This document shows positions 1 to 64,000 of a stretch of 64,000 nucleotides of DNA, piece by piece. Origin of the DNA: Roseivivax jejudonensis. Lineage in GTDB: Bacteria; Pseudomonadota; Alphaproteobacteria; Rhodobacterales; Rhodobacteraceae. The translations under genes and the position numbers were made by a program. The notes beneath the pieces are model-generated. The model saw only the letters and a list, made by a program, of their open reading frames with translations, ran no database searches and was not told where the DNA came from. Every line of letters starts with the position of its first letter. Position 1 is the first letter of the stretch. The DNA is taken from contig NZ_FWFK01000001.1 of NCBI RefSeq assembly GCF_900172265.1, positions 620,001 through 684,000 of the forward strand, given 5' to 3'.

Positions 1-344
1 GTGATCGCGTCGTCCTCGTTGGCGATGTAGAGATGCCGGTTGTCCGGAGCGAGCGCGAATTGTTCGGGATCTTCGCCCGACGGCAGGTCATGCAGGATCT
101 CGCCCGAGTCGGGATCCATGACCTGGACCGCGTCGCTGTCCGAGGCGCAGATGTAGACGACCGAATGATCGCGCGCGAAGGTGATGCCGCGCGGGCGTTG
201 CCCGGTCGAAATCGTGCGCGTGACCTCCAGCGTTTCGGTGTCGATCACGCTGATCGTGTCGTCCTTTTCGTTGGTCACCCAGATCTCGTCTGCCATCGCC
301 GGCGCGGCAAGAATGGCGGTCGAGGCAAGAAGCGTGCGCAACAT
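1..344 (-). CDS. PQQ-dependent catabolism-associated beta-propeller protein (partial, C-terminus outside window)
   Basis: The first 114 residues are present and the gene runs off the left edge. It begins with a signal peptide (MLRTLLASTAILAAPAMA) followed directly by DEIWVTNEKDD and blades of the YVTN beta-propeller type (VIDTETLEV, PRGITFA, FALAPDNRHLYIANE). In this family these secreted propellers are found beside quinoprotein alcohol dehydrogenases; their molecular role is not established. It follows the binding-protein gene at 408-1586 by 63 nt on the same strand, so the two are probably co-transcribed. The ATG at 344 is chosen because the signal peptide starts there. The companion ABC exporter genes and the dehydrogenase would be expected further left. 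Confidence 0.85.
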   Translation of the reverse strand, partial: MLRTLLASTAILAAPAMADEIWVTNEKDDTISVIDTETLEVTRTISTGQRPRGITFARDHSVVYICASDSDAVQVMDPDSGEILHDLPSGEDPEQFALAPDNRHLYIANEDDAI

Positions 345-407
345 GGCAAAATCAATCCTCTGAAAGGCGGCGGACCGAGGCCGTGGCCGCGGCCGGCGAG
401 GCGTGGG

Positions 408-1586
408 TCAGGAAGCGTCGAAGGCGGTGCAGCCGGCCTCGGGCGCGTCGAGGCCAAGCGAGTCGAGCGGGTTGAGCTGATGCAGGAAGCCCTCGAGCGG
501 GGCCTGTGCCGCGAGCGCGCGCGCATGCACGAGAGGGATGGGCTGGCGCATCTGGCCGTTCCAGTCGCGGAAGGTCAGCGGGCTGCCCTTGAAGCCCGCG
601 AGCTCGAAATCCGGACCGAGCAGAAAGGCGCGGAGCGTCGGGGCATCGGCGGCTTCGGTGCGGGTGACGGCCTCGCCGATGGACCGGATGGCGGCCCAGG
701 CCCCGTAATCCGCCGGCCGCATGTCTCGGCCCGCCGCATCGGTGAAGCGCGATTGCAGCTGCGCCGCGCCCCATTGCTCGACCACCGGCGCCCACGTCGC
801 GGGCACCAGCCCCTCCGACCCCGCGATCGGCCGCGGGATCCACGTGTTGTAGGGAATGTAGCGGGCGAAATCCCCGATCTCGTCCGCCACCAACAGGACG
901 TCGTACTCGCCAAGGTCCTGAGTGAAGAGCGGCACTTCGGCAGCCGCGTTCCGGCGCATGTCGGCATCGAAGCGCCACTCGGCGCGCGAGCCGATCTCGA
1001 GGCCGAACTTCGTCGCCGAGGATTCCAGCGCCTCGGCAAAGGCCGCGTCCTCGGGCTGTGGGCCGGTCACGAGCGCGAGGTCGCGCCACCGCCGTTCGAC
1101 CAGCATCTGCATGAGCGCGTCGGTGCGCATGGCGTAGGAGGCGGACGTGTGCAGGAGGTTGGCGCGGCACGCCGCGCCGCGGAGCGTCGTGTCCTCCTCG
1201 GTCGCGTTGAACAGGAGCGCGTCCTGTGCCTCCGGCAGGTCTGCGGCAGCGAGGATCGCGTCGCGCGGCGCATCGAGCACCAGCAGATCGGTCTGACCGA
1301 GGGCCTCGGCGGCCGCGGCGGCGAAGTCGCCATCCTCCGGCACCTCGGTCACGGTCATCCCCCACGTCTGGCCGAGAAATCCGCCGGTGGTACGGTTGTC
1401 CGCAAGCCCGACCTCGGCCCCCGCGCGCCCCAGATCCTCGGGCAGCGGATCGAGGTTCGACAGGGTCGGCGGCGTCGGCGTCACCTGCCGCAAGTAATGG
1501 ATCTCGACGTTGACCTCGGCGGCGGTCGTAGCGACCGTGCCGCACCACATCACCGCCGCGACGCAAAGCGTGAACGACTTTCGCAT
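408..1586 (-). CDS. ABC-type substrate-binding protein of the PQQ-dependent alcohol dehydrogenase system
   Basis: 392-residue periplasmic protein with an N-terminal signal peptide (MRKSFTLCVAAVMWCGTVATTAA) and a branched-chain-amino-acid-receptor-like fold: EVNVEIHYLRQ at the start, two alternating alpha/beta lobes, and late motifs such as ADYGAWAAIRSIGEAVTR. The wording of the sequence matches the family repeatedly found with PQQ-dependent alcohol oxidation, whose ligand is unknown. The ATG at 1586 is preceded by a strong GGGAGGA ribosome site; the open frame extends further upstream, but that extension has no signal peptide. It is divergent from the cytochrome gene at 1766 across 179 nt that should hold both promoters. 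The function within alcohol oxidation is inferred from family and context. Confidence 0.8.
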   Translation of the reverse strand: MRKSFTLCVAAVMWCGTVATTAAEVNVEIHYLRQVTPTPPTLSNLDPLPEDLGRAGAEVGLADNRTTGGFLGQTWGMTVTEVPEDGDFAAAAAEALGQTDLLVLDAPRDAILAAADLPEAQDALLFNATEEDTTLRGAACRANLLHTSASYAMRTDALMQMLVERRWRDLALVTGPQPEDAAFAEALESSATKFGLEIGSRAEWRFDADMRRNAAAEVPLFTQDLGEYDVLLVADEIGDFARYIPYNTWIPRPIAGSEGLVPATWAPVVEQWGAAQLQSRFTDAAGRDMRPADYGAWAAIRSIGEAVTRTEAADAPTLRAFLLGPDFELAGFKGSPLTFRDWNGQMRQPIPLVHARALAAQAPLEGFLHQLNPLDSLGLDAPEAGCTAFDAS

Positions 1587-1765
1587 GGTGTGTCCTCCCT
1601 TGCCGATCACGCTACGCAATCGCGCCGCGGCGCCTCTATCCGACCTAAGTCGTGCGGCGCCGCGCCGCTCGCGCCACGAAAGTCCAATTCCACGCAACCG
1701 GGGCCCCGGATTAGACCGATTGAAGAGGAGACACTCACCTTTTGCGTTCCACGGGAGGAGCCACC

Positions 1766-2446
1766 ATGACCCATCCGCTGATCCGTCCCGCCGGGGCCGC
1801 GCTCGTGCTCGCCTGCGCGGCGAGCCTCGCGCTGGCGCACGGCGACGTCGCGCCTCAGCCCGTCGATACCGGCGCACTGCCCGAGATCGGCGAAGAATGG
1901 CTGACCGAAAACCCCTACCGCGCCGACGCCGTGGGCGAAGATGTCTGGGCCGAGGCCGTGCGCATCGGCGCGTCCGGCTACAACCAGAACTGCGCACGCT
2001 GCCACGGGCTGGAGGGCATCTCCGGCGGGCTCGCGCCCGACCTTCGCTTCCTCGAGGCGGAGGAATACGGCGACGAGTGGTATGTCGAGCGGTTCCGGCA
2101 CGGCTATACCCAGAACGGTGTCACCAAGATGCCGGCGTTCGGCGAGCTTCTGGGGCAGGAAGCCGCATGGGCGATCCGGACATATGTCGAGACGCGGCCA
2201 GACGGCGCGACGATGGAGGCGCACAGCGCCGAGTTGAAGGAGATACGCGACTCGCTCGAAGCCGGGTCCGCCGACGCCGAGACCGCGCAGGCCCGCCTGT
2301 CCGAAATCGCTGCAGAAATCGAGACGATGTCGGGCGCCCCTGTCGCCGACAGCGTCGCCTTCCGTGCGGCCAATCAGCTCGCCAACGGCGCGGACCAGGC
2401 GCAGGCCGCCGAGACGCTGACGATCGGCCTGTCGGCCGCGAACTGA
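1766..2446 (+). CDS. pedF: Cytochrome c550 PedF-type, electron acceptor of a PQQ alcohol dehydrogenase
   Basis: 226-residue secreted monohaem cytochrome c. Residues 1-24 are a signal peptide ending in LALA, and the mature protein begins HGDVAPQPVDTGALPEIGEEW, the typical opening of PedF cytochromes. The haem motif is CARCH at residues 76-80 and a candidate axial methionine is in VTKMPAFGE. The C-terminal 70 residues are an Ala/Glu-rich helical tail. It would take electrons from a periplasmic quinoprotein dehydrogenase and pass them to the oxidase chain. The start at 1766 has a GGGAGGAG ribosome site, better than the in-frame ATG at 1742. The binding-protein gene at 2455 follows after 8 nt, indicating an operon. 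Confidence 0.85.
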   Translation: MTHPLIRPAGAALVLACAASLALAHGDVAPQPVDTGALPEIGEEWLTENPYRADAVGEDVWAEAVRIGASGYNQNCARCHGLEGISGGLAPDLRFLEAEEYGDEWYVERFRHGYTQNGVTKMPAFGELLGQEAAWAIRTYVETRPDGATMEAHSAELKEIRDSLEAGSADAETAQARLSEIAAEIETMSGAPVADSVAFRAANQLANGADQAQAAETLTIGLSAAN

Positions 2447-2454
2447 GCCCGCCG

Positions 2455-3360
2455 ATGCGCTCTCTCCTCCGGTCCATTGGCCGGGCGGCGGGGATCCTCG
2501 TGATCCTCGCAGCGCCGGCGTTCGCGCAGGACCCCTGCGCCGACTACGTGCCGCAACCCAAGCCGCAGAACACCGCGCGCGACATCGTCGGGCAGGACAT
2601 CGACACCATTCGCGAACGCGGCTTCATGACGTTTGCGGTGTACGAGGATTATCCGCCCTATTCGTGGGAGGACGGCGGCCAGCCCCGCGGAATCGACGTG
2701 GACCTCGCGCGCCTCATCGCCGAATACGTCGGCGTCGAGCCACGGTTCCGGTTCGTCGCCGCCGGCGAGAACCTCGATGCGGATCTGCGCAACCACGTCT
2801 GGAAAGGGCCGATTGTCGGCGGCGCGGTGTCGAACGTGATGATGCGCGTGCCCTACGACAGCGCATTTGCCTGCCGGGTCGAACAGGTCACCTTTACCGG
2901 GCTCTACCATCGCGAAAGCGTCGCCATCGCCTATTCGGAGAAAGACTATCCCGACGCGAAGCCGGTGCCGGCCTATTTCCGTTTCGATACGGTCGCGGTC
3001 GAGAACGACTCGATCTCGGATTTCTACCTGTCGAGCTTCGCCGGCGGGCAGACGGGGGCGGGCGTGCGCCGCTTCGCCGACATGGAAGAGGCGATGGACG
3101 CCCTAGCCGCGGGCGAGACGATGGCCGCGATGGGACCGCGGGCGCAGCTGGAATGGGGGCTCGAGGACGGGATCGGGGTGCACGCGCCCCCGCTTCCCGG
3201 CTTTGCCAAGGCGGAATGGAACCTCGGCGTCGCGGTCCACTTCGCCTACAAGCCGCTGTCCTACGAGGTCGACGATGCGATCCGCTACGCGATGGAGGAC
3301 GGGCGCATCGCGGCGATCTTCGAGGGTTACGGGCTGACCTACGCACCGCCCGAATGGTGA
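2455..3360 (+). CDS. MoxJ/XoxJ-like quinoprotein dehydrogenase-associated periplasmic binding protein
   Basis: 301-residue family-3 solute-binding-like protein with a signal peptide ending APAFA before QDPCADYVP. Conserved segments include FMTFAVYEDYPPYSWEDGG, GIDVDLARLIAEYVGVEP, KGPIVGGAVSNVMMRVPYD and the tail FEGYGLTYAPPEW, which resemble proteins placed next to methanol dehydrogenases (MoxJ, XoxJ). In that setting the protein is thought to help maturation or activation of the quinoprotein rather than uptake, because no permease accompanies it. It sits 8 nt behind the PedF-type cytochrome. Whether it serves a calcium or a lanthanide dehydrogenase cannot be told because that gene lies outside the window. 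Confidence 0.8.
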   Translation: MRSLLRSIGRAAGILVILAAPAFAQDPCADYVPQPKPQNTARDIVGQDIDTIRERGFMTFAVYEDYPPYSWEDGGQPRGIDVDLARLIAEYVGVEPRFRFVAAGENLDADLRNHVWKGPIVGGAVSNVMMRVPYDSAFACRVEQVTFTGLYHRESVAIAYSEKDYPDAKPVPAYFRFDTVAVENDSISDFYLSSFAGGQTGAGVRRFADMEEAMDALAAGETMAAMGPRAQLEWGLEDGIGVHAPPLPGFAKAEWNLGVAVHFAYKPLSYEVDDAIRYAMEDGRIAAIFEGYGLTYAPPEW

Positions 3361-3415
3361 TGGTGCCGGGCCGCGTTTCGTGGGCCGTCGACCTACGGAC
3401 ACGTGGCCCGGCGCG

Positions 3416-5992
3416 TTACTCCGCCGCTTTCGATGCCTTGTCTGGCGACTCAGCGGCCTCCCGTTCGCGCTTTTCTGCCGCGCGGCGGCGCTTCGCGATG
3501 CGCTCGAGTTCAGGCACCTCGATCCCGCGCTTTTCCGCGCTCTTGCGCACGGCGGTCTGGATCGCCTTAGAGCGCCGCAACAGCCGGCGGAAACGCTCCT
3601 CGTCGAGCGCGAGAAGCGTCGATGGCGCGATTGCGCGCACCTCCGCGCGCCGCGCGCTCTTGGTCAGCATCGCGAGCTGCCCGAAAAGTTCGCCCCGCCC
3701 AAGACGCCAGCTCTGGTTGGAGGCGCGCAGCTCCACCGCGCCCGAAGCGATGAAGTAGACGGTATCGGGCACGGAGCCGCGCGTGACGATCACGTCACCC
3801 TCGTCGACGTAGCGGGTCACCAGCGCGCGCGACAGACGCTTGAGCGTCGGCTCGTCCAGTTCCGAAAACAGCGGGAACTGCTTGGCCAGTTCGGCCTTCT
3901 GCAACACGATGTCGAGCGCCGGGCGCCGGTCCTCGCGCGAGAACCGGCGATCGAGCCGGTGCAAGAGGTCGGTGTGAAGCTCGACACCGATCAGCCCCTC
4001 CTCGAACAGCAGATCGTATTCCCGCTTTTCCAGTCGCAGCGCCGTGCGCCGGATGAAGCGGCGCTCGAGTTCCTCCGCGTAGCCGGGGTATTGCAGCCGC
4101 AGGCCATCGAGTGCCTGTTCCACCGCCTCGCCCCGCTGTTCGAGGAGATCGTGCAGGATTTCGGCGACACGGCGGCCATGGATACGGCGGATGCGCGTGT
4201 CGATGAACGTATCGAGGTCGCGCAGCACAAGACCCTGAAGCAGGAGGATCTCGAACCGGTCGGCCGTCAGCCGCGCCAGTGGATACGAGATGCCGAGCCG
4301 GTTGTAGATCCGCACGGCGAGCTTGAACGACGGATCGATGCCGACCGCGCGCCGCGCCGCACGACGATACCCAAGCCGGCCCGATTGCCGCGCCTGCTCC
4401 AGCAGCCGGTCGACGTCCGACAGGATCCGTTCGGTCAGCCGTGGCGACACGGCGCGTTCGCGGAACCGGTCGAGGATCATGTCGCGCTCCGCCCCCGCAA
4501 GCGCGATGAGCCCGAGCGTCACGCGGTCGCGATCAAGGATCTCGGCCGAGTTCTCGGCCGCCTTCACCGCGCCTTCGAGCCGTTCGCCGAAGCTCTTGGC
4601 CTCCGACCGGACGATATCGCGCGACAGGCCGTAGTTTTCCGTCGCGCTCGAGACGTCCTCGCGCACGCTTTGCAGCGCTACGGCGACGACCTGCTTGGCG
4701 AGGGCTGCATCGAGCGGCGACAGCGCGTCGAGACGGAGCCGGGAGATCACCAGCCGCAGCGTCGAGCCCTGGATCACGAGGGTAAAGAGCGTGTAGCCCG
4801 TCGCCAGCACGCCGACCATGCGCTGAATATCGTCCGGCACCCGCGCGCTTTCGGTCACGGCCAGCGCCAGCGCCAGCGTCACCGCTCCGCGCAGACCACC
4901 CCACAGGATCGCCGTACGGTAGGGCCGCTCGACATACGGCGACAGGCGCAGCCGGGCGAGCGCCGGCAACAGCCCGAACAGGATCAGCGCGCGCGCGAGG
5001 AGCGCCGCCGCAGTGACGACCAGGATCAGCCCGACATCGGTCCAGTCGAGCCCTTCGAGCAGCCGCGGGATCAGCAGCGCAGCCAGAACGAAGATCAGCG
5101 CGCCGGACCAGTGGGCCAGCAGGTCCCACATCTCGCGCATGTTCTGCCACGTGCCCGGCGACAGCGCGCCGGGCGCGCTTACGTTCACGGTCAGTCCCGC
5201 GGCCACCACGGCGATGACACCGGACGCGCCGAGGATCTGCTCGGCCGCGATGTAGGCGAGGTAGGGCACAGCGACCGACAGCGACAGCTGCGCCAGCTCG
5301 AAGCGCCCGAAGGCCGCCATGGCCATCACCGCCGCCTGACCGAACAGGACGCCGACGCCCGCACCGCCAAGCAGGATCAGCGGGAACCGCGCCAGCGCCG
5401 GCCCCAGTTCCGGATCCGGCACGCCCTGCATCACGAAGCCCATAAGCAGGCCGAAGATCGCGATGGCCGCGGCATCGTTCATCAGGCTCTCGCCCTCGAC
5501 GATGCGGGCAAGCCGCCGCGGCGCCGCGATGGAGCGGAAGATCGACACGACAGCGGACGGGTCCGTCGTCGAGACGATGGCCCCGACGAGAAGGCATGTC
5601 ACGATGCTCAAGCCCGACACGGTCGACAGCGACCAGCCGACCACCACGGTCGAGAATACGACCGCGACGACCGCGAGCACCACGATCGGGACCCAGTCGT
5701 CCAGCATCCGCCGCAGGTTCATGCCCAGGGTCACCTGAAACAGCAGGGTCGGCAGGAATACGTAGAGGAAGACGTTGGACCGGACGGGAAAGTTGAGGAT
5801 CGCCTCCGCCACCGGATTGAGCGCGTCGGTCAGATCGGTGCGCAGAAAGAAGCTCGCCGCGGCACCGATGACGATGCCGAGACCCGCCAGGATCACCGAG
5901 TAAGGCAGCCGCAACCGACCGGCGAGCGGCTCGGCCACCCCGATGAGCACGAACAGGGCCGCGATGACGGCGACGACGACAACAACATCCAT
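3416..5992 (-). CDS. CPA1-type Na+/H+ antiporter with C-terminal cyclic-nucleotide-binding-like domain
   Basis: 858-residue inner-membrane protein. Residues 1 to about 400 hold roughly a dozen transmembrane segments of the monovalent cation:proton antiporter-1 fold (GLGIVIGAA, TTDPSAVVSIF with the likely ion-binding Asp, GESLMNDAAAIAIF, LWGGLRGAVTLALAL). A long cytoplasmic helical part follows, then a cNMP-binding-like domain at about 715-825 (LFSELDEPTLKRLSRALVTRY, GELFGQLAMLTKSARRAEVRA). In that phosphate-binding cassette the glutamate that contacts ribose in CAP-like domains is glutamine (FGQ), so cAMP binding is doubtful. This layout resembles large regulated NHE/SOS1-type exchangers. It is convergent with the gene ending at 3360. 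The ATG at 5992 has only a weak ribosome site. Confidence 0.85.
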   Translation of the reverse strand: MDVVVVVAVIAALFVLIGVAEPLAGRLRLPYSVILAGLGIVIGAAASFFLRTDLTDALNPVAEAILNFPVRSNVFLYVFLPTLLFQVTLGMNLRRMLDDWVPIVVLAVVAVVFSTVVVGWSLSTVSGLSIVTCLLVGAIVSTTDPSAVVSIFRSIAAPRRLARIVEGESLMNDAAAIAIFGLLMGFVMQGVPDPELGPALARFPLILLGGAGVGVLFGQAAVMAMAAFGRFELAQLSLSVAVPYLAYIAAEQILGASGVIAVVAAGLTVNVSAPGALSPGTWQNMREMWDLLAHWSGALIFVLAALLIPRLLEGLDWTDVGLILVVTAAALLARALILFGLLPALARLRLSPYVERPYRTAILWGGLRGAVTLALALAVTESARVPDDIQRMVGVLATGYTLFTLVIQGSTLRLVISRLRLDALSPLDAALAKQVVAVALQSVREDVSSATENYGLSRDIVRSEAKSFGERLEGAVKAAENSAEILDRDRVTLGLIALAGAERDMILDRFRERAVSPRLTERILSDVDRLLEQARQSGRLGYRRAARRAVGIDPSFKLAVRIYNRLGISYPLARLTADRFEILLLQGLVLRDLDTFIDTRIRRIHGRRVAEILHDLLEQRGEAVEQALDGLRLQYPGYAEELERRFIRRTALRLEKREYDLLFEEGLIGVELHTDLLHRLDRRFSREDRRPALDIVLQKAELAKQFPLFSELDEPTLKRLSRALVTRYVDEGDVIVTRGSVPDTVYFIASGAVELRASNQSWRLGRGELFGQLAMLTKSARRAEVRAIAPSTLLALDEERFRRLLRRSKAIQTAVRKSAEKRGIEVPELERIAKRRRAAEKREREAAESPDKASKAAE

Positions 5993-6057
5993 GACGGTGA
6001 GTTAGTCTAGCGCGGTCCGCGCAAAAATGCAGGCCGCGCGGCACGCCGCAGTGCGCG

Positions 6058-8466
<2,409 letters not shown>

Positions 8467-8557
8467 AGACGCACCCTCCTTTCAAAAAGGCAGATGGTGC
8501 CGCACAGTGGCACGCGTCAAGTGGACACCACGCCGTACATCGTCGGCGCAGGCCGGC

Positions 8558-9007
8558 TCAGTGCGTGCGGCTGTGGCACATCAGCAGTCGCGCCCGGCAC
8601 TCTGCGCACAGAAGTGGCAGCCCGGTACGCTCTGCGGCATGCAGGAACGGAAGGAGCGCATCCGGCCGCAGCACGAAGGACGCATGCGCGAGCGCCTCCT
8701 CTCGTCCGCCGCGCGCGGCGGAATCAACGATGCGGCACAGAGCGTCCTCGTCCGCAGTCAGTGTTACCGCCTCGGGCGGCGCGATGCGCGGCGCGGTCCA
8801 CGCAGACCGCGCAAGATGCGCCGACAGCGCCTCGAAAGCCGACAGGCAGTCGCGGGCCCGCGCGGGGCCTAGCTCGGCCGCGAGCGTGGCCCAGACATGC
8901 GCCTGTGCCTCGGGGCCCAGCGGCCAGAGCCGCAGCATGTCGAGCGTGCGGGCCTCCGGTCCGGTCAGATCGTGGAGCGTCCGGAACGGACGGCTGGTGT
9001 CGGTCAT
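8558..9007 (-). CDS. Conserved-looking protein of unknown function with C-terminal CxxC
   Basis: 149 residues, not recognised as a characterised family. The protein is soluble and helical, with no signal peptide or membrane segment. Its N-terminal part reads TGPEARTLDMLRLWPLGPEAQ, the middle has an acidic segment (LTADEDALCRIVDSAARGG), and the end has LLCAECRARLLMCH, a CxxC followed by another Cys-His that could bind metal or a cofactor. The ATG at 9007 is taken because the open frame upstream of it runs through a palindromic intergenic site and looks non-coding. It is on the same strand as copA with a 91-nt gap, and copA has its own strong ribosome site. A role in metal or redox stress is only a guess from the cysteines and position. 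Confidence 0.6.
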   Translation of the reverse strand: MTDTSRPFRTLHDLTGPEARTLDMLRLWPLGPEAQAHVWATLAAELGPARARDCLSAFEALSAHLARSAWTAPRIAPPEAVTLTADEDALCRIVDSAARGGREEALAHASFVLRPDALLPFLHAAERTGLPLLCAECRARLLMCHSRTH

Positions 9008-9037
9008 GTCGGGCGTTCCCACTGGGGCTGCGTCATA

Positions 9038-9056
9038 CCTGATAAAAAATATCGGG
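9038..9056. promoter_or_regulatory. Imperfect inverted repeat, candidate operator of the 149-residue protein gene
   Basis: CCTGATA and TATCGGG face each other across AAAAA, matching at 6 of 7 positions. The site lies 31-49 nt upstream of the ATG at 9007, where a repressor would overlap the promoter. The A/T-rich core stands out from the G+C-rich surroundings. The cognate regulator is unknown. Confidence 0.4.
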
Positions 9057-9214
9057 AAAGTCAATCCTAAGCGTCGTGGCGCTCGGCGCTGCGCCGTCCG
9101 CGCGGCTGACATCGGTGGCAAGCCGAAGTCCGACGCGCCATAAATCGCTTACACCCGCCGCGCGGCACAGCACGGTTCGCGAAGACGATGATGATGAGAC
9201 GCGCCCGCGCCCGG

Positions 9215-9889
9215 CTACAGGTCCGCCGGCAGCGGCTCGGGCCGCATCGCGCGGTCGAGCCCTTCGCGCGTCAGATCCCAGTGCTGAAGCGCGATCGCGG
9301 CGGCGGCCACGCCGTCGCGCGCCTCGATCGCGGCCAAGAGATCGCCGTGTTGCGACCCGGCCCGCTTCAGCTGCTTGCGGTCTTTCTTGTCGGCGGGGGC
9401 GTAGAAACCGACGGTCAGCCGCGTGATCTCGATCATCAGGCGGGTGTGCCCGGGAGCGAGGAACGGATTGCCCGCCAGCGACGAGACGCCCTCGTGGAAC
9501 CGGTGATCGGCGAGCGCGGCCGCGGCCGGATCCTCGGCGGCGAGCGCGGCCTCGAAAGACGCCTGCTCCTCGCGTAGCGCCTGAAGATCCTCGCGGCGGT
9601 GCTCTTCGGCGGCCTGCCGGGCCAGCGCCGCGACGAGAAGTGACGCGCTCCGCAGGAGGCTGCGATACCCGACGAGATCGAGCTGGGCGATGGTTGGGGC
9701 GCGGTTGGCGCCGAGTGTGACGTAGCCCGCCCCACCGAGGCGCTGGAAGATTTCGCGCAACGGCGTTCGCGACAGCCCGTATTCGGAACACAGACGCGCC
9801 TCCTCGAGCGATGTGCCGGGTCGGAGATCTCCCGTCAGGATGCGGGCCTTCAGATCTTCTTCGATCCGGGCTTTCTCGGAGCGTGCCAT
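9215..9889 (-). CDS. GntR-family transcriptional regulator (FCD/FadR-type)
   Basis: 224 residues. An N-terminal winged helix (residues about 5-70: KARIEEDLKARILTGDLRPG, LCSEYGLSRTPLREIFQRLGGAGYV) is followed by an all-helical FCD ligand domain with histidines in ADHRFHEG and GSQHGDLLAAI that in relatives bind a metal and carboxylate ligand. The start at 9889 begins exactly at the usual GntR N-terminus; an upstream in-frame ATG adds 25 residues unlike the family. It lies 104 nt downstream of frcA on the same strand, but its target is unknown, since the frc genes have their own ROK regulator. Confidence 0.85.
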   Translation of the reverse strand: MARSEKARIEEDLKARILTGDLRPGTSLEEARLCSEYGLSRTPLREIFQRLGGAGYVTLGANRAPTIAQLDLVGYRSLLRSASLLVAALARQAAEEHRREDLQALREEQASFEAALAAEDPAAAALADHRFHEGVSSLAGNPFLAPGHTRLMIEITRLTVGFYAPADKKDRKQLKRAGSQHGDLLAAIEARDGVAAAAIALQHWDLTREGLDRAMRPEPLPADL

Positions 9890-9993
9890 GGCCGCCCTAT
9901 ACCGCCCGCCACCGCAACTCCGCAATGCTTCCGCCCCGGCGGCTGCCGGATGCGGGCACGCCACCGGCGTGGCGCGGCCCGCGTGGTTCGGGA

Positions 9994-10773
9994 TCAGGCC
10001 GCTTCGCGGGCGCCGGGCGCTTCCTTGGCGCCGGTCATGTAGGCGACGGCGTCGTTCATCGAGATCTCCTTCGGGTTCACGACACAGAGCCGCTTGCCGA
10101 GGCGATGGACGTGGATCCGGTCCGCGACCTCGAAGACGTGCGGCATGTTGTGGCTGATGAGGACGATCGGCATGCCGCGCGCCTTTACGTCCTGGATGAG
10201 GTCCAGCACCTTGCGGCTCTCCTTCACCCCGAGCGCGGCAGTGGGCTCGTCGAGGATGATGACCTTCGACCCGAACGCGGCGGCCCGCGCAACGGCCACG
10301 CCCTGGCGTTGCCCGCCCGACAGGGTTTCGACCGGCTGGTTGATGTTCTGGATCGTCATCAGGCCGAGGTCATTCAGCTTCTCGCGGGCGACCCTCTCCA
10401 TCGCCGGCTTGTCGAGGCGGCGCAGGAAGCGGCCCATCGGCCCCTGCTGGCGGATCTCCCGGCCCATGAACATGTTGTCGACGATCGACAGCGCGGGCGA
10501 CATCGCGAGGGTCTGGTACACCGTCTCGATTCCGTGGGCGCGGGCGTCGATCGGCGAGTGGAAGTTCACCTTCGATCCGTCGAGCTTGATCTCGCCATCA
10601 TCGGGGATCACCGCCCCCGACAGCGCCTTGATGAGCGACGACTTGCCCGCGCCGTTGTCACCGATCACGGCGAGGATCTCGCCCGGGTAGAGGTCGAAGT
10701 CGCAGCGGTCCAGCGCGGTCACCTTGCCGTAGCGCTTGGTCAGGCCGCGGGCGGTCAGGATGGGGTCGGTCAT
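9994..10773 (-). CDS. frcA: Sugar ABC transporter ATP-binding protein, FrcA-type
   Basis: 259-residue single-domain ATPase, half the length of the two-domain RbsA/XylG proteins, as is usual for FrcA. Walker A is GDNGAGKSS, the signature is LSGGQRQG, Walker B is VIILDEPTAAL, and the switch histidine lies in VLISHNMPHV. It energises uptake through the FrcC permease; fructose is the expected substrate from family assignment, and related systems also accept ribose or mannose. Its ATG overlaps the stop of frcC in an ATGA arrangement, so the two are translationally coupled. Confidence 0.85.
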   Translation of the reverse strand: MTDPILTARGLTKRYGKVTALDRCDFDLYPGEILAVIGDNGAGKSSLIKALSGAVIPDDGEIKLDGSKVNFHSPIDARAHGIETVYQTLAMSPALSIVDNMFMGREIRQQGPMGRFLRRLDKPAMERVAREKLNDLGLMTIQNINQPVETLSGGQRQGVAVARAAAFGSKVIILDEPTAALGVKESRKVLDLIQDVKARGMPIVLISHNMPHVFEVADRIHVHRLGKRLCVVNPKEISMNDAVAYMTGAKEAPGAREAA

Positions 10774-11849
10774 GCGGTCACCTTTCTGATCCACTGGTCG
10801 ACGGCGACGGCGCCGATGATGAGCGCGCCGATGAGAAGGTAGGTCCATTGGGCATTCGCGCCGGCCATGCGCAGGCCAAGCTCGAACGTGCCCACGATGA
10901 GCGCGCCGAAGAACGCGCCCCAGATCGACCCGCGGCCGCCGAAGAGCGAGATGCCCCCGATCACGACGGCGGTGATCGACTGGATGTTTCCGACCACGCC
11001 GGTCGAGGCGGAGGGCGACACCGACCCGAAGCGGCCGATCATCACCCAGCCGGCGATGGCGCAGATGAACCCCGCGAGCATGTAGACCGACATGATCGTG
11101 CGGTGGCGGTCGACGCCGGCAAGCTCGGCCGCCTCGGCGTCGTCGCCCACCGCATAGACGTGCCGGCCCCACGCGGTGGAGCGCAGCGCATAGGCCAGCA
11201 CGATCACGAGGACGATCATCGTCACCACGCCCAGCGTCACGATCGCGCCGCCCATCTCGAAGCGCACGCCCATAAGGCCGAGAAGCGGCGCTTCGGCGCG
11301 GATGTCCTGGCTGCGGATCGTCTCGTTCTGCGAATAGAGGTAGTTCGCCGCGAGCACGATCTGCCACATGCCGAGCGTCACGATGAATGGCGGCAGTTTC
11401 ACCCGGCTGACGAGCCAGCCGGAGGCCGCCCCGATCGCCGTGCCGACGGCGAGGCCGCAGGGAATCGCGATGGCCGGCGGGATGCCGTAGCGAAAGCTGA
11501 ACTGTCCCATGATAACCGAACAGAAGACCGCGATCGCCCCGACGGACAGGTCGATCCCGGCGGTGAGGATGATGAGCGTCTGCGCCGCCGCGAGGATACC
11601 GACGATCTGGACCTGCTGGAGGATCAGCGTCAGCGTCCCGGGCGAGAAGAACCGCGACCCGAGCGTCAGCCCGAAGATCAGCAGCGCCACCACCAGCACG
11701 ATCAGCGGCACGAGCGCCGGCGTGACGTGCAATGCGTGCTGCAGACGATGGATGAGGCCCTTGCGGTTGTCCTCGAACGCGGCGACTTCCTGGCTCGCGC
11801 CCGACAACGAGGACTCGTAGTCCTGCCCCTTCGAGGCGGTCTCTGACAT
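10770..11849 (-). CDS. frcC: Sugar ABC transporter permease, FrcC-type
   Basis: 359-residue inner-membrane permease of the CUT2 class. A cytoplasmic N-terminal tail of about 45 residues precedes some ten hydrophobic segments. The family motifs LTAGIDLSVGAIAVF, VKLPPFIVTLGMW and AELAGVDRHRT are present, as is the GGISLFGGRGSIWGAFFGAL loop that meets the ATPase. It forms the membrane channel for the sugar delivered by FrcB. It overlaps frcA by 4 nt and follows frcB after 139 nt containing a perfect stem-loop. Confidence 0.88.
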   Translation of the reverse strand: MSETASKGQDYESSLSGASQEVAAFEDNRKGLIHRLQHALHVTPALVPLIVLVVALLIFGLTLGSRFFSPGTLTLILQQVQIVGILAAAQTLIILTAGIDLSVGAIAVFCSVIMGQFSFRYGIPPAIAIPCGLAVGTAIGAASGWLVSRVKLPPFIVTLGMWQIVLAANYLYSQNETIRSQDIRAEAPLLGLMGVRFEMGGAIVTLGVVTMIVLVIVLAYALRSTAWGRHVYAVGDDAEAAELAGVDRHRTIMSVYMLAGFICAIAGWVMIGRFGSVSPSASTGVVGNIQSITAVVIGGISLFGGRGSIWGAFFGALIVGTFELGLRMAGANAQWTYLLIGALIIGAVAVDQWIRKVTA

Positions 11850-11951
11850 GGATTCCTCCCTCCGGGCCCGGCCCGGTCAGACATGGTCGGCGGTTGGTGC
11901 GCCCTGTTCGGTCAGCCTAGCACGGATTGCGGGCCGGATCGCGGGTGCGGT

Positions 11952-11976
11952 GGCCGGGGCGCCTGTCGCCCCGGCC
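11952..11976 (-). promoter_or_regulatory. Intercistronic stem-loop between frcB and frcC
   Basis: Arms GGCCGGGGCG and CGCCCCGGCC form a perfect 10-bp stem with a 5-nt loop, 13 nt past the frcB stop. There is no T-run on the minus strand, so full termination is unlikely. Such hairpins after binding-protein genes commonly protect the upstream message or attenuate read-through, giving more binding protein than permease. Confidence 0.6.
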
Positions 11977-11988
11977 GAACGGGGCCTG

Positions 11989-13023
11989 TCAGCCCCAGCA
12001 GAGATCGAGGCCTTCCTCGACGGAGATGGACTCGACGCCCTCGGCCGGGTCGTCGGTCACGAGCGCCACGCCCGTGTCGACGAAGTCCTTGCCCTCGGTG
12101 TTCTCGGGCAGCGTGCCGTCCTCGGCGTAGGCGGCAATAGCCTCGATTCCCAGCGAGGCCATGCGCAGCGGGTATTGCTGCGAGGTGGCGCCGATGATGC
12201 CTTCCTGCACGTTCTGGACGCCGGGGCAGCCGCCGTCGACCGACACGATGAGCACGTCGGACGGGTTGCCCATCGCGCTCAGCGCCTCGTAGGCGCCGGC
12301 GGCGGCGGGCTCGTTGATCGTGTAGACGACGTTGATTCCCGGATCCTGCGCGAGGCAGTTCTCCATCGCGGTCCGGCCGCCTTCCTCGTTCCCGGCGGTC
12401 ACCTCGTTGCAGATGATTCGCTCGTCTTCCTCGTCGCCCCAGCGGCTCTCGTCCATCGGATCGATGCCGAAGCCGGTCAGGAACCCCTGGTCGCGCAGCA
12501 CGCCCACGGTGGGCTGGCTGATCGCGAGGTCGAGCATGGCGATCTTTGCGTTCTCGGCCTCGTCGCCCATCTTGGCGGCCGCCCACTGACCGATCAGCTC
12601 GCCGGCGCGGAAGTTGTCGGTGGCGAAGGTCGCGTCGGCGGCGTCGACCGGGTTCAGCGGCGTGTCGAGCGCGATCACCAGAATGCCGGCATCGCGGGCC
12701 TGGCGCACCGGATCGACGATCGCGGCCGTGTCGGACGCGGTGATCAGGATACCGTCGACGCCGTTGGCGATGCAGGTTTCGATCGCCTGCACCTGGCTTT
12801 CGTGGTCGCCGTCGACCTGGCCGGCATACGAGTTGAGCGTGACGCCAAGCTCCTCGGCCGCCTGGGCCGCGCCTTCGCGCATCTTGACGAAGAACGGGTT
12901 GGTGTCGGTCTTTGTCACGATACAGGCCGAGATGTCGCCGTCCTGCGCGGCGGCGCCTTGCGCGCTAAAGAACGAGGCGAGCGCGGCGGCGCCGAGAAGG
13001 CCGGCCTTGCGGGTCATTGTCAT
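11989..13023 (-). CDS. frcB: Periplasmic sugar-binding protein, FrcB-type
   Basis: 344 residues with a signal peptide ([26 protein letters not shown]) cleaved before [19 protein letters not shown]. It is a type-I periplasmic binding protein: [71 protein letters not shown] and a C-terminal EEGLDLCWG. It captures the sugar for FrcCA. The ATG at 13023 has GGGAGGAG seven nt upstream; the open frame continues 59 codons further through the operator region and is not coding there. It is the first gene of frcBCA and is divergent from the ROK regulator. Confidence 0.88.
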
Positions 13024-13147
13024 GTCGTGTCTCCTCCCAGAACGTGGTTCGCCCGGCAAAGCACCCTCCGCGCTGCCGGTACGACCGAAGCGACGGTGCG
13101 CCCGCCGCGTCGTGCAAATCAACAAAAACGCGAGTCGGGGCGGCCTG

Positions 13148-13179
13148 TCAATAAATAAATCACTGTTATTTATTATTGA
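13148..13179. promoter_or_regulatory. Operator palindrome in the frcB / ROK regulator divergent promoter
   Basis: An A+T-rich palindrome in a G+C-rich genome. The inner arms AATAAAT and ATTTATT flank CACTGTT; the outer arms TCAAT and ATTGA match with one extra A on the left. TTGACA on the minus strand (13151-13146) and TTGACG on the plus strand (13176-13181) lie at its two ends and would serve as the -35 boxes of the divergent promoters. The arms resemble TTATTT-type sites of NagC/Mlc, which are also ROK repressors. Confidence 0.75.
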
Positions 13180-13244
13180 CGCCACCGCCTGGCTCCGCAA
13201 GACTTCGACACTCTATCGCAACACGCCGAACACAGGAGACGCCT

Positions 13245-14462
13245 TTGCCCGCGGACCGCGACAGCACCGCCGATGACATGCCGATGGTCTCGGCGCGCGG
13301 CTCGAACCAGTCGGGCATGCGGGCGCACAACGAGCGCGTCGTGCTGAGCCTCGTGCGCCGCCACGGCGCCCTGCCCAAGGCCGATATCGCACGCGCCACG
13401 GGTCTCTCGGCGCAGACCGTATCGGTCATCATGCGCGGGCTCGAAGCGGACGGACTGCTGGTCAAGGGCACGCCCGTGCGTGGCAAGGTCGGCCAGCCGT
13501 CGGTTCCGATGTCGCTCGCGCCAGATGGTGCCTACTTCTTCGGGCTCAAGATCGGCCGCCGCAGCCTCGAGCTCATGCTGCTCGACTTCCGCGGGACAAT
13601 CGTCGGGCGTCAGCGCGCCACGCATCGCTATCCCACGCCCGACGCCACCATCACCTTTGTCGAGGAGGGCGTCACGGCCCTGACCGGGTTGCTGCCGCCG
13701 CACGCGACCGACCGTGTCTCGGGCCTCGGCATCGCCATGCCATTCCGGATCTGGGACTGGGCCCGCAGCATCGGCGCCGCGCCGGACGCGCTCGACGACT
13801 GGCGCCACCGCGACATCCGGTCCGAGCTCGCGGAGCGGACGGGTCTGCCCGTTTTCCTGCAGAACGACGCGACCTCGGCCTGCGGCGCGGAACTCGTGTT
13901 CGGCCAGGCGCCCTCGGGCGGTGAGTTCCTGTATTTCTACGTCGGCACGTTCATCGGCGGCGGCGTCGTGCTGAACGGCAACGTCTTCTCCGGCGTCACC
14001 GGCAATGCCGGCGCGCTCGGGTCGATGCCGGTGCCGACGGCGGACGGACGGCGCCAGCTTATCGACGTGGCGTCGCTTTCCTGCCTCGAGACGCTGATCG
14101 AGAAGGACGGCGGCGACGCGTCCGACCTGTGGGAGGACTGGCGCGACTGGACCGTGGCCGACCCTCTGCTCGCGGCCTGGGTGGACGGCGCCGCGGCGGG
14201 CATCGCCCATGCGATCGCGGCCGCGTCCTCGATCATCGATTTTCCGAGCGTGATGATCGACGGCTGGATGCCGGTCGCCCTGCGTGCCCGGCTCGTCGAG
14301 GAAACGCGCGCGGCGCTGGCGCGGATCAATCTCGCAGGGTTGAACCCGCCGGCGATCGTCGAGGGCACGGTCGGCGCGGACGCCCGCACGCTCGGCGCAG
14401 CGAGCCTGCCGCTGTCGGAGCGCTACCTCGTCGATACCACTGCACTCCTGAACTACGGCTGA
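13245..14462 (+). CDS. ROK-family transcriptional repressor of the frc operon
   Basis: 405 residues. The N-terminal winged helix spans about residues 25-85 (ERVVLSLVRRHGALPKADIARATGLSAQTVSVIMRGLEADGLL), followed by an ROK sugar-kinase-like domain (FFGLKIGRRSLELMLLDF, GLPVFLQNDATSACGAEL, FIGGGVVLNGNVFSGVTGNAGALGSMPV). Such proteins repress sugar-uptake genes and are released by the sugar or its phosphate. The TTG at 13245 is chosen as start because AGGAGA lies 5 nt before it; the ATG at 13278 is the alternative. Its position opposite frcB with a shared palindrome implies control of frcBCA and of itself. The CxCGxC zinc motif typical of many ROK kinases is not seen. Confidence 0.85.
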   Translation: MPADRDSTADDMPMVSARGSNQSGMRAHNERVVLSLVRRHGALPKADIARATGLSAQTVSVIMRGLEADGLLVKGTPVRGKVGQPSVPMSLAPDGAYFFGLKIGRRSLELMLLDFRGTIVGRQRATHRYPTPDATITFVEEGVTALTGLLPPHATDRVSGLGIAMPFRIWDWARSIGAAPDALDDWRHRDIRSELAERTGLPVFLQNDATSACGAELVFGQAPSGGEFLYFYVGTFIGGGVVLNGNVFSGVTGNAGALGSMPVPTADGRRQLIDVASLSCLETLIEKDGGDASDLWEDWRDWTVADPLLAAWVDGAAAGIAHAIAAASSIIDFPSVMIDGWMPVALRARLVEETRAALARINLAGLNPPAIVEGTVGADARTLGAASLPLSERYLVDTTALLNYG

Positions 14463-14499
14463 GGTCCCGGGGCCAGTTGGCTTCGCGTTGAGCGCGGAC

Positions 14500-14532
14500 A
14501 AGAAAAAGCCCGGGCGACAATGCCGCCCGGGC
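14500..14532 (-). terminator. Rho-independent terminator of glnK-amtB
   Basis: On the minus strand GCCCGGGCG and CGCCCGGGC form a 9-bp stem with a 7-nt loop, followed by TTTTTC. It lies 30 nt after the amtB stop, between convergent genes. Confidence 0.85.
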
Positions 14533-14561
14533 AGGATCAAGTGCCGACTGGAAGGAGGAGG

Positions 14562-15929
14562 TCAGCCCTTGGAAAACTCCGGATACGCCTCCATGCCCAG
14601 CTCCGACATGTCGAGACCGTTGATCTCGTCCTCTTCGGAGACACGGATGCCCATCGTCGCCTTGAGGATCAGCCAGACCACGGCCGAGACCACGAAGACG
14701 AAGATGCCGATCGAAACGAAGCCGATGATCTGCGTCACGAACGAGGTGCCCGAGGTGTAGAACGGCACCGCGAGCGTGCCCCAGAAGCCGGCGAGCAGGT
14801 GCACCGGGATGGCGCCCACGACGTCGTCGATCTTCATCTTGTCGAGCATCGGAACCGTGAAGACCACGATCACGCCGCCGATCGCACCGATCCAGAGTGC
14901 CCCGAAGAGCGTCGGGTCGAGCGGACCCGCGGTGATCGAGACGAGGCCGGCCAGAGCACCGTTCAGCGTCATGGTGAGGTCCGGCTTCTTGTACATCACC
15001 TGCGACAGGATCAGCGCAGCCACCGCACCCGCTGCCGCGGCCATGTTGGTGTTGGCGAAGATCCGGCTGACGTCGGTCACGTCACCGACGGTACCCATCG
15101 CCAGCTGCGAACCGCCGTTGAAGCCGAACCAGCCGAGCCACAGGATGAACGTGCCGAGCGTGGCGAGCGCGAGGTTCGAGCCCGGGATCGGCACGACGCG
15201 GCCGTCCTTGGCGAATTTGCCGATGCGCGGGCCGAGGATGATCGCGCCAGCGAGGGCCGCGAAGCCGCCTGCCGCGTGCACGAGGGTCGAGCCAGCGAAG
15301 TCGGAGAAGCCCATTTCGGCCAGCCAACCGCCGCCCCACTGCCAGGACGCTTCGATCGGGTAGATGAAGCCGGTGAGGACGACCACGAAGATCAGGAACG
15401 GCCACAGCTTGATGCGCTCGGCAAGCGTGCCCGAAACGATCGACGCGGTTGTGGCGCAGAACATCAGCTGGAAGAAGAAGTCCGAGCCGACCGATGCGTA
15501 GTCGAGCGAGGCATCCGCCGCCGCGAGCCCGACCGGCTCCAGCGAAGTGGTCGAGAAGAAGGGCCCGAGATACCCCTCCATCAGCCATTCACCCGGATAC
15601 ATCAGGTTGAAGCCGACGAGCCAGTACATGATCGCGGCAATGGAAAAGAGCGAGATGTTCTTGGTCAGCTGCATCGTGACGTTCTTCGAACGCACGAGGC
15701 CGGCTTCGAGCATGGCGAAGCCGGCGGCCATCCAGAACACCAGGAAGCCGCCGATCAGGAACAGCAGCGTGGTCATGATGTAGGGGCCGATCTCGTCAAA
15801 GCCCGCAGCCGCGGCGGCTTCGGTCGCCTCCCCGGCGGCCTCCGCGCCCTCGGCGGCTTCCTGTGCGAATCCCATCGCCGGAAGCAAGATCAGCGCCACC
15901 GCCGGCGCCAGAAGATGCTGAAGTTTCAT
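14562..15929 (-). CDS. amtB: Ammonium transporter AmtB
   Basis: 455-residue inner-membrane ammonium channel. A signal-like hydrophobic start (MKLQHLLAPAVALILLPAMGFAQ) is followed by an Ala/Glu-rich linker and eleven helices. Family motifs include MLEAGLVRSKNV, FSDFAGSTLVHAAGGFAALAGA (with the first pore histidine) and AIPVHLLAGFWGT (with the second). It conducts ammonium into the cell under nitrogen limitation and is blocked by the PII protein GlnK, encoded 63 nt upstream. The order glnK-amtB is the standard one. Confidence 0.95.
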   Translation of the reverse strand: MKLQHLLAPAVALILLPAMGFAQEAAEGAEAAGEATEAAAAAGFDEIGPYIMTTLLFLIGGFLVFWMAAGFAMLEAGLVRSKNVTMQLTKNISLFSIAAIMYWLVGFNLMYPGEWLMEGYLGPFFSTTSLEPVGLAAADASLDYASVGSDFFFQLMFCATTASIVSGTLAERIKLWPFLIFVVVLTGFIYPIEASWQWGGGWLAEMGFSDFAGSTLVHAAGGFAALAGAIILGPRIGKFAKDGRVVPIPGSNLALATLGTFILWLGWFGFNGGSQLAMGTVGDVTDVSRIFANTNMAAAAGAVAALILSQVMYKKPDLTMTLNGALAGLVSITAGPLDPTLFGALWIGAIGGVIVVFTVPMLDKMKIDDVVGAIPVHLLAGFWGTLAVPFYTSGTSFVTQIIGFVSIGIFVFVVSAVVWLILKATMGIRVSEEDEINGLDMSELGMEAYPEFSKG

Positions 15930-15992
15930 GTGTTCCGTTTCCCTTGGATCGTCTTGTCGGACCGTCGTTCCCCTCCGCGCGCGCGGTCCGGG

Positions 15993-16331
15993 TCAGATCG
16001 CGTCCGCGTTGGTTTCGCCGGTCCGGACCCGCACCGCCTGCGCGACGTCGAGCACGAAGATCTTGCCGTCGCCGATCTTGCCGGTCTGGGCGGTCTTGGT
16101 GATGGTCTCGACGACCTGGTCGGCCATGGTTTCGGCCACCACGATCTCGAGCTTGATCTTCGGCACGAAGTTCACCGCGTATTCGGCGCCGCGGTAGATC
16201 TCGGTATGGCCGGACTGCGAGCCGAAGCCCTTGATCTCGGTCACCATCATGCCGCGCACGCCGATCGAGGTCAGCGCTTCGCGGACCTCCTCGAGCTTGA
16301 ACGGCTTGATCGTCGCAATGATGAGTTTCAC
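15993..16331 (-). CDS. glnK: Nitrogen regulatory protein P-II (GlnK)
   Basis: 112 residues, the exact usual length. It begins MKLIIATIKPFKLEEVREAL and carries the T-loop GHTEIYRGAEYAVNFVPK with the uridylylation tyrosine at position 51, then VAETMADQVVETI and GKIGDGKIFV of the ATP/2-oxoglutarate site. It senses nitrogen status and gates AmtB. The GTG at 16331 is the start, supported by AAAGGGA seven nt upstream and by the invariant family N-terminus; the open frame continuing upstream is not coding. The 272-nt region to the divergent gene at 16604 must hold its promoter. I see two TGCACA repeats 11 nt apart at 16459-16475 there, but no clear NtrC or sigma-54 site. Confidence 0.95.
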   Translation of the reverse strand: MKLIIATIKPFKLEEVREALTSIGVRGMMVTEIKGFGSQSGHTEIYRGAEYAVNFVPKIKLEIVVAETMADQVVETITKTAQTGKIGDGKIFVLDVAQAVRVRTGETNADAI

Positions 16332-16603
16332 CCCAAGTCCCTTTCGGTTGGTCAAGTCCCGCAGGGCGGACCTGCGAATTCGCCGTTGCAGAAAGCGCGG
16401 TGAACGGGGGCGAGGGAAACCCGGACGCCTGTTTCCGCGCCGCCTGACGGCATCAGAATGCACAATTTTTGCACATGTGGACAATTTCGCCTACGATTTA
16501 GGCAATCTTGAAACGGGGTTTTGAGGGATGCGGAGGTCCACATTCCGGCTCGGAGCCTCTATCTTGGCGTCAGGCAACGAGAGCGCCGGGCAGGCAGGAC
16601 AAT

Positions 16604-18793
16604 ATGAGCACCAGAAAGAACGGACGCGACCGGCTGGTCGCAGACCGTCGATACGGCAAACCCGCGGCGAAAACGCCGACGGGCGGCAAACGCAAGGCTT
16701 CGACCACAAGATCGCGTCGCACCGCCCGCAAGCGGCCCCCGCGCCGTGGCCTGTCCGGGCTCGTGTCGCGGATCCTCGGCTTTTTCGGCCGGCTGATCTG
16801 GCTCGTGACGTCGCGGGTCGCGATCGTCGTGCTGCTCGTGCTCGGGCTGATGGTCGGCTACACCTACACAACGTTGCCGCCGCTGGACGAACTGCTCGAC
16901 GGGCGGGCGCAGGGGTCGGTGACGATGCTCGACCGCGAGAATCGCGTCTTTGCCTGGCGCGGCGACCAATTCGGCGGGGCGGTGCGCGCCGACCAGGTCA
17001 GCCGGCACCTCAAGCATGCGGTGATCGCCACCGAGGATCGGCGTTTCTACTGGCATCCGGGGATCAGCCCGCGCGGCATCGCGAGCGCGGTGCGCATCAA
17101 CCTGCGCGAGGGGCGCGGCCCGCTGCAGGGCCACGGCGGCTCCACGATCACGCAGCAGACGGCAAAGCTTCTCTGCCTTGGCAACCGCTACGACCCCAAC
17201 GAGTGGGAGAGCGAGTCCGCCTACATCGCCGACTGCCGCGAGACATCGCTGGTGCGCAAGGCACGCGAGGCGATCTACGCGCTCGCGATGGAGGCGAAGT
17301 ACTCCAAGGACGACATCCTCTCGATCTACCTCAACCGCGCCTACATGGGCGGCGGTGCATACGGCGCCGAGGCCGCCTCGCAGCGCTACTTCTCCAAGCC
17401 GGCCGCGGCGCTCGAGCCGCAGGAAGCCGCCATGCTTGCCGGGCTCCTGACCGCGCCGACGACGCTGGCGCCGACCAACGACCTCGAGCGCTCGCAAAAC
17501 CGCGCGGCGCTCGTGCTGAACCTGATGGAGGATCAGGGATACCTGACTTCTGCAGAGGCCGATCGCGCCCGTGCGAATCCCGCGACGCTGTCGCAGGAGG
17601 CCGAGCAGCGCCGCGGCGGCTATTTCGCCGACTGGATCATGGATACGCTGCCGCCCTTCGTGAACGTCGAGTCGCGCCAGGACGTGGACATTCGCACGAC
17701 GCTCGACCCGCGGATCCAGAATGCGGCGGAGGGCGCGATCGACACGATCTTCAACGAGAAGGTGCGCGACGGCTCCGAGGCACAGGCGGCGATCGTCGTG
17801 ATGTCCGCCGACGGTGCGGTCCGCGCGATGGTAGGCGGCCGCAAGACCGGGGTATCGGGCGTCTTCAACCGCGCGAGCCAGGCGGTGCGGCAGACCGGAT
17901 CGGCGTTCAAGCCTTTCGTCTACGCAACCGCTCTGGAACTCGGCCGGTCGCCTTACGACACCGTCGTGGACGAACCGTTCTGCATGAACGTGCCGGGGTC
18001 GGGCCAGTGGTGCCCCAAGAACTACACCCGCAATTTCGCCGGGCCGGTGACGCTGACAGAAGCTTTGAAGCGCTCCCTCAACATTCCGGCGGTCAAGGTG
18101 TCCGAAGCGTCCGGTCGCGACCTCGTGGCGCGCGTGGCCACGGATTTCGGCATCAAGTCGGACGTGGTCGACACGCCGTCGGTGGCGCTCGGCGTGTCCG
18201 AGGCGACGCTGCTCGAGATGACTGGCGCCTATGCCGGCATTCTGAACGGCGGCTCCTCGGTTACGCCGTACGGGATCGAATCCCTGACCATCAAAGGTGA
18301 TGACGAACCGCTCGTCGGGCGCCGGGGCGGCATGGGCGAACGGGTCATCCGCGAAGAGGCCGCGCGGCAGCTCGTCTTCATGCTCGAAAAGGTCGTGTCC
18401 GAAGGCACCGGAACGCGCGCCCGCCTGCCCGATCGGCAGGCCGCGGGCAAGACCGGCACCTCGAACGAGCAGCGCGATGCGTGGTTCGTGGGCTTTACCG
18501 CCGATTACGTTGCCGGCGTCTGGATGGGCTACGACGACAACACGCCGCTGACCGGCGTAACTGGCGGCGGGCTTCCGGCCGAGATCTGGCACGAGGCGAT
18601 GGTGCGCATCCACGAAGGCGTCGAGCCGAAACCGCTGCCGATGAGCGCGCCCGAACCGCCGGCACAGGTCGCGGCCCCGCAACCGCAGCCCCAGCAGCAA
18701 CCGCAACCTCAGCGCCAGCAGCGGCCACAACAATCGGACGACCCCGTCGGAGACTTCGTCGGACGCGTCCTGCGCGACATCTTCGGCAACTGA
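16604..18793 (+). CDS. Bifunctional penicillin-binding protein 1A-family peptidoglycan synthase
   Basis: 729-residue class A PBP. A basic cytoplasmic tail (residues 1-65) and one transmembrane helix (about 66-90) precede the GT51 glycosyltransferase domain with catalytic Glu144 in ATEDRRFYWHPG and GGSTITQQTAKLL. The transpeptidase domain has the SxxK nucleophile at Ser433-Lys436 (TGSAFKPF), SLN at 491-493 and KTGTS at 616-620. The last 70 residues are Pro/Gln-rich and probably disordered. It polymerises and crosslinks glycan strands in the periplasm. The ATG at 16604, with AGGA upstream, begins the basic tail; the longer open frame adds residues unlike the family. Confidence 0.9.
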   Translation: MSTRKNGRDRLVADRRYGKPAAKTPTGGKRKASTTRSRRTARKRPPRRGLSGLVSRILGFFGRLIWLVTSRVAIVVLLVLGLMVGYTYTTLPPLDELLDGRAQGSVTMLDRENRVFAWRGDQFGGAVRADQVSRHLKHAVIATEDRRFYWHPGISPRGIASAVRINLREGRGPLQGHGGSTITQQTAKLLCLGNRYDPNEWESESAYIADCRETSLVRKAREAIYALAMEAKYSKDDILSIYLNRAYMGGGAYGAEAASQRYFSKPAAALEPQEAAMLAGLLTAPTTLAPTNDLERSQNRAALVLNLMEDQGYLTSAEADRARANPATLSQEAEQRRGGYFADWIMDTLPPFVNVESRQDVDIRTTLDPRIQNAAEGAIDTIFNEKVRDGSEAQAAIVVMSADGAVRAMVGGRKTGVSGVFNRASQAVRQTGSAFKPFVYATALELGRSPYDTVVDEPFCMNVPGSGQWCPKNYTRNFAGPVTLTEALKRSLNIPAVKVSEASGRDLVARVATDFGIKSDVVDTPSVALGVSEATLLEMTGAYAGILNGGSSVTPYGIESLTIKGDDEPLVGRRGGMGERVIREEAARQLVFMLEKVVSEGTGTRARLPDRQAAGKTGTSNEQRDAWFVGFTADYVAGVWMGYDDNTPLTGVTGGGLPAEIWHEAMVRIHEGVEPKPLPMSAPEPPAQVAAPQPQPQQQPQPQRQQRPQQSDDPVGDFVGRVLRDIFGN

Positions 18794-18839
18794 CCGCCGA
18801 CACGTGACGGCGCGGCGCGGCGATACGCCGCCGGCCAAG

Positions 18840-18859
18840 CGTGAACGCGCGCGTTCACG
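18840..18859. promoter_or_regulatory. Perfect 20-bp palindrome upstream of the type I secretion genes
   Basis: CGTGAACGCG is followed at once by its exact reverse complement, 89 nt before the start at 18949 and 46 nt after the PBP stop. A possible promoter (TTGTTG about 12 nt downstream, then an ATTAAG-like box) follows. With no loop and no T-run it looks more like a dimeric regulator site than a terminator. Confidence 0.5.
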
Positions 18860-18948
18860 GAACGGCAAATCGTTTGTTGTAGGACCGCAACATGCATTAA
18901 GGAGCGTGAGGGCGCAGACCGCCCGACCTGCCAGACGGGAGACCGGGA

Positions 18949-20685
18949 ATGCCGCAGCCGGACAACGAAAAGGGACTGGACGAGCTGCGCGCGGCCCGGC
19001 GCGAAAGCCGGCCCTATTTCTGGTTCGTCGGGATCTTCAGCTTCTTCGTGAACCTGCTGATGCTGACCGGCCCGCTCTACATGCTGCAGGTCTACGATCG
19101 CGTGCTCGGCTCGCGCTCCGTCGCGACGCTCGTCGCACTGTCGGTGCTCGTGGTGTTCCTCTACGGCATGATGGGGCTTCTGGACTACACCAGGGGTCGC
19201 GTGATGGGCCGGGTCGCGGCACGGTTCCAGTCGAAGCTCGACACCCGTGTCTTCGACGCGGTGGTGCGGCGCTCCGCCACGCAACCCGACGAACTGGCGG
19301 CGACCGGTCTGCGCGACCTCGAATCGATCCAGCGCCTGATGTCATCGCCGGTGCTGATGGCGTTCTTCGACATTCCGTGGACGCCGGTTTTCCTGTTCGG
19401 AATCGCGCTGTTTCACCCCTGGCTCGGGGCGCTCGCCGTCACCGGCGGCGCGGTACTGATCGCAATCACGGTCGTGAACCAGTTCGTCACCCGCAACCCG
19501 ACGCTGAAATCCAACGTCGCGACCATGCAGGCCGAACGGATCTCGGACCAGCTTCGACAGGAATCCGAGATGGTGCAGGCGCTCGGGATGCGCCGCGCCG
19601 CCTTCCTGCGCTGGAACGACGCGCGGGCCAAGTCGCTGCAGGGGCAGATCGGCTCGTCCGACCTTACCAGTTCGTTCACGACGCTGACGCGGACCCTGCG
19701 CCTCCTGCTGCAATCCGCGATGCTCGGCCTCGGCGCCTACCTCGTGCTGCAGGGCGAACTGACGCCCGGCGCGATGATCGCCGGGTCGATCCTGATGGGC
19801 CGCGCGCTTGCGCCGATCGAGCTCGCTATCGGCCAATGGGCGCTGGTGCAGCGCGCGCGCAAGGGCTGGAAGAACCTCGCACAGCTCCTGTCCGAGGTGC
19901 CACCGGAGTCACAGCGCCACGACCTGCCGCGCCCCCGCGCCAAGATCGAGGTCCAGCAACTGACGGTCGTGCCACCCGGAGAAAGCCAGGCGTCGCTGCG
20001 CATCGTCAACTTCACGCTCGAGCCCGGCCACGCGCTTGGCGTGATCGGGCCCTCGGGAGCCGGCAAATCGACGCTCGCGCGCGCCCTGACCGGGGTGTGG
20101 CGCCCGGCTGGCGGCAAGATCCGGCTCGACGGTGCGACTCTCGATCAGTACGGGCCGGACGTCCTTGGCCAGCACATCGGCTACCTGCCGCAACGGGTCA
20201 CGCTGTTCGACGGGACGATCGCCGAGAACATTGCGCGGCTGTCCACCGCGCCCGACGACGCCGCCGTCGTCGAGGCCGCCAAGAAGGCCGCGGCACACGA
20301 GATGATCCTGAAGCTACCCGAAGGCTACAACACCCGGGTCACCGCTGCCGGCGGCCGGTTGTCGGGCGGCCAGATGCAGCGCATCGGTCTCGCCCGCGCC
20401 ATGTACGGAGATCCGGTGATCCTCGTTCTCGACGAGCCCAATTCCAACCTCGACAACGAGGGCAGCCAGGCGGTCAATCAGGCGATCCGCCGGATGAAGG
20501 AAGAGGGCAAATCGGTTCTCATCATGGCGCATCGCCCCGCCGCGATCGTCGAATGCGACATGCTCCTGATGCTCGAGGGCGGCGCCCGCGCGGCCTTCGG
20601 TCCGAAGGACGAAGTGCTGCGTTCGATGGTGAAGAACCACGACGAAATCCAGAAGACGGCCGCGATGCCGGGAGGCGTGCGATGA
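18949..20685 (+). CDS. Type I secretion system permease/ATPase (PrtD/HlyB-type)
   Basis: 578-residue ABC exporter half. The N-terminal 300 residues contain about six transmembrane segments (FWFVGIFSFFVNLLMLTGPLYMLQVYDRVLGSRS). The ATPase domain at about 330-560 has Walker A GPSGAGKST, signature LSGGQMQRI, Walker B LVLDEPNSNLD and switch IMAHRPAA. There is no N-terminal peptidase domain, so it is the RTX/protease-secreting type rather than a bacteriocin exporter. It overlaps the membrane-fusion gene by 4 nt (ATGA). No outer-membrane TolC partner or RTX substrate is encoded nearby. Confidence 0.9.
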   Translation: MPQPDNEKGLDELRAARRESRPYFWFVGIFSFFVNLLMLTGPLYMLQVYDRVLGSRSVATLVALSVLVVFLYGMMGLLDYTRGRVMGRVAARFQSKLDTRVFDAVVRRSATQPDELAATGLRDLESIQRLMSSPVLMAFFDIPWTPVFLFGIALFHPWLGALAVTGGAVLIAITVVNQFVTRNPTLKSNVATMQAERISDQLRQESEMVQALGMRRAAFLRWNDARAKSLQGQIGSSDLTSSFTTLTRTLRLLLQSAMLGLGAYLVLQGELTPGAMIAGSILMGRALAPIELAIGQWALVQRARKGWKNLAQLLSEVPPESQRHDLPRPRAKIEVQQLTVVPPGESQASLRIVNFTLEPGHALGVIGPSGAGKSTLARALTGVWRPAGGKIRLDGATLDQYGPDVLGQHIGYLPQRVTLFDGTIAENIARLSTAPDDAAVVEAAKKAAAHEMILKLPEGYNTRVTAAGGRLSGGQMQRIGLARAMYGDPVILVLDEPNSNLDNEGSQAVNQAIRRMKEEGKSVLIMAHRPAAIVECDMLLMLEGGARAAFGPKDEVLRSMVKNHDEIQKTAAMPGGVR

Positions 20686-21986
20686 GCGACAAGACCCAGT
20701 TTTCGCTGCGGGGCCCGATGATCCTCGGGCTTGCCGTGCTGTGCCTGCTCGTCGGGGGCTTCGGCACTTGGGCGGCGACCACGAACATTTCCGGCGCCAT
20801 CATCGCCGGCGGCCAGATCGAGGTCGACCAGAACCGACAGGTCGTCCAGCATCCGGACGGCGGGGTGGTGTCCGACATCCTCGTCGACGAAGGCGACACG
20901 GTCGAGGCCGGCGACGTCCTGATCCGGCTCGATCCGACGCTGCTGCTGTCCGAGCTGACGATCATCGAGGACCAGTATTTCGAACTGATGGCCCGCCGCG
21001 CCCGGCTGCAGGCAGAGCGCGACGAGAACGACAGCATCACCTTTCCCGACGAGGTGCTAGAGATTGCCGAAAACGATCCGGAGATCGCCGACGCCGTCGA
21101 GGGGCAACGCAATCTCTTTAACGCGCGAAACGAAAGCATCGCCCGAGAGGTCGAGCAGCTCGAGAAACGCGCACAGCAGACCAGCGACCAGATCCTCGGG
21201 ATCGAGGCGCAGCAGGAAGCCCTCGGCCGCCAGCTCGAGCTGATCGAGAGCGAGCTTTCGGATCAGCAATCGCTGCTCGACCGCGGCCTCGCGCAGGCCA
21301 GCCGGGTTCTGTCACTCCAGCGCGAACAGGCAAACCTGTCCGGCCGCGTGGGCGAATTGCGCGCCTCCAAGGCACAGGCCGAGGGCCGCGTCACCGAGAT
21401 CGAGATCGAGCAGATCAAGCTGCGGAACCAGCGCCGCGAGCAGGCGATCACCGAACTGCGTGACCTGCAATACCGCGAACGCGAACTGGCCGAGGAGCGC
21501 CGCGCGCTGCGCGAGCGTCTGTCGCGGCTCGACATCACAGCGCCGGTCGGCGGCGTCGTCTACGGGCTGCAGGTGTTCACCCCCCGCTCGGTGATCCGGT
21601 CCGCCGACCCGGTCATGTATATCGTGCCGCAGGATCGCCCCCTTATCATCACCGCGCAGGTGCCGCCGATCCATATCGACCAGCTCTTCGCCGGGCAGGA
21701 CGTGACTCTGCGCTTTTCGGCGCTCGATCAGCGGCAGACGCCCGAACTCTTCGGCAACGTGACGCAGGTGTCCGCCGACGCATTCACCAACGAAGATAGC
21801 GGCCAGAGCTACTACCGCGCCGAGATCATGCTGTCGGAAGGCCAGATCGACCGCTTGCCCGAGGGCGTGACGCTGATCCCCGGGATGCCGGTCGAGGCGT
21901 TCGTGCGCACCGCCGACCGCACGCCGCTCGCCTATCTCGTGAAACCCTTCACCGACTACTTCGCCAAGGCGTTCCGCGAGAGCTGA
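20682..21986 (+). CDS. Type I secretion membrane-fusion protein (HlyD/PrtE family)
   Basis: 434 residues. A single membrane anchor near the N-terminus (PMILGLAVLCLLVGGFGTWAATT) leads to a lipoyl-like half (QVVQHPDGGVVSDILVDEGDTVEAGDVLIRLDP), long coiled-coil hairpins at about 90-290 rich in Glu, Gln and Leu, the second lipoyl half (RLDITAPVGGVVYGLQVFT) and a beta-barrel end. It spans the periplasm and links the ATPase at 18949-20685 to an outer-membrane channel. The start overlaps the preceding stop. Confidence 0.9.
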   Translation: MSDKTQFSLRGPMILGLAVLCLLVGGFGTWAATTNISGAIIAGGQIEVDQNRQVVQHPDGGVVSDILVDEGDTVEAGDVLIRLDPTLLLSELTIIEDQYFELMARRARLQAERDENDSITFPDEVLEIAENDPEIADAVEGQRNLFNARNESIAREVEQLEKRAQQTSDQILGIEAQQEALGRQLELIESELSDQQSLLDRGLAQASRVLSLQREQANLSGRVGELRASKAQAEGRVTEIEIEQIKLRNQRREQAITELRDLQYRERELAEERRALRERLSRLDITAPVGGVVYGLQVFTPRSVIRSADPVMYIVPQDRPLIITAQVPPIHIDQLFAGQDVTLRFSALDQRQTPELFGNVTQVSADAFTNEDSGQSYYRAEIMLSEGQIDRLPEGVTLIPGMPVEAFVRTADRTPLAYLVKPFTDYFAKAFRES

Positions 21987-22120
21987 GGCTGACGCGCGGG
22001 GCAAGTGTCCGGGCGATCGGTCGCAGCAAAAAAAGCCGAAGCTCGGCCGCGAAAAGGGCTCGCGACCCGGCGTGCCCTTGCCTACCGTCGCGGTGAGACA
22101 TCGAACCGGAAGGCCAGAGC

Positions 22121-22585
22121 ATGACCCACGCCATCGAAACGCGACTCGTCGAAAAGGGCTACCACCTGCCCGAGGCGCCCGCACCCGCGGCGAACTACGT
22201 GCCCTACGTCAAGGTTGGACAGACGCTTTACGTGTCCGGCCAGATCAGCCAGCGCCCGGACGGCCTCGTGACTGGCAAGCTCGGCGACAGCATGTCGGTC
22301 GAGGAAGGCGCGGAGGCCGCGCGGCTGTGCGCGCTGTCCCTGCTGGCGCAGGTCAAGGCCGCCTGCGACGGCGATCTCGCGCGGCTCAAGCGCGTCGTGA
22401 AACTCACCGGCTTCGTCAATTCGACGCCAGACTTCATCGACCAGCCCAAGGTGATCAATGGCGCGTCCGACCTTCTGGGCGAGGTCGTGGGCACCGGCGG
22501 CGCGCATGCCCGATCGGCGGTGTCGGCCGCGTCGTTGCCGATGGGCGTCGCCGTCGAGATCGAGGGCATCTTCGAACTCGAATGA
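22121..22585 (+). CDS. ridA: RidA/YjgF-family enamine/imine deaminase-like protein
   Basis: 154 residues of the longer RidA subgroup: YVPYVKVGQTLYVSGQISQRPDGLVTGKLG, LLAQVKAACDGDLARLKRVVKLTGFVNST and a C-terminal GGAHARSAVSAASLPMGVAVEIEGIFEL with the arginine that binds the carboxylate of the substrate in RidA. Members hydrolyse reactive enamines released by PLP enzymes; subgroup members may have other roles. GGAAGG precedes the ATG. It is the first gene of a likely four-gene operon, overlapping the GDPD gene by 4 nt. Confidence 0.85.
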   Translation: MTHAIETRLVEKGYHLPEAPAPAANYVPYVKVGQTLYVSGQISQRPDGLVTGKLGDSMSVEEGAEAARLCALSLLAQVKAACDGDLARLKRVVKLTGFVNSTPDFIDQPKVINGASDLLGEVVGTGGAHARSAVSAASLPMGVAVEIEGIFELE

Positions 22586-23346
22586 CCGGCGCGCCCGCCT
22601 TGCCAGCGGTCTTTCTGGACCGCCCGCTCGCGCATCGCGCGCTGCACGACGCGTCCGCTGACCGTCCCGAGAACAGCCGCGCGGCCATTCGCGCGGCTGT
22701 GGAGGCCGGCTACGGGATCGAGATTGACCTGCAGCTTGCCGCCTGCGGCACCGCGATGGTCTTTCACGATTACGACTTGCGCCGCCTGACCGGCGTTCCG
22801 GGCCCGATCCGACAGCGCAGCGCGGCCGAACTCGCCGATCTGCGGCTGGGTGGCACCGCGGAGGGCATTCCGACCCTCGCCGAAGTGCTCGACCTCGTGG
22901 CCGGCCGGGTGCCGCTCCTGGTCGAGATCAAGGACCAGGACGGGCAGATGGGCCCGCGCATCGGCCTTCTCGAACAGGATGCGGCGCATGCGCTCGGCGG
23001 GTACGACGGTCCGGTCGCGGTCATGTCGTTCAATCCCAACAGCGTCATCGCGCTGGCCGATCTGGCGCCGGATATCCCGCGCGGGCTGACGACCTCTGCC
23101 TTCGCGCCCGAGGCGTGGCCGGCGCTGCGCGAAGAGGTCCGCGCGGCCCTGCGCCCGATCCCGCACATCATGGCCGCCGGCGCGTCCTTCGTGAGCCACG
23201 AGGCCGCCGACCTCGAGGCTCCGCGCATCGCGGAACTCAAGGCCGCGGGCCTGCCGATCCTGTGCTGGACCGTGCGGTCGCCCGAAGACGAGGCAGCGGC
23301 GCGGCGCGTGGCCGACAATATCACGTTCGAGGGATACGCCGCTTGA
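22582..23346 (+). CDS. Glycerophosphodiester phosphodiesterase family protein
   Basis: 254-residue cytoplasmic TIM-barrel protein with the GDPD signature: AHRALHDASADRPENSRAAI, GIEIDLQLAACGTAMVFHDYDLRRLTG (metal-binding Glu, Asp and the second catalytic His), then VEIKDQ, VMSFNP and CWTVRSPED. It should cleave glycerophosphodiesters to glycerol-3-phosphate and an alcohol. It overlaps ridA at its start and is followed after 46 nt by the GNAT/FemAB-like gene. Confidence 0.88.
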   Translation: MTGAPALPAVFLDRPLAHRALHDASADRPENSRAAIRAAVEAGYGIEIDLQLAACGTAMVFHDYDLRRLTGVPGPIRQRSAAELADLRLGGTAEGIPTLAEVLDLVAGRVPLLVEIKDQDGQMGPRIGLLEQDAAHALGGYDGPVAVMSFNPNSVIALADLAPDIPRGLTTSAFAPEAWPALREEVRAALRPIPHIMAAGASFVSHEAADLEAPRIAELKAAGLPILCWTVRSPEDEAAARRVADNITFEGYAA

Positions 23347-23392
23347 AGCCCTGCCCCGCGGGCACAGATCATGCCGCGGAAGGGAGCGCCCG

Positions 23393-24588
<1,196 letters not shown>

Positions 24589-24592
<4 letters not shown>

Positions 24593-24879
24593 GCGAGAAA
24601 CTGAGCGACACCGCCCGAGACACCATGCTGGCGCCGCTCTTCGAGAGCGGCTGGACGCTGACCGAGGGGCGGGACGCGATCACCAAGACGTTCAAGTTCG
24701 ACGACTTCGCGGATGCCTTCGGCTGGATGACCCGGGCCGCGATCTGGGCCGACAAGTGGGACCACCACCCGGAATGGTCGAACACCTACAACACGGTCGA
24801 GGTCACACTGACCAGCCACGACGTCGGCGGGCTGTCCTCGCGCGACGCGAAGCTCGCGCGGAAGATGGACGCGCTCTGA
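24589..24879 (+). CDS. phhB: Pterin-4a-carbinolamine dehydratase
   Basis: 96 residues with the full family motif: [27 protein letters not shown] followed by [26 protein letters not shown]. It dehydrates 4a-hydroxytetrahydrobiopterin to quinonoid dihydrobiopterin and can act as a dimerisation cofactor elsewhere. No aromatic amino acid hydroxylase is nearby, so the pathway partner is unclear. Its ATG overlaps the preceding stop (ATGA), placing it last in the ridA operon. Confidence 0.92.
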
Positions 24880-24961
24880 CAGCCGCGTGACGCGGTGCTG
24901 CGCGCGCCCCGCCACGCTGTCGCGGAGCCAGGCGCGCCATCCGCGCATCAGGTCCCGGACA

Positions 24962-24986
24962 CGCCGACCCGGACGTCGGGTCGGCG
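24962..24986. terminator. Stem-loop between convergent phhB and peroxiredoxin genes
   Basis: CGCCGACCCG and CGGGTCGGCG form a perfect 10-bp stem with a 5-nt loop, 15 nt past the peroxiredoxin stop. Neither strand has a T-run after it, so it may be a 3'-end stabiliser or weak bidirectional terminator. Confidence 0.45.
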
Positions 24987-25001
24987 CCAAAGACCCGGGA
25001 C

Positions 25002-25490
25002 TCAGATGGCTTCTGCCATTGCCTCGCCCGCCGAAACGTCGCACTGGCCCGGGCTTTCCTCGACATGGAGCACCTTCACGACGCCGCTTTCGACCAGCAT
25101 GGCGTAGCGGCGCGAGCGGTTGATGAGGCCGGCGGGCGGCGCGGTGAAATCCATCCCGATCGCCTGGGTGAAGGCGGATTCGGCGTCCGAGAGCATGGTG
25201 ATGCCCGCCGCTGTTGCGCCTGTCGCCTCTCCCCACGCGGCCATCACGAACGGATCGTTGACCGACACGCAGATGATCTCGTCCACGCCTTTTTCCTCCA
25301 GCGTGTCCTTCGTACGAATAAAGCTCGGCACGTGTGCGGAGTGGCAGGTCGGCGTATAGGCCCCCGGCACGGCGAAGATCACGACGCGGCGGCCGTCCAG
25401 CTTCTGACCCAGTTCCACCGGCTCCGGCCCGTCGTCGCCCAGCTTGACCAGCGTCGCGCCCGGCAGCGTGTCTCCTTCGGTGATCGGCAT
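25002..25490 (-). CDS. Peroxiredoxin, Prx5 subfamily
   Basis: 162 residues with the active-site segment VPGAYTPTCHSAHVPSF (peroxidatic Cys49 in PxxxTxxC) and a second cysteine at position 150 (ESPGQCDVSAGEAMAEAI) that could act in resolution or be glutathionylated. It reduces hydrogen and organic peroxides with a thiol donor. The ATG at 25490 has AGGGA upstream and fits the family start; the longer frame is not coding. It is divergent from the ferredoxin-reductase-like gene across 79 nt, so the two may share control. Confidence 0.92.
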   Translation of the reverse strand: MPITEGDTLPGATLVKLGDDGPEPVELGQKLDGRRVVIFAVPGAYTPTCHSAHVPSFIRTKDTLEEKGVDEIICVSVNDPFVMAAWGEATGATAAGITMLSDAESAFTQAIGMDFTAPPAGLINRSRRYAMLVESGVVKVLHVEESPGQCDVSAGEAMAEAI

Positions 25491-25569
25491 ACCCGTCCCT
25501 TCCTGTGATTGGTGTTCCCGTGCCCGGGCAAATAGGCTAGCCCGCCGAAAGGCAATGCAGGAGAGGATC

Positions 25570-26778
25570 ATGGAGCGGATCGTCGTCGTCGGAGCGGGCC
25601 AGGCCGGGGCATCTCTGGTGGCACGGTTGCGGGCCAAAGGGTTCGACGGCAGCCTGACGCTCGTGGGCGAAGAGCCGGTGCCGCCCTATCAGCGTCCGCC
25701 CCTGTCGAAGGCCTATCTCATGGGCGAAATGCCGGCCGAGCGGCTCTACCTTCGGCCCGAGAGCTTCTACGCCGAGCAAGGCATCGAGTTGCGGACCGGC
25801 GCGGCGGTGGAGGCGATCGACCGTGCGGCCCGAACGGTGCGGGTCGGCGCCGAGGCTTTGCCATACGACGCGCTGGCGCTGACCACGGGGTCGGTGCCGC
25901 GCCGTCTGCCCGCCGCAATCGGCGGAGACCTCGACGGTGTCGCCACCGTGCGCAACCTTGCCGATATCGACGCGATGGCGCACCGGTTCGGCACCGGTGC
26001 GCGCGTTCTCGTCGTTGGTGGCGGCTATATCGGGCTGGAGGCGGCGGCCGTCGCCGCGAAACGCGGGCTCGACGTCACACTGGTCGAGGCCGCGCCGCGG
26101 ATCCTGTCGCGCGTGGCCGCGCCCGAGACCTCCGACTACTTCCGCGCGCTGCACGCCGCGCACGGCGTGCGCATCGTGGAGGGAACGGGCCTCGTGCGGC
26201 TGGTCGGGACCGGCCACGTGACAGGCGCAGAGCTGTCGGACGGCACCGAGATCGCCATCGACTTCGCCGTGGTCGGCGTCGGGATCGCGCCCGCCACAGC
26301 CCTCGCGGAAGCGGCGGGCCTCGCGATCGACAACGGGATCGCGACGGACGCACTCGGCCGCACCTCCGACCCGGCGATCTGGGCCGCCGGCGACTGCGCG
26401 TCGTTTCCGCATGACGGCGGCCGGATGCGCCTGGAAAGCGTGGGCAACGCCATCGACCAGGCCGAGGCGGTCGCCGACAACATCCTCGGGGCCGAAACGC
26501 CTTATGTGCCGAAACCGTGGTTCTGGTCGGACCAGTACGACGTGAAGCTGCAGATCGCAGGGCTGGGCACCGGGGCGGACCGCGTGGTCGTCAGGCCCGG
26601 AGAAAACGGCGCGACGTCGCACTGGTATTTTCGCGGGGACGACCTCATCGCCGTCGACGCTATGAACGATCCGCGGGCCTACATGGTCGGAAAACGGATG
26701 ATCGAGGCCGGACGCTCTCCCGACCCCGCCACGGTCGGCGACCCCGCGACCGACCTCAAGGCGCTTTTGCGCGCATGA
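25570..26778 (+). CDS. FAD-dependent ferredoxin reductase-like oxidoreductase
   Basis: 402 residues, class of putidaredoxin/rubredoxin reductases: FAD motif VVVGAGQAGASLVARLR, PYQRPPLSK, TTGSVPRR, NAD motif VLVVGGGYIGLEAAAVA, and FAD motif AAGDCASFP. The C-terminal domain has WFWSDQYDVKLQIAGLG. It passes electrons from NAD(P)H to a ferredoxin for a P450 or dioxygenase; no such partner is adjacent. The ATG at 25570 follows GGAGAGG. It overlaps rsmD by 4 nt. Confidence 0.9.
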   Translation: MERIVVVGAGQAGASLVARLRAKGFDGSLTLVGEEPVPPYQRPPLSKAYLMGEMPAERLYLRPESFYAEQGIELRTGAAVEAIDRAARTVRVGAEALPYDALALTTGSVPRRLPAAIGGDLDGVATVRNLADIDAMAHRFGTGARVLVVGGGYIGLEAAAVAAKRGLDVTLVEAAPRILSRVAAPETSDYFRALHAAHGVRIVEGTGLVRLVGTGHVTGAELSDGTEIAIDFAVVGVGIAPATALAEAAGLAIDNGIATDALGRTSDPAIWAAGDCASFPHDGGRMRLESVGNAIDQAEAVADNILGAETPYVPKPWFWSDQYDVKLQIAGLGTGADRVVVRPGENGATSHWYFRGDDLIAVDAMNDPRAYMVGKRMIEAGRSPDPATVGDPATDLKALLRA

Positions 26779-27332
26779 GGATCGTGGCCGGGCGCCTCAG
26801 GGGCCGGACGCTCGCCAGCGTCGGGCGGGGGGATCCGGGCGCGCATCTGCGCCCGACCACCGACCGCGTGCGTGAGGCTCTGTTCAACATGCTGGCCGGT
26901 GGCCGCTTCGGCGATCCGTTCGCCGATGCGCGGGTGCTCGACCTGTTCGCCGGTACCGGCGCGCTCGGGATCGAGGCGCTGTCGCGCGGCGCGGCGCACG
27001 CCACCTTCGTCGACGACGGGCGCGCGGCGCAGCGGCTCTTGCGGGAGAATCTTCGCGCCCTCGACCTTGAGACGTCCTCCAGGATCATAGGGCGCGACGC
27101 GACCCGCCTGCCGCCCGCAGAGGCCGCGGCGACCCTCGTGTTCCTCGATCCGCCCTATGGCAAGGATCTGGGCGCCCGCGCCCTCACAGCCGCGCGGGCC
27201 GGCGGCTGGCTGGCCCCGGGGACGCTCGTGGTCTGGGAAGAGGCCGCGCCGCAACCGGCGCCCGAGGGGTTCGAGGCGCTGGAGAGTCGCCGCTACGGCG
27301 ACACGCACGTGACGCTGCTGACGGCCTGCTAG
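26775..27332 (+). CDS. rsmD: 16S rRNA (guanine(966)-N(2))-methyltransferase
   Basis: 185 residues: MRIVAGRLRGRTL, LRPTTDRVREALFNML, SAM motif VLDLFAGTGALGIEALSRGA and catalytic DPPYGK. It methylates the exocyclic amine of G966 in 16S rRNA. It overlaps the preceding gene at ATGA and meets the convergent MFS gene so closely that both stop codons lie within the same CTAG. Confidence 0.92.
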   Translation: MRIVAGRLRGRTLASVGRGDPGAHLRPTTDRVREALFNMLAGGRFGDPFADARVLDLFAGTGALGIEALSRGAAHATFVDDGRAAQRLLRENLRALDLETSSRIIGRDATRLPPAEAAATLVFLDPPYGKDLGARALTAARAGGWLAPGTLVVWEEAAPQPAPEGFEALESRRYGDTHVTLLTAC

Positions 27333-28522
27333 GCCCGGCCGGCGAGCACTGCCGCGCGGTGCGACCAGAGGATGTGGCACAGCACCCAGAGCGCCGCGAC
27401 ACCCCCGCCGATGCCAAGCGCGCCGAGACCGAAGCGCGCCAGAACCGCCCCGCCGACGGCCGACCCGATCGCCGCTCCGACGTAGATTGCCGCGGCATTG
27501 AGCGCGAGCACGACGCTCGCCTCGCCCGGGGCGATGGCCAGAAGGCGCACCTGCTGCGCCGCCATGAAGGACCAGCCCACCAGCGCCCACACCAACGCCA
27601 GCACGAAGACCGCTGCTTGCGGGTAGGGCAGACCCGAAAACACGGGCATGACGACGATCTGGCAGAGCGTCAGCACCACGAGTGTGCGGATCGCGCCAAG
27701 CCGGTCGGCCATCCAGCCGCCCATCAGGTTTCCCGCCACGGCGCCGCCGCCATAGATCACCAGAAGCGCGGTGATGCCGTCCCGGCCCCACCCCATCGTG
27801 TCGGTCAAAAGCGGCGTGAGGTAGGTGTAAAGGATGAAGACCGCCGCGAGGAACGACGCGGTAAAGAGCACCGCGCCCATCGCCAGACCGTCGCGCAGCA
27901 CGAGCCCGAGATCGCGCAGCGTGACCGGATCGAGCCGCAGTCCTTTCGGAACCCGCGTCCAGACCAGCGCGATGCCGGCCAGCGCGAGCGCGAGGATCAT
28001 CCAGAACGCGCCGCGCCAGCCGAAGGAATAGGCGATCCAGCCCCCGGCCGGCACGCCCGCGACCTGCGCCAGCGTCAGGCCGAACACCACGGCAGCCAGC
28101 GCGCGGCCTCGCATGGCAGGTGGCGTCAGAGCCGCCGCGACCGCCGCCGAGACCGGCGTGAACATGCCCGCACCGGCGGCCATGATCCCGCGCCCGGCCA
28201 TCAGCATCCAAAGCGACGGCGCCATCGCAGACACAAACGTTCCAATTGCAAAAACCAGAAGCCCGAAGGCCAGCACCCGGCGGCGCCCGATCCGTCCGGT
28301 GGCCGACACGAGAAGCGGCGAGAGCACGGCGTAGGCGATCGCGTAGACCGTCATAAGCCAGCCGGCCTCGGCCCGCGACACGCCAAAACCTTGCGCCACC
28401 GGCTCCAGAAGGCCGATGACCACGAACGCGCCCATGCCGATCACGAAGTTGCAGGCCGACAGCGTCCAGATCACGGACTGCGGCGCGCCCTCCTCGGCGG
28501 GCGCCGCCGCGGCGTCAACCAT
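27329..28522 (-). CDS. MFS drug/metabolite exporter (DHA1-type)
   Basis: 397 residues with about twelve transmembrane segments. Motif A-like sequence is LVSATGRIGRRRVLAFGLLVF, and motif C-like GLTLAQVAGVPAGGWIAYSFGWR marks a proton-driven antiporter. The substrate is not predictable. The ATG at 28522 overlaps the end of map by 8 nt, so it is in the map operon. Its 3' end overlaps rsmD by 4 nt. Confidence 0.88.
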   Translation of the reverse strand: MVDAAAAPAEEGAPQSVIWTLSACNFVIGMGAFVVIGLLEPVAQGFGVSRAEAGWLMTVYAIAYAVLSPLLVSATGRIGRRRVLAFGLLVFAIGTFVSAMAPSLWMLMAGRGIMAAGAGMFTPVSAAVAAALTPPAMRGRALAAVVFGLTLAQVAGVPAGGWIAYSFGWRGAFWMILALALAGIALVWTRVPKGLRLDPVTLRDLGLVLRDGLAMGAVLFTASFLAAVFILYTYLTPLLTDTMGWGRDGITALLVIYGGGAVAGNLMGGWMADRLGAIRTLVVLTLCQIVVMPVFSGLPYPQAAVFVLALVWALVGWSFMAAQQVRLLAIAPGEASVVLALNAAAIYVGAAIGSAVGGAVLARFGLGALGIGGGVAALWVLCHILWSHRAAVLAGRA

Positions 28523-29327
28523 AAGTCGGGTGGAAGCGCCCCGCGGGCGAGAGCGTGAAGATCTCCACCCCGTCGCCCGTCACGCCGACGGAGTGCTCGA
28601 ACTGCGCCGACAGGGACTTGTCGCGGGTCACCGCGGTCCAGTCGTCGGCAAGAACCTTGGTCTCGGGGCGGCCGAGGTTTACCATCGGCTCGATCGTGAA
28701 GAACATGCCCTCTTCGAGCACCGGACCGGTGCCTGCTCGCCCGTAGTGCAGCACGTTCGGCGGCGCGTGGAACACCCGGCCGAGCCCGTGGCCGCAGAAA
28801 TCCCGCACGACCGACATGCGCTGACCTTCCACGTAGCTCTGGATCGCATTGCCGATGTCACCGAAGGTATTGCCCGGCTTCACCGCCTCGATGCCGATCA
28901 TCAGGCTGTCATGCGTGACCTGGATCAGCCGTTCGGCGCGGCGGGGCAGCTTGCCGGCCACGTACATGCGGCTGGTGTCGCCATACCATCCATCGACGAT
29001 CACGGTGATGTCGATGTTGAGGATGTCGCCGTCCTTCAGCTTCTTGTCGCCGGGGATGCCGTGGCAGACCACATGGTTCACGCTGATGCAGGTGGCGTGC
29101 TGGTAGCCCTTGTAGCCGATTGTCGCGGAGGTCGCGCCTTCGTCGGTGATCCGGCCGCGAATGTAGTCGTCGATCGCGCCGGTCGTTTGCCCCGGCCAGA
29201 CACGCTCAGCCACCTCGTCGAGCAGCTGGGCCGCGAGGGCGCCGGCCCTGTGCATGCCGGCGAAGTCATCCCGATCGTAAATGCGGATCCCGTCCCGGGT
29301 CAGGCGGCCGCGCGCATCTTCGTCCAA
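28515..29327 (-). CDS. map: Methionine aminopeptidase, type I
   Basis: 270 residues. Metal ligands are in DGDILNIDITVIVDGWYGDTS (two Asp), GHGLGRVFH (His), FFTIEPMV (Glu) and SAQFEHSVG (Glu). It removes the initiator methionine. There is no ATG at the expected place: the TTG at 29327 gives MDEDARGRLTRDGIRIYDRD, fits the family N-terminus and has AAAGGGA 9 nt upstream. The open frame continues into the sfsA 3' end without a start that makes biological sense. It lies 82 nt after sfsA and is followed by the overlapping MFS gene. Confidence 0.9.
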   Translation of the reverse strand: MDEDARGRLTRDGIRIYDRDDFAGMHRAGALAAQLLDEVAERVWPGQTTGAIDDYIRGRITDEGATSATIGYKGYQHATCISVNHVVCHGIPGDKKLKDGDILNIDITVIVDGWYGDTSRMYVAGKLPRRAERLIQVTHDSLMIGIEAVKPGNTFGDIGNAIQSYVEGQRMSVVRDFCGHGLGRVFHAPPNVLHYGRAGTGPVLEEGMFFTIEPMVNLGRPETKVLADDWTAVTRDKSLSAQFEHSVGVTGDGVEIFTLSPAGRFHPTYG

Positions 29328-29409
29328 TTCCAGAATCCCTTTTGTTCCGTAGTTGTAGTGCGTCGGCGCGCCGATTTCCAGACCGATGCCGCAGTGCAGC
29401 TTGACAAGT

Positions 29410-30117
29410 TCATGTGCTCGTGAACGGCAACGACTCGGCCAGGGCGGCCCCGGCGGGCGAGAGATCGCACCCGAGAGCGACCGCTTCGACTCCCGCCGCG
29501 CGGGCACGCTCGAAGGCGCGCACATAGCCGGGATCGAGGTCCGCGGCCAACGTCACCGCCGCGGCGTCGGTGCGCTGCACGAGGTAAAGCATCACGGCGC
29601 GGTGACCCGACCGCGCCATCTCTGACAATTCGTCAAGGTGCTTCGCGCCCCGGGCGGTGACGCTGTCGGGAAACTCGGCGATACCGGCCCGGCGCGACAG
29701 AGTCACCGACTTGACCTCGACATAGGCGTCTGGACGTCCGGCGCCGCGCAGCAGGAAATCGATCCGGCTCCCGGTGCCGTAGCGCTGCTCGGGCCGCACG
29801 TCGTCATACCCCTCGAAGCCCGGTACGGCGCGTTCGATGAAGGCCGCGCGCAACATCCTGTTGGGCAGGCCCGTGTCGACGCCGGTGAAGGCGCCGGTTT
29901 GGTGTTCCACGAGCTTCCACGCATAGCGCAGCTTCTTTCGCGGGTCGTCGTTGTGCTCGACCCAGATCCGCGTGCCCGGCTCGGCCAGGCCGAGCATCGA
30001 GCCCGGATTGGCGACATGCGCGACATGCTCGCTTCCGTCGTCCAGCCGGATGTCCGCGAGAAAGCGCTTGTAGCGACGCAGAAGCGTGGCCGGACGGAGA
30101 GGCGTTTGAAACAGCAT
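29410..30117 (-). CDS. sfsA: SfsA-family DNA/RNA nuclease-like protein
   Basis: 235 residues with the family layout: LRRYKRFLADIRLDDG, VAHVANPGSMLGLAEPGT, RIDFLLRGAGRPDAYVEVKSVTLSRRAGIAEFPDSVTARGAKHLDEL. The D-EVK pattern is a restriction-endonuclease-like core. It was named for stimulation of sugar fermentation, but its cellular function remains uncertain. It is divergent from the CinA-like gene across 47 nt. Confidence 0.92.
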   Translation of the reverse strand: MLFQTPLRPATLLRRYKRFLADIRLDDGSEHVAHVANPGSMLGLAEPGTRIWVEHNDDPRKKLRYAWKLVEHQTGAFTGVDTGLPNRMLRAAFIERAVPGFEGYDDVRPEQRYGTGSRIDFLLRGAGRPDAYVEVKSVTLSRRAGIAEFPDSVTARGAKHLDELSEMARSGHRAVMLYLVQRTDAAAVTLAADLDPGYVRAFERARAAGVEAVALGCDLSPAGAALAESLPFTST

Positions 30118-30164
30118 GGCGGGGGTCTATACCTCAGCGGCGTGCCGAGCCCAAGGAGATGCCG

Positions 30165-30884
30165 ATGCCGAACCCGACCGCCGCAATGCTCGTGATCGGC
30201 GACGAGATCCTGTCGGGCCGAACGCGCGACGCGAACCTGCACCACCTCGCGCAGCAATTCACCGCGGCCGGGATCGACCTCAAGGAAGCGCGCATCGTCA
30301 GCGACGACCACGATGCGATCGTCTCGGCGCTCGATGCGTTGCGCGCGGCGCATGACGTGGTCGTCACGTCGGGCGGGATCGGCCCCACGCACGACGACAT
30401 CACGGCCGATGCCGTCGCCGCGGCCTTCGGCGTGCACATCGGCGTTCGCGAGGACGCGCGCGCGCTCATGGCGGCATTCTACGCCGAGACGGGCCGCGAG
30501 ATGAACGAGGCCCGGCTGCGCATGGCGCGGATCCCCGACGACGCCGAATTGATCGAGAACGAGGTGTCGGCGGCGCCGGGGTTCCGCATCGGCAACGTGT
30601 ACGTGATGGCCGGTGTGCCGTCGGTCTTCAATGCCATGCTCGCACGGGTGCTGCCGACGCTGAACGCGGGCACGCCGCTGATCAGCCGGTCGGTCCGCAT
30701 CGACCGCGCGGAGGGCGACATCGCCGGCCCCCTGCGCGAGCTTGCACGCGAATACAACGACCTGGCCTTCGGCTCCTACCCGTTCCGTGACGGCGACAGT
30801 TTCGGCGCGAATGTCGTGGTTCGCGGCACCGATGCCGGCCGCATCGATGCCGCGGCCGACCGCCTCGCGGCGCTCTTCGGATGA
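30165..30884 (+). CDS. CinA N-domain-like molybdopterin-binding protein
   Basis: 239 residues: AAMLVIGDEILSGRTRDANL, TSGGIGPTHDDITADAVAAAFG and GVPSVFNAML are the MoCF/MogA-fold motifs of the CinA N-terminal domain; the C-terminal nicotinamide-nucleotide amidase domain of full CinA is absent. ADP-ribose pyrophosphatase activity is known for some relatives. The ATG at 30165 is preferred because AAGGAG directly abuts the ATG at 30159 and lies 6 nt before this one. It overlaps the next gene by 4 nt. Confidence 0.85.
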   Translation: MPNPTAAMLVIGDEILSGRTRDANLHHLAQQFTAAGIDLKEARIVSDDHDAIVSALDALRAAHDVVVTSGGIGPTHDDITADAVAAAFGVHIGVREDARALMAAFYAETGREMNEARLRMARIPDDAELIENEVSAAPGFRIGNVYVMAGVPSVFNAMLARVLPTLNAGTPLISRSVRIDRAEGDIAGPLRELAREYNDLAFGSYPFRDGDSFGANVVVRGTDAGRIDAAADRLAALFG

Positions 30885-31597
30885 CCGACGCGGCCGCGCT
30901 CGAGCTGGCGTCCGAGGCAACCTGGCCGCCGGTCCGGCGCGTCGAGGTGCCGGGCTTCGATCTGCGCGAAGGCGCCGGCGGCGGCAAGCGCGTGTCGGCG
31001 GCCACTGCGCGGCCCGGGTGGAGCGCCACCCAGATCGATGACGCGGCCGCGGCCATGCGGGCCCGCGGCGACGCCCCGCTTTTTCGCGTGCGCGCCGACG
31101 ACATCGCACTGGACACGGAGCTCGCCGCGCGCGGCTATGGCATGGTCGATCCCACCGTTCTCTTCGTTGCGCCGACGGCCGACCTCGCCGGGATCGACGT
31201 GCCGCGCGTTACCGCCTTCTGCCTGTGGGAACCGCTGGCGATCCAGCGCGAGATGTGGGCCGCGGGCGGCATCGGCGCGGAGCGGCGCGCGGTCATGGCG
31301 CGCGCGGTGTCGCCCAAGACCTCGATCCTCGGGCGCATCCGCGACAAGCCTGGCGGCACGGCCTTTTGCGCGGTGTCGGACGGGATCGCCTTCGTGCACG
31401 CGCTCGAGATCGTCGCGTCGCAGCGGCGCCAAGGGCTCGCACGATGGATGATGATCGCCGCCGCCCAGTGGGCTGCCCAGGAGGGCGCCGTCCGGATCGC
31501 GGCGCTGTGCACGGAAGCCAACACGGCCGCGGCCGCGCTCTACGCGCACCTTGGGTTCGCGCGGCAGGCCGGCTATCACTACCGGAGTGCAACGTAA
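30881..31597 (+). CDS. GNAT-family N-acetyltransferase
   Basis: 238 residues. The acetyl-CoA motif is ASQRRQGLARWMMIAAAQWA, followed by LCTEANTAAAALYAHLGFARQAGYHYR, the typical end of the fold. The N-terminal half is a degenerate second domain with little recognisable sequence. The acceptor is unknown. The start overlaps the stop of the CinA-like gene, so they are coupled. Confidence 0.85.
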   Translation: MTDAAALELASEATWPPVRRVEVPGFDLREGAGGGKRVSAATARPGWSATQIDDAAAAMRARGDAPLFRVRADDIALDTELAARGYGMVDPTVLFVAPTADLAGIDVPRVTAFCLWEPLAIQREMWAAGGIGAERRAVMARAVSPKTSILGRIRDKPGGTAFCAVSDGIAFVHALEIVASQRRQGLARWMMIAAAQWAAQEGAVRIAALCTEANTAAAALYAHLGFARQAGYHYRSAT

Positions 31598-31607
31598 GGA
31601 GCGTGCC

Positions 31608-32177
31608 ATGAGCGGGGACCGCCCCACCGCCCTCGACCTGCCGCCCGTCGATCCGCTTCCGCCCGAGACGCAGAAATACTTCGACATCTGCGTCGAGAAA
31701 CTGGGCATGGTGCCGAACGTGCTGCGCGCCCACGCCTTCTCGATCGAGAAACTCAACGCCTTCACGGGGCTCTACAACGAGCTGATGCTGGCGGAGTCGG
31801 GGCTCACGAAGCTGGAGCGCGAGATGATCGCGGTCGTGGTTTCGAGCTGGAATCGCTGCTTTTACTGTCTCGTCGCGCATGGCGCGGCGGTCCGCCAACT
31901 GTCGGGCGATCCGGTCCTCGGCGAGCGGTTGGTGATGAACTGGCGCAGCGCCGACCTGGAGCCGCGCATCCATGCCATGCTCGCCTTCGCCGAGAAAATG
32001 ACGCGCGCGTCGGCCGAGATCGTGGAGGCCGACAGGGAGGCATTGCGCGCGCAGGGCTTCAACGATCACGACATCTGGGACATCGCGAATGTCGCGGGCT
32101 TCTTCAACATGACCAACCGCGTGGCCAGCGCGACCGCCATGGTCCCGAATGACGATTACCACGCGCAGGCTCGCTAG
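31608..32177 (+). CDS. AhpD-like carboxymuconolactone decarboxylase-fold peroxidase-related protein
   Basis: 189 residues with NRCFYCLVAHGAAVRQL, the CxxC-x3-H motif of AhpD-like alkylhydroperoxidase folds, within an all-helical domain (LTKLEREMIAVVVSS). Such proteins act as thiol peroxidase partners. AAGGAG lies 7 nt before the ATG at 31608. The 3' end overlaps the OmpA-like gene by 29 nt in a different frame. Confidence 0.85.
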   Translation: MSGDRPTALDLPPVDPLPPETQKYFDICVEKLGMVPNVLRAHAFSIEKLNAFTGLYNELMLAESGLTKLEREMIAVVVSSWNRCFYCLVAHGAAVRQLSGDPVLGERLVMNWRSADLEPRIHAMLAFAEKMTRASAEIVEADREALRAQGFNDHDIWDIANVAGFFNMTNRVASATAMVPNDDYHAQAR

Positions 32178-33129
32178 CGCCGCGCTCCTGGCCTGCTGCC
32201 TCGTATCCCCGGCCGGGCCGGCCGCCGCGGTGGAGCTTCCCCTGCCCGCGGGCGCGCAGTTGACGATGGAGCAGAGCGATCCGGCGGCAACGTATCGCCT
32301 GCCGACGGCGCGCTGGGAGGATGGCACCCTTCCGGTCGAGCGGCTGGACGGCCGGGTGACCCGGCGCGCCTGGCGCGTCGGCGGACGGGCGCTGACGACG
32401 CTGCAGGTCCTCGCCCCGATCCGCGATGCGCTGGAGGAGGCGGGTTGGCAGGTCCTGCTCGATTGCGAAACCGAGGGCTGCGGCGGCTTCGACTTCCGTT
32501 TCTCGACCGAGGTTCTGCCCGCGCCCGAGATGTATGTCGACCTGACCGATTACCGCTTCCTGTCGGCGCGCGCGCCGGACGGGGATGCCGCGATCGGTCT
32601 GTTCGTCAGCGGCGACACCTCGGCCACCTGGCTGCAGGCAATCCGCGTGGTGGTCGATGATGCCGAGACAGATACCGAAAGCGCGCCGGCGCCGGTGCTC
32701 TCGGCCTCCGGCCCGCCGACCGCCACTGCCCCTGCTCCGACGCGGACGTCGGGCGACGTGATCGCGCGGCTCGAGGCCCGGGGTCACGCCGTGCTGGGCG
32801 ACGTCGATTTTGCCAGCGGAGCCTCTGGCCTCGGCGATGGCGCGGTCGCGTCGCTCGACGCCATCGCCGGGTATCTCGAGGCCAATCCCGACCGCCGCGT
32901 GCTCTTCGTCGGGCACACCGATGCCACCGGATCCTTGGCCGCCAACGAGGCGCTTTCGCGCCGCCGCGCCGAGGCTGCCGCGGGCTACCTGCGGGACCGG
33001 CACGGCCTGCCGGCGGCGCGCGCCGCCGCCGAGGGGGCGGGATATCTCGCGCCCGTCGACTCCAACCTCACCGAGGCCGGGCGGCGCCGGAACCGGCGTG
33101 TGGAAGCCGTCCTGCTCCCGTCCGAGTGA
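32149..33129 (+). CDS. OmpA-family peptidoglycan-associated protein
   Basis: 326 residues with a signal peptide (ASAALLACCLVSPAGPAAA), an N-terminal domain of about 150 residues not recognised, a Pro/Ala/Thr linker (about 175-200), and a C-terminal OmpA/MotB domain at about 205-326 (VLFVGHTDATGSLAANEALSRRRAEAAAGYL, EAGRRRNRRVEAVL). The C-terminal domain binds diaminopimelate of peptidoglycan. No beta-barrel is evident, so it is periplasmic rather than a porin. The start lies inside the preceding gene, 29 nt before its stop. Confidence 0.85.
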   Translation: MTITTRRLASAALLACCLVSPAGPAAAVELPLPAGAQLTMEQSDPAATYRLPTARWEDGTLPVERLDGRVTRRAWRVGGRALTTLQVLAPIRDALEEAGWQVLLDCETEGCGGFDFRFSTEVLPAPEMYVDLTDYRFLSARAPDGDAAIGLFVSGDTSATWLQAIRVVVDDAETDTESAPAPVLSASGPPTATAPAPTRTSGDVIARLEARGHAVLGDVDFASGASGLGDGAVASLDAIAGYLEANPDRRVLFVGHTDATGSLAANEALSRRRAEAAAGYLRDRHGLPAARAAAEGAGYLAPVDSNLTEAGRRRNRRVEAVLLPSE

Positions 33130-33192
33130 CCCCTTCCGTCGCCGCGCGAAAGGGCGTATCCACGCGGATCGAACGTTCGGCGGGAGCTGACC

Positions 33193-34542
33193 ATGAAAGA
33201 CGAGAACTTTCTCAAGGAAAACAATGCCCGGCACCTCTGGCACCCGATGGGCCACCCGGGCGAGGCACAGGCGAATCCCCCGAAGGTCATCACTTCGGCC
33301 GAAGGCGTGCGCATTACCGACATCGACGGGCACCAGACGATCGACGCTGTCGGCGGCCTTTGGTGCGTCAATCTCGGCTATTCCAACGCGACGGTAAAGG
33401 ACGCCATCACCGATCAGCTGGCCCGCCTGCCCTACTACTCGGCGTTCGCGGGCACGTCGAACCCGACGGCCATCGAAGCCAGCCAGATGGTGCGTGAGTT
33501 CTTTGCCGAGGACGGCATGGCGCGCGTGTTCTTCACCTCCGGCGGGTCCGACAGCGTGGACGTGGCACTTCGCCTCGCCCGCCAGTACCACCGCCTGCGC
33601 GGAGAGCCGACACGGACCAAGTTCCTGTCGCTCAAGAAGGGCTATCACGGCACGCATTTCGGCGGTGCCAGCGTCAACGGCAATCCGCGCTTCCGCCATG
33701 CCTACGAACCGCTCTTGCCGGGCTGTGTGCACCTGCCGGCGCCCTACCCGTACCGCAATCCGTTCGACGAGACCGATCCCGCCGCCCTCGCGCAGCGCAT
33801 CGCTGCCGTTGCAGAGGACGAGATCGCGTTCCAGGGCGCCGACACGATCGCCGCGTTCATCATGGAGCCGATCCTCGGTGCGGGCGGCGTGATCGTTCCG
33901 GATCCAAGCTTCATGCGGCTGATGCGCGACATCTGCGACCGGCACGGTATCCTGCTGATCTCCGACGAGGTCATCACCGGCTTCGGCCGCACCGGCGACT
34001 GGTCCGGCGCGCGCCATTGGGGCGTGCAGCCCGACATGATGACCCTCGCAAAGGGGATCACCTCGGGGTACTTCCCGGTCGGCGGGACCATGGTGAACGA
34101 CAAGGTCGCCGAGGCCTTCGAAGGCGCCGATGCGGACGGGTCGATCTTCAGCGGCTACACCTACTCGGCGCATCCGGTCGGCGCGGCCGCTGTCGTGGCG
34201 ACGCTCGAGGAAACTCTGCGGCAGGATCTCCGGACGAACGCGGCGGCGCGCGGAACGCAGCTCTACGAAGGGTGCCTGCGGCTGAAGGACAAGCACGACA
34301 TCGTCGGCGACGTGCGCGGCGGCCACGGGCTGATGACGGCACTCGAGCTCGTGTCCGACCGTGACGCAAAGACCGCGGTGGACGCCGAGACGGTCAAACG
34401 GGTGCACCAGGCCGCCTACGAGGCCGGCGCGATGGTGCGGATGGGGCCGCCCAACCTGCTGATGTCGCCGCCGCTCACGATCTCGGAGGCCGAGATCGAC
34501 GCGGTCCTGTCCGCACTCGATACGGGTCTCTCCGCAGCCTGA
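33193..34542 (+). CDS. Class III PLP-dependent aminotransferase (omega-amino acid:pyruvate type)
   Basis: 449 residues with DEVITGFGRTGDW (PLP-ring Asp258), TLAKGITSGYFPVGG (Schiff-base Lys287), FTSGGSDSVDVALRLARQYH and SAHPVGAAAVVATLE. Such enzymes transfer amino groups from taurine, beta-alanine, putrescine or similar to pyruvate; the donor cannot be told here. A GGGAG ribosome site precedes the ATG. It stands alone, followed by a strong terminator, and the AGCS amino acid symporter lies convergently beyond it. Confidence 0.88.
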   Translation: MKDENFLKENNARHLWHPMGHPGEAQANPPKVITSAEGVRITDIDGHQTIDAVGGLWCVNLGYSNATVKDAITDQLARLPYYSAFAGTSNPTAIEASQMVREFFAEDGMARVFFTSGGSDSVDVALRLARQYHRLRGEPTRTKFLSLKKGYHGTHFGGASVNGNPRFRHAYEPLLPGCVHLPAPYPYRNPFDETDPAALAQRIAAVAEDEIAFQGADTIAAFIMEPILGAGGVIVPDPSFMRLMRDICDRHGILLISDEVITGFGRTGDWSGARHWGVQPDMMTLAKGITSGYFPVGGTMVNDKVAEAFEGADADGSIFSGYTYSAHPVGAAAVVATLEETLRQDLRTNAAARGTQLYEGCLRLKDKHDIVGDVRGGHGLMTALELVSDRDAKTAVDAETVKRVHQAAYEAGAMVRMGPPNLLMSPPLTISEAEIDAVLSALDTGLSAA

Positions 34543-34594
34543 CCACGGACGTGGCGGCCCCGGTCCCGTGCGCCGGCGAAGACATCCAACGAAG

Positions 34595-34631
34595 AACGCC
34601 GGACCGCTCGCGCGGCCCGGCGTTTTCTTTT
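34595..34631 (+). terminator. Rho-independent terminator after the aminotransferase gene
   Basis: AACGCCGG-A-CCGC and GCGG-C-CCGGCGTT form a long stem with one A/C mismatch and a 4-nt loop, followed by TTCTTTT. It lies 52 nt past the stop. Confidence 0.9.
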
Positions 34632-34707
34632 GCGCGCCTGCACGAACCGTCACGGTGCGGCGGCAGACCCGAGGGGCAGGCATGGCGCCCGCCCCTCGCA
34701 ACCGGTG

Positions 34708-36255
34708 TCACGAGAACTTCTTGATCTCGCCCGAGCGCAGCCGGCGAACGTAGTCGTCGAGCTCTCCACGCACGATCGGCATCAGGAAATAGAGCGCGAT
34801 CACGTTGACCACCGCCATCGAGAACAGCATCGCGTCCGAGAAATCGATCACCGGACCGAGGCTCGCCGCCGCGCCGATGATGATGAAGAGGCAGAAGATC
34901 GTCTTGAAGATCAGCTCTTTCACCTTTCCCTCGCCGAAGATGTAGGTCCACGCCTTCAGGCCGTAATAAGACCACGACAGCATCGTCGAGAACGCGAACA
35001 GCACCACCGCGATCGCGAGAAGCGCGGGGAACCACGGCAGCACGCGCGCGTAGGCGGCGGACGTGAGCTCGACCCCCTGCACCTCGCCCTCGGTCGAGAT
35101 GCGACCCGCCTCGGCGTTCCAGACGTAGAGCCCGGTTTCGGGATCGACGTTCAGCACCCCGGTGATGACAATGACGAGCGCGGTCATGGTGCAGATCACG
35201 ACGGTGTCGATGAACGGCTCGAGCAGGGCGACGTAGCCCTCGGTCACCGGCTCCTTCGTCCGGACCGCCGAGTGCGCGATCGCGGCCGAGCCGATACCGG
35301 CCTCGTTGGAGAAGGCCGCACGCCGGAAGCCCTGAATCAGCGCGCCGGTAAAGCCGCCGGCCACCCCGAGCCCGGTGAACGCCCCCTGGAAGATCTGCCC
35401 GAAGGCCCAGAGGATCTCGTCGTAGTTCACGATCAGGATGATGATCGACACGATGACGTAGAACACGCCCATGAACGGCACGATCTTCTCGGTCACGCGG
35501 GCGATCGACTTCAGGCCGCCGGCGATCACTGCGAAAGTGACCACCGCGAGCGCCACCCCGGTGATCCATCCCGGGTAATCGCCGAGAACGCCGGCGAGCT
35601 GCGCATGCGCCTGGTTGGCCTGGAACATGTTGCCGCCGCCGAGGGCGCCGAGGATGGTGAAGATGCAGAACAGCACCGCCATGATCGGCCCGGCGGGCAG
35701 GCCGCGCTCCTTGAAGCCCTTGGTCATGTAGTACATCGGGCCGCCCGACACGGTCCCGTCCGGGTACTCGTTGCGATACTTCACGCCGAGCGTGCACTCC
35801 GTGAACTTCGTCGCCATGCCGAACAGGCCGGCGATGATCATCCAGAAGGTCGCACCCGGCCCGCCAATGCCCACGGCCACCGCGACGCCCGCGATGTTGC
35901 CGAGGCCCACCGTCCCCGACAGCGCGGTCGCCAGCGCCTGAAAGTGGCTGACCTCGCCCGCGTCGTTCGGGTCGGAGTAGTCCCCTTTCACCAGCCGGAT
36001 CGAGTGCAGGAAGCCCTTGACCTGTATAAAGCCGAAATAGCCCGTGAAGATGAGCGCCGCGACCACTAGCCAGAGCGCGATCCAGGAGAAGTTCGTGCCG
36101 GGCAGATCGGCGAAGATGAGTGCGACGTACCAGCTCGTGTAGTCGGCGAAGATCTGGTTGATGGTGGCGTCGAGTCCGCCGCCGCCGTCTTGCGCCGACG
36201 CCGGGACGGCGCAGAGCAGGAATGCGGCCAACACCGCGAGGAATCGGGTGGTCAT
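34708..36255 (-). CDS. Alanine/glycine:cation symporter (AGCS family)
   Basis: 515 residues with a cleavable-looking signal (MTTRFLAVLAAFLLCAVPASA) and about eleven membrane helices. Family motifs are ALATALSGTVGLGNIAGVAVAVGIGGPGA, FRRAAFSNEAGIGSAAIAHSA and SWSYYGLKAWTYIFGE. It imports alanine or glycine with Na+ or H+. The insertion around PETGLYVWNAEAGRISTEGEVQG enlarges a periplasmic loop relative to shorter AGCS members. The start at 36255 follows AAAGGA; 9 extra upstream codons are less likely. It is 26 nt behind the uspA-like gene. Confidence 0.9.
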   Translation of the reverse strand: MTTRFLAVLAAFLLCAVPASAQDGGGGLDATINQIFADYTSWYVALIFADLPGTNFSWIALWLVVAALIFTGYFGFIQVKGFLHSIRLVKGDYSDPNDAGEVSHFQALATALSGTVGLGNIAGVAVAVGIGGPGATFWMIIAGLFGMATKFTECTLGVKYRNEYPDGTVSGGPMYYMTKGFKERGLPAGPIMAVLFCIFTILGALGGGNMFQANQAHAQLAGVLGDYPGWITGVALAVVTFAVIAGGLKSIARVTEKIVPFMGVFYVIVSIIILIVNYDEILWAFGQIFQGAFTGLGVAGGFTGALIQGFRRAAFSNEAGIGSAAIAHSAVRTKEPVTEGYVALLEPFIDTVVICTMTALVIVITGVLNVDPETGLYVWNAEAGRISTEGEVQGVELTSAAYARVLPWFPALLAIAVVLFAFSTMLSWSYYGLKAWTYIFGEGKVKELIFKTIFCLFIIIGAAASLGPVIDFSDAMLFSMAVVNVIALYFLMPIVRGELDDYVRRLRSGEIKKFS

Positions 36256-36281
36256 CGTGGAATCCTTTCGTGGAGGCCGCA

Positions 36282-36716
36282 TCAGGGCACGATCGTGCAG
36301 GGCAACGTGGTGATCTGAACGAGCGACCCGGCGGTCGAGCCGAACATGCGCGCCGCGAGGCCGCCATTGCCGTCACGGCCAACGATGATCTGCGTCGCGC
36401 CCGCGTCCTTGGCGATCGAGAGCAGCATCTCGGCCGAATGGCCGTAGCGTATGACTGTCTCGATCTCGAGCCCGGTTGCGTCGAGCTTTTCGCGAACCGG
36501 CGAGATCACGTGCTTCTCGGCGCGCTGCAGCTCTTCCTTGCGGCGCACGTGCCGCTCCTCGACCTCTTCCTTCGTGAGAAAGGAATAGGGCGACCATTCG
36601 AGCACATGCGCGATCACGAGACCCGCGCCCTGGGCCTTGGCATTCGACACGGCGAAATCGAGCGCGCGTCGTCCCGCCGGCGAGCCGTCGTAGCCCACCA
36701 CGAACTTTTCCGGCAT
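36282..36716 (-). CDS. Universal stress protein UspA family
   Basis: 144 residues: FVVGYDGSPAGRRALDFAVSNA, IAHVLEW, and the nucleotide motif IIVGRDGNGGLAARMFGSTAGSLVQITTLPCTIVP, close to the ATP-binding G2xG9xGS/T pattern. A charged helix (LTKEEVEERHVRRKEELQRAE) is inserted in the middle. A GGGAGG ribosome site precedes the ATG and is partly inside a leader hairpin. It probably shares a transcript with the AGCS symporter 26 nt downstream. Confidence 0.9.
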   Translation of the reverse strand: MPEKFVVGYDGSPAGRRALDFAVSNAKAQGAGLVIAHVLEWSPYSFLTKEEVEERHVRRKEELQRAEKHVISPVREKLDATGLEIETVIRYGHSAEMLLSIAKDAGATQIIVGRDGNGGLAARMFGSTAGSLVQITTLPCTIVP

Positions 36717-36723
36717 AGTACCT

Positions 36724-36752
36724 CCCGATCCCTCTTTTTTGTTTCGATCGGG
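36724..36752 (-). promoter_or_regulatory. Leader hairpin overlapping the uspA-like ribosome site
   Basis: CCCGATC and GATCGGG pair as a 7-bp stem around a 15-nt A-rich loop. The downstream arm runs into the GGGAGG ribosome-binding sequence, so folding would hide part of it. Confidence 0.35.
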
Positions 36753-36822
36753 CCAGACTACTCGACGCGTGTGATTTCGCGAAACTCAATCGACGGGAGG
36801 TGTTGGATGCTCGGATCGCCGC

Positions 36823-37551
36823 TCAAGGATGAGGCGGATCGGGACGAAGAGGGACCCGCCCCGTTTCGGTCAGAAGCGCGACCTCGGCTCCATGCAGAAT
36901 GGCGGCACAGAGGGGCCGGCCGAACCCGGCCCCGCCGTCGAGGTTGACCCGGTTGCCGCGATGAACCGGCCCTTCGGCGGCGGTGTGACCATGCACGACG
37001 AGCCGCCCGTGGTCGCGCGGATCCGACAGGAACGGCTCGCGGATCCAGACGAGATCGTCGGGATCCTGCGCCTCGAACGGAACTCCCGGCATGATCCCCG
37101 CATGCACGAAGATCTGCGCCGCGGTCTCGTGGCTGGGCGCGAGACCGGCGAGCCACTCCTGATGCGCGGGATCGACCTGCTCGCGCGCGATCGCACGCAC
37201 TGCTGCGATGTCGGCGGATCGCGGGTCGATCCCGTAGGAGGCGAGCGTGGCGTCGCCGCCGAGGTTCGGTCCGAGCCAGTGCGCGGCCTCGGCATCGCTC
37301 ATCCCGCGCGGATCGAGAAAATCGCGGAAGAACAGGTCGTGATTGCCGAGCAGAGAGATCCAGTCGCGGCCGCTTTCCTGTCCGGCACGCACCGTTTCGA
37401 TCACGCGTCGGCTGTCCGGCCCACGATCCACGAGATCGCCGAGGAACACGACCGTCGCCCCGGCATCGGGATCGGCGTCGATCAGGCGTAGGACGCGGTC
37501 GAGTTCGTCCGCCTGTCCGTGAATGTCTCCGACTGCGAAGATCGGGTCCAT
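36823..37551 (-). CDS. Metallophosphoesterase, Ser/Thr phosphatase-like
   Basis: 242 residues with the phosphoesterase signature in order: FAVGDIHGQADEL (Asp, His), FLGDLVDRGPDS (Asp, Arg), LLGNHDLFF (Asn, His), IFVHAGIMPG (His) and LVVHGHTAAEG (His). It resembles bacterial PrpA/lambda-type phosphatases and could also act on diadenosine polyphosphates. It follows the amidase by 16 nt on the same strand. The start at 37551 is right at the conserved N-terminus. Confidence 0.9.
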   Translation of the reverse strand: MDPIFAVGDIHGQADELDRVLRLIDADPDAGATVVFLGDLVDRGPDSRRVIETVRAGQESGRDWISLLGNHDLFFRDFLDPRGMSDAEAAHWLGPNLGGDATLASYGIDPRSADIAAVRAIAREQVDPAHQEWLAGLAPSHETAAQIFVHAGIMPGVPFEAQDPDDLVWIREPFLSDPRDHGRLVVHGHTAAEGPVHRGNRVNLDGGAGFGRPLCAAILHGAEVALLTETGRVPLRPDPPHP

Positions 37552-37567
37552 CAGGCCCCCTGTCCGG

Positions 37568-38914
37568 TCAGTGAGTGGCACGCTCCGAAAGTGTCGCCTC
37601 CACGCCGCGCGCCAGATGCAAGAGCCGCGCCTCTTCGCCCGGACCGCCCATGAGCGATAGCCCGCAGCTTGGCGCGCCGGTCGGCAGCGTCACGGCGCAC
37701 AGGCCCATCAGGTTGGCGACGCGGGTATTGCGCAGCGCCAGCAGGTTCTCCGTTACGTAGTACGGACCGTCTCCCATCAACCGTTCGATATCGGGAGGCA
37801 TCGACGGCACGGTCGGACACAGCACCGCGTCGTATCCGCCCATGCGCGCCGCCCACTGGCGCCGCGCGGCTTCGAGCCGGCGCCATGCCGCGACATAGGC
37901 CGAGCCGGACACGTCCGCGCCGGCCTCGAACCGGGCGCGGATCGGCGCGAACATCTGCGTGCCGTTCGTTGCGATCTGCTCGCCCCAGATGCCGCAGGCC
38001 TCCGTCGTGTAGAGCGCCCCGGATTCGGCCATCGGCCCCTCGAGTTCCGGAGCGGCGACCTCTTCGACCTGTGCGCCGGCCGCGCGCAGCCTGTCGAGCG
38101 ACTCGTGGTACGCGGAAGCCGGCTCGGCCCGCAGATCGTCGAGCACGCAGGTCGTGAGCGCGGCGAACCTGCGATCGGCGAGGCCAGGCATCGCACCGAG
38201 ATCGGGCGGGAGGCGCCCCTCCAGCGCCGCGAGCACGAGAGCGCAATCCTCGACCGTGCGGCACAGCGGACCGACGGTGTCGAAGCGCTCGGCGAGCGGA
38301 ACGAGGCCATCGCAGGACACACGGCCCGCCGTGGTCTTGAGCCCGGCCAGATCGTTCCACGCCGACGGCACGCGAACCGATCCGCCGGTGTCCGAACCGA
38401 TGGCCGCCGCAGCCAATCCGAAGGCCACCGACGCCGCGGCACCGGACGACGAGCCGCCCGCGACCCTGTCGGGGTCGTGCACGTTGGGGGAGGTCGCGGT
38501 CTTGGGATTGAGGCCAAGGCCCGAAAACGCGAGCTCGGACATGTGGGTCTTGCCCAGACAGACCAGCCCCATCGCGGTGGCGGTGCGCAGGACCGCGGCG
38601 TCGCGGTCGGGCACGCGCCCGGCCAGCAGGCGCGACCCCGCCTCCGTCGCCACGCCGGCGCTGTCGAACAGGTCCTTCCAGCTGACGGGGACGCCGTCGA
38701 GCGGCGACAGGCGGGTGCCGGCGCGGGCCCGGCGGGCTGCGGCCCGGGCCTCGGCGCGGCCGCGCTCGGGCGTCGTGCGCGCGTAGATCCGGCCGGCGTG
38801 TGGATGCGCCTCGATCGCGCCGAGAAACGTTTCGTGCAGCTCGACCGGGTCGATCCGCCCGGCCCCGATCCCGCGGCCGAGATCCGCCGCGCTCAGCCAT
38901 CGCCACTCGTCCAT
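37568..38914 (-). CDS. Amidase signature family hydrolase
   Basis: 448 residues with the Ser-cisSer-Lys site: Lys80 in PVSWKDLFD, VAGGSSSGAAASVA (155-157) and Ser179 in IGSDTGGSVRVPSAW. It hydrolyses a carboxamide; the substrate is unknown. There is no GatB/C partner, so it is not GatA of the tRNA amidotransferase. The ATG at 38914 is preferred over the GTG at 38941 because AAAGGGC precedes it. It is divergent from the UbiH-like gene at 39001. Confidence 0.88.
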   Translation of the reverse strand: MDEWRWLSAADLGRGIGAGRIDPVELHETFLGAIEAHPHAGRIYARTTPERGRAEARAAARRARAGTRLSPLDGVPVSWKDLFDSAGVATEAGSRLLAGRVPDRDAAVLRTATAMGLVCLGKTHMSELAFSGLGLNPKTATSPNVHDPDRVAGGSSSGAAASVAFGLAAAAIGSDTGGSVRVPSAWNDLAGLKTTAGRVSCDGLVPLAERFDTVGPLCRTVEDCALVLAALEGRLPPDLGAMPGLADRRFAALTTCVLDDLRAEPASAYHESLDRLRAAGAQVEEVAAPELEGPMAESGALYTTEACGIWGEQIATNGTQMFAPIRARFEAGADVSGSAYVAAWRRLEAARRQWAARMGGYDAVLCPTVPSMPPDIERLMGDGPYYVTENLLALRNTRVANLMGLCAVTLPTGAPSCGLSLMGGPGEEARLLHLARGVEATLSERATH

Positions 38915-39000
38915 CGCCGGCCCTTTCGTGCTGCCGCTCACAAGGCGTAGCGGCGCGACGTCCCATGGACAATGCCGGCGGCACGGTCATATTCGCGGCC

Positions 39001-40215
39001 ATGACCTTCGATACCGACATCGCCATTGTCGGCGGCGGCCTGAACGGCCTCGCTCTCGCGCTCGCGGTCGCGCGCGCGCCCCTCTCGGTCACGGTTATCG
39101 ATGCCGGATCGCGCGCGGATCAGGCGGCGCCGGGTTTCGACGGGCGATCCTATGCGATGGCGAACGCGACGATCCGGCTGCTCGCCGCGCTGGAGGTGTG
39201 GGAACGGCTCGCGCCCGAGGCGCAGCCGATCCACGAGATCAAGGTCAGCGACGGGCGCGTCGCAGATGGCGCGGCGCTGCTCGGTCTGCATTTCTCCTCG
39301 GCCGAGATCGAGGAAGGCCCGATGGGCCACATGGTCGAGGACCGGCATCTGCGCCCCGCCCTGCTCGATGCCGTTGACGCCACGCACCGGATCACCCACC
39401 TGACCGGCGAAACCGTCACCGGACAGCGCACAGATGCGCACGGCGCCACCCTGACGCTCGCCTCCGGACAGGACATCCGCGCGCGGCTCGCCGTGGCGGC
39501 GGACGGCCGCCAGAGTAGGACCGCGGCCCGGGCCGGCATCGGGCGGACCGGCTGGAGCTACGGACAGACCGCGCTGGTCTGCGCCATCGCGCACGAACAC
39601 CCGCATGGCGGTGTCGCACACCAGCTCTTCCTGCCGGCGGGGCCGCTGGCGATCCTGCCGCTCGCCGGGAATCGGTCGTCGATCGTCTGGACCGAACGCA
39701 CCGGGCTGGCCGAGGAGATCGGCGCGTTGCCCGAGGCCGATTACCTGACGGTGCTGCGCCCGCGCTTCGGCGATTTCCTCGGGCGGCTCGAGCTGGCCGG
39801 GGCGCGCTACACCTATCCGCTGTCGCTGAGCCTCGCGAACGGCTTCGTCGCAGAGCGTCTCGCGCTTGTCGGGGATGCCGCGCACGGCGTGCATCCGATC
39901 GCGGGACAGGGCCTGAACGCCGGCCTCCGCGATGTCGCGGCGCTGGCGCAGGTGGTTCACGAGGCACGGCGCCGAGGCGAGGATATCGGCGCGGCGCCGG
40001 TCCTCGACCGCTATGCCCGGTGGCGGCGGTTCGACACCGCGGCACTCGCGACCGCGACAGACGTATTCAACCGTCTCTTCTCGACCGATGCACCGGGGCT
40101 GCGTGCGCTACGCGACATCGGCATGCAGGCGGTACAGTCGGTGCCGACACTGCGCCGCGCCTTTATCCGCGAGGCCGCCGGCCTGACCGGCGATCTTCCC
40201 GACCTGATGCGATGA
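39001..40215 (+). CDS. UbiH/UbiF/Coq6-family FAD monooxygenase
   Basis: 404 residues: FAD motif DIAIVGGGLNGLALALAVA, DGRSYAMANATIRLL, AADGRQSRTAARAGI with the DG motif, and the second FAD motif LALVGDAAHGVHPIAGQGLNAGLRDVAAL. It most likely hydroxylates a ring position in ubiquinone synthesis; which one (C5, C6 or C1) cannot be set from sequence. The ATG at 39001 starts the Rossmann motif as in relatives; 38965 is possible and neither has a good ribosome site. Confidence 0.85.
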   Translation: MTFDTDIAIVGGGLNGLALALAVARAPLSVTVIDAGSRADQAAPGFDGRSYAMANATIRLLAALEVWERLAPEAQPIHEIKVSDGRVADGAALLGLHFSSAEIEEGPMGHMVEDRHLRPALLDAVDATHRITHLTGETVTGQRTDAHGATLTLASGQDIRARLAVAADGRQSRTAARAGIGRTGWSYGQTALVCAIAHEHPHGGVAHQLFLPAGPLAILPLAGNRSSIVWTERTGLAEEIGALPEADYLTVLRPRFGDFLGRLELAGARYTYPLSLSLANGFVAERLALVGDAAHGVHPIAGQGLNAGLRDVAALAQVVHEARRRGEDIGAAPVLDRYARWRRFDTAALATATDVFNRLFSTDAPGLRALRDIGMQAVQSVPTLRRAFIREAAGLTGDLPDLMR

Positions 40216-40241
40216 CCTGAAGCGCCGGCGGGCGGCGGACG

Positions 40242-40937
40242 TCAGGTCCGCGCCTTCTCGAACGCGGTCCACGCTGTCTCGAATGCCGTGAAGTCGAAGC
40301 CGGGCGCGCGCGCCGCGTCGAGCACGATCGCCTCCGTCGCGCGCATCTTCTCGATCGCGGCGCCGAGCGTCGGGATCACCGCATCGGGGATCACGACCGC
40401 CCCGTGCCGATCCGCGTGGACCCACTCGCCCGGCTCCACGGCGAGGCCGAACACCGTCACCGGCACGTCGATCGCGCGGACGTGCACGAAGGCGTGGCTC
40501 GGCCCGATGGACCCGGCGAGAACGGGAAACCCATCGGCCATGTCGCCGAGGTCGCGCATCACGCCATTGGTCAGAACGCCGCCCAGCCCGAAGCCCTTGT
40601 GCACGCAGGTGTTGATCTCGCCCCAGAAGGCGCCGACCGCCTCTGCACCGTCGAGATCCTCGATCACTGCCAGCGCCGGCCCGTCCGCCTCGGCCATGTA
40701 GCGATAATACGCCATGCGGCGCGTCCGCACCTCGTCGGCCGGTTCGGCCGGCGGCGTCGCGGCGGCGATCTGCGCCGTGCGGGCCCGGCCGACGATGGCG
40801 CCTGCCTCCGGCGCGCTCGACAGCAGCGTGCCGCGGGTGAAGCGGTCGAAGCCGCGCCGGCCTTCGGCCACCTCGATGGCGTTGCAGACGGTCGGCGTGT
40901 CGACCGAGCGCAGAAGCTCCAGAAGTTCGGGTGTCAT
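40242..40937 (-). CDS. RraA-like/HMG-CHA aldolase-fold protein
   Basis: 231 residues. The site LGGVLTNGVMRDLGDM matches GGxxTDGxxRD of RraA-fold aldolases with the Arg-Asp pair kept. The N-terminus (LRSVDTPTVCNAIEVAEGRRGFDRFTRG) and EWVHADRHGAVVIPDAVI also fit. Relatives cleave 4-hydroxy-4-methyl-2-oxoglutarate or decarboxylate oxaloacetate. GGAGGAC precedes the ATG at 40937. It is the last gene of the large minus-strand locus and overlaps the hydrolase gene at ATGA, so a lyase step at the end of that pathway is a fair inference. Confidence 0.85.
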   Translation of the reverse strand: MTPELLELLRSVDTPTVCNAIEVAEGRRGFDRFTRGTLLSSAPEAGAIVGRARTAQIAAATPPAEPADEVRTRRMAYYRYMAEADGPALAVIEDLDGAEAVGAFWGEINTCVHKGFGLGGVLTNGVMRDLGDMADGFPVLAGSIGPSHAFVHVRAIDVPVTVFGLAVEPGEWVHADRHGAVVIPDAVIPTLGAAIEKMRATEAIVLDAARAPGFDFTAFETAWTAFEKART

Positions 40938-41629
40938 GTGTCCTCCAGCCAGCGCATCATTGCGCGCGTCGTGACGTCCGGCGCCTCGAGCGTCGGCAGG
41001 TGCCCGGCACCCTCGACGATCTCGAGCCTGGATCCGGGCATCAGGTCGTTCATCCATTCATGCCGCGACACCGGGCACAGCCGGTCGTGCCGACCGCACA
41101 GAATCAGCGTGGGCATGTCGAGCGCGGCCAACGTTTCCTGACGGTCGGGCCGGTCGCGCAGCGCGATCGACTGACGACAGAAGACGTCCGGCCCGAGATC
41201 CAGCGCCATGTCCATGCACAGCGCGAGGATCGCCGCACGGCGCGGGCTTTCGGTGACATAGCGGGGCTTCAGCTCGTCGCGCATCACGTCGGCGAGGTGT
41301 CCGGCGCGCACCTTGGCCATCTGGCGGCCGCGCAGCGTGCGCACCTCCTGCGCTTCGGCGCAGGGGTTGGTGTCGAGGAGCGCCAGACCGGCAATCCGAT
41401 CCGGCGCCAGATGGGCGATCTCCATCGCGACGATCCCGCCCATCGACAGTCCGGCGAGCGCGAAGCGCGGCGGTGCGTGCGCCAGCACGGCCGCGGCAAG
41501 CTCGGCCGTGCTTTCGTGACCTGAAATCGGCGCATGGTGCACGGCCCGGTGGCCCGACACGGCGGAGATCTGTGGCGCGAACAGGCGCGCGTCGCACATC
41601 ATGCCGGGCAGGAGGACGAGCGGCGTCAT
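40934..41629 (-). CDS. Alpha/beta hydrolase
   Basis: 231 residues: VLLPGMMCDARLF (oxyanion region), nucleophile Ser62 in ALAGLSMGGIVAMEI, acid Asp in LILCGRHDRLCPV and His in IVEGAGHLPTLEAPD. It is like esterases and lactone/3-oxoadipate enol-lactone hydrolases. It overlaps both neighbours by 4 nt (ATGA at each side), so it is tightly coupled to the MetE-like and RraA-like genes. The substrate is unknown. Confidence 0.88.
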   Translation of the reverse strand: MTPLVLLPGMMCDARLFAPQISAVSGHRAVHHAPISGHESTAELAAAVLAHAPPRFALAGLSMGGIVAMEIAHLAPDRIAGLALLDTNPCAEAQEVRTLRGRQMAKVRAGHLADVMRDELKPRYVTESPRRAAILALCMDMALDLGPDVFCRQSIALRDRPDRQETLAALDMPTLILCGRHDRLCPVSRHEWMNDLMPGSRLEIVEGAGHLPTLEAPDVTTRAMMRWLEDT

Positions 41630-42747
41630 GGCACCCGCCGGGCGCCCTCGGCAAGGGTCGCGAGCTTGGCCCAGGCAATCTCGGGGTCGACGGCGCCGAA
41701 GCCCGCGAACGTGCCGAACCCGCAATCGGACCCGGCGATCACCCGGTCGGACCCGACCAGATCGACGAACCGCGACAGGCGCTCGGCCACGAGGTCGGGA
41801 TGCTCGACGAAGTTGGTCGTCGTGTCGACGCAGCCGGGCACGAGCACCTTGTCGTCGGGAATGTCGGCACGCCGATCGCGGAAGACCTGCCATTCGTGAC
41901 CGTGCCGCGGGTTCGACGTCTCGAACAGAACGTAGCGGGCCGGCACCGACATGAGCATGTCGAAGACCTTGTCCATGCCGATGTCGCAGACATGCGGCCC
42001 CTCGTAGTTGCCCCAGCAGATGTGCAGGCGCACCCGGTCCTGCGGCACGTCCGCCAGCGCCGCGCGCAGTGCCTCGATATGCCCGGCCGCGATCTTGAGG
42101 AACGCCTCGTCGGACAGGTCGGCAAACAGCATGTGCCGCGACAGCGCGAGGTCGGGGCAATCGAGCTGCAGATCGAGGCCGGCGGCGACGATCGTCTCGT
42201 ATTCCGTCTTCATCGCGTCGGAAAGTGCCGCAAGGTAGGCGTCGCGCGTCGGGTAGTGGTCGTTCTGCAGAAAGAGCGCGATCACCCCCGGCGACGCGGC
42301 ATTCATGAACCCGCGGTCCGCGCCATGGGCGTCCATCGCCGCGCGCAGGTTGGCGATGTCGGAGTCCAGCTCGCCCTGCCCTTTTGAGCGCACCTCGCCG
42401 ACGCACATCGGCCGGGCGTATTTCGGCGTGCCGCCGGACTTCGCGATCCGGTCGAGGAAGGTTGGGTAGAGCTTCAGGTCGGCCGGCGCGTTGCGCGGGC
42501 TGTCGCCCCCGAAGCCGGTATAGCGGTCCTTGACGTAGGTGGCGTAGCTGATCTTGGACATCTCGCCGTCGGACACGATGCCGATGCCCGCTTCGACCTG
42601 CCGTCGCACGGCGTCGGACACGGCATCGGTCATGCACGCGGCGAACGCCTCGGGGTCGTAGTCCTCGCCGCGCTCGCGCGCGAAGAGGAAGTCCACGACC
42701 TCCTGGCTGCGTGGCAGGCTGCCGACGTGGGTGGCATCTACGGGCAT
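41626..42747 (-). CDS. MetE C-terminal-like cobalamin-independent zinc methyl/alkyl-transferase family protein
   Basis: 373 residues, only the catalytic half of MetE. Zinc ligands are visible as His242 and Cys244 (LHICWGN), Glu276 (LFETSNPRHGHEW) and Cys342 (AGSDCGFGTF). The N-terminus is THVGSLPRSQEVVDFL. Without the folate-binding N-half it is unlikely to be a normal methionine synthase; family members of this size include core-MetE proteins and epoxyalkane:coenzyme M transferase. An alkyl transfer to a thiol is therefore the broad expectation. AAAGGAGACGCG precedes the ATG. It overlaps the hydrolase gene downstream. Confidence 0.85.
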   Translation of the reverse strand: MPVDATHVGSLPRSQEVVDFLFARERGEDYDPEAFAACMTDAVSDAVRRQVEAGIGIVSDGEMSKISYATYVKDRYTGFGGDSPRNAPADLKLYPTFLDRIAKSGGTPKYARPMCVGEVRSKGQGELDSDIANLRAAMDAHGADRGFMNAASPGVIALFLQNDHYPTRDAYLAALSDAMKTEYETIVAAGLDLQLDCPDLALSRHMLFADLSDEAFLKIAAGHIEALRAALADVPQDRVRLHICWGNYEGPHVCDIGMDKVFDMLMSVPARYVLFETSNPRHGHEWQVFRDRRADIPDDKVLVPGCVDTTTNFVEHPDLVAERLSRFVDLVGSDRVIAGSDCGFGTFAGFGAVDPEIAWAKLATLAEGARRVP

Positions 42748-42787
42748 CGCGTCTCCTTTCCGCGGCGCCCGGTCGCTGTTCGCCCGG

Positions 42788-43438
42788 TCAGGCCGCCGTG
42801 AGGTCTTGCGGCAGGTACAGACGATCGAGCGTCAGGGCCGCGTGGTCGAAGGCAGCGGGATCGTGAAACGCCCCCGGAAAGGCGATGCACGTGATCCCGG
42901 CGGCGGCCGCGGCCGCCATGCCGTCTGGGTTGTCCTCCACCGCCAGCGCCTGCCGGTCGGAGAGGGAAAGCCGGGACAACGCCTCGGCGTAAACCGCTGG
43001 ATCCGGTTTCGGCGCGAGCCCAGAGCTCTTGTCGAGAACAAGGTCGAAATCGTCGCGCGACAGGCCCGTCGCATCCAGTACCGCCTCCACGTTGTCGGGC
43101 GAGGTCGCCGTCACGAACGCGAGCGTCCAGCCGCGCGCACGCGCATCGGCCATCGCATCCGCGACGCCCGCGCGCAAAGGCACGCCCGCGTCCAGCTTCG
43201 ACTGGAAAAGCGCGCTCTTGCGAGCGTGCAGCGCCTCGGCGTCCACGTCGGCACCTTTCTCCATGGCATAGGACTCGATCCGAGCCTTGCCCCCGGCATC
43301 CTTCAGCATCTCGCGATAGGCGGACTCGCTCCACTGCCAGTCGAGCCCGGCCTCCGCGAACGCCTCGTTGAAGGATTGCAGTTGCAGGTGCGACGTCTCG
43401 GCGAGCACGCCGATCGATCCGAGGAATAGGCCGGGCAT
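42788..43438 (-). CDS. HAD-superfamily protein lacking motif I aspartates
   Basis: 216 residues of the beta-phosphoglucomutase/CbbY-like HAD-IA group. The cap (LQLQSFNEAFAEAGLDWQWSESAYREML), motif II (LAFVTATS), motif III Lys (SSGLAPKPDPAVY) and motif IV acid pair (LAVEDNPDG) are in place. Motif I, normally DxDG, reads LFLGSIGVLAETS: Gly7 and Ile9 replace the nucleophile and the general acid. It should not form the usual phospho-aspartate. It sits in the SnoaL-rich locus after the bicupin gene. Confidence 0.85.
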   Translation of the reverse strand: MPGLFLGSIGVLAETSHLQLQSFNEAFAEAGLDWQWSESAYREMLKDAGGKARIESYAMEKGADVDAEALHARKSALFQSKLDAGVPLRAGVADAMADARARGWTLAFVTATSPDNVEAVLDATGLSRDDFDLVLDKSSGLAPKPDPAVYAEALSRLSLSDRQALAVEDNPDGMAAAAAAGITCIAFPGAFHDPAAFDHAALTLDRLYLPQDLTAA

Positions 43439-43451
43439 GGACAGGTGTCTC

Positions 43452-43480
43452 CATTGTCGGGTGGAACCACATGGACAATG
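43452..43480 (-). promoter_or_regulatory. Nested inverted repeat between bicupin and HAD genes
   Basis: Outer arms CATTGTC and GACAATG enclose GTGGAACCAC, itself self-complementary. In the 51-nt gap this could fold as an mRNA stem-loop or act as an internal operator. It lies 14 nt before the HAD start. Confidence 0.35.
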
Positions 43481-43489
43481 CCCCTCCGC

Positions 43490-44473
43490 TCACGCCGGTT
43501 CCGACCGGCCGCCTGTCCAGGTCGGGCCTGCCGGATCGTCCGTGCCGACCACGTGGTAGAGCGCCGCCTCCCCGGTCATCGACGGCATCGCGCTGTGATC
43601 GAGGTTTTCCGGCACGCTCATCGTGTCGCCGGGGGCGAGGATCGTCGATCCGCCGTCCCAGTCGATGCGCCAGTGGCCGAAGACCGGCATCAGAACAGAG
43701 GGCCTGTCGTGGCGATGCATCTTCTCCGTCGCCGAGGCGCGGGTGATCAGGTCGACCTCGAATCCCGGCTTGTCCGGCAGGCGACCGGACGCGCCGATCA
43801 CCTTGGTCGGCCGCGGCGTCGCCATCGCAGCGATGTCGAGATAGCGTGCAACGTGACGCGGGATCACCTCGGCCGCGGACGGTTCGGGAAAGGCGTCGAG
43901 TTCGGCGTCGCTCAGCACCGGCATCGGTTTCACACCATCTGGCAGAGCTTGCCCTTTCTTGGTGTCGTAGAGCTTGCCGTTGTCGCCGAGGACGAGGCCG
44001 TGATCCTTCGCGTCCTCGATGACCTGCGGCGCCCAGACGACTCCGCCACCGGCATCGTCGCCGCCCAGGATCGCCATGATCATCCCGTAGTCGGTGCCGA
44101 TGTTCTCGAACCCGCGGAAGATGCCGGTGGGGATGTTGAATATGTCGCCTTCCTCGAGGATCACGTGACCGGCATCCCCGTGACGCCCCCAGAAGAAGCG
44201 CCAGCGCCCCTTCAGCAAAAAAAAGACCTCGGCGGTGCGATGGGAATGCAGCGAGTTCCGGCAATAGGGCGGCTGGCCAGCCGCGCCGATGTTGAAGCCG
44301 TGCGGAATCTGGATGTGAACGTGCTGGTCCGCGGCCTCGGACACGCCGCCGCCGATGATCGTGAAGTTCTCCTTCTGGTTCGATCCGGGCGTGTGCGCGT
44401 CGATGAACGCGGTGCGGCACGGCACGAGCTCGCCGTAGCGGACGATGCGCGGGGCCATGTCTTCGGGGGTCAT
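43490..44473 (-). CDS. Bicupin domain protein
   Basis: 327 residues with two cupin domains. The first has metal-type residues in LHSHRTAEVFFLLKGRWRFF (His76, His78, Glu82); the second has KMHRHDRPSVLMPVFGHWRIDW. Both have the closing G-D motif (LEEGDIFNIPTG, LAPGDTMSVPEN). Relatives include gentisate/homogentisate-type dioxygenases and sugar isomerases. The ATG at 44473 follows GAGGAG; a longer frame is not coding. It is 10 nt behind the SnoaL-like gene at 44484. Confidence 0.8.
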   Translation of the reverse strand: MTPEDMAPRIVRYGELVPCRTAFIDAHTPGSNQKENFTIIGGGVSEAADQHVHIQIPHGFNIGAAGQPPYCRNSLHSHRTAEVFFLLKGRWRFFWGRHGDAGHVILEEGDIFNIPTGIFRGFENIGTDYGMIMAILGGDDAGGGVVWAPQVIEDAKDHGLVLGDNGKLYDTKKGQALPDGVKPMPVLSDAELDAFPEPSAAEVIPRHVARYLDIAAMATPRPTKVIGASGRLPDKPGFEVDLITRASATEKMHRHDRPSVLMPVFGHWRIDWDGGSTILAPGDTMSVPENLDHSAMPSMTGEAALYHVVGTDDPAGPTWTGGRSEPA

Positions 44474-44483
44474 GTCGATCTCC

Positions 44484-45488
44484 TCATCGGGGCGATCCTT
44501 CGGCATCCCCGGCCTCTCCGGTTGCCAGCAGGATCTGCTTCCAGATCGCGGTTTCGTCGTAGAGCGTGAATTCGCGGCGCAGGCCCCACGGCCCGAACTC
44601 GGCATGGGAAATGCCCATCACGTGCACTTCTGCCCCGGTCGGTCGCCCGAAGGCGCCCCAGCCGTCGTGCCGGCCGGTCAGCGACCAGCGCACCGCCGCG
44701 CGCGGCGGCATCATCGGATCGTCGCGCCCGATGCGATGGTGGATCTCGAACCGGGCAGAGGGAAACGCCGCTCGGAGCGAAATCCAGAAGCGATCGACCG
44801 CGCCCGTGCCGTGGTCCTCTTCACCGCCGGGATAGTGCGACTGCACCGCGCGATCGTATTCCGCCGGGATCGCGGCGAGGTCTGCGTTCATGATCCGCGT
44901 CAGCAGATCGCCGTAGCGCGCGCCCCACTCGTTGTCGTTTCCGGACCCCTTGTAAGGGCCTGCGACATCGGTTTGCGGGGTGCACGGGCGCACGGCAGCG
45001 TCCGGACCACCCTCGCGCGCGATGAGGTCTCGGGCATAGGCGCGCGGCTCCAGCCCGAGCTGTCGCACGATCGCCCCCTGGTCGCGGATCAGCCATTCGT
45101 CGTCGATGGCGTTTGCGCGCGCGTGGCAATCGGCCAGGATGCGGTAGCGCAGCCGCGTGCCGGATGCAGCGCCGTAGACACCGCTGCCGGTATGGGTCGC
45201 ATGCGACATGATCCGGTGCGAGGACAGCATCCCGGTCTCCGGATCGCCGGACCAGATCACGTCCTCGGCCAGAAGAGTCCGGTCGGGAAACTCCGACAAC
45301 GTTGCCAGGGTCGCGGCGATGACCCCCTCGTTGCCCGTGACGACCGACGCCGGCGAACGCACCACGATGTCGGGTGCGTAGTAGTCGTGCAGCGTGGCGA
45401 CGCCGCGGTCCTCCCAGATCTCCTTGGTGATCCCGATGATGTAGTCGGGAAAGTCGCGGAACCTGGGGTCGAATCCGTGCATGCTCAT
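44484..45488 (-). CDS. SnoaL/NTF2-fold protein, ester cyclase-like (1)
   Basis: 334 residues. The first half has an ester-cyclase-like run (HDYYAPDIVVRSPASVVTGNEGVIAATLATLSEFPDRTLLAEDVIW, IDDEWLIRDQGAIVRQLG) and the second another NTF2-type part ending EVHVMGISHAEFGPWGLRREFTLYDETAIWKQIL. Members cyclise, hydrate or isomerise small molecules, and many lack known activity. Its start codon directly follows the stop of the LacI gene (TGAATG). It is one of four such proteins in the locus and is the most divergent from the others. Confidence 0.75.
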   Translation of the reverse strand: MSMHGFDPRFRDFPDYIIGITKEIWEDRGVATLHDYYAPDIVVRSPASVVTGNEGVIAATLATLSEFPDRTLLAEDVIWSGDPETGMLSSHRIMSHATHTGSGVYGAASGTRLRYRILADCHARANAIDDEWLIRDQGAIVRQLGLEPRAYARDLIAREGGPDAAVRPCTPQTDVAGPYKGSGNDNEWGARYGDLLTRIMNADLAAIPAEYDRAVQSHYPGGEEDHGTGAVDRFWISLRAAFPSARFEIHHRIGRDDPMMPPRAAVRWSLTGRHDGWGAFGRPTGAEVHVMGISHAEFGPWGLRREFTLYDETAIWKQILLATGEAGDAEGSPR

Positions 45489-46532
45489 TCAGATCCATCC
45501 TTCGGGCAGGCGCGCCGAGCGGCGCAGCACCAGCGGCGCGTCGATCACCTCGCGGCCGGCGGCGTCCCACGGCGCGTCGATCTGCGCCAGCAGGACCGAG
45601 ACCGCGGCCTCGACCATCCGGTTCGCGCGCTGGCGCACGGTCGTCAGGGCATAGGCCGGCCATGCGGCAGGCGGCACGTCGTCGAAACCGACGACCGACA
45701 CGTCTTCGGGCACGTTCAGGCCCAGCTCGAACCGCAACACGTCCATGACGGCAAAGGCCATGTGATCGTTGCAGACGAAAACGGCGTCCGGCCGCGGCGC
45801 GGCGTCGGTGAACATGCGCCGTGCCGCGCCCCGGGCGGTATCGGCGTGGAAATCGCCGACCTCGCGCGCGTGAAGCGACACGCCGGCGGCCGCCAGCCCC
45901 TCGAGAAAGCCGGCCTCACGGTCGCGCTGGGTCGATGCGCCTTCCCACCCGGCGATGTAGGCGACCCGCTCGTGCCCGGCCTCCACGAACAGCCGGGCGA
46001 CCTCGCGTCCGCCGCCGAAGTTGTCCGAAGCCACGGTCGCCACGCCGTCCACGTCCTGGATGCGGTTGAACAGCACCACAGGCACGCCAAGGCTGCGGCA
46101 CCGTTCGGCAAGGTCCGAAGACAGCGCGACCGATGCCACGATGATGCCGGCGACCTGGTAGTCGAGGATCTCCTCGACGACCGCGTCGATGTTGGTCGCG
46201 GTCTGCGAGGTCATGAAGACGAGCACGTGATAGCCCTCGGCCTGCAGCGCGTGAGAGAACTTCTCGAGCGCCTCGGGGTAAAAGTAGTTCTCGAGGTAGG
46301 CCACCACGAGCCCGATCATCCGGCTGCGCCCGGTGATGAGCGAGCGTGCCAGGGCGTTGGGGCGGTAGCCCAGACGCTCGGCCGCCGCACGCACCTTGTC
46401 GGCCGTCTTTTGCGACACCGACGCGCCCGGCGTGAACACCCGGCTGACCGCGGAACGGCTCACGCCCGCGGCGCGGGCCACGTCCTGTGCCGTGACCTTG
46501 TCGGTCCGGCCCGGATCCGGCGTCGCGCTCAT
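45489..46532 (-). CDS. LacI-family transcriptional regulator of the SnoaL/TRAP/ABC locus
   Basis: 347 residues. The LacI helix-turn-helix and hinge lie at about 14-60 (VTAQDVARAAGVSRSAVSRVFTPG, RLGYRPNALARSLITGRS), and a periplasmic-binding-like effector domain follows (VASDNFGGGREVARLFVEAGHERVAYIAG, VVGFDDVPPAAWPAYALTTVRQ). It binds a small ligand, probably an intermediate of the pathway. The ATG at 46532 overlaps the SDR stop. A fitting palindrome with a central CG lies at 57763-57784 at the head of the locus. Confidence 0.9.
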   Translation of the reverse strand: MSATPDPGRTDKVTAQDVARAAGVSRSAVSRVFTPGASVSQKTADKVRAAAERLGYRPNALARSLITGRSRMIGLVVAYLENYFYPEALEKFSHALQAEGYHVLVFMTSQTATNIDAVVEEILDYQVAGIIVASVALSSDLAERCRSLGVPVVLFNRIQDVDGVATVASDNFGGGREVARLFVEAGHERVAYIAGWEGASTQRDREAGFLEGLAAAGVSLHAREVGDFHADTARGAARRMFTDAAPRPDAVFVCNDHMAFAVMDVLRFELGLNVPEDVSVVGFDDVPPAAWPAYALTTVRQRANRMVEAAVSVLLAQIDAPWDAAGREVIDAPLVLRRSARLPEGWI

Positions 46533-47287
46533 CCCGCGGTCCACCCGCCGTCGACCATGTGCGCGCTGCCGGTGACCAGCGCGGACGCGTCCGAGGCGAG
46601 GTAGACCACCGCGCCCATCACGTCCTCGACCGCGCCGACCCGACCGAGCTTGATCTTCGCCTCGAGCCACGCGCGCTTGTCCGGGTCGGCGAAGGTGCTT
46701 TCGGTCAGGGGCGTGCGGATGAAGGTCGGGCAGAGCGAATTGATGCGGATGCCGAGTGCTCCCCACTCGATCGCCATGGCCTTCACCATGCCCTCGACCG
46801 CGTGTTTCGACGCGCAGTAGACCGCCCGGTCCACGCCGCCGACATGGCCCATCTGCGACGAGACATGAATGATCGAGCCACTACGCCCTGCCGCGCGGAG
46901 CGCGCGCGCCGCGCGCTGCGACAGGAAGTACGCGGCCCGCAGGTTCACGGACATGACAGCGTCGAAGTCGTCGGGATCGGTATCGAGCGCCGGTCCATGC
47001 CGCGCGAGGCCCGCGGCATTGACCACGACGTCGTAGGGCGCCGCGAAGAGCGCCGCGAGATCGGCGAGGTCGGTGATATCGGCCGGTTCCGCCTCGGCCC
47101 GCCAGCCTTCGGCGCGCATCGCCTCGACGCATTCGGTCAGCGCGCCGGCGCGGCGCGCGACACAGGTGACCTGAGCGCCGGCCTCGGCCAGCGCGCAGGC
47201 CGCGGCAAGACCGATCCCGGAGGAGGCGCCGGTGACGAGCGCGCGGCGGCCGTCGAGCCGGAAGGACGGCGTGCGCGGAAGGGTCAT
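46529..47287 (-). CDS. Short-chain dehydrogenase/reductase
   Basis: 252 residues of the classical SDR type: TGASSGIG (19-26), NAAG (90-93), catalytic Ser144, Tyr157 and Lys161 (YCASK), and C-terminal SALVTGSAHMVDGGWTAG. Arg residues after beta-2 (CVARRAG) suggest NADP(H), though this is not certain. It oxidises or reduces a secondary alcohol or ketone. It overlaps both neighbours by 4 nt, coupling it to the LacI and SnoaL-like genes. Confidence 0.9.
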   Translation of the reverse strand: MTLPRTPSFRLDGRRALVTGASSGIGLAAACALAEAGAQVTCVARRAGALTECVEAMRAEGWRAEAEPADITDLADLAALFAAPYDVVVNAAGLARHGPALDTDPDDFDAVMSVNLRAAYFLSQRAARALRAAGRSGSIIHVSSQMGHVGGVDRAVYCASKHAVEGMVKAMAIEWGALGIRINSLCPTFIRTPLTESTFADPDKRAWLEAKIKLGRVGAVEDVMGAVVYLASDASALVTGSAHMVDGGWTAG

Positions 47288-48336
47288 GCCACCGCCCTCC
47301 CCGTTTCGGGGTCAAAGCCCGCGCGTGCCTTGTTGAACTCGCGCATCCGCGCCAGCACGTCGACGCCGAGTTGGTCGAACGCGTCGAGCAGATCGACCAT
47401 CACCCAATTCTCGCGGATCCGCCCCGCCTCGACGCGCCAGAAGTCGAGCGACCGCATGGCGATGCGCTTGTCGGACGGCGCGATCCCGAGCCATCCACCG
47501 TGGCTGACCGTCTGGATCATGTTGGGCCAGCCCGTGACGGCCGCGTAGGCGCCGTCGCCGAAAAAATGGTAGTCGATCTCGTCCACGTAGGCGCCACGGT
47601 CCGGCATCGCGGACAGGAACGGGATCTGGTGCCAGTCGCGAAAGCCCTTGACGCCGCGCCCGGTGCCGATGCCCGACGGTCCGTACCAGCTCATCCGCTC
47701 ATGCCAGAAGCGCGGCATCTCCATGACCTCGGGGCCGCCCTGCCCGGGGTGGCGTTTCATGTGTTCGAGCATCTCGATGATCAGGTCGCGGGTGGCGTCG
47801 GATCGCGCGGCGTCGCGCGGCCCTGCGACCAGGCCGTCCTGCGTCGCCGGGCCGGGCACGTGCCATTCTCGGCCGAGCGACGGCGCCAAGGGCCACGCAC
47901 CGGCCTGCATCATCACCTCGGGGATATCCCAGAGCGCCTGCATTTCGACGATCCGCCCGCCCTCGAAGCGGTAGAACTCATGAAAGCGCATGTGCATCTG
48001 GTGGCGCGTGGGTGGAATGTTCAGGAATGGCCGCGCGAAAAGCCCCGTGTAGTAGCCACCGCAGCCCAGCCAGCACGCGCCCTCGGGCGTGTCGCCGGCG
48101 ATCACGATGTGATCGCGCCGCTCGAGGTCGGGCACGGCGTGAAAGAGCGGCGCCAGAGCTTCGTCGAAGAGGGCGCCCGGGCCCGTCATGGTGCCGAAGG
48201 GGAAGGCCACGCGCATCGTCGCATCGGGCGCGACCACCGCATCGAGCGCGCGGCGCACCGAAGCCGGCTCGAAGTCGTACATCGCCGCGCGCACCGGCGC
48301 GAAGGCCGTCTTCATGTCGTCGAAGCGGTCGGTCAT
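47284..48336 (-). CDS. Tandem SnoaL/NTF2-fold protein (2)
   Basis: 350 residues with an internal duplication: [21 protein letters not shown] near residue 120 and [22 protein letters not shown] near 310 are the same element in two NTF2-like domains. WYGPSGIG near residue 220 opens the second domain and is shared with the gene at 57798. Likely soluble and cytoplasmic; a hydratase, dehydratase, isomerase or cyclase role is the family expectation. It overlaps the SDR and the HisD-family gene by 4 nt each. Confidence 0.8.
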
Positions 48337-49661
48337 TCCGCGGCGGCTTTCGGCGCGGCGCCCGTGCCGTAGGGCACGTTGTCACCGCCGTAGCGGCGGA
48401 CACGCAGGTTGCACTGCTCGGCATGGCCGACGAACCCCTCCAGCATGCACAGCCGCGAGCCGACGCGCCCGATCTCGGCCGCGGCCTCGTCGGTCGTGAC
48501 CTTCTGGTAGCTGTGCGTCTTGAGGAACTTGCCGACCCAGAGACCGCCGGTATAGCGGCCCGCCTTTTTCGTCGGCAACGTGTGGTTCGTGCCGATCACC
48601 TTGTCGCCGTTGGCCACGTTGGTGCGCGGCCCGAGGAACAGCGCCCCGTAACAGGTCATGTTCTGCAGGAACCAATCGTCGCGATCGGTCATCACCTGCA
48701 CGTGCTCGGATGCGATGTCGTCGGCGACCTCCAGCATCTCGTCGTAGCTGTCGCACAGCACGACTTCGCCGTAATCCTGCCAGCTGGTCCGGGCGGTGTC
48801 CGCGGTCGGGAGGATGGTCAGGATGCGCTCGACCTCGGCCAGCGTGTCCTCGGCCAGACGGCGCGAGTTCGTCACCAGGACCGCGGGCGAGTTGTAGCCA
48901 TGCTCGGCCTGACCGAGCAGGTCGGTCGCACACATCTCGGCATCGACGGTGTCGTCCGCGATCACCATCGTCTCGGTCGGGCCGGCGAACAGGTCGATCC
49001 CCACGCGACCGAAAAGCTGGCGCTTCGCTTCGGCGACGAAGGCGTTGCCGGGACCCACGAGCATGTGGACCGGATCGATCGTTTCGGTGCCGAGCGCCAT
49101 CGCGCCGACCGCCTGAATCCCGCCCAGGACGTAGATTTCGTGCGCGCCGCCCAGGTGCATCGCGGCGATCACGCCGGGGTTGGGCTCGCCCTGCCACGGA
49201 GGCGTGGCCGCGGCGATGCGCGGGACGCCCGCAACCGAGGCCGTGGCGACCGACATATGCGCCGAGGCTACCATCGGGAACTTGCCGCCGGGCACGTAGC
49301 AGCCGACCGACTGGACGGGAATATTGCGATGGCCGAGAATGACACCCGGCATCGGCTCCACCTCGATGTCGGTCATCGACGCGCGCTGCGCCTCGGCGAA
49401 CGCCTTTACCTGGTCCTGCGCGAACCGGATATCGGCCAACTCCTGCGCCGACAACTTGCCGATGAGGTGCTCGATCTCCTGTTCGGTCAGGCGGAACCGC
49501 TCGGGCGAATAATTGTCGAACTTCTCGGACAGCTCGCGCACGGCCGCGTCGCCGCGCGCCTCGATGTCCTTCAGGGTCGATTCGACGATGGCGCGGGTCT
49601 TGGCGTCGTCCTCGCCGCGCTCGGCCTCGGACTTGCCACGCTTGAGGTATTCGACACTCAT
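48333..49661 (-). CDS. Histidinol dehydrogenase-family NAD-dependent zinc dehydrogenase (HpsN-like candidate)
   Basis: 442 residues. All HisD zinc and catalytic residues are kept: Gln251 and His254 ([10 protein letters not shown]), Glu319-His320 (SEHVQVM), Asp353 ([10 protein letters not shown]) and His413 (EGFVGHAEQ). It is not in a his operon, and the family contains paralogues such as sulfopropanediol 3-dehydrogenase HpsN that oxidise a primary alcohol to a carboxylate by two NAD-linked steps. That chemistry on a locus-specific polyol or hydroxy compound is the best inference. AGGAG lies 8 nt before the ATG. It overlaps SnoaL-like genes on both sides by 4 nt. Confidence 0.85.
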
Positions 49662-50212
49662 GTCGTTTCTCCTGTCGTCTGGGATGTGTCTGGACGGGGT
49701 GGCGTGCGGTCGCCGCGATCGAAGGCCTCCCAGCCCTCGCCGCCGAAGACGTCGTGGCCGAGTTGCGCGAGGACATGCGGGAAATCGACCATCACCCAGT
49801 TGTCGGCGATGCGGCCGTCGGCGATGCGCCAGAAGTCCATGTAGCGGATCTCGACCCGCCGGCCGGTGGCGGCGATGCCCATGAAGGGGCCGCTGTGGGT
49901 GGCCTCCTGCCGGCCGAACGCGGCGGCCCATTCCCCCATGAAGAGCCGCGCCTCGTCGACACAGACCTTTTCGGAGAACGCGGCCTGAAAGGGGCGCTGC
50001 CAGTTGTCCTGGAACTCGCGAAGGCCGTGCTTGGTGCCGCAGCCGAAATTGCCCATCCAGCGGAAATTCTCGTGGAAGAACTCGGCCATGTCGTCGATGC
50101 GATGATCGTTGAGCCCGTCGACCATCCCTTCGATGACGCGGCGGGTCTCGTCGGTCTTCGACAGGTCGGTGTCGCGGGTCAGCGATGCCTGCTCGGGGCG
50201 GGCGCCGGGCAT
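49658..50212 (-). CDS. SnoaL/NTF2-fold protein, single domain (3)
   Basis: 184 residues, one NTF2-like domain: [42 protein letters not shown] and [35 protein letters not shown]. The latter is close to the domain ends of the 350- and 330-residue paralogues. GGAGG precedes the ATG. It overlaps the HisD-family gene and follows the TRAP large permease with one nucleotide between. Confidence 0.8.
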
Positions 50213-50213
50213 G

Positions 50214-51509
50214 TCAGCCTCCGTAATCCAGAAAGACCCTCGGCAGCCCCAACGACAGGGCCGGCACGAAGGCGATGATGAGAAGCGCGACCACCATCGC
50301 CACGACCCACGGCAGGATCCGGCGCGCGATGTGATCGAACGGAATACGGCCGACCTGTGCGGCCATGAAGAGGTTGGCGCCGAGGGGCGGTGTCACGAAC
50401 CCGATGGCCAGCGCGACGATCATCACGATGCCGAAATGCACCGGATCGACACCGAGTTCGATCATCACCGGCAAGAGGACGGGCGTCAGGATGACGATGG
50501 CCGCCAGCGTCTCGAGGAAGGTGCCGACAATCAGCAGAAGCACGATGGCGGCGAGCAGGACGATCGTCTGAGACTGGGTGAGCGCGAGCACGAGATCCGA
50601 CAGCTTCAGCGGGATCTGCTCGAGCGCGATGATCCGTCCGAAGGCGACGGACGCGCCGATGATGACCAGCACCGCCGACACCAGAAGCGCGGATTCGAGC
50701 ATCATTCCCGGCAGGTCTCGCAGAGGAAGCTCACGGTAGACGAGGCAGCTGACGATCAGCGCGTAGACCACCGCGACGGCCGAGCTCTCGGTCGGGGTCA
50801 CGATGCCGGCGTAGATCCCGCCGAGAACCACGAGCGGCATGATCAGCGCCAGCTTGGCATCGTTGAGCGCGCTCAGCGTCTCGCGAAGTGAAGCGGCCGC
50901 GATCGGGGTTTCAGGTGCCTGCGCGCCGCGCCGGCGCAGGATGTTGTAGGCGATGAGCGTCAGGGCGATCACCACGCCAGGCACGATACCGGCCATGAAA
51001 AGCGCGGTCACCGAAACGCCGGCCGACACCGCGTAGACGATCATCACGACCGATGGCGGGATCATCACGCCCAGGCCGCCTGCGCTCGCGACCATCGCGC
51101 CGGCGTAGGCCCGCTCGTAGCCGCGCTCTACCAGAGCGGGGATCATGGCGAGCCCGATTGCCGCGACGGTGGCCGATCCGGTGCCCGATATCGCCGCGAA
51201 AAACAGGCAGGCCATGATGGTGACAGTGCCCAGATCGCCCGGAGCGCGGCCGAACACGCAATCCGCCACCCGCACGAGCCGGCGGGAGATGCCGCCCCGG
51301 CTCATCACGTTTCCGGCAAGGGTGAACAGCACGACCGCGATCAGCGTGAAGCTGTCGATCCCCGAGATCAGCCCCAGCGCGTAGAGGTCGAAATTTAGGA
51401 ACGGGATGTAGGCGATCGCGATGAGCGAGGCGGACCCAAGCGCGATGCCGATCGGAACCCCGATGGCAAGGAGCAGGAAGAAGCTGCCGAAGAGGATCGC
51501 CGTCGTCAT
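50214..51509 (-). CDS. TRAP transporter large permease (DctM-type)
   Basis: 431 residues with about twelve membrane segments. Motifs are VPIGIALGSASLIAI, FTLAGNVMSRGGISRRLVRVADCVFG, ISGTGSATVAAIGLAMIPALVERGYERAYAGAMVASAGGLGVMIPPS and VTPPLGANLFMAA. It carries the solute across the membrane using the Na+ or H+ gradient. Follows DctQ by 3 nt. Confidence 0.92.
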   Translation of the reverse strand: MTTAILFGSFFLLLAIGVPIGIALGSASLIAIAYIPFLNFDLYALGLISGIDSFTLIAVVLFTLAGNVMSRGGISRRLVRVADCVFGRAPGDLGTVTIMACLFFAAISGTGSATVAAIGLAMIPALVERGYERAYAGAMVASAGGLGVMIPPSVVMIVYAVSAGVSVTALFMAGIVPGVVIALTLIAYNILRRRGAQAPETPIAAASLRETLSALNDAKLALIMPLVVLGGIYAGIVTPTESSAVAVVYALIVSCLVYRELPLRDLPGMMLESALLVSAVLVIIGASVAFGRIIALEQIPLKLSDLVLALTQSQTIVLLAAIVLLLIVGTFLETLAAIVILTPVLLPVMIELGVDPVHFGIVMIVALAIGFVTPPLGANLFMAAQVGRIPFDHIARRILPWVVAMVVALLIIAFVPALSLGLPRVFLDYGG

Positions 51510-51512
51510 CGC

Positions 51513-52007
51513 TCAGACATCCATCTGCGGAGTCAGCTGCGTCTCGCCGCGAAACGCGATGCGCCAGATCGAATGGATCAGCCGCGCGGCCGAGAGCGCG
51601 CCGGAAAAGATGATCGCGGCGTAGAGGACAGAGGTCGGCCATTCCGTCGCCGACAGGATCTTGCCGCGCTCGGTCGCCTGCTGGGTGATGACGACGCCCA
51701 GCCAGCAGACGACCAGCGAATAGACGAGGAATACGGTCTCGGCCGCGAGCATCATCCAGCGGCGCAGCCCGGGCGGCGCGAGGTCCAGAAGCACGGTCAC
51801 CCGCATGTGCCGGCGGTCGCGGATGGCGTAGGCAACGCCGAAGTAGATCATGTACACGAAGGCGAGGCGCGCGACCTCGCCCGCGAAGGCGATGGAGGTG
51901 GCAAAGGCGAAGCGCGCCACGACGTCGGCGAAGACCAGCACGATCACCACCGACAGCGCAGTCACGATGACCACGGGTTCGAAGTATTTCTCGATCCGGG
52001 ACAGCAT
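51513..52007 (-). CDS. TRAP transporter small permease (DctQ-type)
   Basis: 164 residues, four transmembrane helices: VVIVTALSVVIVLVFADVVARF, EVARLAFVYMIYFGVAYAIRDRRHMRV (family motif), a third in ETVFLVYSLVVCWLGVVI and a fourth near AAIIFSGALSAARLI. Partner of the large permease 3 nt downstream and the binding protein 19 nt upstream. Confidence 0.9.
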   Translation of the reverse strand: MLSRIEKYFEPVVIVTALSVVIVLVFADVVARFAFATSIAFAGEVARLAFVYMIYFGVAYAIRDRRHMRVTVLLDLAPPGLRRWMMLAAETVFLVYSLVVCWLGVVITQQATERGKILSATEWPTSVLYAAIIFSGALSAARLIHSIWRIAFRGETQLTPQMDV

Positions 52008-52026
52008 TTCGCCCTCGCCTCCGGGC

Positions 52027-53010
52027 TCAGTTTTCCAGTGCCGACATGAAGTCGTCGTAGAACTGGTCGCCGACCCGCTCGCGGATGTCGGCCTCGATGG
52101 CGCCGTTCATGGTCTCTCCCATCTGGGTGCGGTCCTCGGCCGGCAGTTCGTTGACCTCGAGCCCCTCCTCGCGCAGCCGATCGAGGGTTTCTTCGTTGGC
52201 CGCGACGGTCAGCTCGCGCTGGCGCTCGACCGTTTCTGCCGCGACCTCCTCGATCAGCGACTGCTGTTCGGACTCGAGGCCCTGCCACCATTCGAGATCG
52301 GCCATCCACAGCTCCGGCCAGTAGATGTGCCCGGTCAGCGACACGTAGTCCTGCACCTCGAAGAACCGCTCCACCACCATCGAGGACAAGGCGCTTTCCT
52401 GGCCGTCGATCAGGCCCTGCTGAAGCGAGGAGTAGATCTCGCCCCAGGCGAGCGGCACGGGCACGGCCCCGATCGACCGCCACGCCGTGATCTGGATCGG
52501 GTTGTCGGCCGAGCGCATCCGCAGGCCCTCAAACGCCTCTATGCTGTCGAGCGGGCCGCGCGAGTTGGTGAACGACCGGAAGCCCAGTTCCATGAAGCCC
52601 ATGAGCTTGATGCCCTGTTCCTCCATCGCGGTGCCGAGGCTGTCGCCGGCCTCGCCGTCGAGGACCGAGCGCGCCTGCGCCTCGTCCTCGAACAGCAGGA
52701 ACTGGTCGAGAACAGCCAGCTCAGGCACGCGCGAGGACAGCAGGACCGACGCTCCGGTGGTCATCGTCAGGTTGCCGGACTGGACGAGGTCGGTCATCTC
52801 CTGCACCGATCCGATCTGCCCGCCGGGGAAGAGCTCGACCTGGATGTCGCCCTCGGACCGGCTTTCCAGTTCCTCCTCGAAATAGGCCAGCGCCTGATGC
52901 AGGGGCGAGCTTTCGGGGGTCGCGTGGCCGATGCGGATGGTCTCCTGCGCCGCGGCCGGAAGCGCCGCGACAAGGCCGAAGCCGGCGGCCAGGATGCGTG
53001 TGCGTTTCAT
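52027..53010 (-). CDS. TRAP transporter solute-binding protein (DctP-type)
   Basis: 327 residues with a signal peptide (MKRTRILAAGFGLVAALPAAA) before QETIRIGHATPESSPLHQAL. SIEAFEGLRMRSADNPIQITAWRSIGAVPVPLAWGEIYSSLQQGLIDGQESALSSM includes the arginine (LRMR) that grips a ligand carboxylate or sulfonate in the family. The ligand is probably an organic anion. GGGAGG precedes the ATG. It follows the ABC permease gene by 65 nt, placing TRAP genes directly behind a complete ABC importer. Confidence 0.92.
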   Translation of the reverse strand: MKRTRILAAGFGLVAALPAAAQETIRIGHATPESSPLHQALAYFEEELESRSEGDIQVELFPGGQIGSVQEMTDLVQSGNLTMTTGASVLLSSRVPELAVLDQFLLFEDEAQARSVLDGEAGDSLGTAMEEQGIKLMGFMELGFRSFTNSRGPLDSIEAFEGLRMRSADNPIQITAWRSIGAVPVPLAWGEIYSSLQQGLIDGQESALSSMVVERFFEVQDYVSLTGHIYWPELWMADLEWWQGLESEQQSLIEEVAAETVERQRELTVAANEETLDRLREEGLEVNELPAEDRTQMGETMNGAIEADIRERVGDQFYDDFMSALEN

Positions 53011-53075
53011 TGTAGTCGGTCCTCCCTGGGAACGCGCCCTCCTCCCGGGCGCAAGATGATCGTGCGAGCCGGATG

Positions 53076-54230
53076 TCATCCCTTCACCGCTCCCGCCGTC
53101 AGACCGCTGACGATCTGCCGCTGGAACACCATCACCAGCACGAAGAGCGGCGCGGTGATCGAGACCGCCGCAGCGATGGCCTCCACCTGGTCGGTGGTCG
53201 TGGTCTCGCGGTTGAAATAGCTGGCGATGGCGGGGACCATCGTCTGGTTCTGCGCGTCGAGAAGCAGCGATGTCACCAGAAAGTCGTTGTAGGCCAAAAG
53301 GAAGCTGAAGAGCCCCGTCGTGATGACCCCGGGCCACATCACCGGCATGATGACCTGCCGGAACGCTTGGAAATGTGTGCAGCCGTCGACCCGCGCCGCT
53401 TCGTCGAGCTCGGTCGGGATGTTCTGGAAGAACGAGCGCAGCATCCAGATCGTGAAGGGCTGGTTGATCGCGACGAGAACGGCGATCACCGCGTAGGGCT
53501 GGCCATAGAGCGTCGGCGCCGCGTCCCCGAAGATCGGCGCCAGCCAGTCCGACGAATTGATGAACACCGGCAGGTAGCCCGCGACAAGGACAGAATGCGG
53601 CAGCGCGCGAAAGATCAGCGCGGCGATCAGGAGCCAGAAGGCAAGGTTCGACGGCGACCGCGCCAGCGCGTAGCCCGCCAGGGTCCCGACGAAGAGCGAG
53701 ATCGTCACGACGCCGGCCGTGACCACGAGCGAATTGACGAAGTTGCGCCAGAACGCGTTCTCGACCCACACGGCATAGTAGTGCTCGAACGTGGCGCCGA
53801 TCACCGGCTGGCCGAGCGGCCCGGCGATGGCGTCGAGCGCGCCGAGCACCGGCGGCAGGATCCCGAAGACCACGAGGCCGAACACCGCGAGATAACCGAG
53901 CCCCGCGACCAGCCAGCCGATTGCAATCCAGCCGGCCGGCGTAAGGCGCCGGACATGCCGCGGCAGGCCGGAGAACGCCCAGCGCGCCAGCGCGATCACC
54001 ACCGCGCCGCCGATCAGCAGTTCGAGCACCGACAGCCCCTGCCCGTTTCCGCGGGTCGTCGGCCCGAACAGGACGTCTCCGAAGTTGCCGGCGAAGGCGT
54101 CGACCGGCGACTTGATCGACATCACGGCGATCCACGCGATCGGAAAAATCGCCAGAAGGCACCAGAAGCCGAGGAACGCGCCCGAGGCGAGACGCAAGGA
54201 CAACGGCTGACGCATGGTCCGGGCGGTCAT
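53076..54230 (-). CDS. CUT1-type ABC sugar permease, MalG-like
   Basis: 384 residues. The C-terminal two thirds are a normal MalG-type permease with the EAA loop TELDEAARVDGCTHFQAFRQVIMPVMWPG. The N-terminal part is longer than usual: after the first helix (FWCLLAIFPIAWIAVMSIKSP) there is an extra block of about 110 residues with two to three more hydrophobic segments. The substrate is unknown. Its start codon shares one base with the MalF-type stop (TGATG). Confidence 0.88.
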   Translation of the reverse strand: MTARTMRQPLSLRLASGAFLGFWCLLAIFPIAWIAVMSIKSPVDAFAGNFGDVLFGPTTRGNGQGLSVLELLIGGAVVIALARWAFSGLPRHVRRLTPAGWIAIGWLVAGLGYLAVFGLVVFGILPPVLGALDAIAGPLGQPVIGATFEHYYAVWVENAFWRNFVNSLVVTAGVVTISLFVGTLAGYALARSPSNLAFWLLIAALIFRALPHSVLVAGYLPVFINSSDWLAPIFGDAAPTLYGQPYAVIAVLVAINQPFTIWMLRSFFQNIPTELDEAARVDGCTHFQAFRQVIMPVMWPGVITTGLFSFLLAYNDFLVTSLLLDAQNQTMVPAIASYFNRETTTTDQVEAIAAAVSITAPLFVLVMVFQRQIVSGLTAGAVKG

Positions 54231-55252
54231 CAGCGCTCTCCCTTGTGTTCGCGCCACGCGCGGCGCACCGGCGCGATCAGCAGGATCACGATCCCGACCA
54301 TCGTCAGCATCGCCGAGGCCGAGGCGCGCGAGATCGCGCGGTTGCCGGCGTCGTCCGGCTGAAGGAAGTCGTAGGTGAGCCACTGCAGCGAGATGACATG
54401 GCTCTGCGAGGAAAAGCCGACGATCTCCTCGAACACGCGGTAGGCGTCCATCAAGTGAATGAGCGCGACAAAGGTGATCAGCGGCCCGAGATGCGGGATC
54501 ACCACGAAGCGCAGGCGCTGCCACCGGTTCGCGCCGTCGACGATGGCCGATTCCAACGTGTCCTGGTTCACCGTCTGCAGGCCGGCGTAGAAGATCACGA
54601 AGGCGAACGGTGCGACGTGCCAGACCCGGTAGAAATACATCATCAGCTCGATGGTCCAGCCCTGCGCGAACATCGCGATGTCGCGATTCAGCACCTCCTC
54701 GAGCGCCGCGGTCAGGATGCCGTCGCCGATGAAGAGCCACCGGATCGACAGCGCGCCGATCACCGGGGTGATGATGAACGGCAGCAGCGACATGAAGATC
54801 ACCGGCCCGCGGATCGACCTCACCGCGTTGTTCACCGCGAGCGCGATCGCGAGGCCGAGCACGATCACGATCGGCAGCGTGATCAGCGTGAACATCACCG
54901 TGAAGCGCAGCGCGGCCCAGAAGTCGACGTTGAGGATGCTCGCCCAGTTGCCCGACGACAGGTACTCGCCCACGCGGTCGAACTGCAACAGGTTACGATA
55001 GCTTTCGAGCCCGACAAAGAGCGTGCGCGTCTCGATCCGGCCGTCTTCGTCGCGGACCGGCTGGCTCTTGGTTTCGGTCACGCAATTGGCGGTCGGAAAG
55101 CCCGGCGTGCAGGATTCGACCTCGACCGTCTCGTAGACCGGCTGGGTCACGTAGAAGCTCTGGCCGAAGACCGACACGAGCGGCGCGGCGATGAAGATCA
55201 GCATCATCAGCAGCGAGGGCGCCACGAAGGCGGCGAAGACACGGGGCTTCAT
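54230..55252 (-). CDS. CUT1-type ABC sugar permease, MalF-like
   Basis: 340 residues with about six membrane helices. The EAA-type loop is QDTLESAIVDGANRWQRLRFVVIPHLGP. After the first helix there is a periplasmic loop of about 60 residues with two cysteines (VESCTPGFPTANCVTE) that may form a disulfide. The ATG at 55252 follows GAGGAGAG; the 15 codons upstream are unlikely. It pairs with the MalG-like permease. Confidence 0.9.
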   Translation of the reverse strand: MKPRVFAAFVAPSLLMMLIFIAAPLVSVFGQSFYVTQPVYETVEVESCTPGFPTANCVTETKSQPVRDEDGRIETRTLFVGLESYRNLLQFDRVGEYLSSGNWASILNVDFWAALRFTVMFTLITLPIVIVLGLAIALAVNNAVRSIRGPVIFMSLLPFIITPVIGALSIRWLFIGDGILTAALEEVLNRDIAMFAQGWTIELMMYFYRVWHVAPFAFVIFYAGLQTVNQDTLESAIVDGANRWQRLRFVVIPHLGPLITFVALIHLMDAYRVFEEIVGFSSQSHVISLQWLTYDFLQPDDAGNRAISRASASAMLTMVGIVILLIAPVRRAWREHKGER

Positions 55253-55322
55253 CGGCTCTCCTCCTCGCTGCTGGGTCCCGCAAAGGGTCCGGGGCACGCA
55301 GGCGCGCCCCGGACCGGGTCAC

Positions 55323-56549
55323 TCAGCCGTCGACCAGCCCGGCCTCGCGGGCCGCGGTCAGGTAGTCTGCCTCGATATCGGCGAGCGTTTCCTCGGCGGC
55401 CTTGTCGCCGGTCAGGAAAGCGGCGATGCCGTTGCCGAGCGCGGTGTGCATGAGCCCCATCGCGGTGGTCGACGGATAGGCCCGGGCGGCCGGCTGCGAC
55501 TGCAACGTCGCGATCGCCCCCTCGGCGAGCCGCGTCGGCTCGTAGCCCTCGATCAGCCAGATCGCGGCGCTGTTGTTGGCCTGGACCATCTCGCTGTCGA
55601 GGCCCTCCATCGCCACGCGGAAGGCCGCTTCGGCGGTCTCGTCGTCGATGTTCGCGGCGACGACGACACCGTCCCACCAGATCGTGGTGGCCGGCGGGCC
55701 ATCGGCGGTCGCCTTGGGCGCGGCGGCGGTCTCGACCAGCCCGACCACCTCGGACTCGGCCTCGTTGTCCATCGCGCCGGCGCGGCTGGCCCAGAGATTG
55801 GCCATCGCGATCCGGCCCTGCTGGAACTGCTGCTGCACGTAGGTCGAGTCGGAGACCAGATATTCGGGATCCATGTACTCGGTCATGGCGCGCATCATCT
55901 CGAGCGCGTTGATCCCCGCCTCGGTGTTCAGCGTCGGTATGTTCTCGGAATCGACGAACTCTCCGCCGAAGCCGTAGAACATGTTCACGTAGTCCTGCGC
56001 GAGGTTCCACCCGGTCTGCATCGTGGCGCCGAGCGGGTACTCGACCACGCCGGCCTCCTGGATCGTCGCGGCGGCCTCGAGGACCTCGTCCCAGGTTTCC
56101 GGCACCTCGAGATCAAGATCCTCGAAGATGTCGGCGCGATACATCAGGTGCTGAGTGTTAACCATCATGCCGATGGCCATCACCTGCCCGTCGATGCGGA
56201 TCAGCTGGTTGTCGTTGAGGGACTGGCCGTACTCCGCCACGAGGTCGTCGAGTGGGCGGATCGTCCCCTCGTTGATGAGCGGCGTGATAGTGCCATTGGC
56301 GACGCCGCCCAACGCGTAGAGCGAGGGATCCGCCGCGAAGGCGGCGGGCTGCTTGGTGCGGAACTCCTGATCGAGCTCGGCCTCGAAGCTGCCGCACTCG
56401 GCCATTGCGTCCGAAACCGCCTTCCATGCCTCGAACCCGGCCGAAAGCATGGACACGGGCGTGTCGTTTTCAAAGCTGCACTCGGCCATCGCGGGTCCGG
56501 CCAGCAGGGTCGCCGCACCGACGGCGGCAAAGATCGTGCGTTTGGTCAT
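55323..56549 (-). CDS. Family-1 ABC solute-binding protein (carbohydrate type)
   Basis: 408 residues with signal peptide MTKRTIFAAVGAATLLAGPAMA before ECSFENDTP. MalE-like motifs are IRPLDDLVAEYGQSLNDNQLIRIDGQVMAIGMMVNTQHLMYRADIFEDLDLEVPETWDEVLEAA and FQQGRIAMANLWASRAGAM. It should capture a sugar, polyol or glycoside. GGGAG precedes the ATG. It sits between the ATPase and the two permeases of one importer. Confidence 0.9.
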   Translation of the reverse strand: MTKRTIFAAVGAATLLAGPAMAECSFENDTPVSMLSAGFEAWKAVSDAMAECGSFEAELDQEFRTKQPAAFAADPSLYALGGVANGTITPLINEGTIRPLDDLVAEYGQSLNDNQLIRIDGQVMAIGMMVNTQHLMYRADIFEDLDLEVPETWDEVLEAAATIQEAGVVEYPLGATMQTGWNLAQDYVNMFYGFGGEFVDSENIPTLNTEAGINALEMMRAMTEYMDPEYLVSDSTYVQQQFQQGRIAMANLWASRAGAMDNEAESEVVGLVETAAAPKATADGPPATTIWWDGVVVAANIDDETAEAAFRVAMEGLDSEMVQANNSAAIWLIEGYEPTRLAEGAIATLQSQPAARAYPSTTAMGLMHTALGNGIAAFLTGDKAAEETLADIEADYLTAAREAGLVDG

Positions 56550-56609
56550 TGTGTCGCTCCCGATTGGATCGTTCGTGCCGGGAGCTTCGCGCCCCGGTCC
56601 TCGTTATGT

Positions 56610-57668
56610 CTATCGCGCATCCAGTCGCGCCTCGGTGGCCGGATCGAAGAGGTGGCATGCTCCGGGCGGAACGACGAAGGACACGGCGTCGCCGATCGAC
56701 GCTCTCAGGTCCTTCGACGCCTTGACCGACATGAGCGCGCCGCCGGCGCGGACCGTCAGCATGGTCGCGTCGCCGAGAAGCTCGATCGTGTAGAGAGGCG
56801 CCTCGATCTGAGCGGGCTCGCCCGGTTCGGCCAGCCGCGCGTCCTCGGCCCGGAAGCCGAGGGTGAGCGCGCCGTCCCGCACCTCCAGTCCCTCCACCCT
56901 CACGCTGTCGGCCTCGAAGGTGCCGCCGGAGACATGCCCTTCGACGAGGTTCATGCCAGGAGATCCGATGAAGCCCGCGACGAACACGTTGGCGGGGCGG
57001 TTGTAGATCTCCGTCGGGGTCCCGACCTGCTGGACCACGCCGCGCTTCATCACCACGACGCGGTCGGCGAGGGTCATCGCCTCGATCTGGTCGTGGGTGA
57101 CATAGATCGTGGTCACCTTGAGCTCGTGCGACAGGTTCTTGATCTGCGCGCGCGTCGAGACGCGCAGCTTTGCGTCGAGATTGGACAGCGGCTCGTCCAT
57201 GAGAAAGACGTTGGGCTCGCGCACGATGGCGCGCGCCAGCGCGACGCGCTGCCGCTGGCCGCCCGAAAGCTCCGCCGGCTTGCGATGCAGGAAGTCCTCG
57301 AGCTCCACCATGCGCGCAGCTCGCATCACCCGTTCGTCATGCGTGCTTTCGTCGATCTTCCGCACGCGCAGCGGGAAGCGGATGTTCTCGTAGACGTTCA
57401 GGTGCGGATAGAGGCCGTAGGACTGGAACACCATCGCCACGTCGCGATCCTTGGGATCCAGATCGTTGACGCGCTGGCCACCGATCATGATGTCGCCTTC
57501 GGTCGCGTCCTCAAGACCGGCGATCATGCGCATCGTCGTGGTCTTGCCGCACCCCGACGGGCCGAGCAGCACCAGAAACTCCTCGTCGGCGATCGTCAGG
57601 TCGAAGCTGTCGACACCGACGAAACTGCCCCAGCGCTTGGACAGATTGCGCAGCTGAATCTCGGCCAT
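56610..57668 (-). CDS. CUT1-type ABC ATP-binding protein, UgpC/MalK-like
   Basis: 352 residues. Walker A GPSGCGKTTT, Q-loop VFQSYGLYPHLNV, signature LSGGQRQRVALARAI, Walker B VFLMDEPLSNLDAKL and switch THDQIEAMTLADR, followed by a C-terminal OB-type (TOBE) regulatory domain (TLGFRAEDARLAEPG). It is the first gene of the eighteen-gene minus-strand run. The ATG at 57668 follows GGGAGAGG. The operator at 57763-57784 lies 95 nt upstream. Confidence 0.92.
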   Translation of the reverse strand: MAEIQLRNLSKRWGSFVGVDSFDLTIADEEFLVLLGPSGCGKTTTMRMIAGLEDATEGDIMIGGQRVNDLDPKDRDVAMVFQSYGLYPHLNVYENIRFPLRVRKIDESTHDERVMRAARMVELEDFLHRKPAELSGGQRQRVALARAIVREPNVFLMDEPLSNLDAKLRVSTRAQIKNLSHELKVTTIYVTHDQIEAMTLADRVVVMKRGVVQQVGTPTEIYNRPANVFVAGFIGSPGMNLVEGHVSGGTFEADSVRVEGLEVRDGALTLGFRAEDARLAEPGEPAQIEAPLYTIELLGDATMLTVRAGGALMSVKASKDLRASIGDAVSFVVPPGACHLFDPATEARLDAR

Positions 57669-57762
57669 CGGCCTCTCCCAGTTGATGCGGGACGTCGATG
57701 TTCGGGCGATCACTCGCGGTTTACGGGAACGCTAGACACCGGAGAAGGCACGTGGCAAGCTC

Positions 57763-57784
57763 TTTTTGCAATCGTGTGCAAAAA
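57763..57784. promoter_or_regulatory. LacI-type operator at the head of the SnoaL/TRAP/ABC locus
   Basis: TTTTTGCA and TGCAAAAA face each other across ATCGTG; the central CG is also symmetric, as in most LacI-family sites. It lies between the divergent ATPase gene (start 57668) and SnoaL gene (start 57798) and is the only site of this form I noticed in the locus. The regulator at 45489-46532 is the likely binder. Confidence 0.75.
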
Positions 57785-57797
57785 TGAAAGAGTCCCC

Positions 57798-58790
57798 GTG
57801 CTCGTGACCGATCAGCGCGCCAGTCTGCATGCCGGCCTGTCCGCCATGCTGCGTGCCCCCGACGCAGAATTCGACGCCAGCGTCGCGCGAATCTTCTCCG
57901 AATCCTGCCGCGTGCACCTGTCCGCGCCCTTCTACCCGCTCGACGGGACGGAGGCTCTGATCGCAGGGTTCCTCCGGCCGCTCCGCACGGCATTCGAAGG
58001 CATCCACCGGCGCGACGAGATCTTCATCGCAGGGGACAACCGGCGCGACACGGGCGGCCATTGGGCCGCGAGCGTGGCCCACTACGTCGGCAATTTCCGC
58101 GCTCCGTTCGCGGGCATACGTCCCTCCGGCAGGCTCGCCTTCCTGCGCGCCGGCGAGTTCTACCGCATCGAGGGTGGCCGCGTGACCGAGGCGCGCCTGA
58201 TCCTCGACCTGCCGGACCTGATGCGCCAGGCGGGACGGATGCCCTTCCCGCAAGAGCTCGGCACCGAGATGCTGTTTCCGTCGCCGGCGACCCACGATGG
58301 CGTGCTCCCGCAGACTGGGTCCGGCGCGGAAAGTCTCGACGTGGTGGAGCGGATGCTAAGCGACCTGCACGCCTACGACCCGCAGACCTTCGAGAGCGCG
58401 GCGCAGACCGGCGCTTCGGGTGCGTGGGCCGACGACATGCTGTGGTACGGGCCGTCCGGGATCGGTGCGAACTATCGCTGGTCGGGCTTCGTGAAGGATC
58501 ACCGTGCGCCGTTCCTGACGGCCTTTCCCGATCGTAAGGGCGGCAATCATTACTGCCGGATCGGTGACGGCAATTATGCCGCCGTGTCCGGATGGCCGTC
58601 GATGACGATGACGCATCTCGGCGACTACCTGGGCGTTCCGGCGACCCATCGGGCGCTGACGCTGCGGGTCATGGATTTCTACCGCATCGCCGGTGGGCGG
58701 ATCGCGGAGAACTGGGTGCTGCTCGACTACCTCGATCTCTTCGCGCAGATGGGCATCGACCTCGTGGCGCGCTCAAACGCGATGGAATGA
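57798..58790 (+). CDS. Tandem SnoaL/NTF2-fold protein (4)
   Basis: 330 residues and a clear paralogue of the 350-residue protein at 47284-48336: both have EFYRIEGGRVTEARL or its match in the first domain, LWYGPSGIG at the domain junction, and MDFYRIAGGRIAENWVLLDYLDLFAQMGIDLVARS at the end. It has the same internal duplication of the NTF2 unit. There is no ATG at the N-terminus; the GTG at 57798 (or 57804) is taken, with AAAGAG upstream. The gene is divergent from the minus-strand run and starts 13 nt after the LacI-type operator, so it belongs to the same regulon. Confidence 0.78.
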   Translation: MLVTDQRASLHAGLSAMLRAPDAEFDASVARIFSESCRVHLSAPFYPLDGTEALIAGFLRPLRTAFEGIHRRDEIFIAGDNRRDTGGHWAASVAHYVGNFRAPFAGIRPSGRLAFLRAGEFYRIEGGRVTEARLILDLPDLMRQAGRMPFPQELGTEMLFPSPATHDGVLPQTGSGAESLDVVERMLSDLHAYDPQTFESAAQTGASGAWADDMLWYGPSGIGANYRWSGFVKDHRAPFLTAFPDRKGGNHYCRIGDGNYAAVSGWPSMTMTHLGDYLGVPATHRALTLRVMDFYRIAGGRIAENWVLLDYLDLFAQMGIDLVARSNAME

Positions 58791-58833
58791 GCGAGCGCCC
58801 GCACCGGCAGTTTCCGACCTCCCGGCGCCGCTC

Positions 58834-58848
58834 TGTGACCTAGTCACA
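58834..58848. promoter_or_regulatory. Inverted repeat upstream of the sulfide-oxidation operon
   Basis: TGTGAC and GTCACA flank CTA, a perfect 6-bp repeat 59 nt before the start at 58908. It is like a CRP/FNR-type site with a one-base shorter spacer. It could equally be bound by an ArsR-type sulfide sensor; none is encoded in the window. Confidence 0.55.
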
Positions 58849-58907
58849 AACAGTCCGACGCCTGCCGTGGCAGTCTGGGATCACATCGATTCCAGAGGAG
58901 ATCGGAC

Positions 58908-59117
58908 ATGACTCGCAACATGGGAAACGTGGATCGCGCGCTGCGCCTTGTGGCCGCCGCGCTCCTGCTCTGGGCGGCCTTCGGCACGGCCGTCGCCGCG
59001 ACCGGTGCGCTGCACTGGCTCGCGATCCTTGTCGCAGGCGTCTTCGTCCTGACGGCGCTCGTCGGGATGTGCCCGCTCTACCGGGTCATCGGGCTCAAGA
59101 CCTGCCGCGCCTGCTGA
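58908..59117 (+). CDS. Small DUF2892 (YgaP-like) inner-membrane protein
   Basis: 69 residues: NMGNVDRALRLVAAALLLWAAFG is the family start, then a second helix (LHWLAILVAGVFVLTALVGM) and CPLYRVIGLKTCRAC. The two helices match the membrane part of YgaP; the terminal cysteines may hold sulfane sulfur. GAGGAG precedes the ATG. It is the first gene of the operon with the MBL hydrolase 28 nt behind. Confidence 0.88.
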   Translation: MTRNMGNVDRALRLVAAALLLWAAFGTAVAATGALHWLAILVAGVFVLTALVGMCPLYRVIGLKTCRAC

Positions 59118-59145
59118 TCGCCACACGACAAGGAGGAGGAGATCC

Positions 59146-60033
59146 ATGAAGGACTACGTCACCGACACCACCGTCAAACCCGAGGTGACCGGCTTTTTCG
59201 ATCCGGCGACCAACACCATATCCTACGTGGTCAAGGATCCCGGCTCGTCGGCCTGCGCCATCGTCGATTCGGTCATGGACATCGACTATGCAGCAGGGCG
59301 GATCACTTACGACCACGCGGACGAGATCATCGCCTACGTGAAGGACAACGGCCTCACGCTGGAATGGCTGATCGAAACGCACGTGCACGCCGATCATCTT
59401 TCGGCGGCGCCCTACATACAGGGCCAGCTCGGCGGCAAACTCGGCATCGGGCGCAACATCACCATCGTGCAGGACACGTTTGGCAAGATCTTCAACGAAG
59501 GCACCGAGTTTCAGCGCGACGGGTCGCAGTTCGACCGGCTGTTCGATGACGGCGACAGCTACAATGTCGGCGGGATGGCGTGCTTTGCCATTCACACGCC
59601 GGGCCATACCCCGGCCTGCATGACGCACGTCATGGGCGACGCCGCCTTTGTCGGCGACACGCTGTTCATGCCGGACGGCGGCTCGGCCCGGGCAGACTTT
59701 CCGGGGGGCGACGCGAGCGAGCTTTACGACTCGATCCAGAAGGTTCTGAGCCTGCCGGACGAGACCCGCTTGTTCATGTGCCACGACTACGCCCCGAACG
59801 GACGCGACATCCAGTGGGAGACCACCGTCGCCGACGAGAAGGCACACAACATCCACGTGGGCGGCGGCAAGACCAAGGACGAGTTCGTGAAATTCCGGAC
59901 CGAGCGGGACGCGCAGCTCGACATGCCGCGGCTGATCATCCCGTCGCTGCAAGTGAACATGCGCGGCGGAGAGCTTCCGCCCGCCGACCAGCACGGCAAG
60001 CGGTTCCTGAAGGTCCCGGTCAACACGCTCTGA
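59146..60033 (+). CDS. MBL-fold persulfide dioxygenase-like (Blh/ETHE1-type) hydrolase
   Basis: 295 residues: YVVKDPGSSACAIVDSVMD, metal motif THVHADHLSAAPYI, IHTPGHTPACMTHVMGDAAFVGDTLFM and LFMCHDYAPNGRDIQWETTV. The pattern matches ETHE1/Blh proteins that oxidise glutathione persulfide to sulfite with O2 at a mononuclear iron. The ribosome site AAGGAGGAGG is strong. It follows the DUF2892 gene and precedes the SQR fusion by 84 nt, the standard setting for sulfide detoxification. Confidence 0.9.
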   Translation: MKDYVTDTTVKPEVTGFFDPATNTISYVVKDPGSSACAIVDSVMDIDYAAGRITYDHADEIIAYVKDNGLTLEWLIETHVHADHLSAAPYIQGQLGGKLGIGRNITIVQDTFGKIFNEGTEFQRDGSQFDRLFDDGDSYNVGGMACFAIHTPGHTPACMTHVMGDAAFVGDTLFMPDGGSARADFPGGDASELYDSIQKVLSLPDETRLFMCHDYAPNGRDIQWETTVADEKAHNIHVGGGKTKDEFVKFRTERDAQLDMPRLIIPSLQVNMRGGELPPADQHGKRFLKVPVNTL

Positions 60034-60117
60034 CCCCGGCCGCGACGCACCTCGCGGGCGGCCCGCAGCGCGGCGCCGCCGGACACGCCCCAATCGTCCG
60101 GACGCTCGGGAGGAGAC

Positions 60118-61797
60118 ATGGACATTCACACGATCGATGACAGGCTCGCGGTCAGCCCGCAGATCACCGCCGCAGACGTGGCCGCCCTCGCGGCCGAAGG
60201 CTATCGCGGCATCATCTGCAACCGCCCTGACGGCGAAGGCGCCGACCAGCCTTCTTTCGAGGAAATCGAGCGCGCCGCATCCGAAAACGGGCTCGAGGCG
60301 CGCTATCTGCCGGTCACCACCGGCATGGTGCGCGACGCCGATGCCGAGGCGTTCGCAGAAGCCTTGCGCACCCTGCCCGGCCCGGTCCTCGCCTATTGCC
60401 GGTCCGGCACGCGGTCGGCGACGCTCTGGGCGCTGTCGGAGGCCACGGCCCGACCGCTGCCCGACATCCTCGCGCGGACCAAGGCCGCCGGGTACGACAT
60501 GTCCGGCGTGGCGCGGCGCATCGCCAATGGCGGCAAGACCCCGACAGACACCGGCGACGCGCATTACAAGGTCGTCGTGGTCGGGGCCGGCGCAGGCGGG
60601 ATCGCCGTGGCGGCAAGCCTGAAGGCCCGCAAGCCCGGGCTCGAGATCGCGGTGATCGATCCGGCCGATATCCATTACTATCAGCCGGGCTGGACGATGG
60701 TGGGCGGCGGGATCTTCGAAGCCTCCGACACGGCCAAGACCATGGGCAGCCTGATCCCGTCGGGCGTCACGTGGATCAAGGCGGCCGTCGCCGCCTTCGA
60801 GCCGCAGAGCGACGCGGTGATCCTGGACGGGTGCCGGGTGGTGAAATACGACCGGCTTATCGTCTGCCCGGGGCTGAAGCTCGACTGGCACGGGGTCGAG
60901 GGGCTCGTCGAGAGCCTTGGCCGGAATGGCGTCACCTCGAACTACCGCTACGATCTCGCCCCGTACACCTGGCAGCTCGTGCAGCAGATGCGGTCGGGCG
61001 CCGCGCTGTTCACCCAGCCGCCGATGCCGATCAAGTGCGCCGGTGCGCCACAGAAGGCGATGTATCTCTCGGCCGACCACTGGCACCGGACCGGGCGCCT
61101 GTCCGATATCGACATCCACTTCTGCAATGCGGGAGGCGTGCTCTTCGGCGTGAAGGACTACGTCCCGGCGCTGATGGAATACGTGAAGAAGTACGACGCC
61201 AGCCTCGACTTCTTCCACAATCTCGTCGCTGTCGACGGCCCCGCGAAACGGGCAACATTCGAGGTGAAGCACCCCGAGGAGGCGCCGCGTCAGGTGACGA
61301 TGGATTTCGAGATGATCCATGTCTGCCCACCGCAGACCGCGCCGGACTTCGTTCGCGTCTCTCCGCTCGCCGATGTGGCCGGCTGGGTCGATGTCGATCA
61401 GGCGACCCTGCGGCACAAGCGCTTCGACAACATCTGGGCCCTCGGCGACGTGACCAACGCGCCCAACGCCAAGACCGCGGCCGCCGCGCGCAAGCAGGCG
61501 CCGACGGTGGCCGAGAACGTCATCGCCGACATGCGCGGACGCTCGGCGGTGGCGCAATATGACGGCTACGGATCGTGTCCGCTGACGGTCGAGCGCGGCA
61601 AGATCGTGCTCGCGGAATTCGGCTACGGCGGCGCGCTCAAGCCGTCGTTCCCGACTTGGCTCGTCGACGGCACACGACCGACCCGCGCGGCATGGCTCCT
61701 GAAGGAGCGGATGTTGCCGCCGATCTACTGGAAGGCCATGCTGCGTGGACGCGAATGGATGGCGAAGCCCGCCAGGCTGACGGCGGCTGCCGAGTAG
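60118..61797 (+). CDS. Fusion of a Blh-type phosphatase/rhodanese-like domain with sulfide:quinone oxidoreductase
   Basis: 559 residues. Residues 1-140 form the DUF442/tyrosine-phosphatase-like domain with AYCRSGTRSATLWAL (Cys94) and KAAGYDMSGVARRIANGGK. From 148 a type II SQR follows: FAD motif VVVVGAGAGGIAVAASL, catalytic Cys307 in PIKCAGAPQKAMYLS and Cys487 in YDGYGSCPLTVERGKIVLAEFGY. It oxidises sulfide to persulfide and passes electrons to quinone; the N-terminal domain likely moves the sulfane sulfur onto a carrier. GGGAGGAG precedes the ATG. Confidence 0.92.
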   Translation: MDIHTIDDRLAVSPQITAADVAALAAEGYRGIICNRPDGEGADQPSFEEIERAASENGLEARYLPVTTGMVRDADAEAFAEALRTLPGPVLAYCRSGTRSATLWALSEATARPLPDILARTKAAGYDMSGVARRIANGGKTPTDTGDAHYKVVVVGAGAGGIAVAASLKARKPGLEIAVIDPADIHYYQPGWTMVGGGIFEASDTAKTMGSLIPSGVTWIKAAVAAFEPQSDAVILDGCRVVKYDRLIVCPGLKLDWHGVEGLVESLGRNGVTSNYRYDLAPYTWQLVQQMRSGAALFTQPPMPIKCAGAPQKAMYLSADHWHRTGRLSDIDIHFCNAGGVLFGVKDYVPALMEYVKKYDASLDFFHNLVAVDGPAKRATFEVKHPEEAPRQVTMDFEMIHVCPPQTAPDFVRVSPLADVAGWVDVDQATLRHKRFDNIWALGDVTNAPNAKTAAAARKQAPTVAENVIADMRGRSAVAQYDGYGSCPLTVERGKIVLAEFGYGGALKPSFPTWLVDGTRPTRAAWLLKERMLPPIYWKAMLRGREWMAKPARLTAAAE

Positions 61798-61919
61798 GCG
61801 ACCGACCCCGCGGACGGACGCCCCTCTTCCCCGTCCGCTCGCCGACCTCTCCACCGGGACGCCGCCCCAGGCGTCCCGTGTCTGCTCCTCGAAGACCGAA
61901 CCACAGGACCGGCCCGACG

Positions 61920-63662
61920 ATGCGCCTTTCTCTCGCCCGCTACCTGCCCGTTCTCGACTGGGGCCGGCGCTACGACCGCGCGGCGTTCGCGAACGACCTG
62001 ATCGCGGCGGTGATCGTGACGATCATGCTGATCCCGCAATCGCTGGCCTACGCGCTCCTGGCGGGGCTGCCGCCCGAAGCCGGGATCTACGCCTCGATCG
62101 CGCCGATCCTGCTCTATGCGGTTTTCGGCACGTCCCGCGCTCTGGCGGTCGGGCCCGTGGCGGTGGTGTCGCTCCTGACCGCCTCCGCGGTCGGCCAGGT
62201 CGCCGAGCAGGGCACGGCGGGCTACGCGGTAGCCGCGCTGACCCTCGCGGGGATGTCGGGGGCGTTCCTGGTCCTTCTGGGCGTATTCCGGCTCGGCTTT
62301 CTCGCGAACTTCCTCAGTCACCCGGTGATCGCGGGCTTCATCACCGCATCGGGGATCCTGATCGCCACCAGCCAGCTCAAGCACATCCTCGGTATCCAGG
62401 CGCACGGCCACACGCTGATCGAGATGGTGGGCTCTCTCGTGGCGCATCTCGACCAGATCAACCCGATCACCCTCGTCCTCGGTGTCGCCGCGACGGGGTT
62501 CCTGTTCTGGGTGCGCCGCGGGCTGAAGCCGCTGCTGCGCCGGATGGGCGCCGGGCCGCTCCTTGCCGATGTCGCGACGAAGGCCGGGCCGGTGGCGGCG
62601 GTGGTGGCGACGACGCTCGCGGTCTGGGGGTTCGGGCTCGCGGACCGGGGCGTGGCGATCGTGGGCAGCGTGCCACAGGCGCTGCCGCCCCTCACCCTGC
62701 CCGGCGTGGCACCGGACCTGATCCGCCAGCTCGCCATCCCGGCCATCCTGATCTCCATCATCGGCTTCGTGGAATCGATTTCGGTCGCGCAGACGCTCGC
62801 CGCGAAGAAGCGCCAGCGCATCGACCCGGACCAGGAGCTGATCGGCCTCGGTGCGGCCAATCTCGGCGCGGCCTTCACCGGCGGCTACCCAGTTACGGGC
62901 GGGTTCGCGCGCTCGGTCGTGAATTTCGACGCGGGCGCCGAAACCCCGGCGGCCGGCGCGTTCACGGCGATCGGGCTCGCTATCGCAGCGGTGTCGCTGA
63001 CGCCGCTGGTCTACTTCCTGCCCAATGCAACGCTGGCCGCGACGATCGTCGTCGCGGTCCTCAGCCTCGTGGACTTTTCCATTCTGCGTCGCACCTGGGA
63101 CTATTCACGTTCGGACTTTGCGGCAGTCGCCGCGACGATCGTGCTGACCCTGACGCTCGGCGTAGAGATCGGGGTCGCATCCGGCGTACTGCTCTCCGTC
63201 GCGCTTCACCTGTTCAAGACGTCGAAGCCGCATGTCGCCGAGGTCGGGCTGGTGCCGGGCAGCCACCATTTCCGCAACATCAATCGCCACGACGTCGCGA
63301 CAGACCGGCACGTCCTGACGCTGCGGATCGACGAAAGCCTCTACTTCGTGAATGCGAGGTTTCTCGAGGACCTTGTGCAGGATCGCGTGACCGACGGCTG
63401 CGTGATACGCCACGTCGTGCTGATGTGTTCGGCAGTGAACGAGATCGACTTTTCCGCGCTCGAAAGCCTCGAGGCGATCAACCAGCGCCTCACCGATATG
63501 GGGATCGGCCTGCATCTCTCCGAGGTGAAGGGCCCGGTCATGGACCGGCTGCGGACAACGCATTTCCTCGACGAGATGAACGGCCGCGTGTTCCTGTCGC
63601 AGTACGATGCGTGGCAGGCCCTCGCGCGGCCCGAAATGGATCGTGCGAACGCCGCAGAATAG
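61920..63662 (+). CDS. SulP-family anion transporter
   Basis: 580 residues: an N-terminal run of about eleven to twelve helices with DLIAAVIVTIMLIPQSLAYALLAGLPPEAGIYASI, GYPVTGGFARSVVNFDAGAETPAAGAFTAI, and a cytoplasmic STAS domain at about 470-570 (LTLRIDESLYFVNARFLEDLV, VVLMCSAVNEIDFSALESLEAINQRL). It may export sulfite or sulfate formed by the two enzymes before it, or import sulfate or bicarbonate. The ATG at 61920 follows CAGGAC. It starts 122 nt after the SQR fusion on the same strand. Confidence 0.9.
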   Translation: MRLSLARYLPVLDWGRRYDRAAFANDLIAAVIVTIMLIPQSLAYALLAGLPPEAGIYASIAPILLYAVFGTSRALAVGPVAVVSLLTASAVGQVAEQGTAGYAVAALTLAGMSGAFLVLLGVFRLGFLANFLSHPVIAGFITASGILIATSQLKHILGIQAHGHTLIEMVGSLVAHLDQINPITLVLGVAATGFLFWVRRGLKPLLRRMGAGPLLADVATKAGPVAAVVATTLAVWGFGLADRGVAIVGSVPQALPPLTLPGVAPDLIRQLAIPAILISIIGFVESISVAQTLAAKKRQRIDPDQELIGLGAANLGAAFTGGYPVTGGFARSVVNFDAGAETPAAGAFTAIGLAIAAVSLTPLVYFLPNATLAATIVVAVLSLVDFSILRRTWDYSRSDFAAVAATIVLTLTLGVEIGVASGVLLSVALHLFKTSKPHVAEVGLVPGSHHFRNINRHDVATDRHVLTLRIDESLYFVNARFLEDLVQDRVTDGCVIRHVVLMCSAVNEIDFSALESLEAINQRLTDMGIGLHLSEVKGPVMDRLRTTHFLDEMNGRVFLSQYDAWQALARPEMDRANAAE

Positions 63663-63695
63663 GGCGCGCAGCGACATCGCAAGAGGGGAGAATTC

Positions 63696-63740
63696 TGGTC
63701 GGAGTGGCAGGATTCGAACCTACGACCCCTGCCTCCCGAA
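63696..63740 (-). other. 3' fragment of tRNA-Pro(CGG), candidate attachment site
   Basis: Read on the minus strand, the stretch has an anticodon loop TTCGGGA (anticodon CGG), the 3' anticodon-stem strand GGCAG, variable loop GGGTC, a T-arm around TTCGAAT and the acceptor end CACTCCGA with CCA. The partner strand CTGCC and the whole 5' half are missing; the upstream sequence does not fold as a tRNA. This is the size and position of a duplicated att core left by tRNA-directed integration. Confidence 0.7.
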
Positions 63741-63834
63741 GACACATCCAGCATGTTTGTTCTACCCTTGTGCGCTCTATGTCCATGCTTCGTTGCCGTT
63801 TCGTCGAAGCTTGAACGGTTGAAATTGTGCGGCC

Positions 63835-64000
63835 TCACAGTTTCCGCCCCCCGATTGCGGCAACCGCACCTTGTTGGTGGTCGGGGTGGTGATGAGCGTA
63901 GACCTTCGTCATCGTCTCCATGCTGACGCCGAAGTACCCGCTCAGCTCCCAGAGGTCGGCTCGTCCGGATTGGCAGGCCCACGTGATGGCCGTGTGCCGT
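63835..64000 (-). CDS. Tyrosine recombinase/phage-type integrase (partial, C-terminal 54 residues)
   Basis: The visible end reads RHTAITWACQSGRADLWE, then GYFGVSMETMTKVYAHHHPD and a short basic tail. The Arg-His-Thr motif near the start and the Tyr in KVYAHHHPDH are the catalytic arginine region and the nucleophile of tyrosine recombinases; the usual LGH is FGV as in several alphaproteobacterial integrases. The gene is cut by the right edge. It points at the tRNA-Pro fragment. Confidence 0.8.
   Translation of the reverse strand, partial: RHTAITWACQSGRADLWELSGYFGVSMETMTKVYAHHHPDHQQGAVAAIGGRKL

Follow-up and report, generated by a model that had tools for sequence, protein, structure and literature searches.

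A conserved gene block of Roseivivax jejudonensis with four SnoaL proteins and a distinct HisD-superfamily dehydrogenase: a candidate catabolic operon

Organization of the gene block

We analyzed a stretch of 64,000 nucleotides from the genome of R. jejudonensis (contig NZ_FWFK01000001.1), called the window below; all positions are counted from its first letter. Gene calling, with a codon model fitted to the window, yields exactly 18 minus-strand genes between positions 40242 and 57668, and a single plus-strand gene, divergent from these, at 57798-58790. Pfam assigns the 19 genes to catalytic families (RraA-like, alpha/beta hydrolase, Meth_synt_2, HAD, SDR and Histidinol_dh), to the cupin, SnoaL (four proteins) and LacI families, to DctM, DctQ and DctP of a TRAP importer, and to an ABC importer with two BPD_transp_1 permeases, an SBP_bac_1 protein and a UgpC-like ATPase, which bears out the layout and the families named in a preliminary description of the locus. 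Five pairs of neighboring genes overlap by 4 bases–those for RraA and the alpha/beta hydrolase (abH), abH and the MetE-core protein, SDR and SnoaL_a, SnoaL_a and the HisD-like enzyme, and the HisD-like enzyme and SnoaL1–and the overlaps of malG/malF and LacI/SDR are 1 and 16 bases, respectively. We found no consensus promoter or terminator for the block.

The LacI-family regulator (45489-46544, minus strand; PF00356 and Peripla_BP_3) has a putative operator in the divergent region, where the LacI-type palindrome TTGCAnnCGnnTGCAA (57766-57781) is the only perfect site in the whole genome. The palindrome also occurs in 51 of 55 divergent regions of relatives (50 of 54 if only distinct regions are counted), and its shorter core arose in just 7 of 11,000 shuffles. 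Through this palindrome, the LacI protein would control the 18-gene operon.

The main importer is the ABC system, which is of the sugar type (CUT1-type). It consists, all on the minus strand, of a MalG-like permease (53076-54230; PF00528), a UgpA/MalF-like permease (54230-55252; PF00528), a solute-binding protein (55323-56549; PF01547) whose nearest solved chain is 5iai (62 bits), and the ATPase (56610-57668; NF008653, 445 bits against a cut-off of 432). The TRAP importer, also on the minus strand, comprises the large permease DctM (50214-51509; PF06808), the small permease DctQ (51513-52007; PF04290) and the solute-binding protein DctP (52027-53010; PF03480). DctM and DctQ match YiaN and YiaM of the 2,3-diketo-L-gulonate importer YiaMNO, but below the curated NCBIfam cut-offs (247 of 800 bits and 47 of 260 bits). 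The nearest relatives of DctP are binders of the sugar-acid type, of which DctPAm is an example (4p47, and 7bbr/7bco, annotated as "sugar acid binding protein"); identity to these homologs is about 25-28%, making transfer of the ligand weak, and the DctP structural model is poor (pLDDT 63).

Conservation of the block in other genomes

To compare gene neighborhoods we used 80 relatives, fetched with SnoaL_a as the query, that is, picked by one gene of the cluster and with close relatives included. Adjacent gene pairs retain their order and strand in 96-100% of cases (at least 72 of 75). The preliminary description had staked its case on these genes staying together in a synteny comparison, and they do. 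SnoaL_b is present in 78 of the 80 relatives, SDR and SnoaL1 in 74 each, RraA in 62, the divergent SnoaL_c in 52 and the alpha/beta hydrolase in 42. When loci are anchored on HisD, the arrangement SnoaL1-HisD-SnoaL_a is seen in 21 of 29. The TRAP importer and the HAD protein are rare additions to the block: only 3 of the 80 relatives have the HAD gene, and the TRAP binder DctP occurs in 4 of 295 Rhodobacteraceae genomes (E 1e-110), lying inside the HisD gene block in all four. A gene set with two importers and a HAD variant, as originally described, is therefore present in the window but is not general.

A HisD-superfamily subfamily apart from HisD and HpsN

The gene at 48333-49661 (minus strand; PF00815, 442 bits) encodes an enzyme that shares its fold, zinc ligands and catalytic Glu and His with histidinol dehydrogenase (HisD). 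We rejected its identification as HisD: it shares 39% identity with the genome's own true HisD, has GDKVIGTNH where HisD has GDYVGGPNH, carries a Lys in place of the Tyr at the position of Lys353 of the sulfopropanediol enzyme HpsN, and belongs to a subfamily that forms its own clade in the tree (support 0.953). No other histidine-biosynthesis family was found by Pfam among the 19 genes.

HpsN, the dehydrogenase of 2,3-dihydroxypropane-1-sulfonate (DHPS) catabolism, is the closest solved relative, scoring 390 bits against 254 bits for HisD. The equivalents of its residues Gln248, His251, Glu318, His319, Asp352, Lys353, His359 and His411 are retained in all 150 subfamily rows of our alignment. 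HpsN has the motif G-R-Y-A/S-H, whose His126 recognizes the sulfonate, according to PMC11382572. In the HisD-like enzyme the corresponding residues 126-130 are G-K-F-P-M (codons at 49272-49286, minus strand), with Met130 aligned to His126. The motif GK[FY]P[ML] is found in 149 of the 150 rows (130 distinct sequences) and GRY[AS]H in none, whereas all eight HpsN-like rows from Rhodobacteraceae have GR[YF][SAC]H. With Met or Leu at the position of His126, and a separate clade, we also rejected the identification as HpsN. On sequence criteria the enzyme thus belongs to a subfamily distinct from both HisD and HpsN that keeps the catalytic and zinc residues; the earlier label "HisD-family" was right for the fold, and the motif and the tree sharpen it.

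The kinship with HpsN nevertheless raises the question of whether the locus encodes a variant pathway for DHPS or another C3 sulfonate, in which the HisD-like gene takes the role of HpsN. HpsP is a member of the zinc alcohol dehydrogenase family, and among the 19 proteins we found neither a domain of that family nor the HpsN motif, so a complete hpsO, hpsP and hpsN set is absent. In the part of PMC11131964 that is available, published hps operons of Roseobacteraceae, the same bacterial group, also join dehydrogenases, a transporter and a regulator, much as the HisD-fold dehydrogenase, SDR, transporter and regulator are combined here, but that part shows no hps counterpart of the SnoaL, bicupin, MetE-core, RraA and lactonase-like genes. 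Apart from the substituted His126, a separate HpsN-like gene coexists with the subfamily gene in all four hand-picked genomes, and no sulfolyase-type family occurs among the 19 genes. We consider a sulfonate route very unlikely.

The SnoaL, MetE-core and other proteins

The four SnoaL proteins all score above the Pfam gathering thresholds (PF07366/PF12680). They have seven domains in total: SnoaL1 (49658-50212, minus strand; PF07366) has one matched stretch, and SnoaL_a (47284-48336, minus strand; PF07366), SnoaL_b (44484-45488, minus strand; PF07366/PF12680) and SnoaL_c (57798-58790, plus strand; PF07366, 86 bits) have two each. In an alignment of 17 proteins, a W...D...QxG stretch keeps its Trp, Asp, Gln and Gly without exception (SnoaL_b is represented by its first domain). 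Relatives of SnoaL are known chiefly for their part in polyketide and steroid chemistry. SnoaL1 reaches 49.5 bits with the SnoaL/DnrD polyketide methyl ester cyclase model NF033407 (cut-off 200) and the other three are not listed. The proteins share SnoaL Pfam domains with these cyclases, but three of the four have two domains, and no polyketide synthase is encoded among the 19 genes. The resemblance would suit a biosynthetic cluster for a polyketide-like product, which we regard as extremely improbable in a block that has two importers and a LacI regulator and has neither a synthase nor a carrier protein among its 19 genes.

The MetE-core protein (41626-42747, minus strand; PF01717), corresponding to the catalytic domain of cobalamin-independent methionine synthase, is found in 67 of the 80 relatives. 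Among 79 homologs, some of them redundant, H-x-CWGN is present in 78 and GSDCGF in 77; HxC and GSDC are the parts of the zinc site (H-x-C...E...C) that were counted, and scores remain below the NCBIfam cut-offs. With these metal motifs retained, the block could center on demethylation of a methylated osmolyte or sugar, the MetE-core protein moving the methyl group, in relatives together with a SAM methyltransferase. A SAM methyltransferase cluster (Pfam was run on one member) is present in 42 of 102 loci; at locus L119, genes for methyl-THF:corrinoid and MtaA/CmuA-like proteins adjoin TRAP-HisD, and genes for DMSP and sarcosine lie near two plasmid copies. Each of these corrinoid, DMSP and sarcosine associations was, however, seen at a single locus, and both the minimal locus L170 (described below) and the copy at L114 lack MetE. 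We judge this reading unlikely.

The bicupin (43490-44473, minus strand; PF07883), whose start we moved from 44506 to 44473 by alignment with relatives, retains H-x-H...E in its N-terminal cupin, and its C-terminal cupin is variable. Its structural model (pLDDT 87) has bicupin fold matches that include quercetinase, 3-hydroxyanthranilate dioxygenase and salicylate dioxygenase. The closest curated models to the alpha/beta hydrolase (40934-41629, minus strand) are the enol-lactonases PcaDC and PcaD, below cut-off. The RraA-like aldolase/decarboxylase family protein (40242-40937, minus strand) passes PF03737 (63 bits), with all eight NCBIfam matches below cut-off (ligK_PcmE and RraA were tested). 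These similarities would fit catabolism of aromatic or lignin-like compounds, with the SnoaL proteins and bicupin acting on rings or cleavage products, the hydrolase as an enol-lactonase and RraA in the role of a 4-hydroxy-2-oxoacid aldolase. At locus L174, HisD-SDR also has genes for a VanA-like oxygenase and a cyclase as neighbors, but this Rieske gene comes from one locus, the only one scanned for it, which has no bicupin or SnoaL homolog. As none of the 19 genes belongs to a ring hydroxylase family and the main importer is of the sugar type, we find an aromatic substrate rather improbable.

The CbbY-like HAD protein (42788-43438, minus strand), an optional member, can be aligned to the CbbY phosphatase for the greater part of its sequence (114 bits), but in place of the nucleophile motif it has LGSIGVL, which presumably stands at the position of the HAD nucleophile Asp (DxD). 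LGSIG[VT]L is present in four homologous copies, two of which are the same gene fetched twice.

A candidate two-stage catabolic route

We give a probability of roughly 0.45 to the reading that the block is a LacI-controlled two-stage catabolic operon acting on a polyhydroxylated compound akin to a carbohydrate or a sugar acid. Its substrate class, every reaction and the direction of flow are what we infer; the scheme for the core stage is partly supported by comparison. In the upper stage, the CUT1-type ABC importer would take up the main substrate, and the SnoaL and MetE-core proteins may carry out cyclization, dehydration, epimerization or demethylation; for the SnoaL proteins, the preliminary description had proposed several steps of isomerization, dehydration or ring closure. 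In the core, the SDR dehydrogenase (46529-47287, minus strand; PF13561, 185 bits) would oxidize a secondary alcohol, and the zinc- and NAD-dependent HisD-like enzyme would take a neighboring CH2OH through two oxidation steps to a carboxylate, acting on a substrate whose anionic group the conserved Lys would bind in the absence of the sulfonate-specific His. A lactone would be opened by the alpha/beta hydrolase, the bicupin would isomerize or decarboxylate, and RraA (HpcH/HpaI outside Rhodobacteraceae) would make a retro-aldol cut to give pyruvate or a similar acid. In R. jejudonensis and three sampled relatives, the TRAP importer, whose nearest relatives are sugar-acid binders, may feed the core directly.

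Several points argue against a carbohydrate or sugar-acid substrate. By Pfam, none of the 19 genes encodes a sugar kinase, a glycosidase or a sugar-acid dehydratase; the best-known chemistry of SnoaL relatives lies elsewhere; the VanA-like oxygenase suggests aromatics; and the MetE-core protein is out of place in a plain sugar-acid route. In favor of such a substrate, some relatives have genes with matches, below cut-off, to fuconolactonase and gluconate/galactonate dehydratase.

The minimal locus, in genome G222, reads TRAP-HisD-SDR-LacI-bicupin-abH-RraA, and neither SnoaL_a nor SnoaL1 finds a match in that genome at 1e-10 (a control was run for SnoaL_a), suggesting that the HisD core may work without a SnoaL stage. 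SDR adjoins HisD in 12 of 14 loci outside Rhodobacteraceae. The seven such loci with HisD, SDR and bicupin all have an HpcH/HpaI homolog (confirmed by Pfam in five) and none has RraA. Because the two aldolases follow taxonomy, replacement of one by the other is not the sole reading; of the 97 loci that combine HisD, SDR and bicupin, 18 have neither aldolase in the available stretch, some stretches being truncated.

The preliminary description knew of no pathway with this gene set, and we likewise found no match in the open-access literature. More tentatively than the two-stage operon itself, we entertain the idea of an undescribed, ecologically common route, in which the seven-domain SnoaL set would perform the successive steps of ring-opening, dehydration or epimerization that in known pathways for sugars fall to kinases, glycosidases and dehydratases. 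The HisD-like enzyme would then represent a third functional class among HisD-fold dehydrogenases, with specificity for a hydroxy acid lacking a sulfonate group, and would link the route to a retro-aldol core that would have spread through Pseudomonadota and is able to exist without the SnoaL stage. The subfamily occurs in 143 of 295 Rhodobacteraceae genomes sampled at one per genus, about half of the genera (147 matches minus four that are HpsN-like by motif, the remainder being assigned by E-value), so its substrate is probably a common compound in the environments of these bacteria, most of which are marine. The question of the substrate can be put to a direct test through the two solute-binding proteins and the single palindrome. 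The subfamily motif offers a simple way to end mislabeling of these genes as histidinol dehydrogenase or as DHPS dehydrogenase, the latter of which could lead surveys to overcount DHPS use. Several plasmid records label subfamily genes as histidinol dehydrogenase.

Conservation of the cluster

The cluster comprises, as the preliminary description had laid it out, 18 minus-strand genes (40242-57668) and one divergent plus-strand gene, SnoaL_c (57798-58790); a codon-model gene call gave the same arrangement, and the gene families first proposed were borne out by Pfam and NCBIfam. Five of the junctions between genes are 4-base overlaps, and the widest gap (70 bases) lies between malF (an ABC permease) and SBP (the ABC binder). 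The four SnoaL proteins contain seven SnoaL domains in total, one protein having a single matched stretch and three having two. We place the start of the bicupin gene at 44473, as judged from its relatives. Rfam and tRNA scans across the window gave no matches, and scans for a consensus promoter or terminator were also negative. On the plus strand, a 1199-codon open frame (55191-58790) runs antisense to the ABC genes and continues into SnoaL_c; it is most likely a high-GC artifact upstream of the real start.

The preliminary description had treated these genes as a unit, and comparison among genomes shows that they are indeed kept together. Using the two-domain protein SnoaL_a as a query against genome contigs we confirmed 353 places and retained the best 80; these loci were thus picked via one cluster gene, and there are close relatives among them. 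At a threshold of at least 33% identity, and with some loci truncated at the end of a contig or at the limit of the 10-kb flank, homologs were found in the 80 loci as follows: SnoaL_b in 78, LacI in 77, malF and malG in 76 each, SBP, HisD and bicupin in 75 each, SnoaL1 and SDR in 74 each, UgpC (the ABC ATPase) in 73, MetE-core in 67, RraA in 62, SnoaL_c in 52 and abH (an alpha/beta hydrolase) in 42. All 14 genes were present in 32 of the 80 stretches. The HAD gene had homologs in only three loci and the TRAP gene DctM in one, where the stretch ends; DctQ and DctP had none. For thirteen neighboring pairs, wherever both members were found with at least 38% identity, order and strand were retained (within 3.5 kb, intervening genes allowed) in 96-100% of cases. 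The lowest value was for HisD-SnoaL_a (72 of 75), and others were 73/73 for UgpC-SBP, 71/72 for SnoaL1-HisD, 73/75 for SnoaL_b-bicupin, 64/66 for bicupin-MetE, and 37/37 for both MetE-abH and abH-RraA. In a set anchored on HisD instead (29 loci, L003-L031, the most similar matches), SnoaL_a is directly downstream of HisD in 24 loci, and the arrangement SnoaL1-HisD-SnoaL_a occurs in 21.

Copies of the cluster are also carried on plasmids of Rhodobacterales, and a Vibrio pelagius plasmid has SnoaL and ABC genes without HisD within a 33-kb stretch. A plasmid of the haloarchaeon Halobellus limi (L113) carries a run of five ester-cyclase genes accompanied by a MetE-like gene, with an aldolase/citrate-lyase family gene farther away, which could be read as transfer between domains. 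The cluster also occurs in a cultured marine strain, Ruegeria lacuscaerulensis ITI-1157 (locus L066). A SAR324-labeled MAG has two near-identical rearranged copies of the cluster on two contigs (L104 and L105), reflecting either duplication or an assembly effect.

The HisD-like enzyme is distinct from HpsN

The HisD-like protein (48333-49661, minus strand) has as its best solved relatives DHPS (2,3-dihydroxypropane-1-sulfonate) dehydrogenases, at 390 and 375 bits, followed by true HisD at 254 bits. According to PMC11382572, the mark of the DHPS dehydrogenase HpsN is G-R-Y-A/S-H, with the sulfonate bound by His126. At this motif the window protein has G-K-F-P-M, and it keeps the other ligands, the catalytic residues and Lys353. 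We defined its subfamily as the 150 rows (130 distinct sequences) with at least 60% identity, the window protein included. The motif GK[FY]P[ML] is present in 149 of these rows and GNYPL in the other one, and eight catalytic and zinc residues are kept in all 150. Eight paralogs of intermediate identity from Rhodobacteraceae, which we took as HpsN-like, have GR[YF][SAC]H. GRYPI is present in four proteins whose loci lie outside the family, and of the other ten HisD-like rows, nine have Tyr in place of the Lys. In a FastTree phylogeny of 56 sequences, 34 subfamily members form one clade (support 0.953) and the HpsN-like proteins another (0.997); the GRYPI group adjoins the subfamily clade (0.995), and the HisD rows split from all other groups with weak support (0.4).

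The motif, the kept residues and the tree together indicate an enzyme of HpsN-like build that is not HpsN. Retention of Lys353 points to an anionic substrate, and loss of the His speaks against a sulfonate. We set aside the DHPS pathway on the basis of the motif and the separate clade. The enzyme has only one other HisD relative in its own genome at E = 0.001 (39% identity). PMC4103551 reports two hisD proteins, without assignment to this locus. At four loci (L171, L172, L173 and L176) a second HisD-like protein with GRYPI (43-45% identity) lies beside two SnoaL_b-like genes and a LacI gene, and the GRYPI proteins could represent a fourth subfamily of the HisD fold.

A putative operator in the divergent region

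The palindrome TTGCAnnCGnnTGCAA is present in the UgpC/SnoaL_c divergent region of 51 of 55 relatives (50 of 54 distinct regions), and occurs twice in 23. Its shorter core, TGCAnnCGnnTGCA, is found in 53 of the 55 regions, 29 of which have it twice at a spacing of 54-56 bases; at least one such core occurred in only 7 of 11000 shuffled control sequences. The window has one palindrome site rather than two (57766-57781), and this is the sole perfect match in the genome. No palindrome precedes the TRAP genes in the window, where the gap is 65 bases. We infer that the cluster's own LacI binds the palindrome.

The TRAP importer and the minimal core

The TRAP binder was matched (at 1e-110) in only 4 of 295 Rhodobacteraceae genomes, sampled one per genus, so we reject the TRAP importer as a standard part of the cluster. 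In all four it lies inside the HisD gene block. In one genome (G066) the TRAP genes are inserted at the same point as in the window; another (G152) has an inverted block of TRAP, HisD and bicupin at the cluster end, and a third (G222) has a locus consisting only of TRAP-HisD-SDR-LacI-bicupin-abH-RraA. A more distant TRAP set (binder 49% identical) accompanies HisD and SnoaL genes at locus L179. Searches of G222 at 1e-10 found no match to SnoaL_a or SnoaL1, the positive control covering SnoaL_a only: the same kind of search matched SnoaL_a in five genomes known or expected to carry it. Neither search gave a match in any of the 11 genomes covered. The G222 locus thus indicates that the core exists without the SnoaL stage.

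The nearest solved chains to the DctP sequence are 4p47, 7bbr, 4nq8 and 4p9k, and the top Foldseek matches are 7bco/7bbr, "sugar acid binding protein DctPAm", from a DctP model so poor that it prevented comparison of the pocket. Among solved structures, the ABC binder matches the sugar ABC binder 5iai best (62 bits), followed by 1eu8 (47 bits), and we discarded a substrate assignment from such weak matches. For the bicupin, profile searches gave weak cupin matches only (best E = 2e-5) and a fold search gave bicupins at 11-16% identity among the 50 matches listed, which indicates the fold and not the function.

Distribution and possible alternative aldolases

HisD-like matches at 1e-120 occur in 147 of the 295 family genomes; the motif marks four of them, with E-values near 1e-121 to 1e-125, as HpsN-like, leaving 143. 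A phylum-wide sample of 398 genomes gave matches at 1e-140 in 31, including 14 outside Rhodobacteraceae. SDR directly adjoins HisD in 12 of these 14 neighborhoods, in one case at only 28% identity. Seven of the 14 loci have bicupin and abH homologs, and the same seven have SnoaL homologs, lack RraA, and have an HpcH/HpaI homolog (confirmed by Pfam in five, picked by eye). Among the best 80 of the 353 SnoaL_a loci, none has an HpcH/HpaI homolog and 62 have RraA. HisD, SDR and bicupin are all present in 97 of 122 loci counted: 71 of the 97 have RraA only, 7 HpcH/HpaI only, one both (L119), and 18 neither in the examined stretch. This pattern would be consistent with two enzyme families carrying out the same retro-aldol step; it also follows taxonomy.

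At three other loci (L126, L127 and L181), HisD subfamily members (62-64% identity) are accompanied by a CUT1-type ABC importer, and the stretch contains no SnoaL gene; L126 and L181 additionally have genes for a TPP enzyme and a GMC oxidoreductase. This setting is another undescribed context.

A possible two-stage oxidative pathway

We tentatively propose, with a probability of about 0.45, that the cluster encodes a two-stage oxidative pathway, in an order of steps that we infer. ABC import followed by SnoaL/MetE conversion would yield a hydroxylated acid. SDR would then oxidize a secondary alcohol and HisD a primary alcohol, the hydrolase would open a lactone, the bicupin would isomerize or decarboxylate, and RraA or HpcH/HpaI would split the product. 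Where present, TRAP would import an acid for entry into the pathway at HisD. The parts of the cluster are known folds and its type of operon is known. In the open-access literature, without preprints and with few subscription journals, we found no paper joining SnoaL with histidinol dehydrogenase, or any of the other combinations of the cluster's families that were searched for.

The metal motifs of MetE-core are kept in its homologs (HxC in 78 of 79, GSDCGF in 77 of 79), and a class I SAM methyltransferase of about 200 residues is present in 42 of 102 loci (for example L032, 13389-13991), usually between bicupin and MetE-core; together these make a demethylation step plausible. The methyltransferase family has no match among the 19 window genes, and the minimal locus has no demethylation part. 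Locus L119 has methyl-THF:corrinoid methyltransferase-like and MtaA/CmuA-like genes (15382-18829) beside its inverted TRAP-HisD-bicupin block, with a 311-residue protein that has no Pfam or NCBIfam match, followed by the HpcH/HpaI homolog. Other genes in some relatives are enolase (23 of 102 loci), PNPOx (20), GST (12) and GMC (12); the loci bearing them include close relatives and are not our main evidence.

The HAD protein (42788-43438) is CbbY-like (114 bits) but has LGSIGVL at what we take to be the position of the nucleophile motif. With that motif lost, we set aside an active phosphatase. Replacements of this type are common to the four homologous copies extracted, two of which are one gene, and some clusters may thus encode a conserved HAD protein that is not a phosphatase.

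Right after the cluster, 58908-63662 on the plus strand encodes a YgaP-like membrane protein, a metallo-beta-lactamase-fold protein, a fusion of a BLH phosphatase domain to a flavoprotein, and a sulfate permease. These genes, which are unrelated to the cluster, look like an operon for sulfide/persulfide detoxification.
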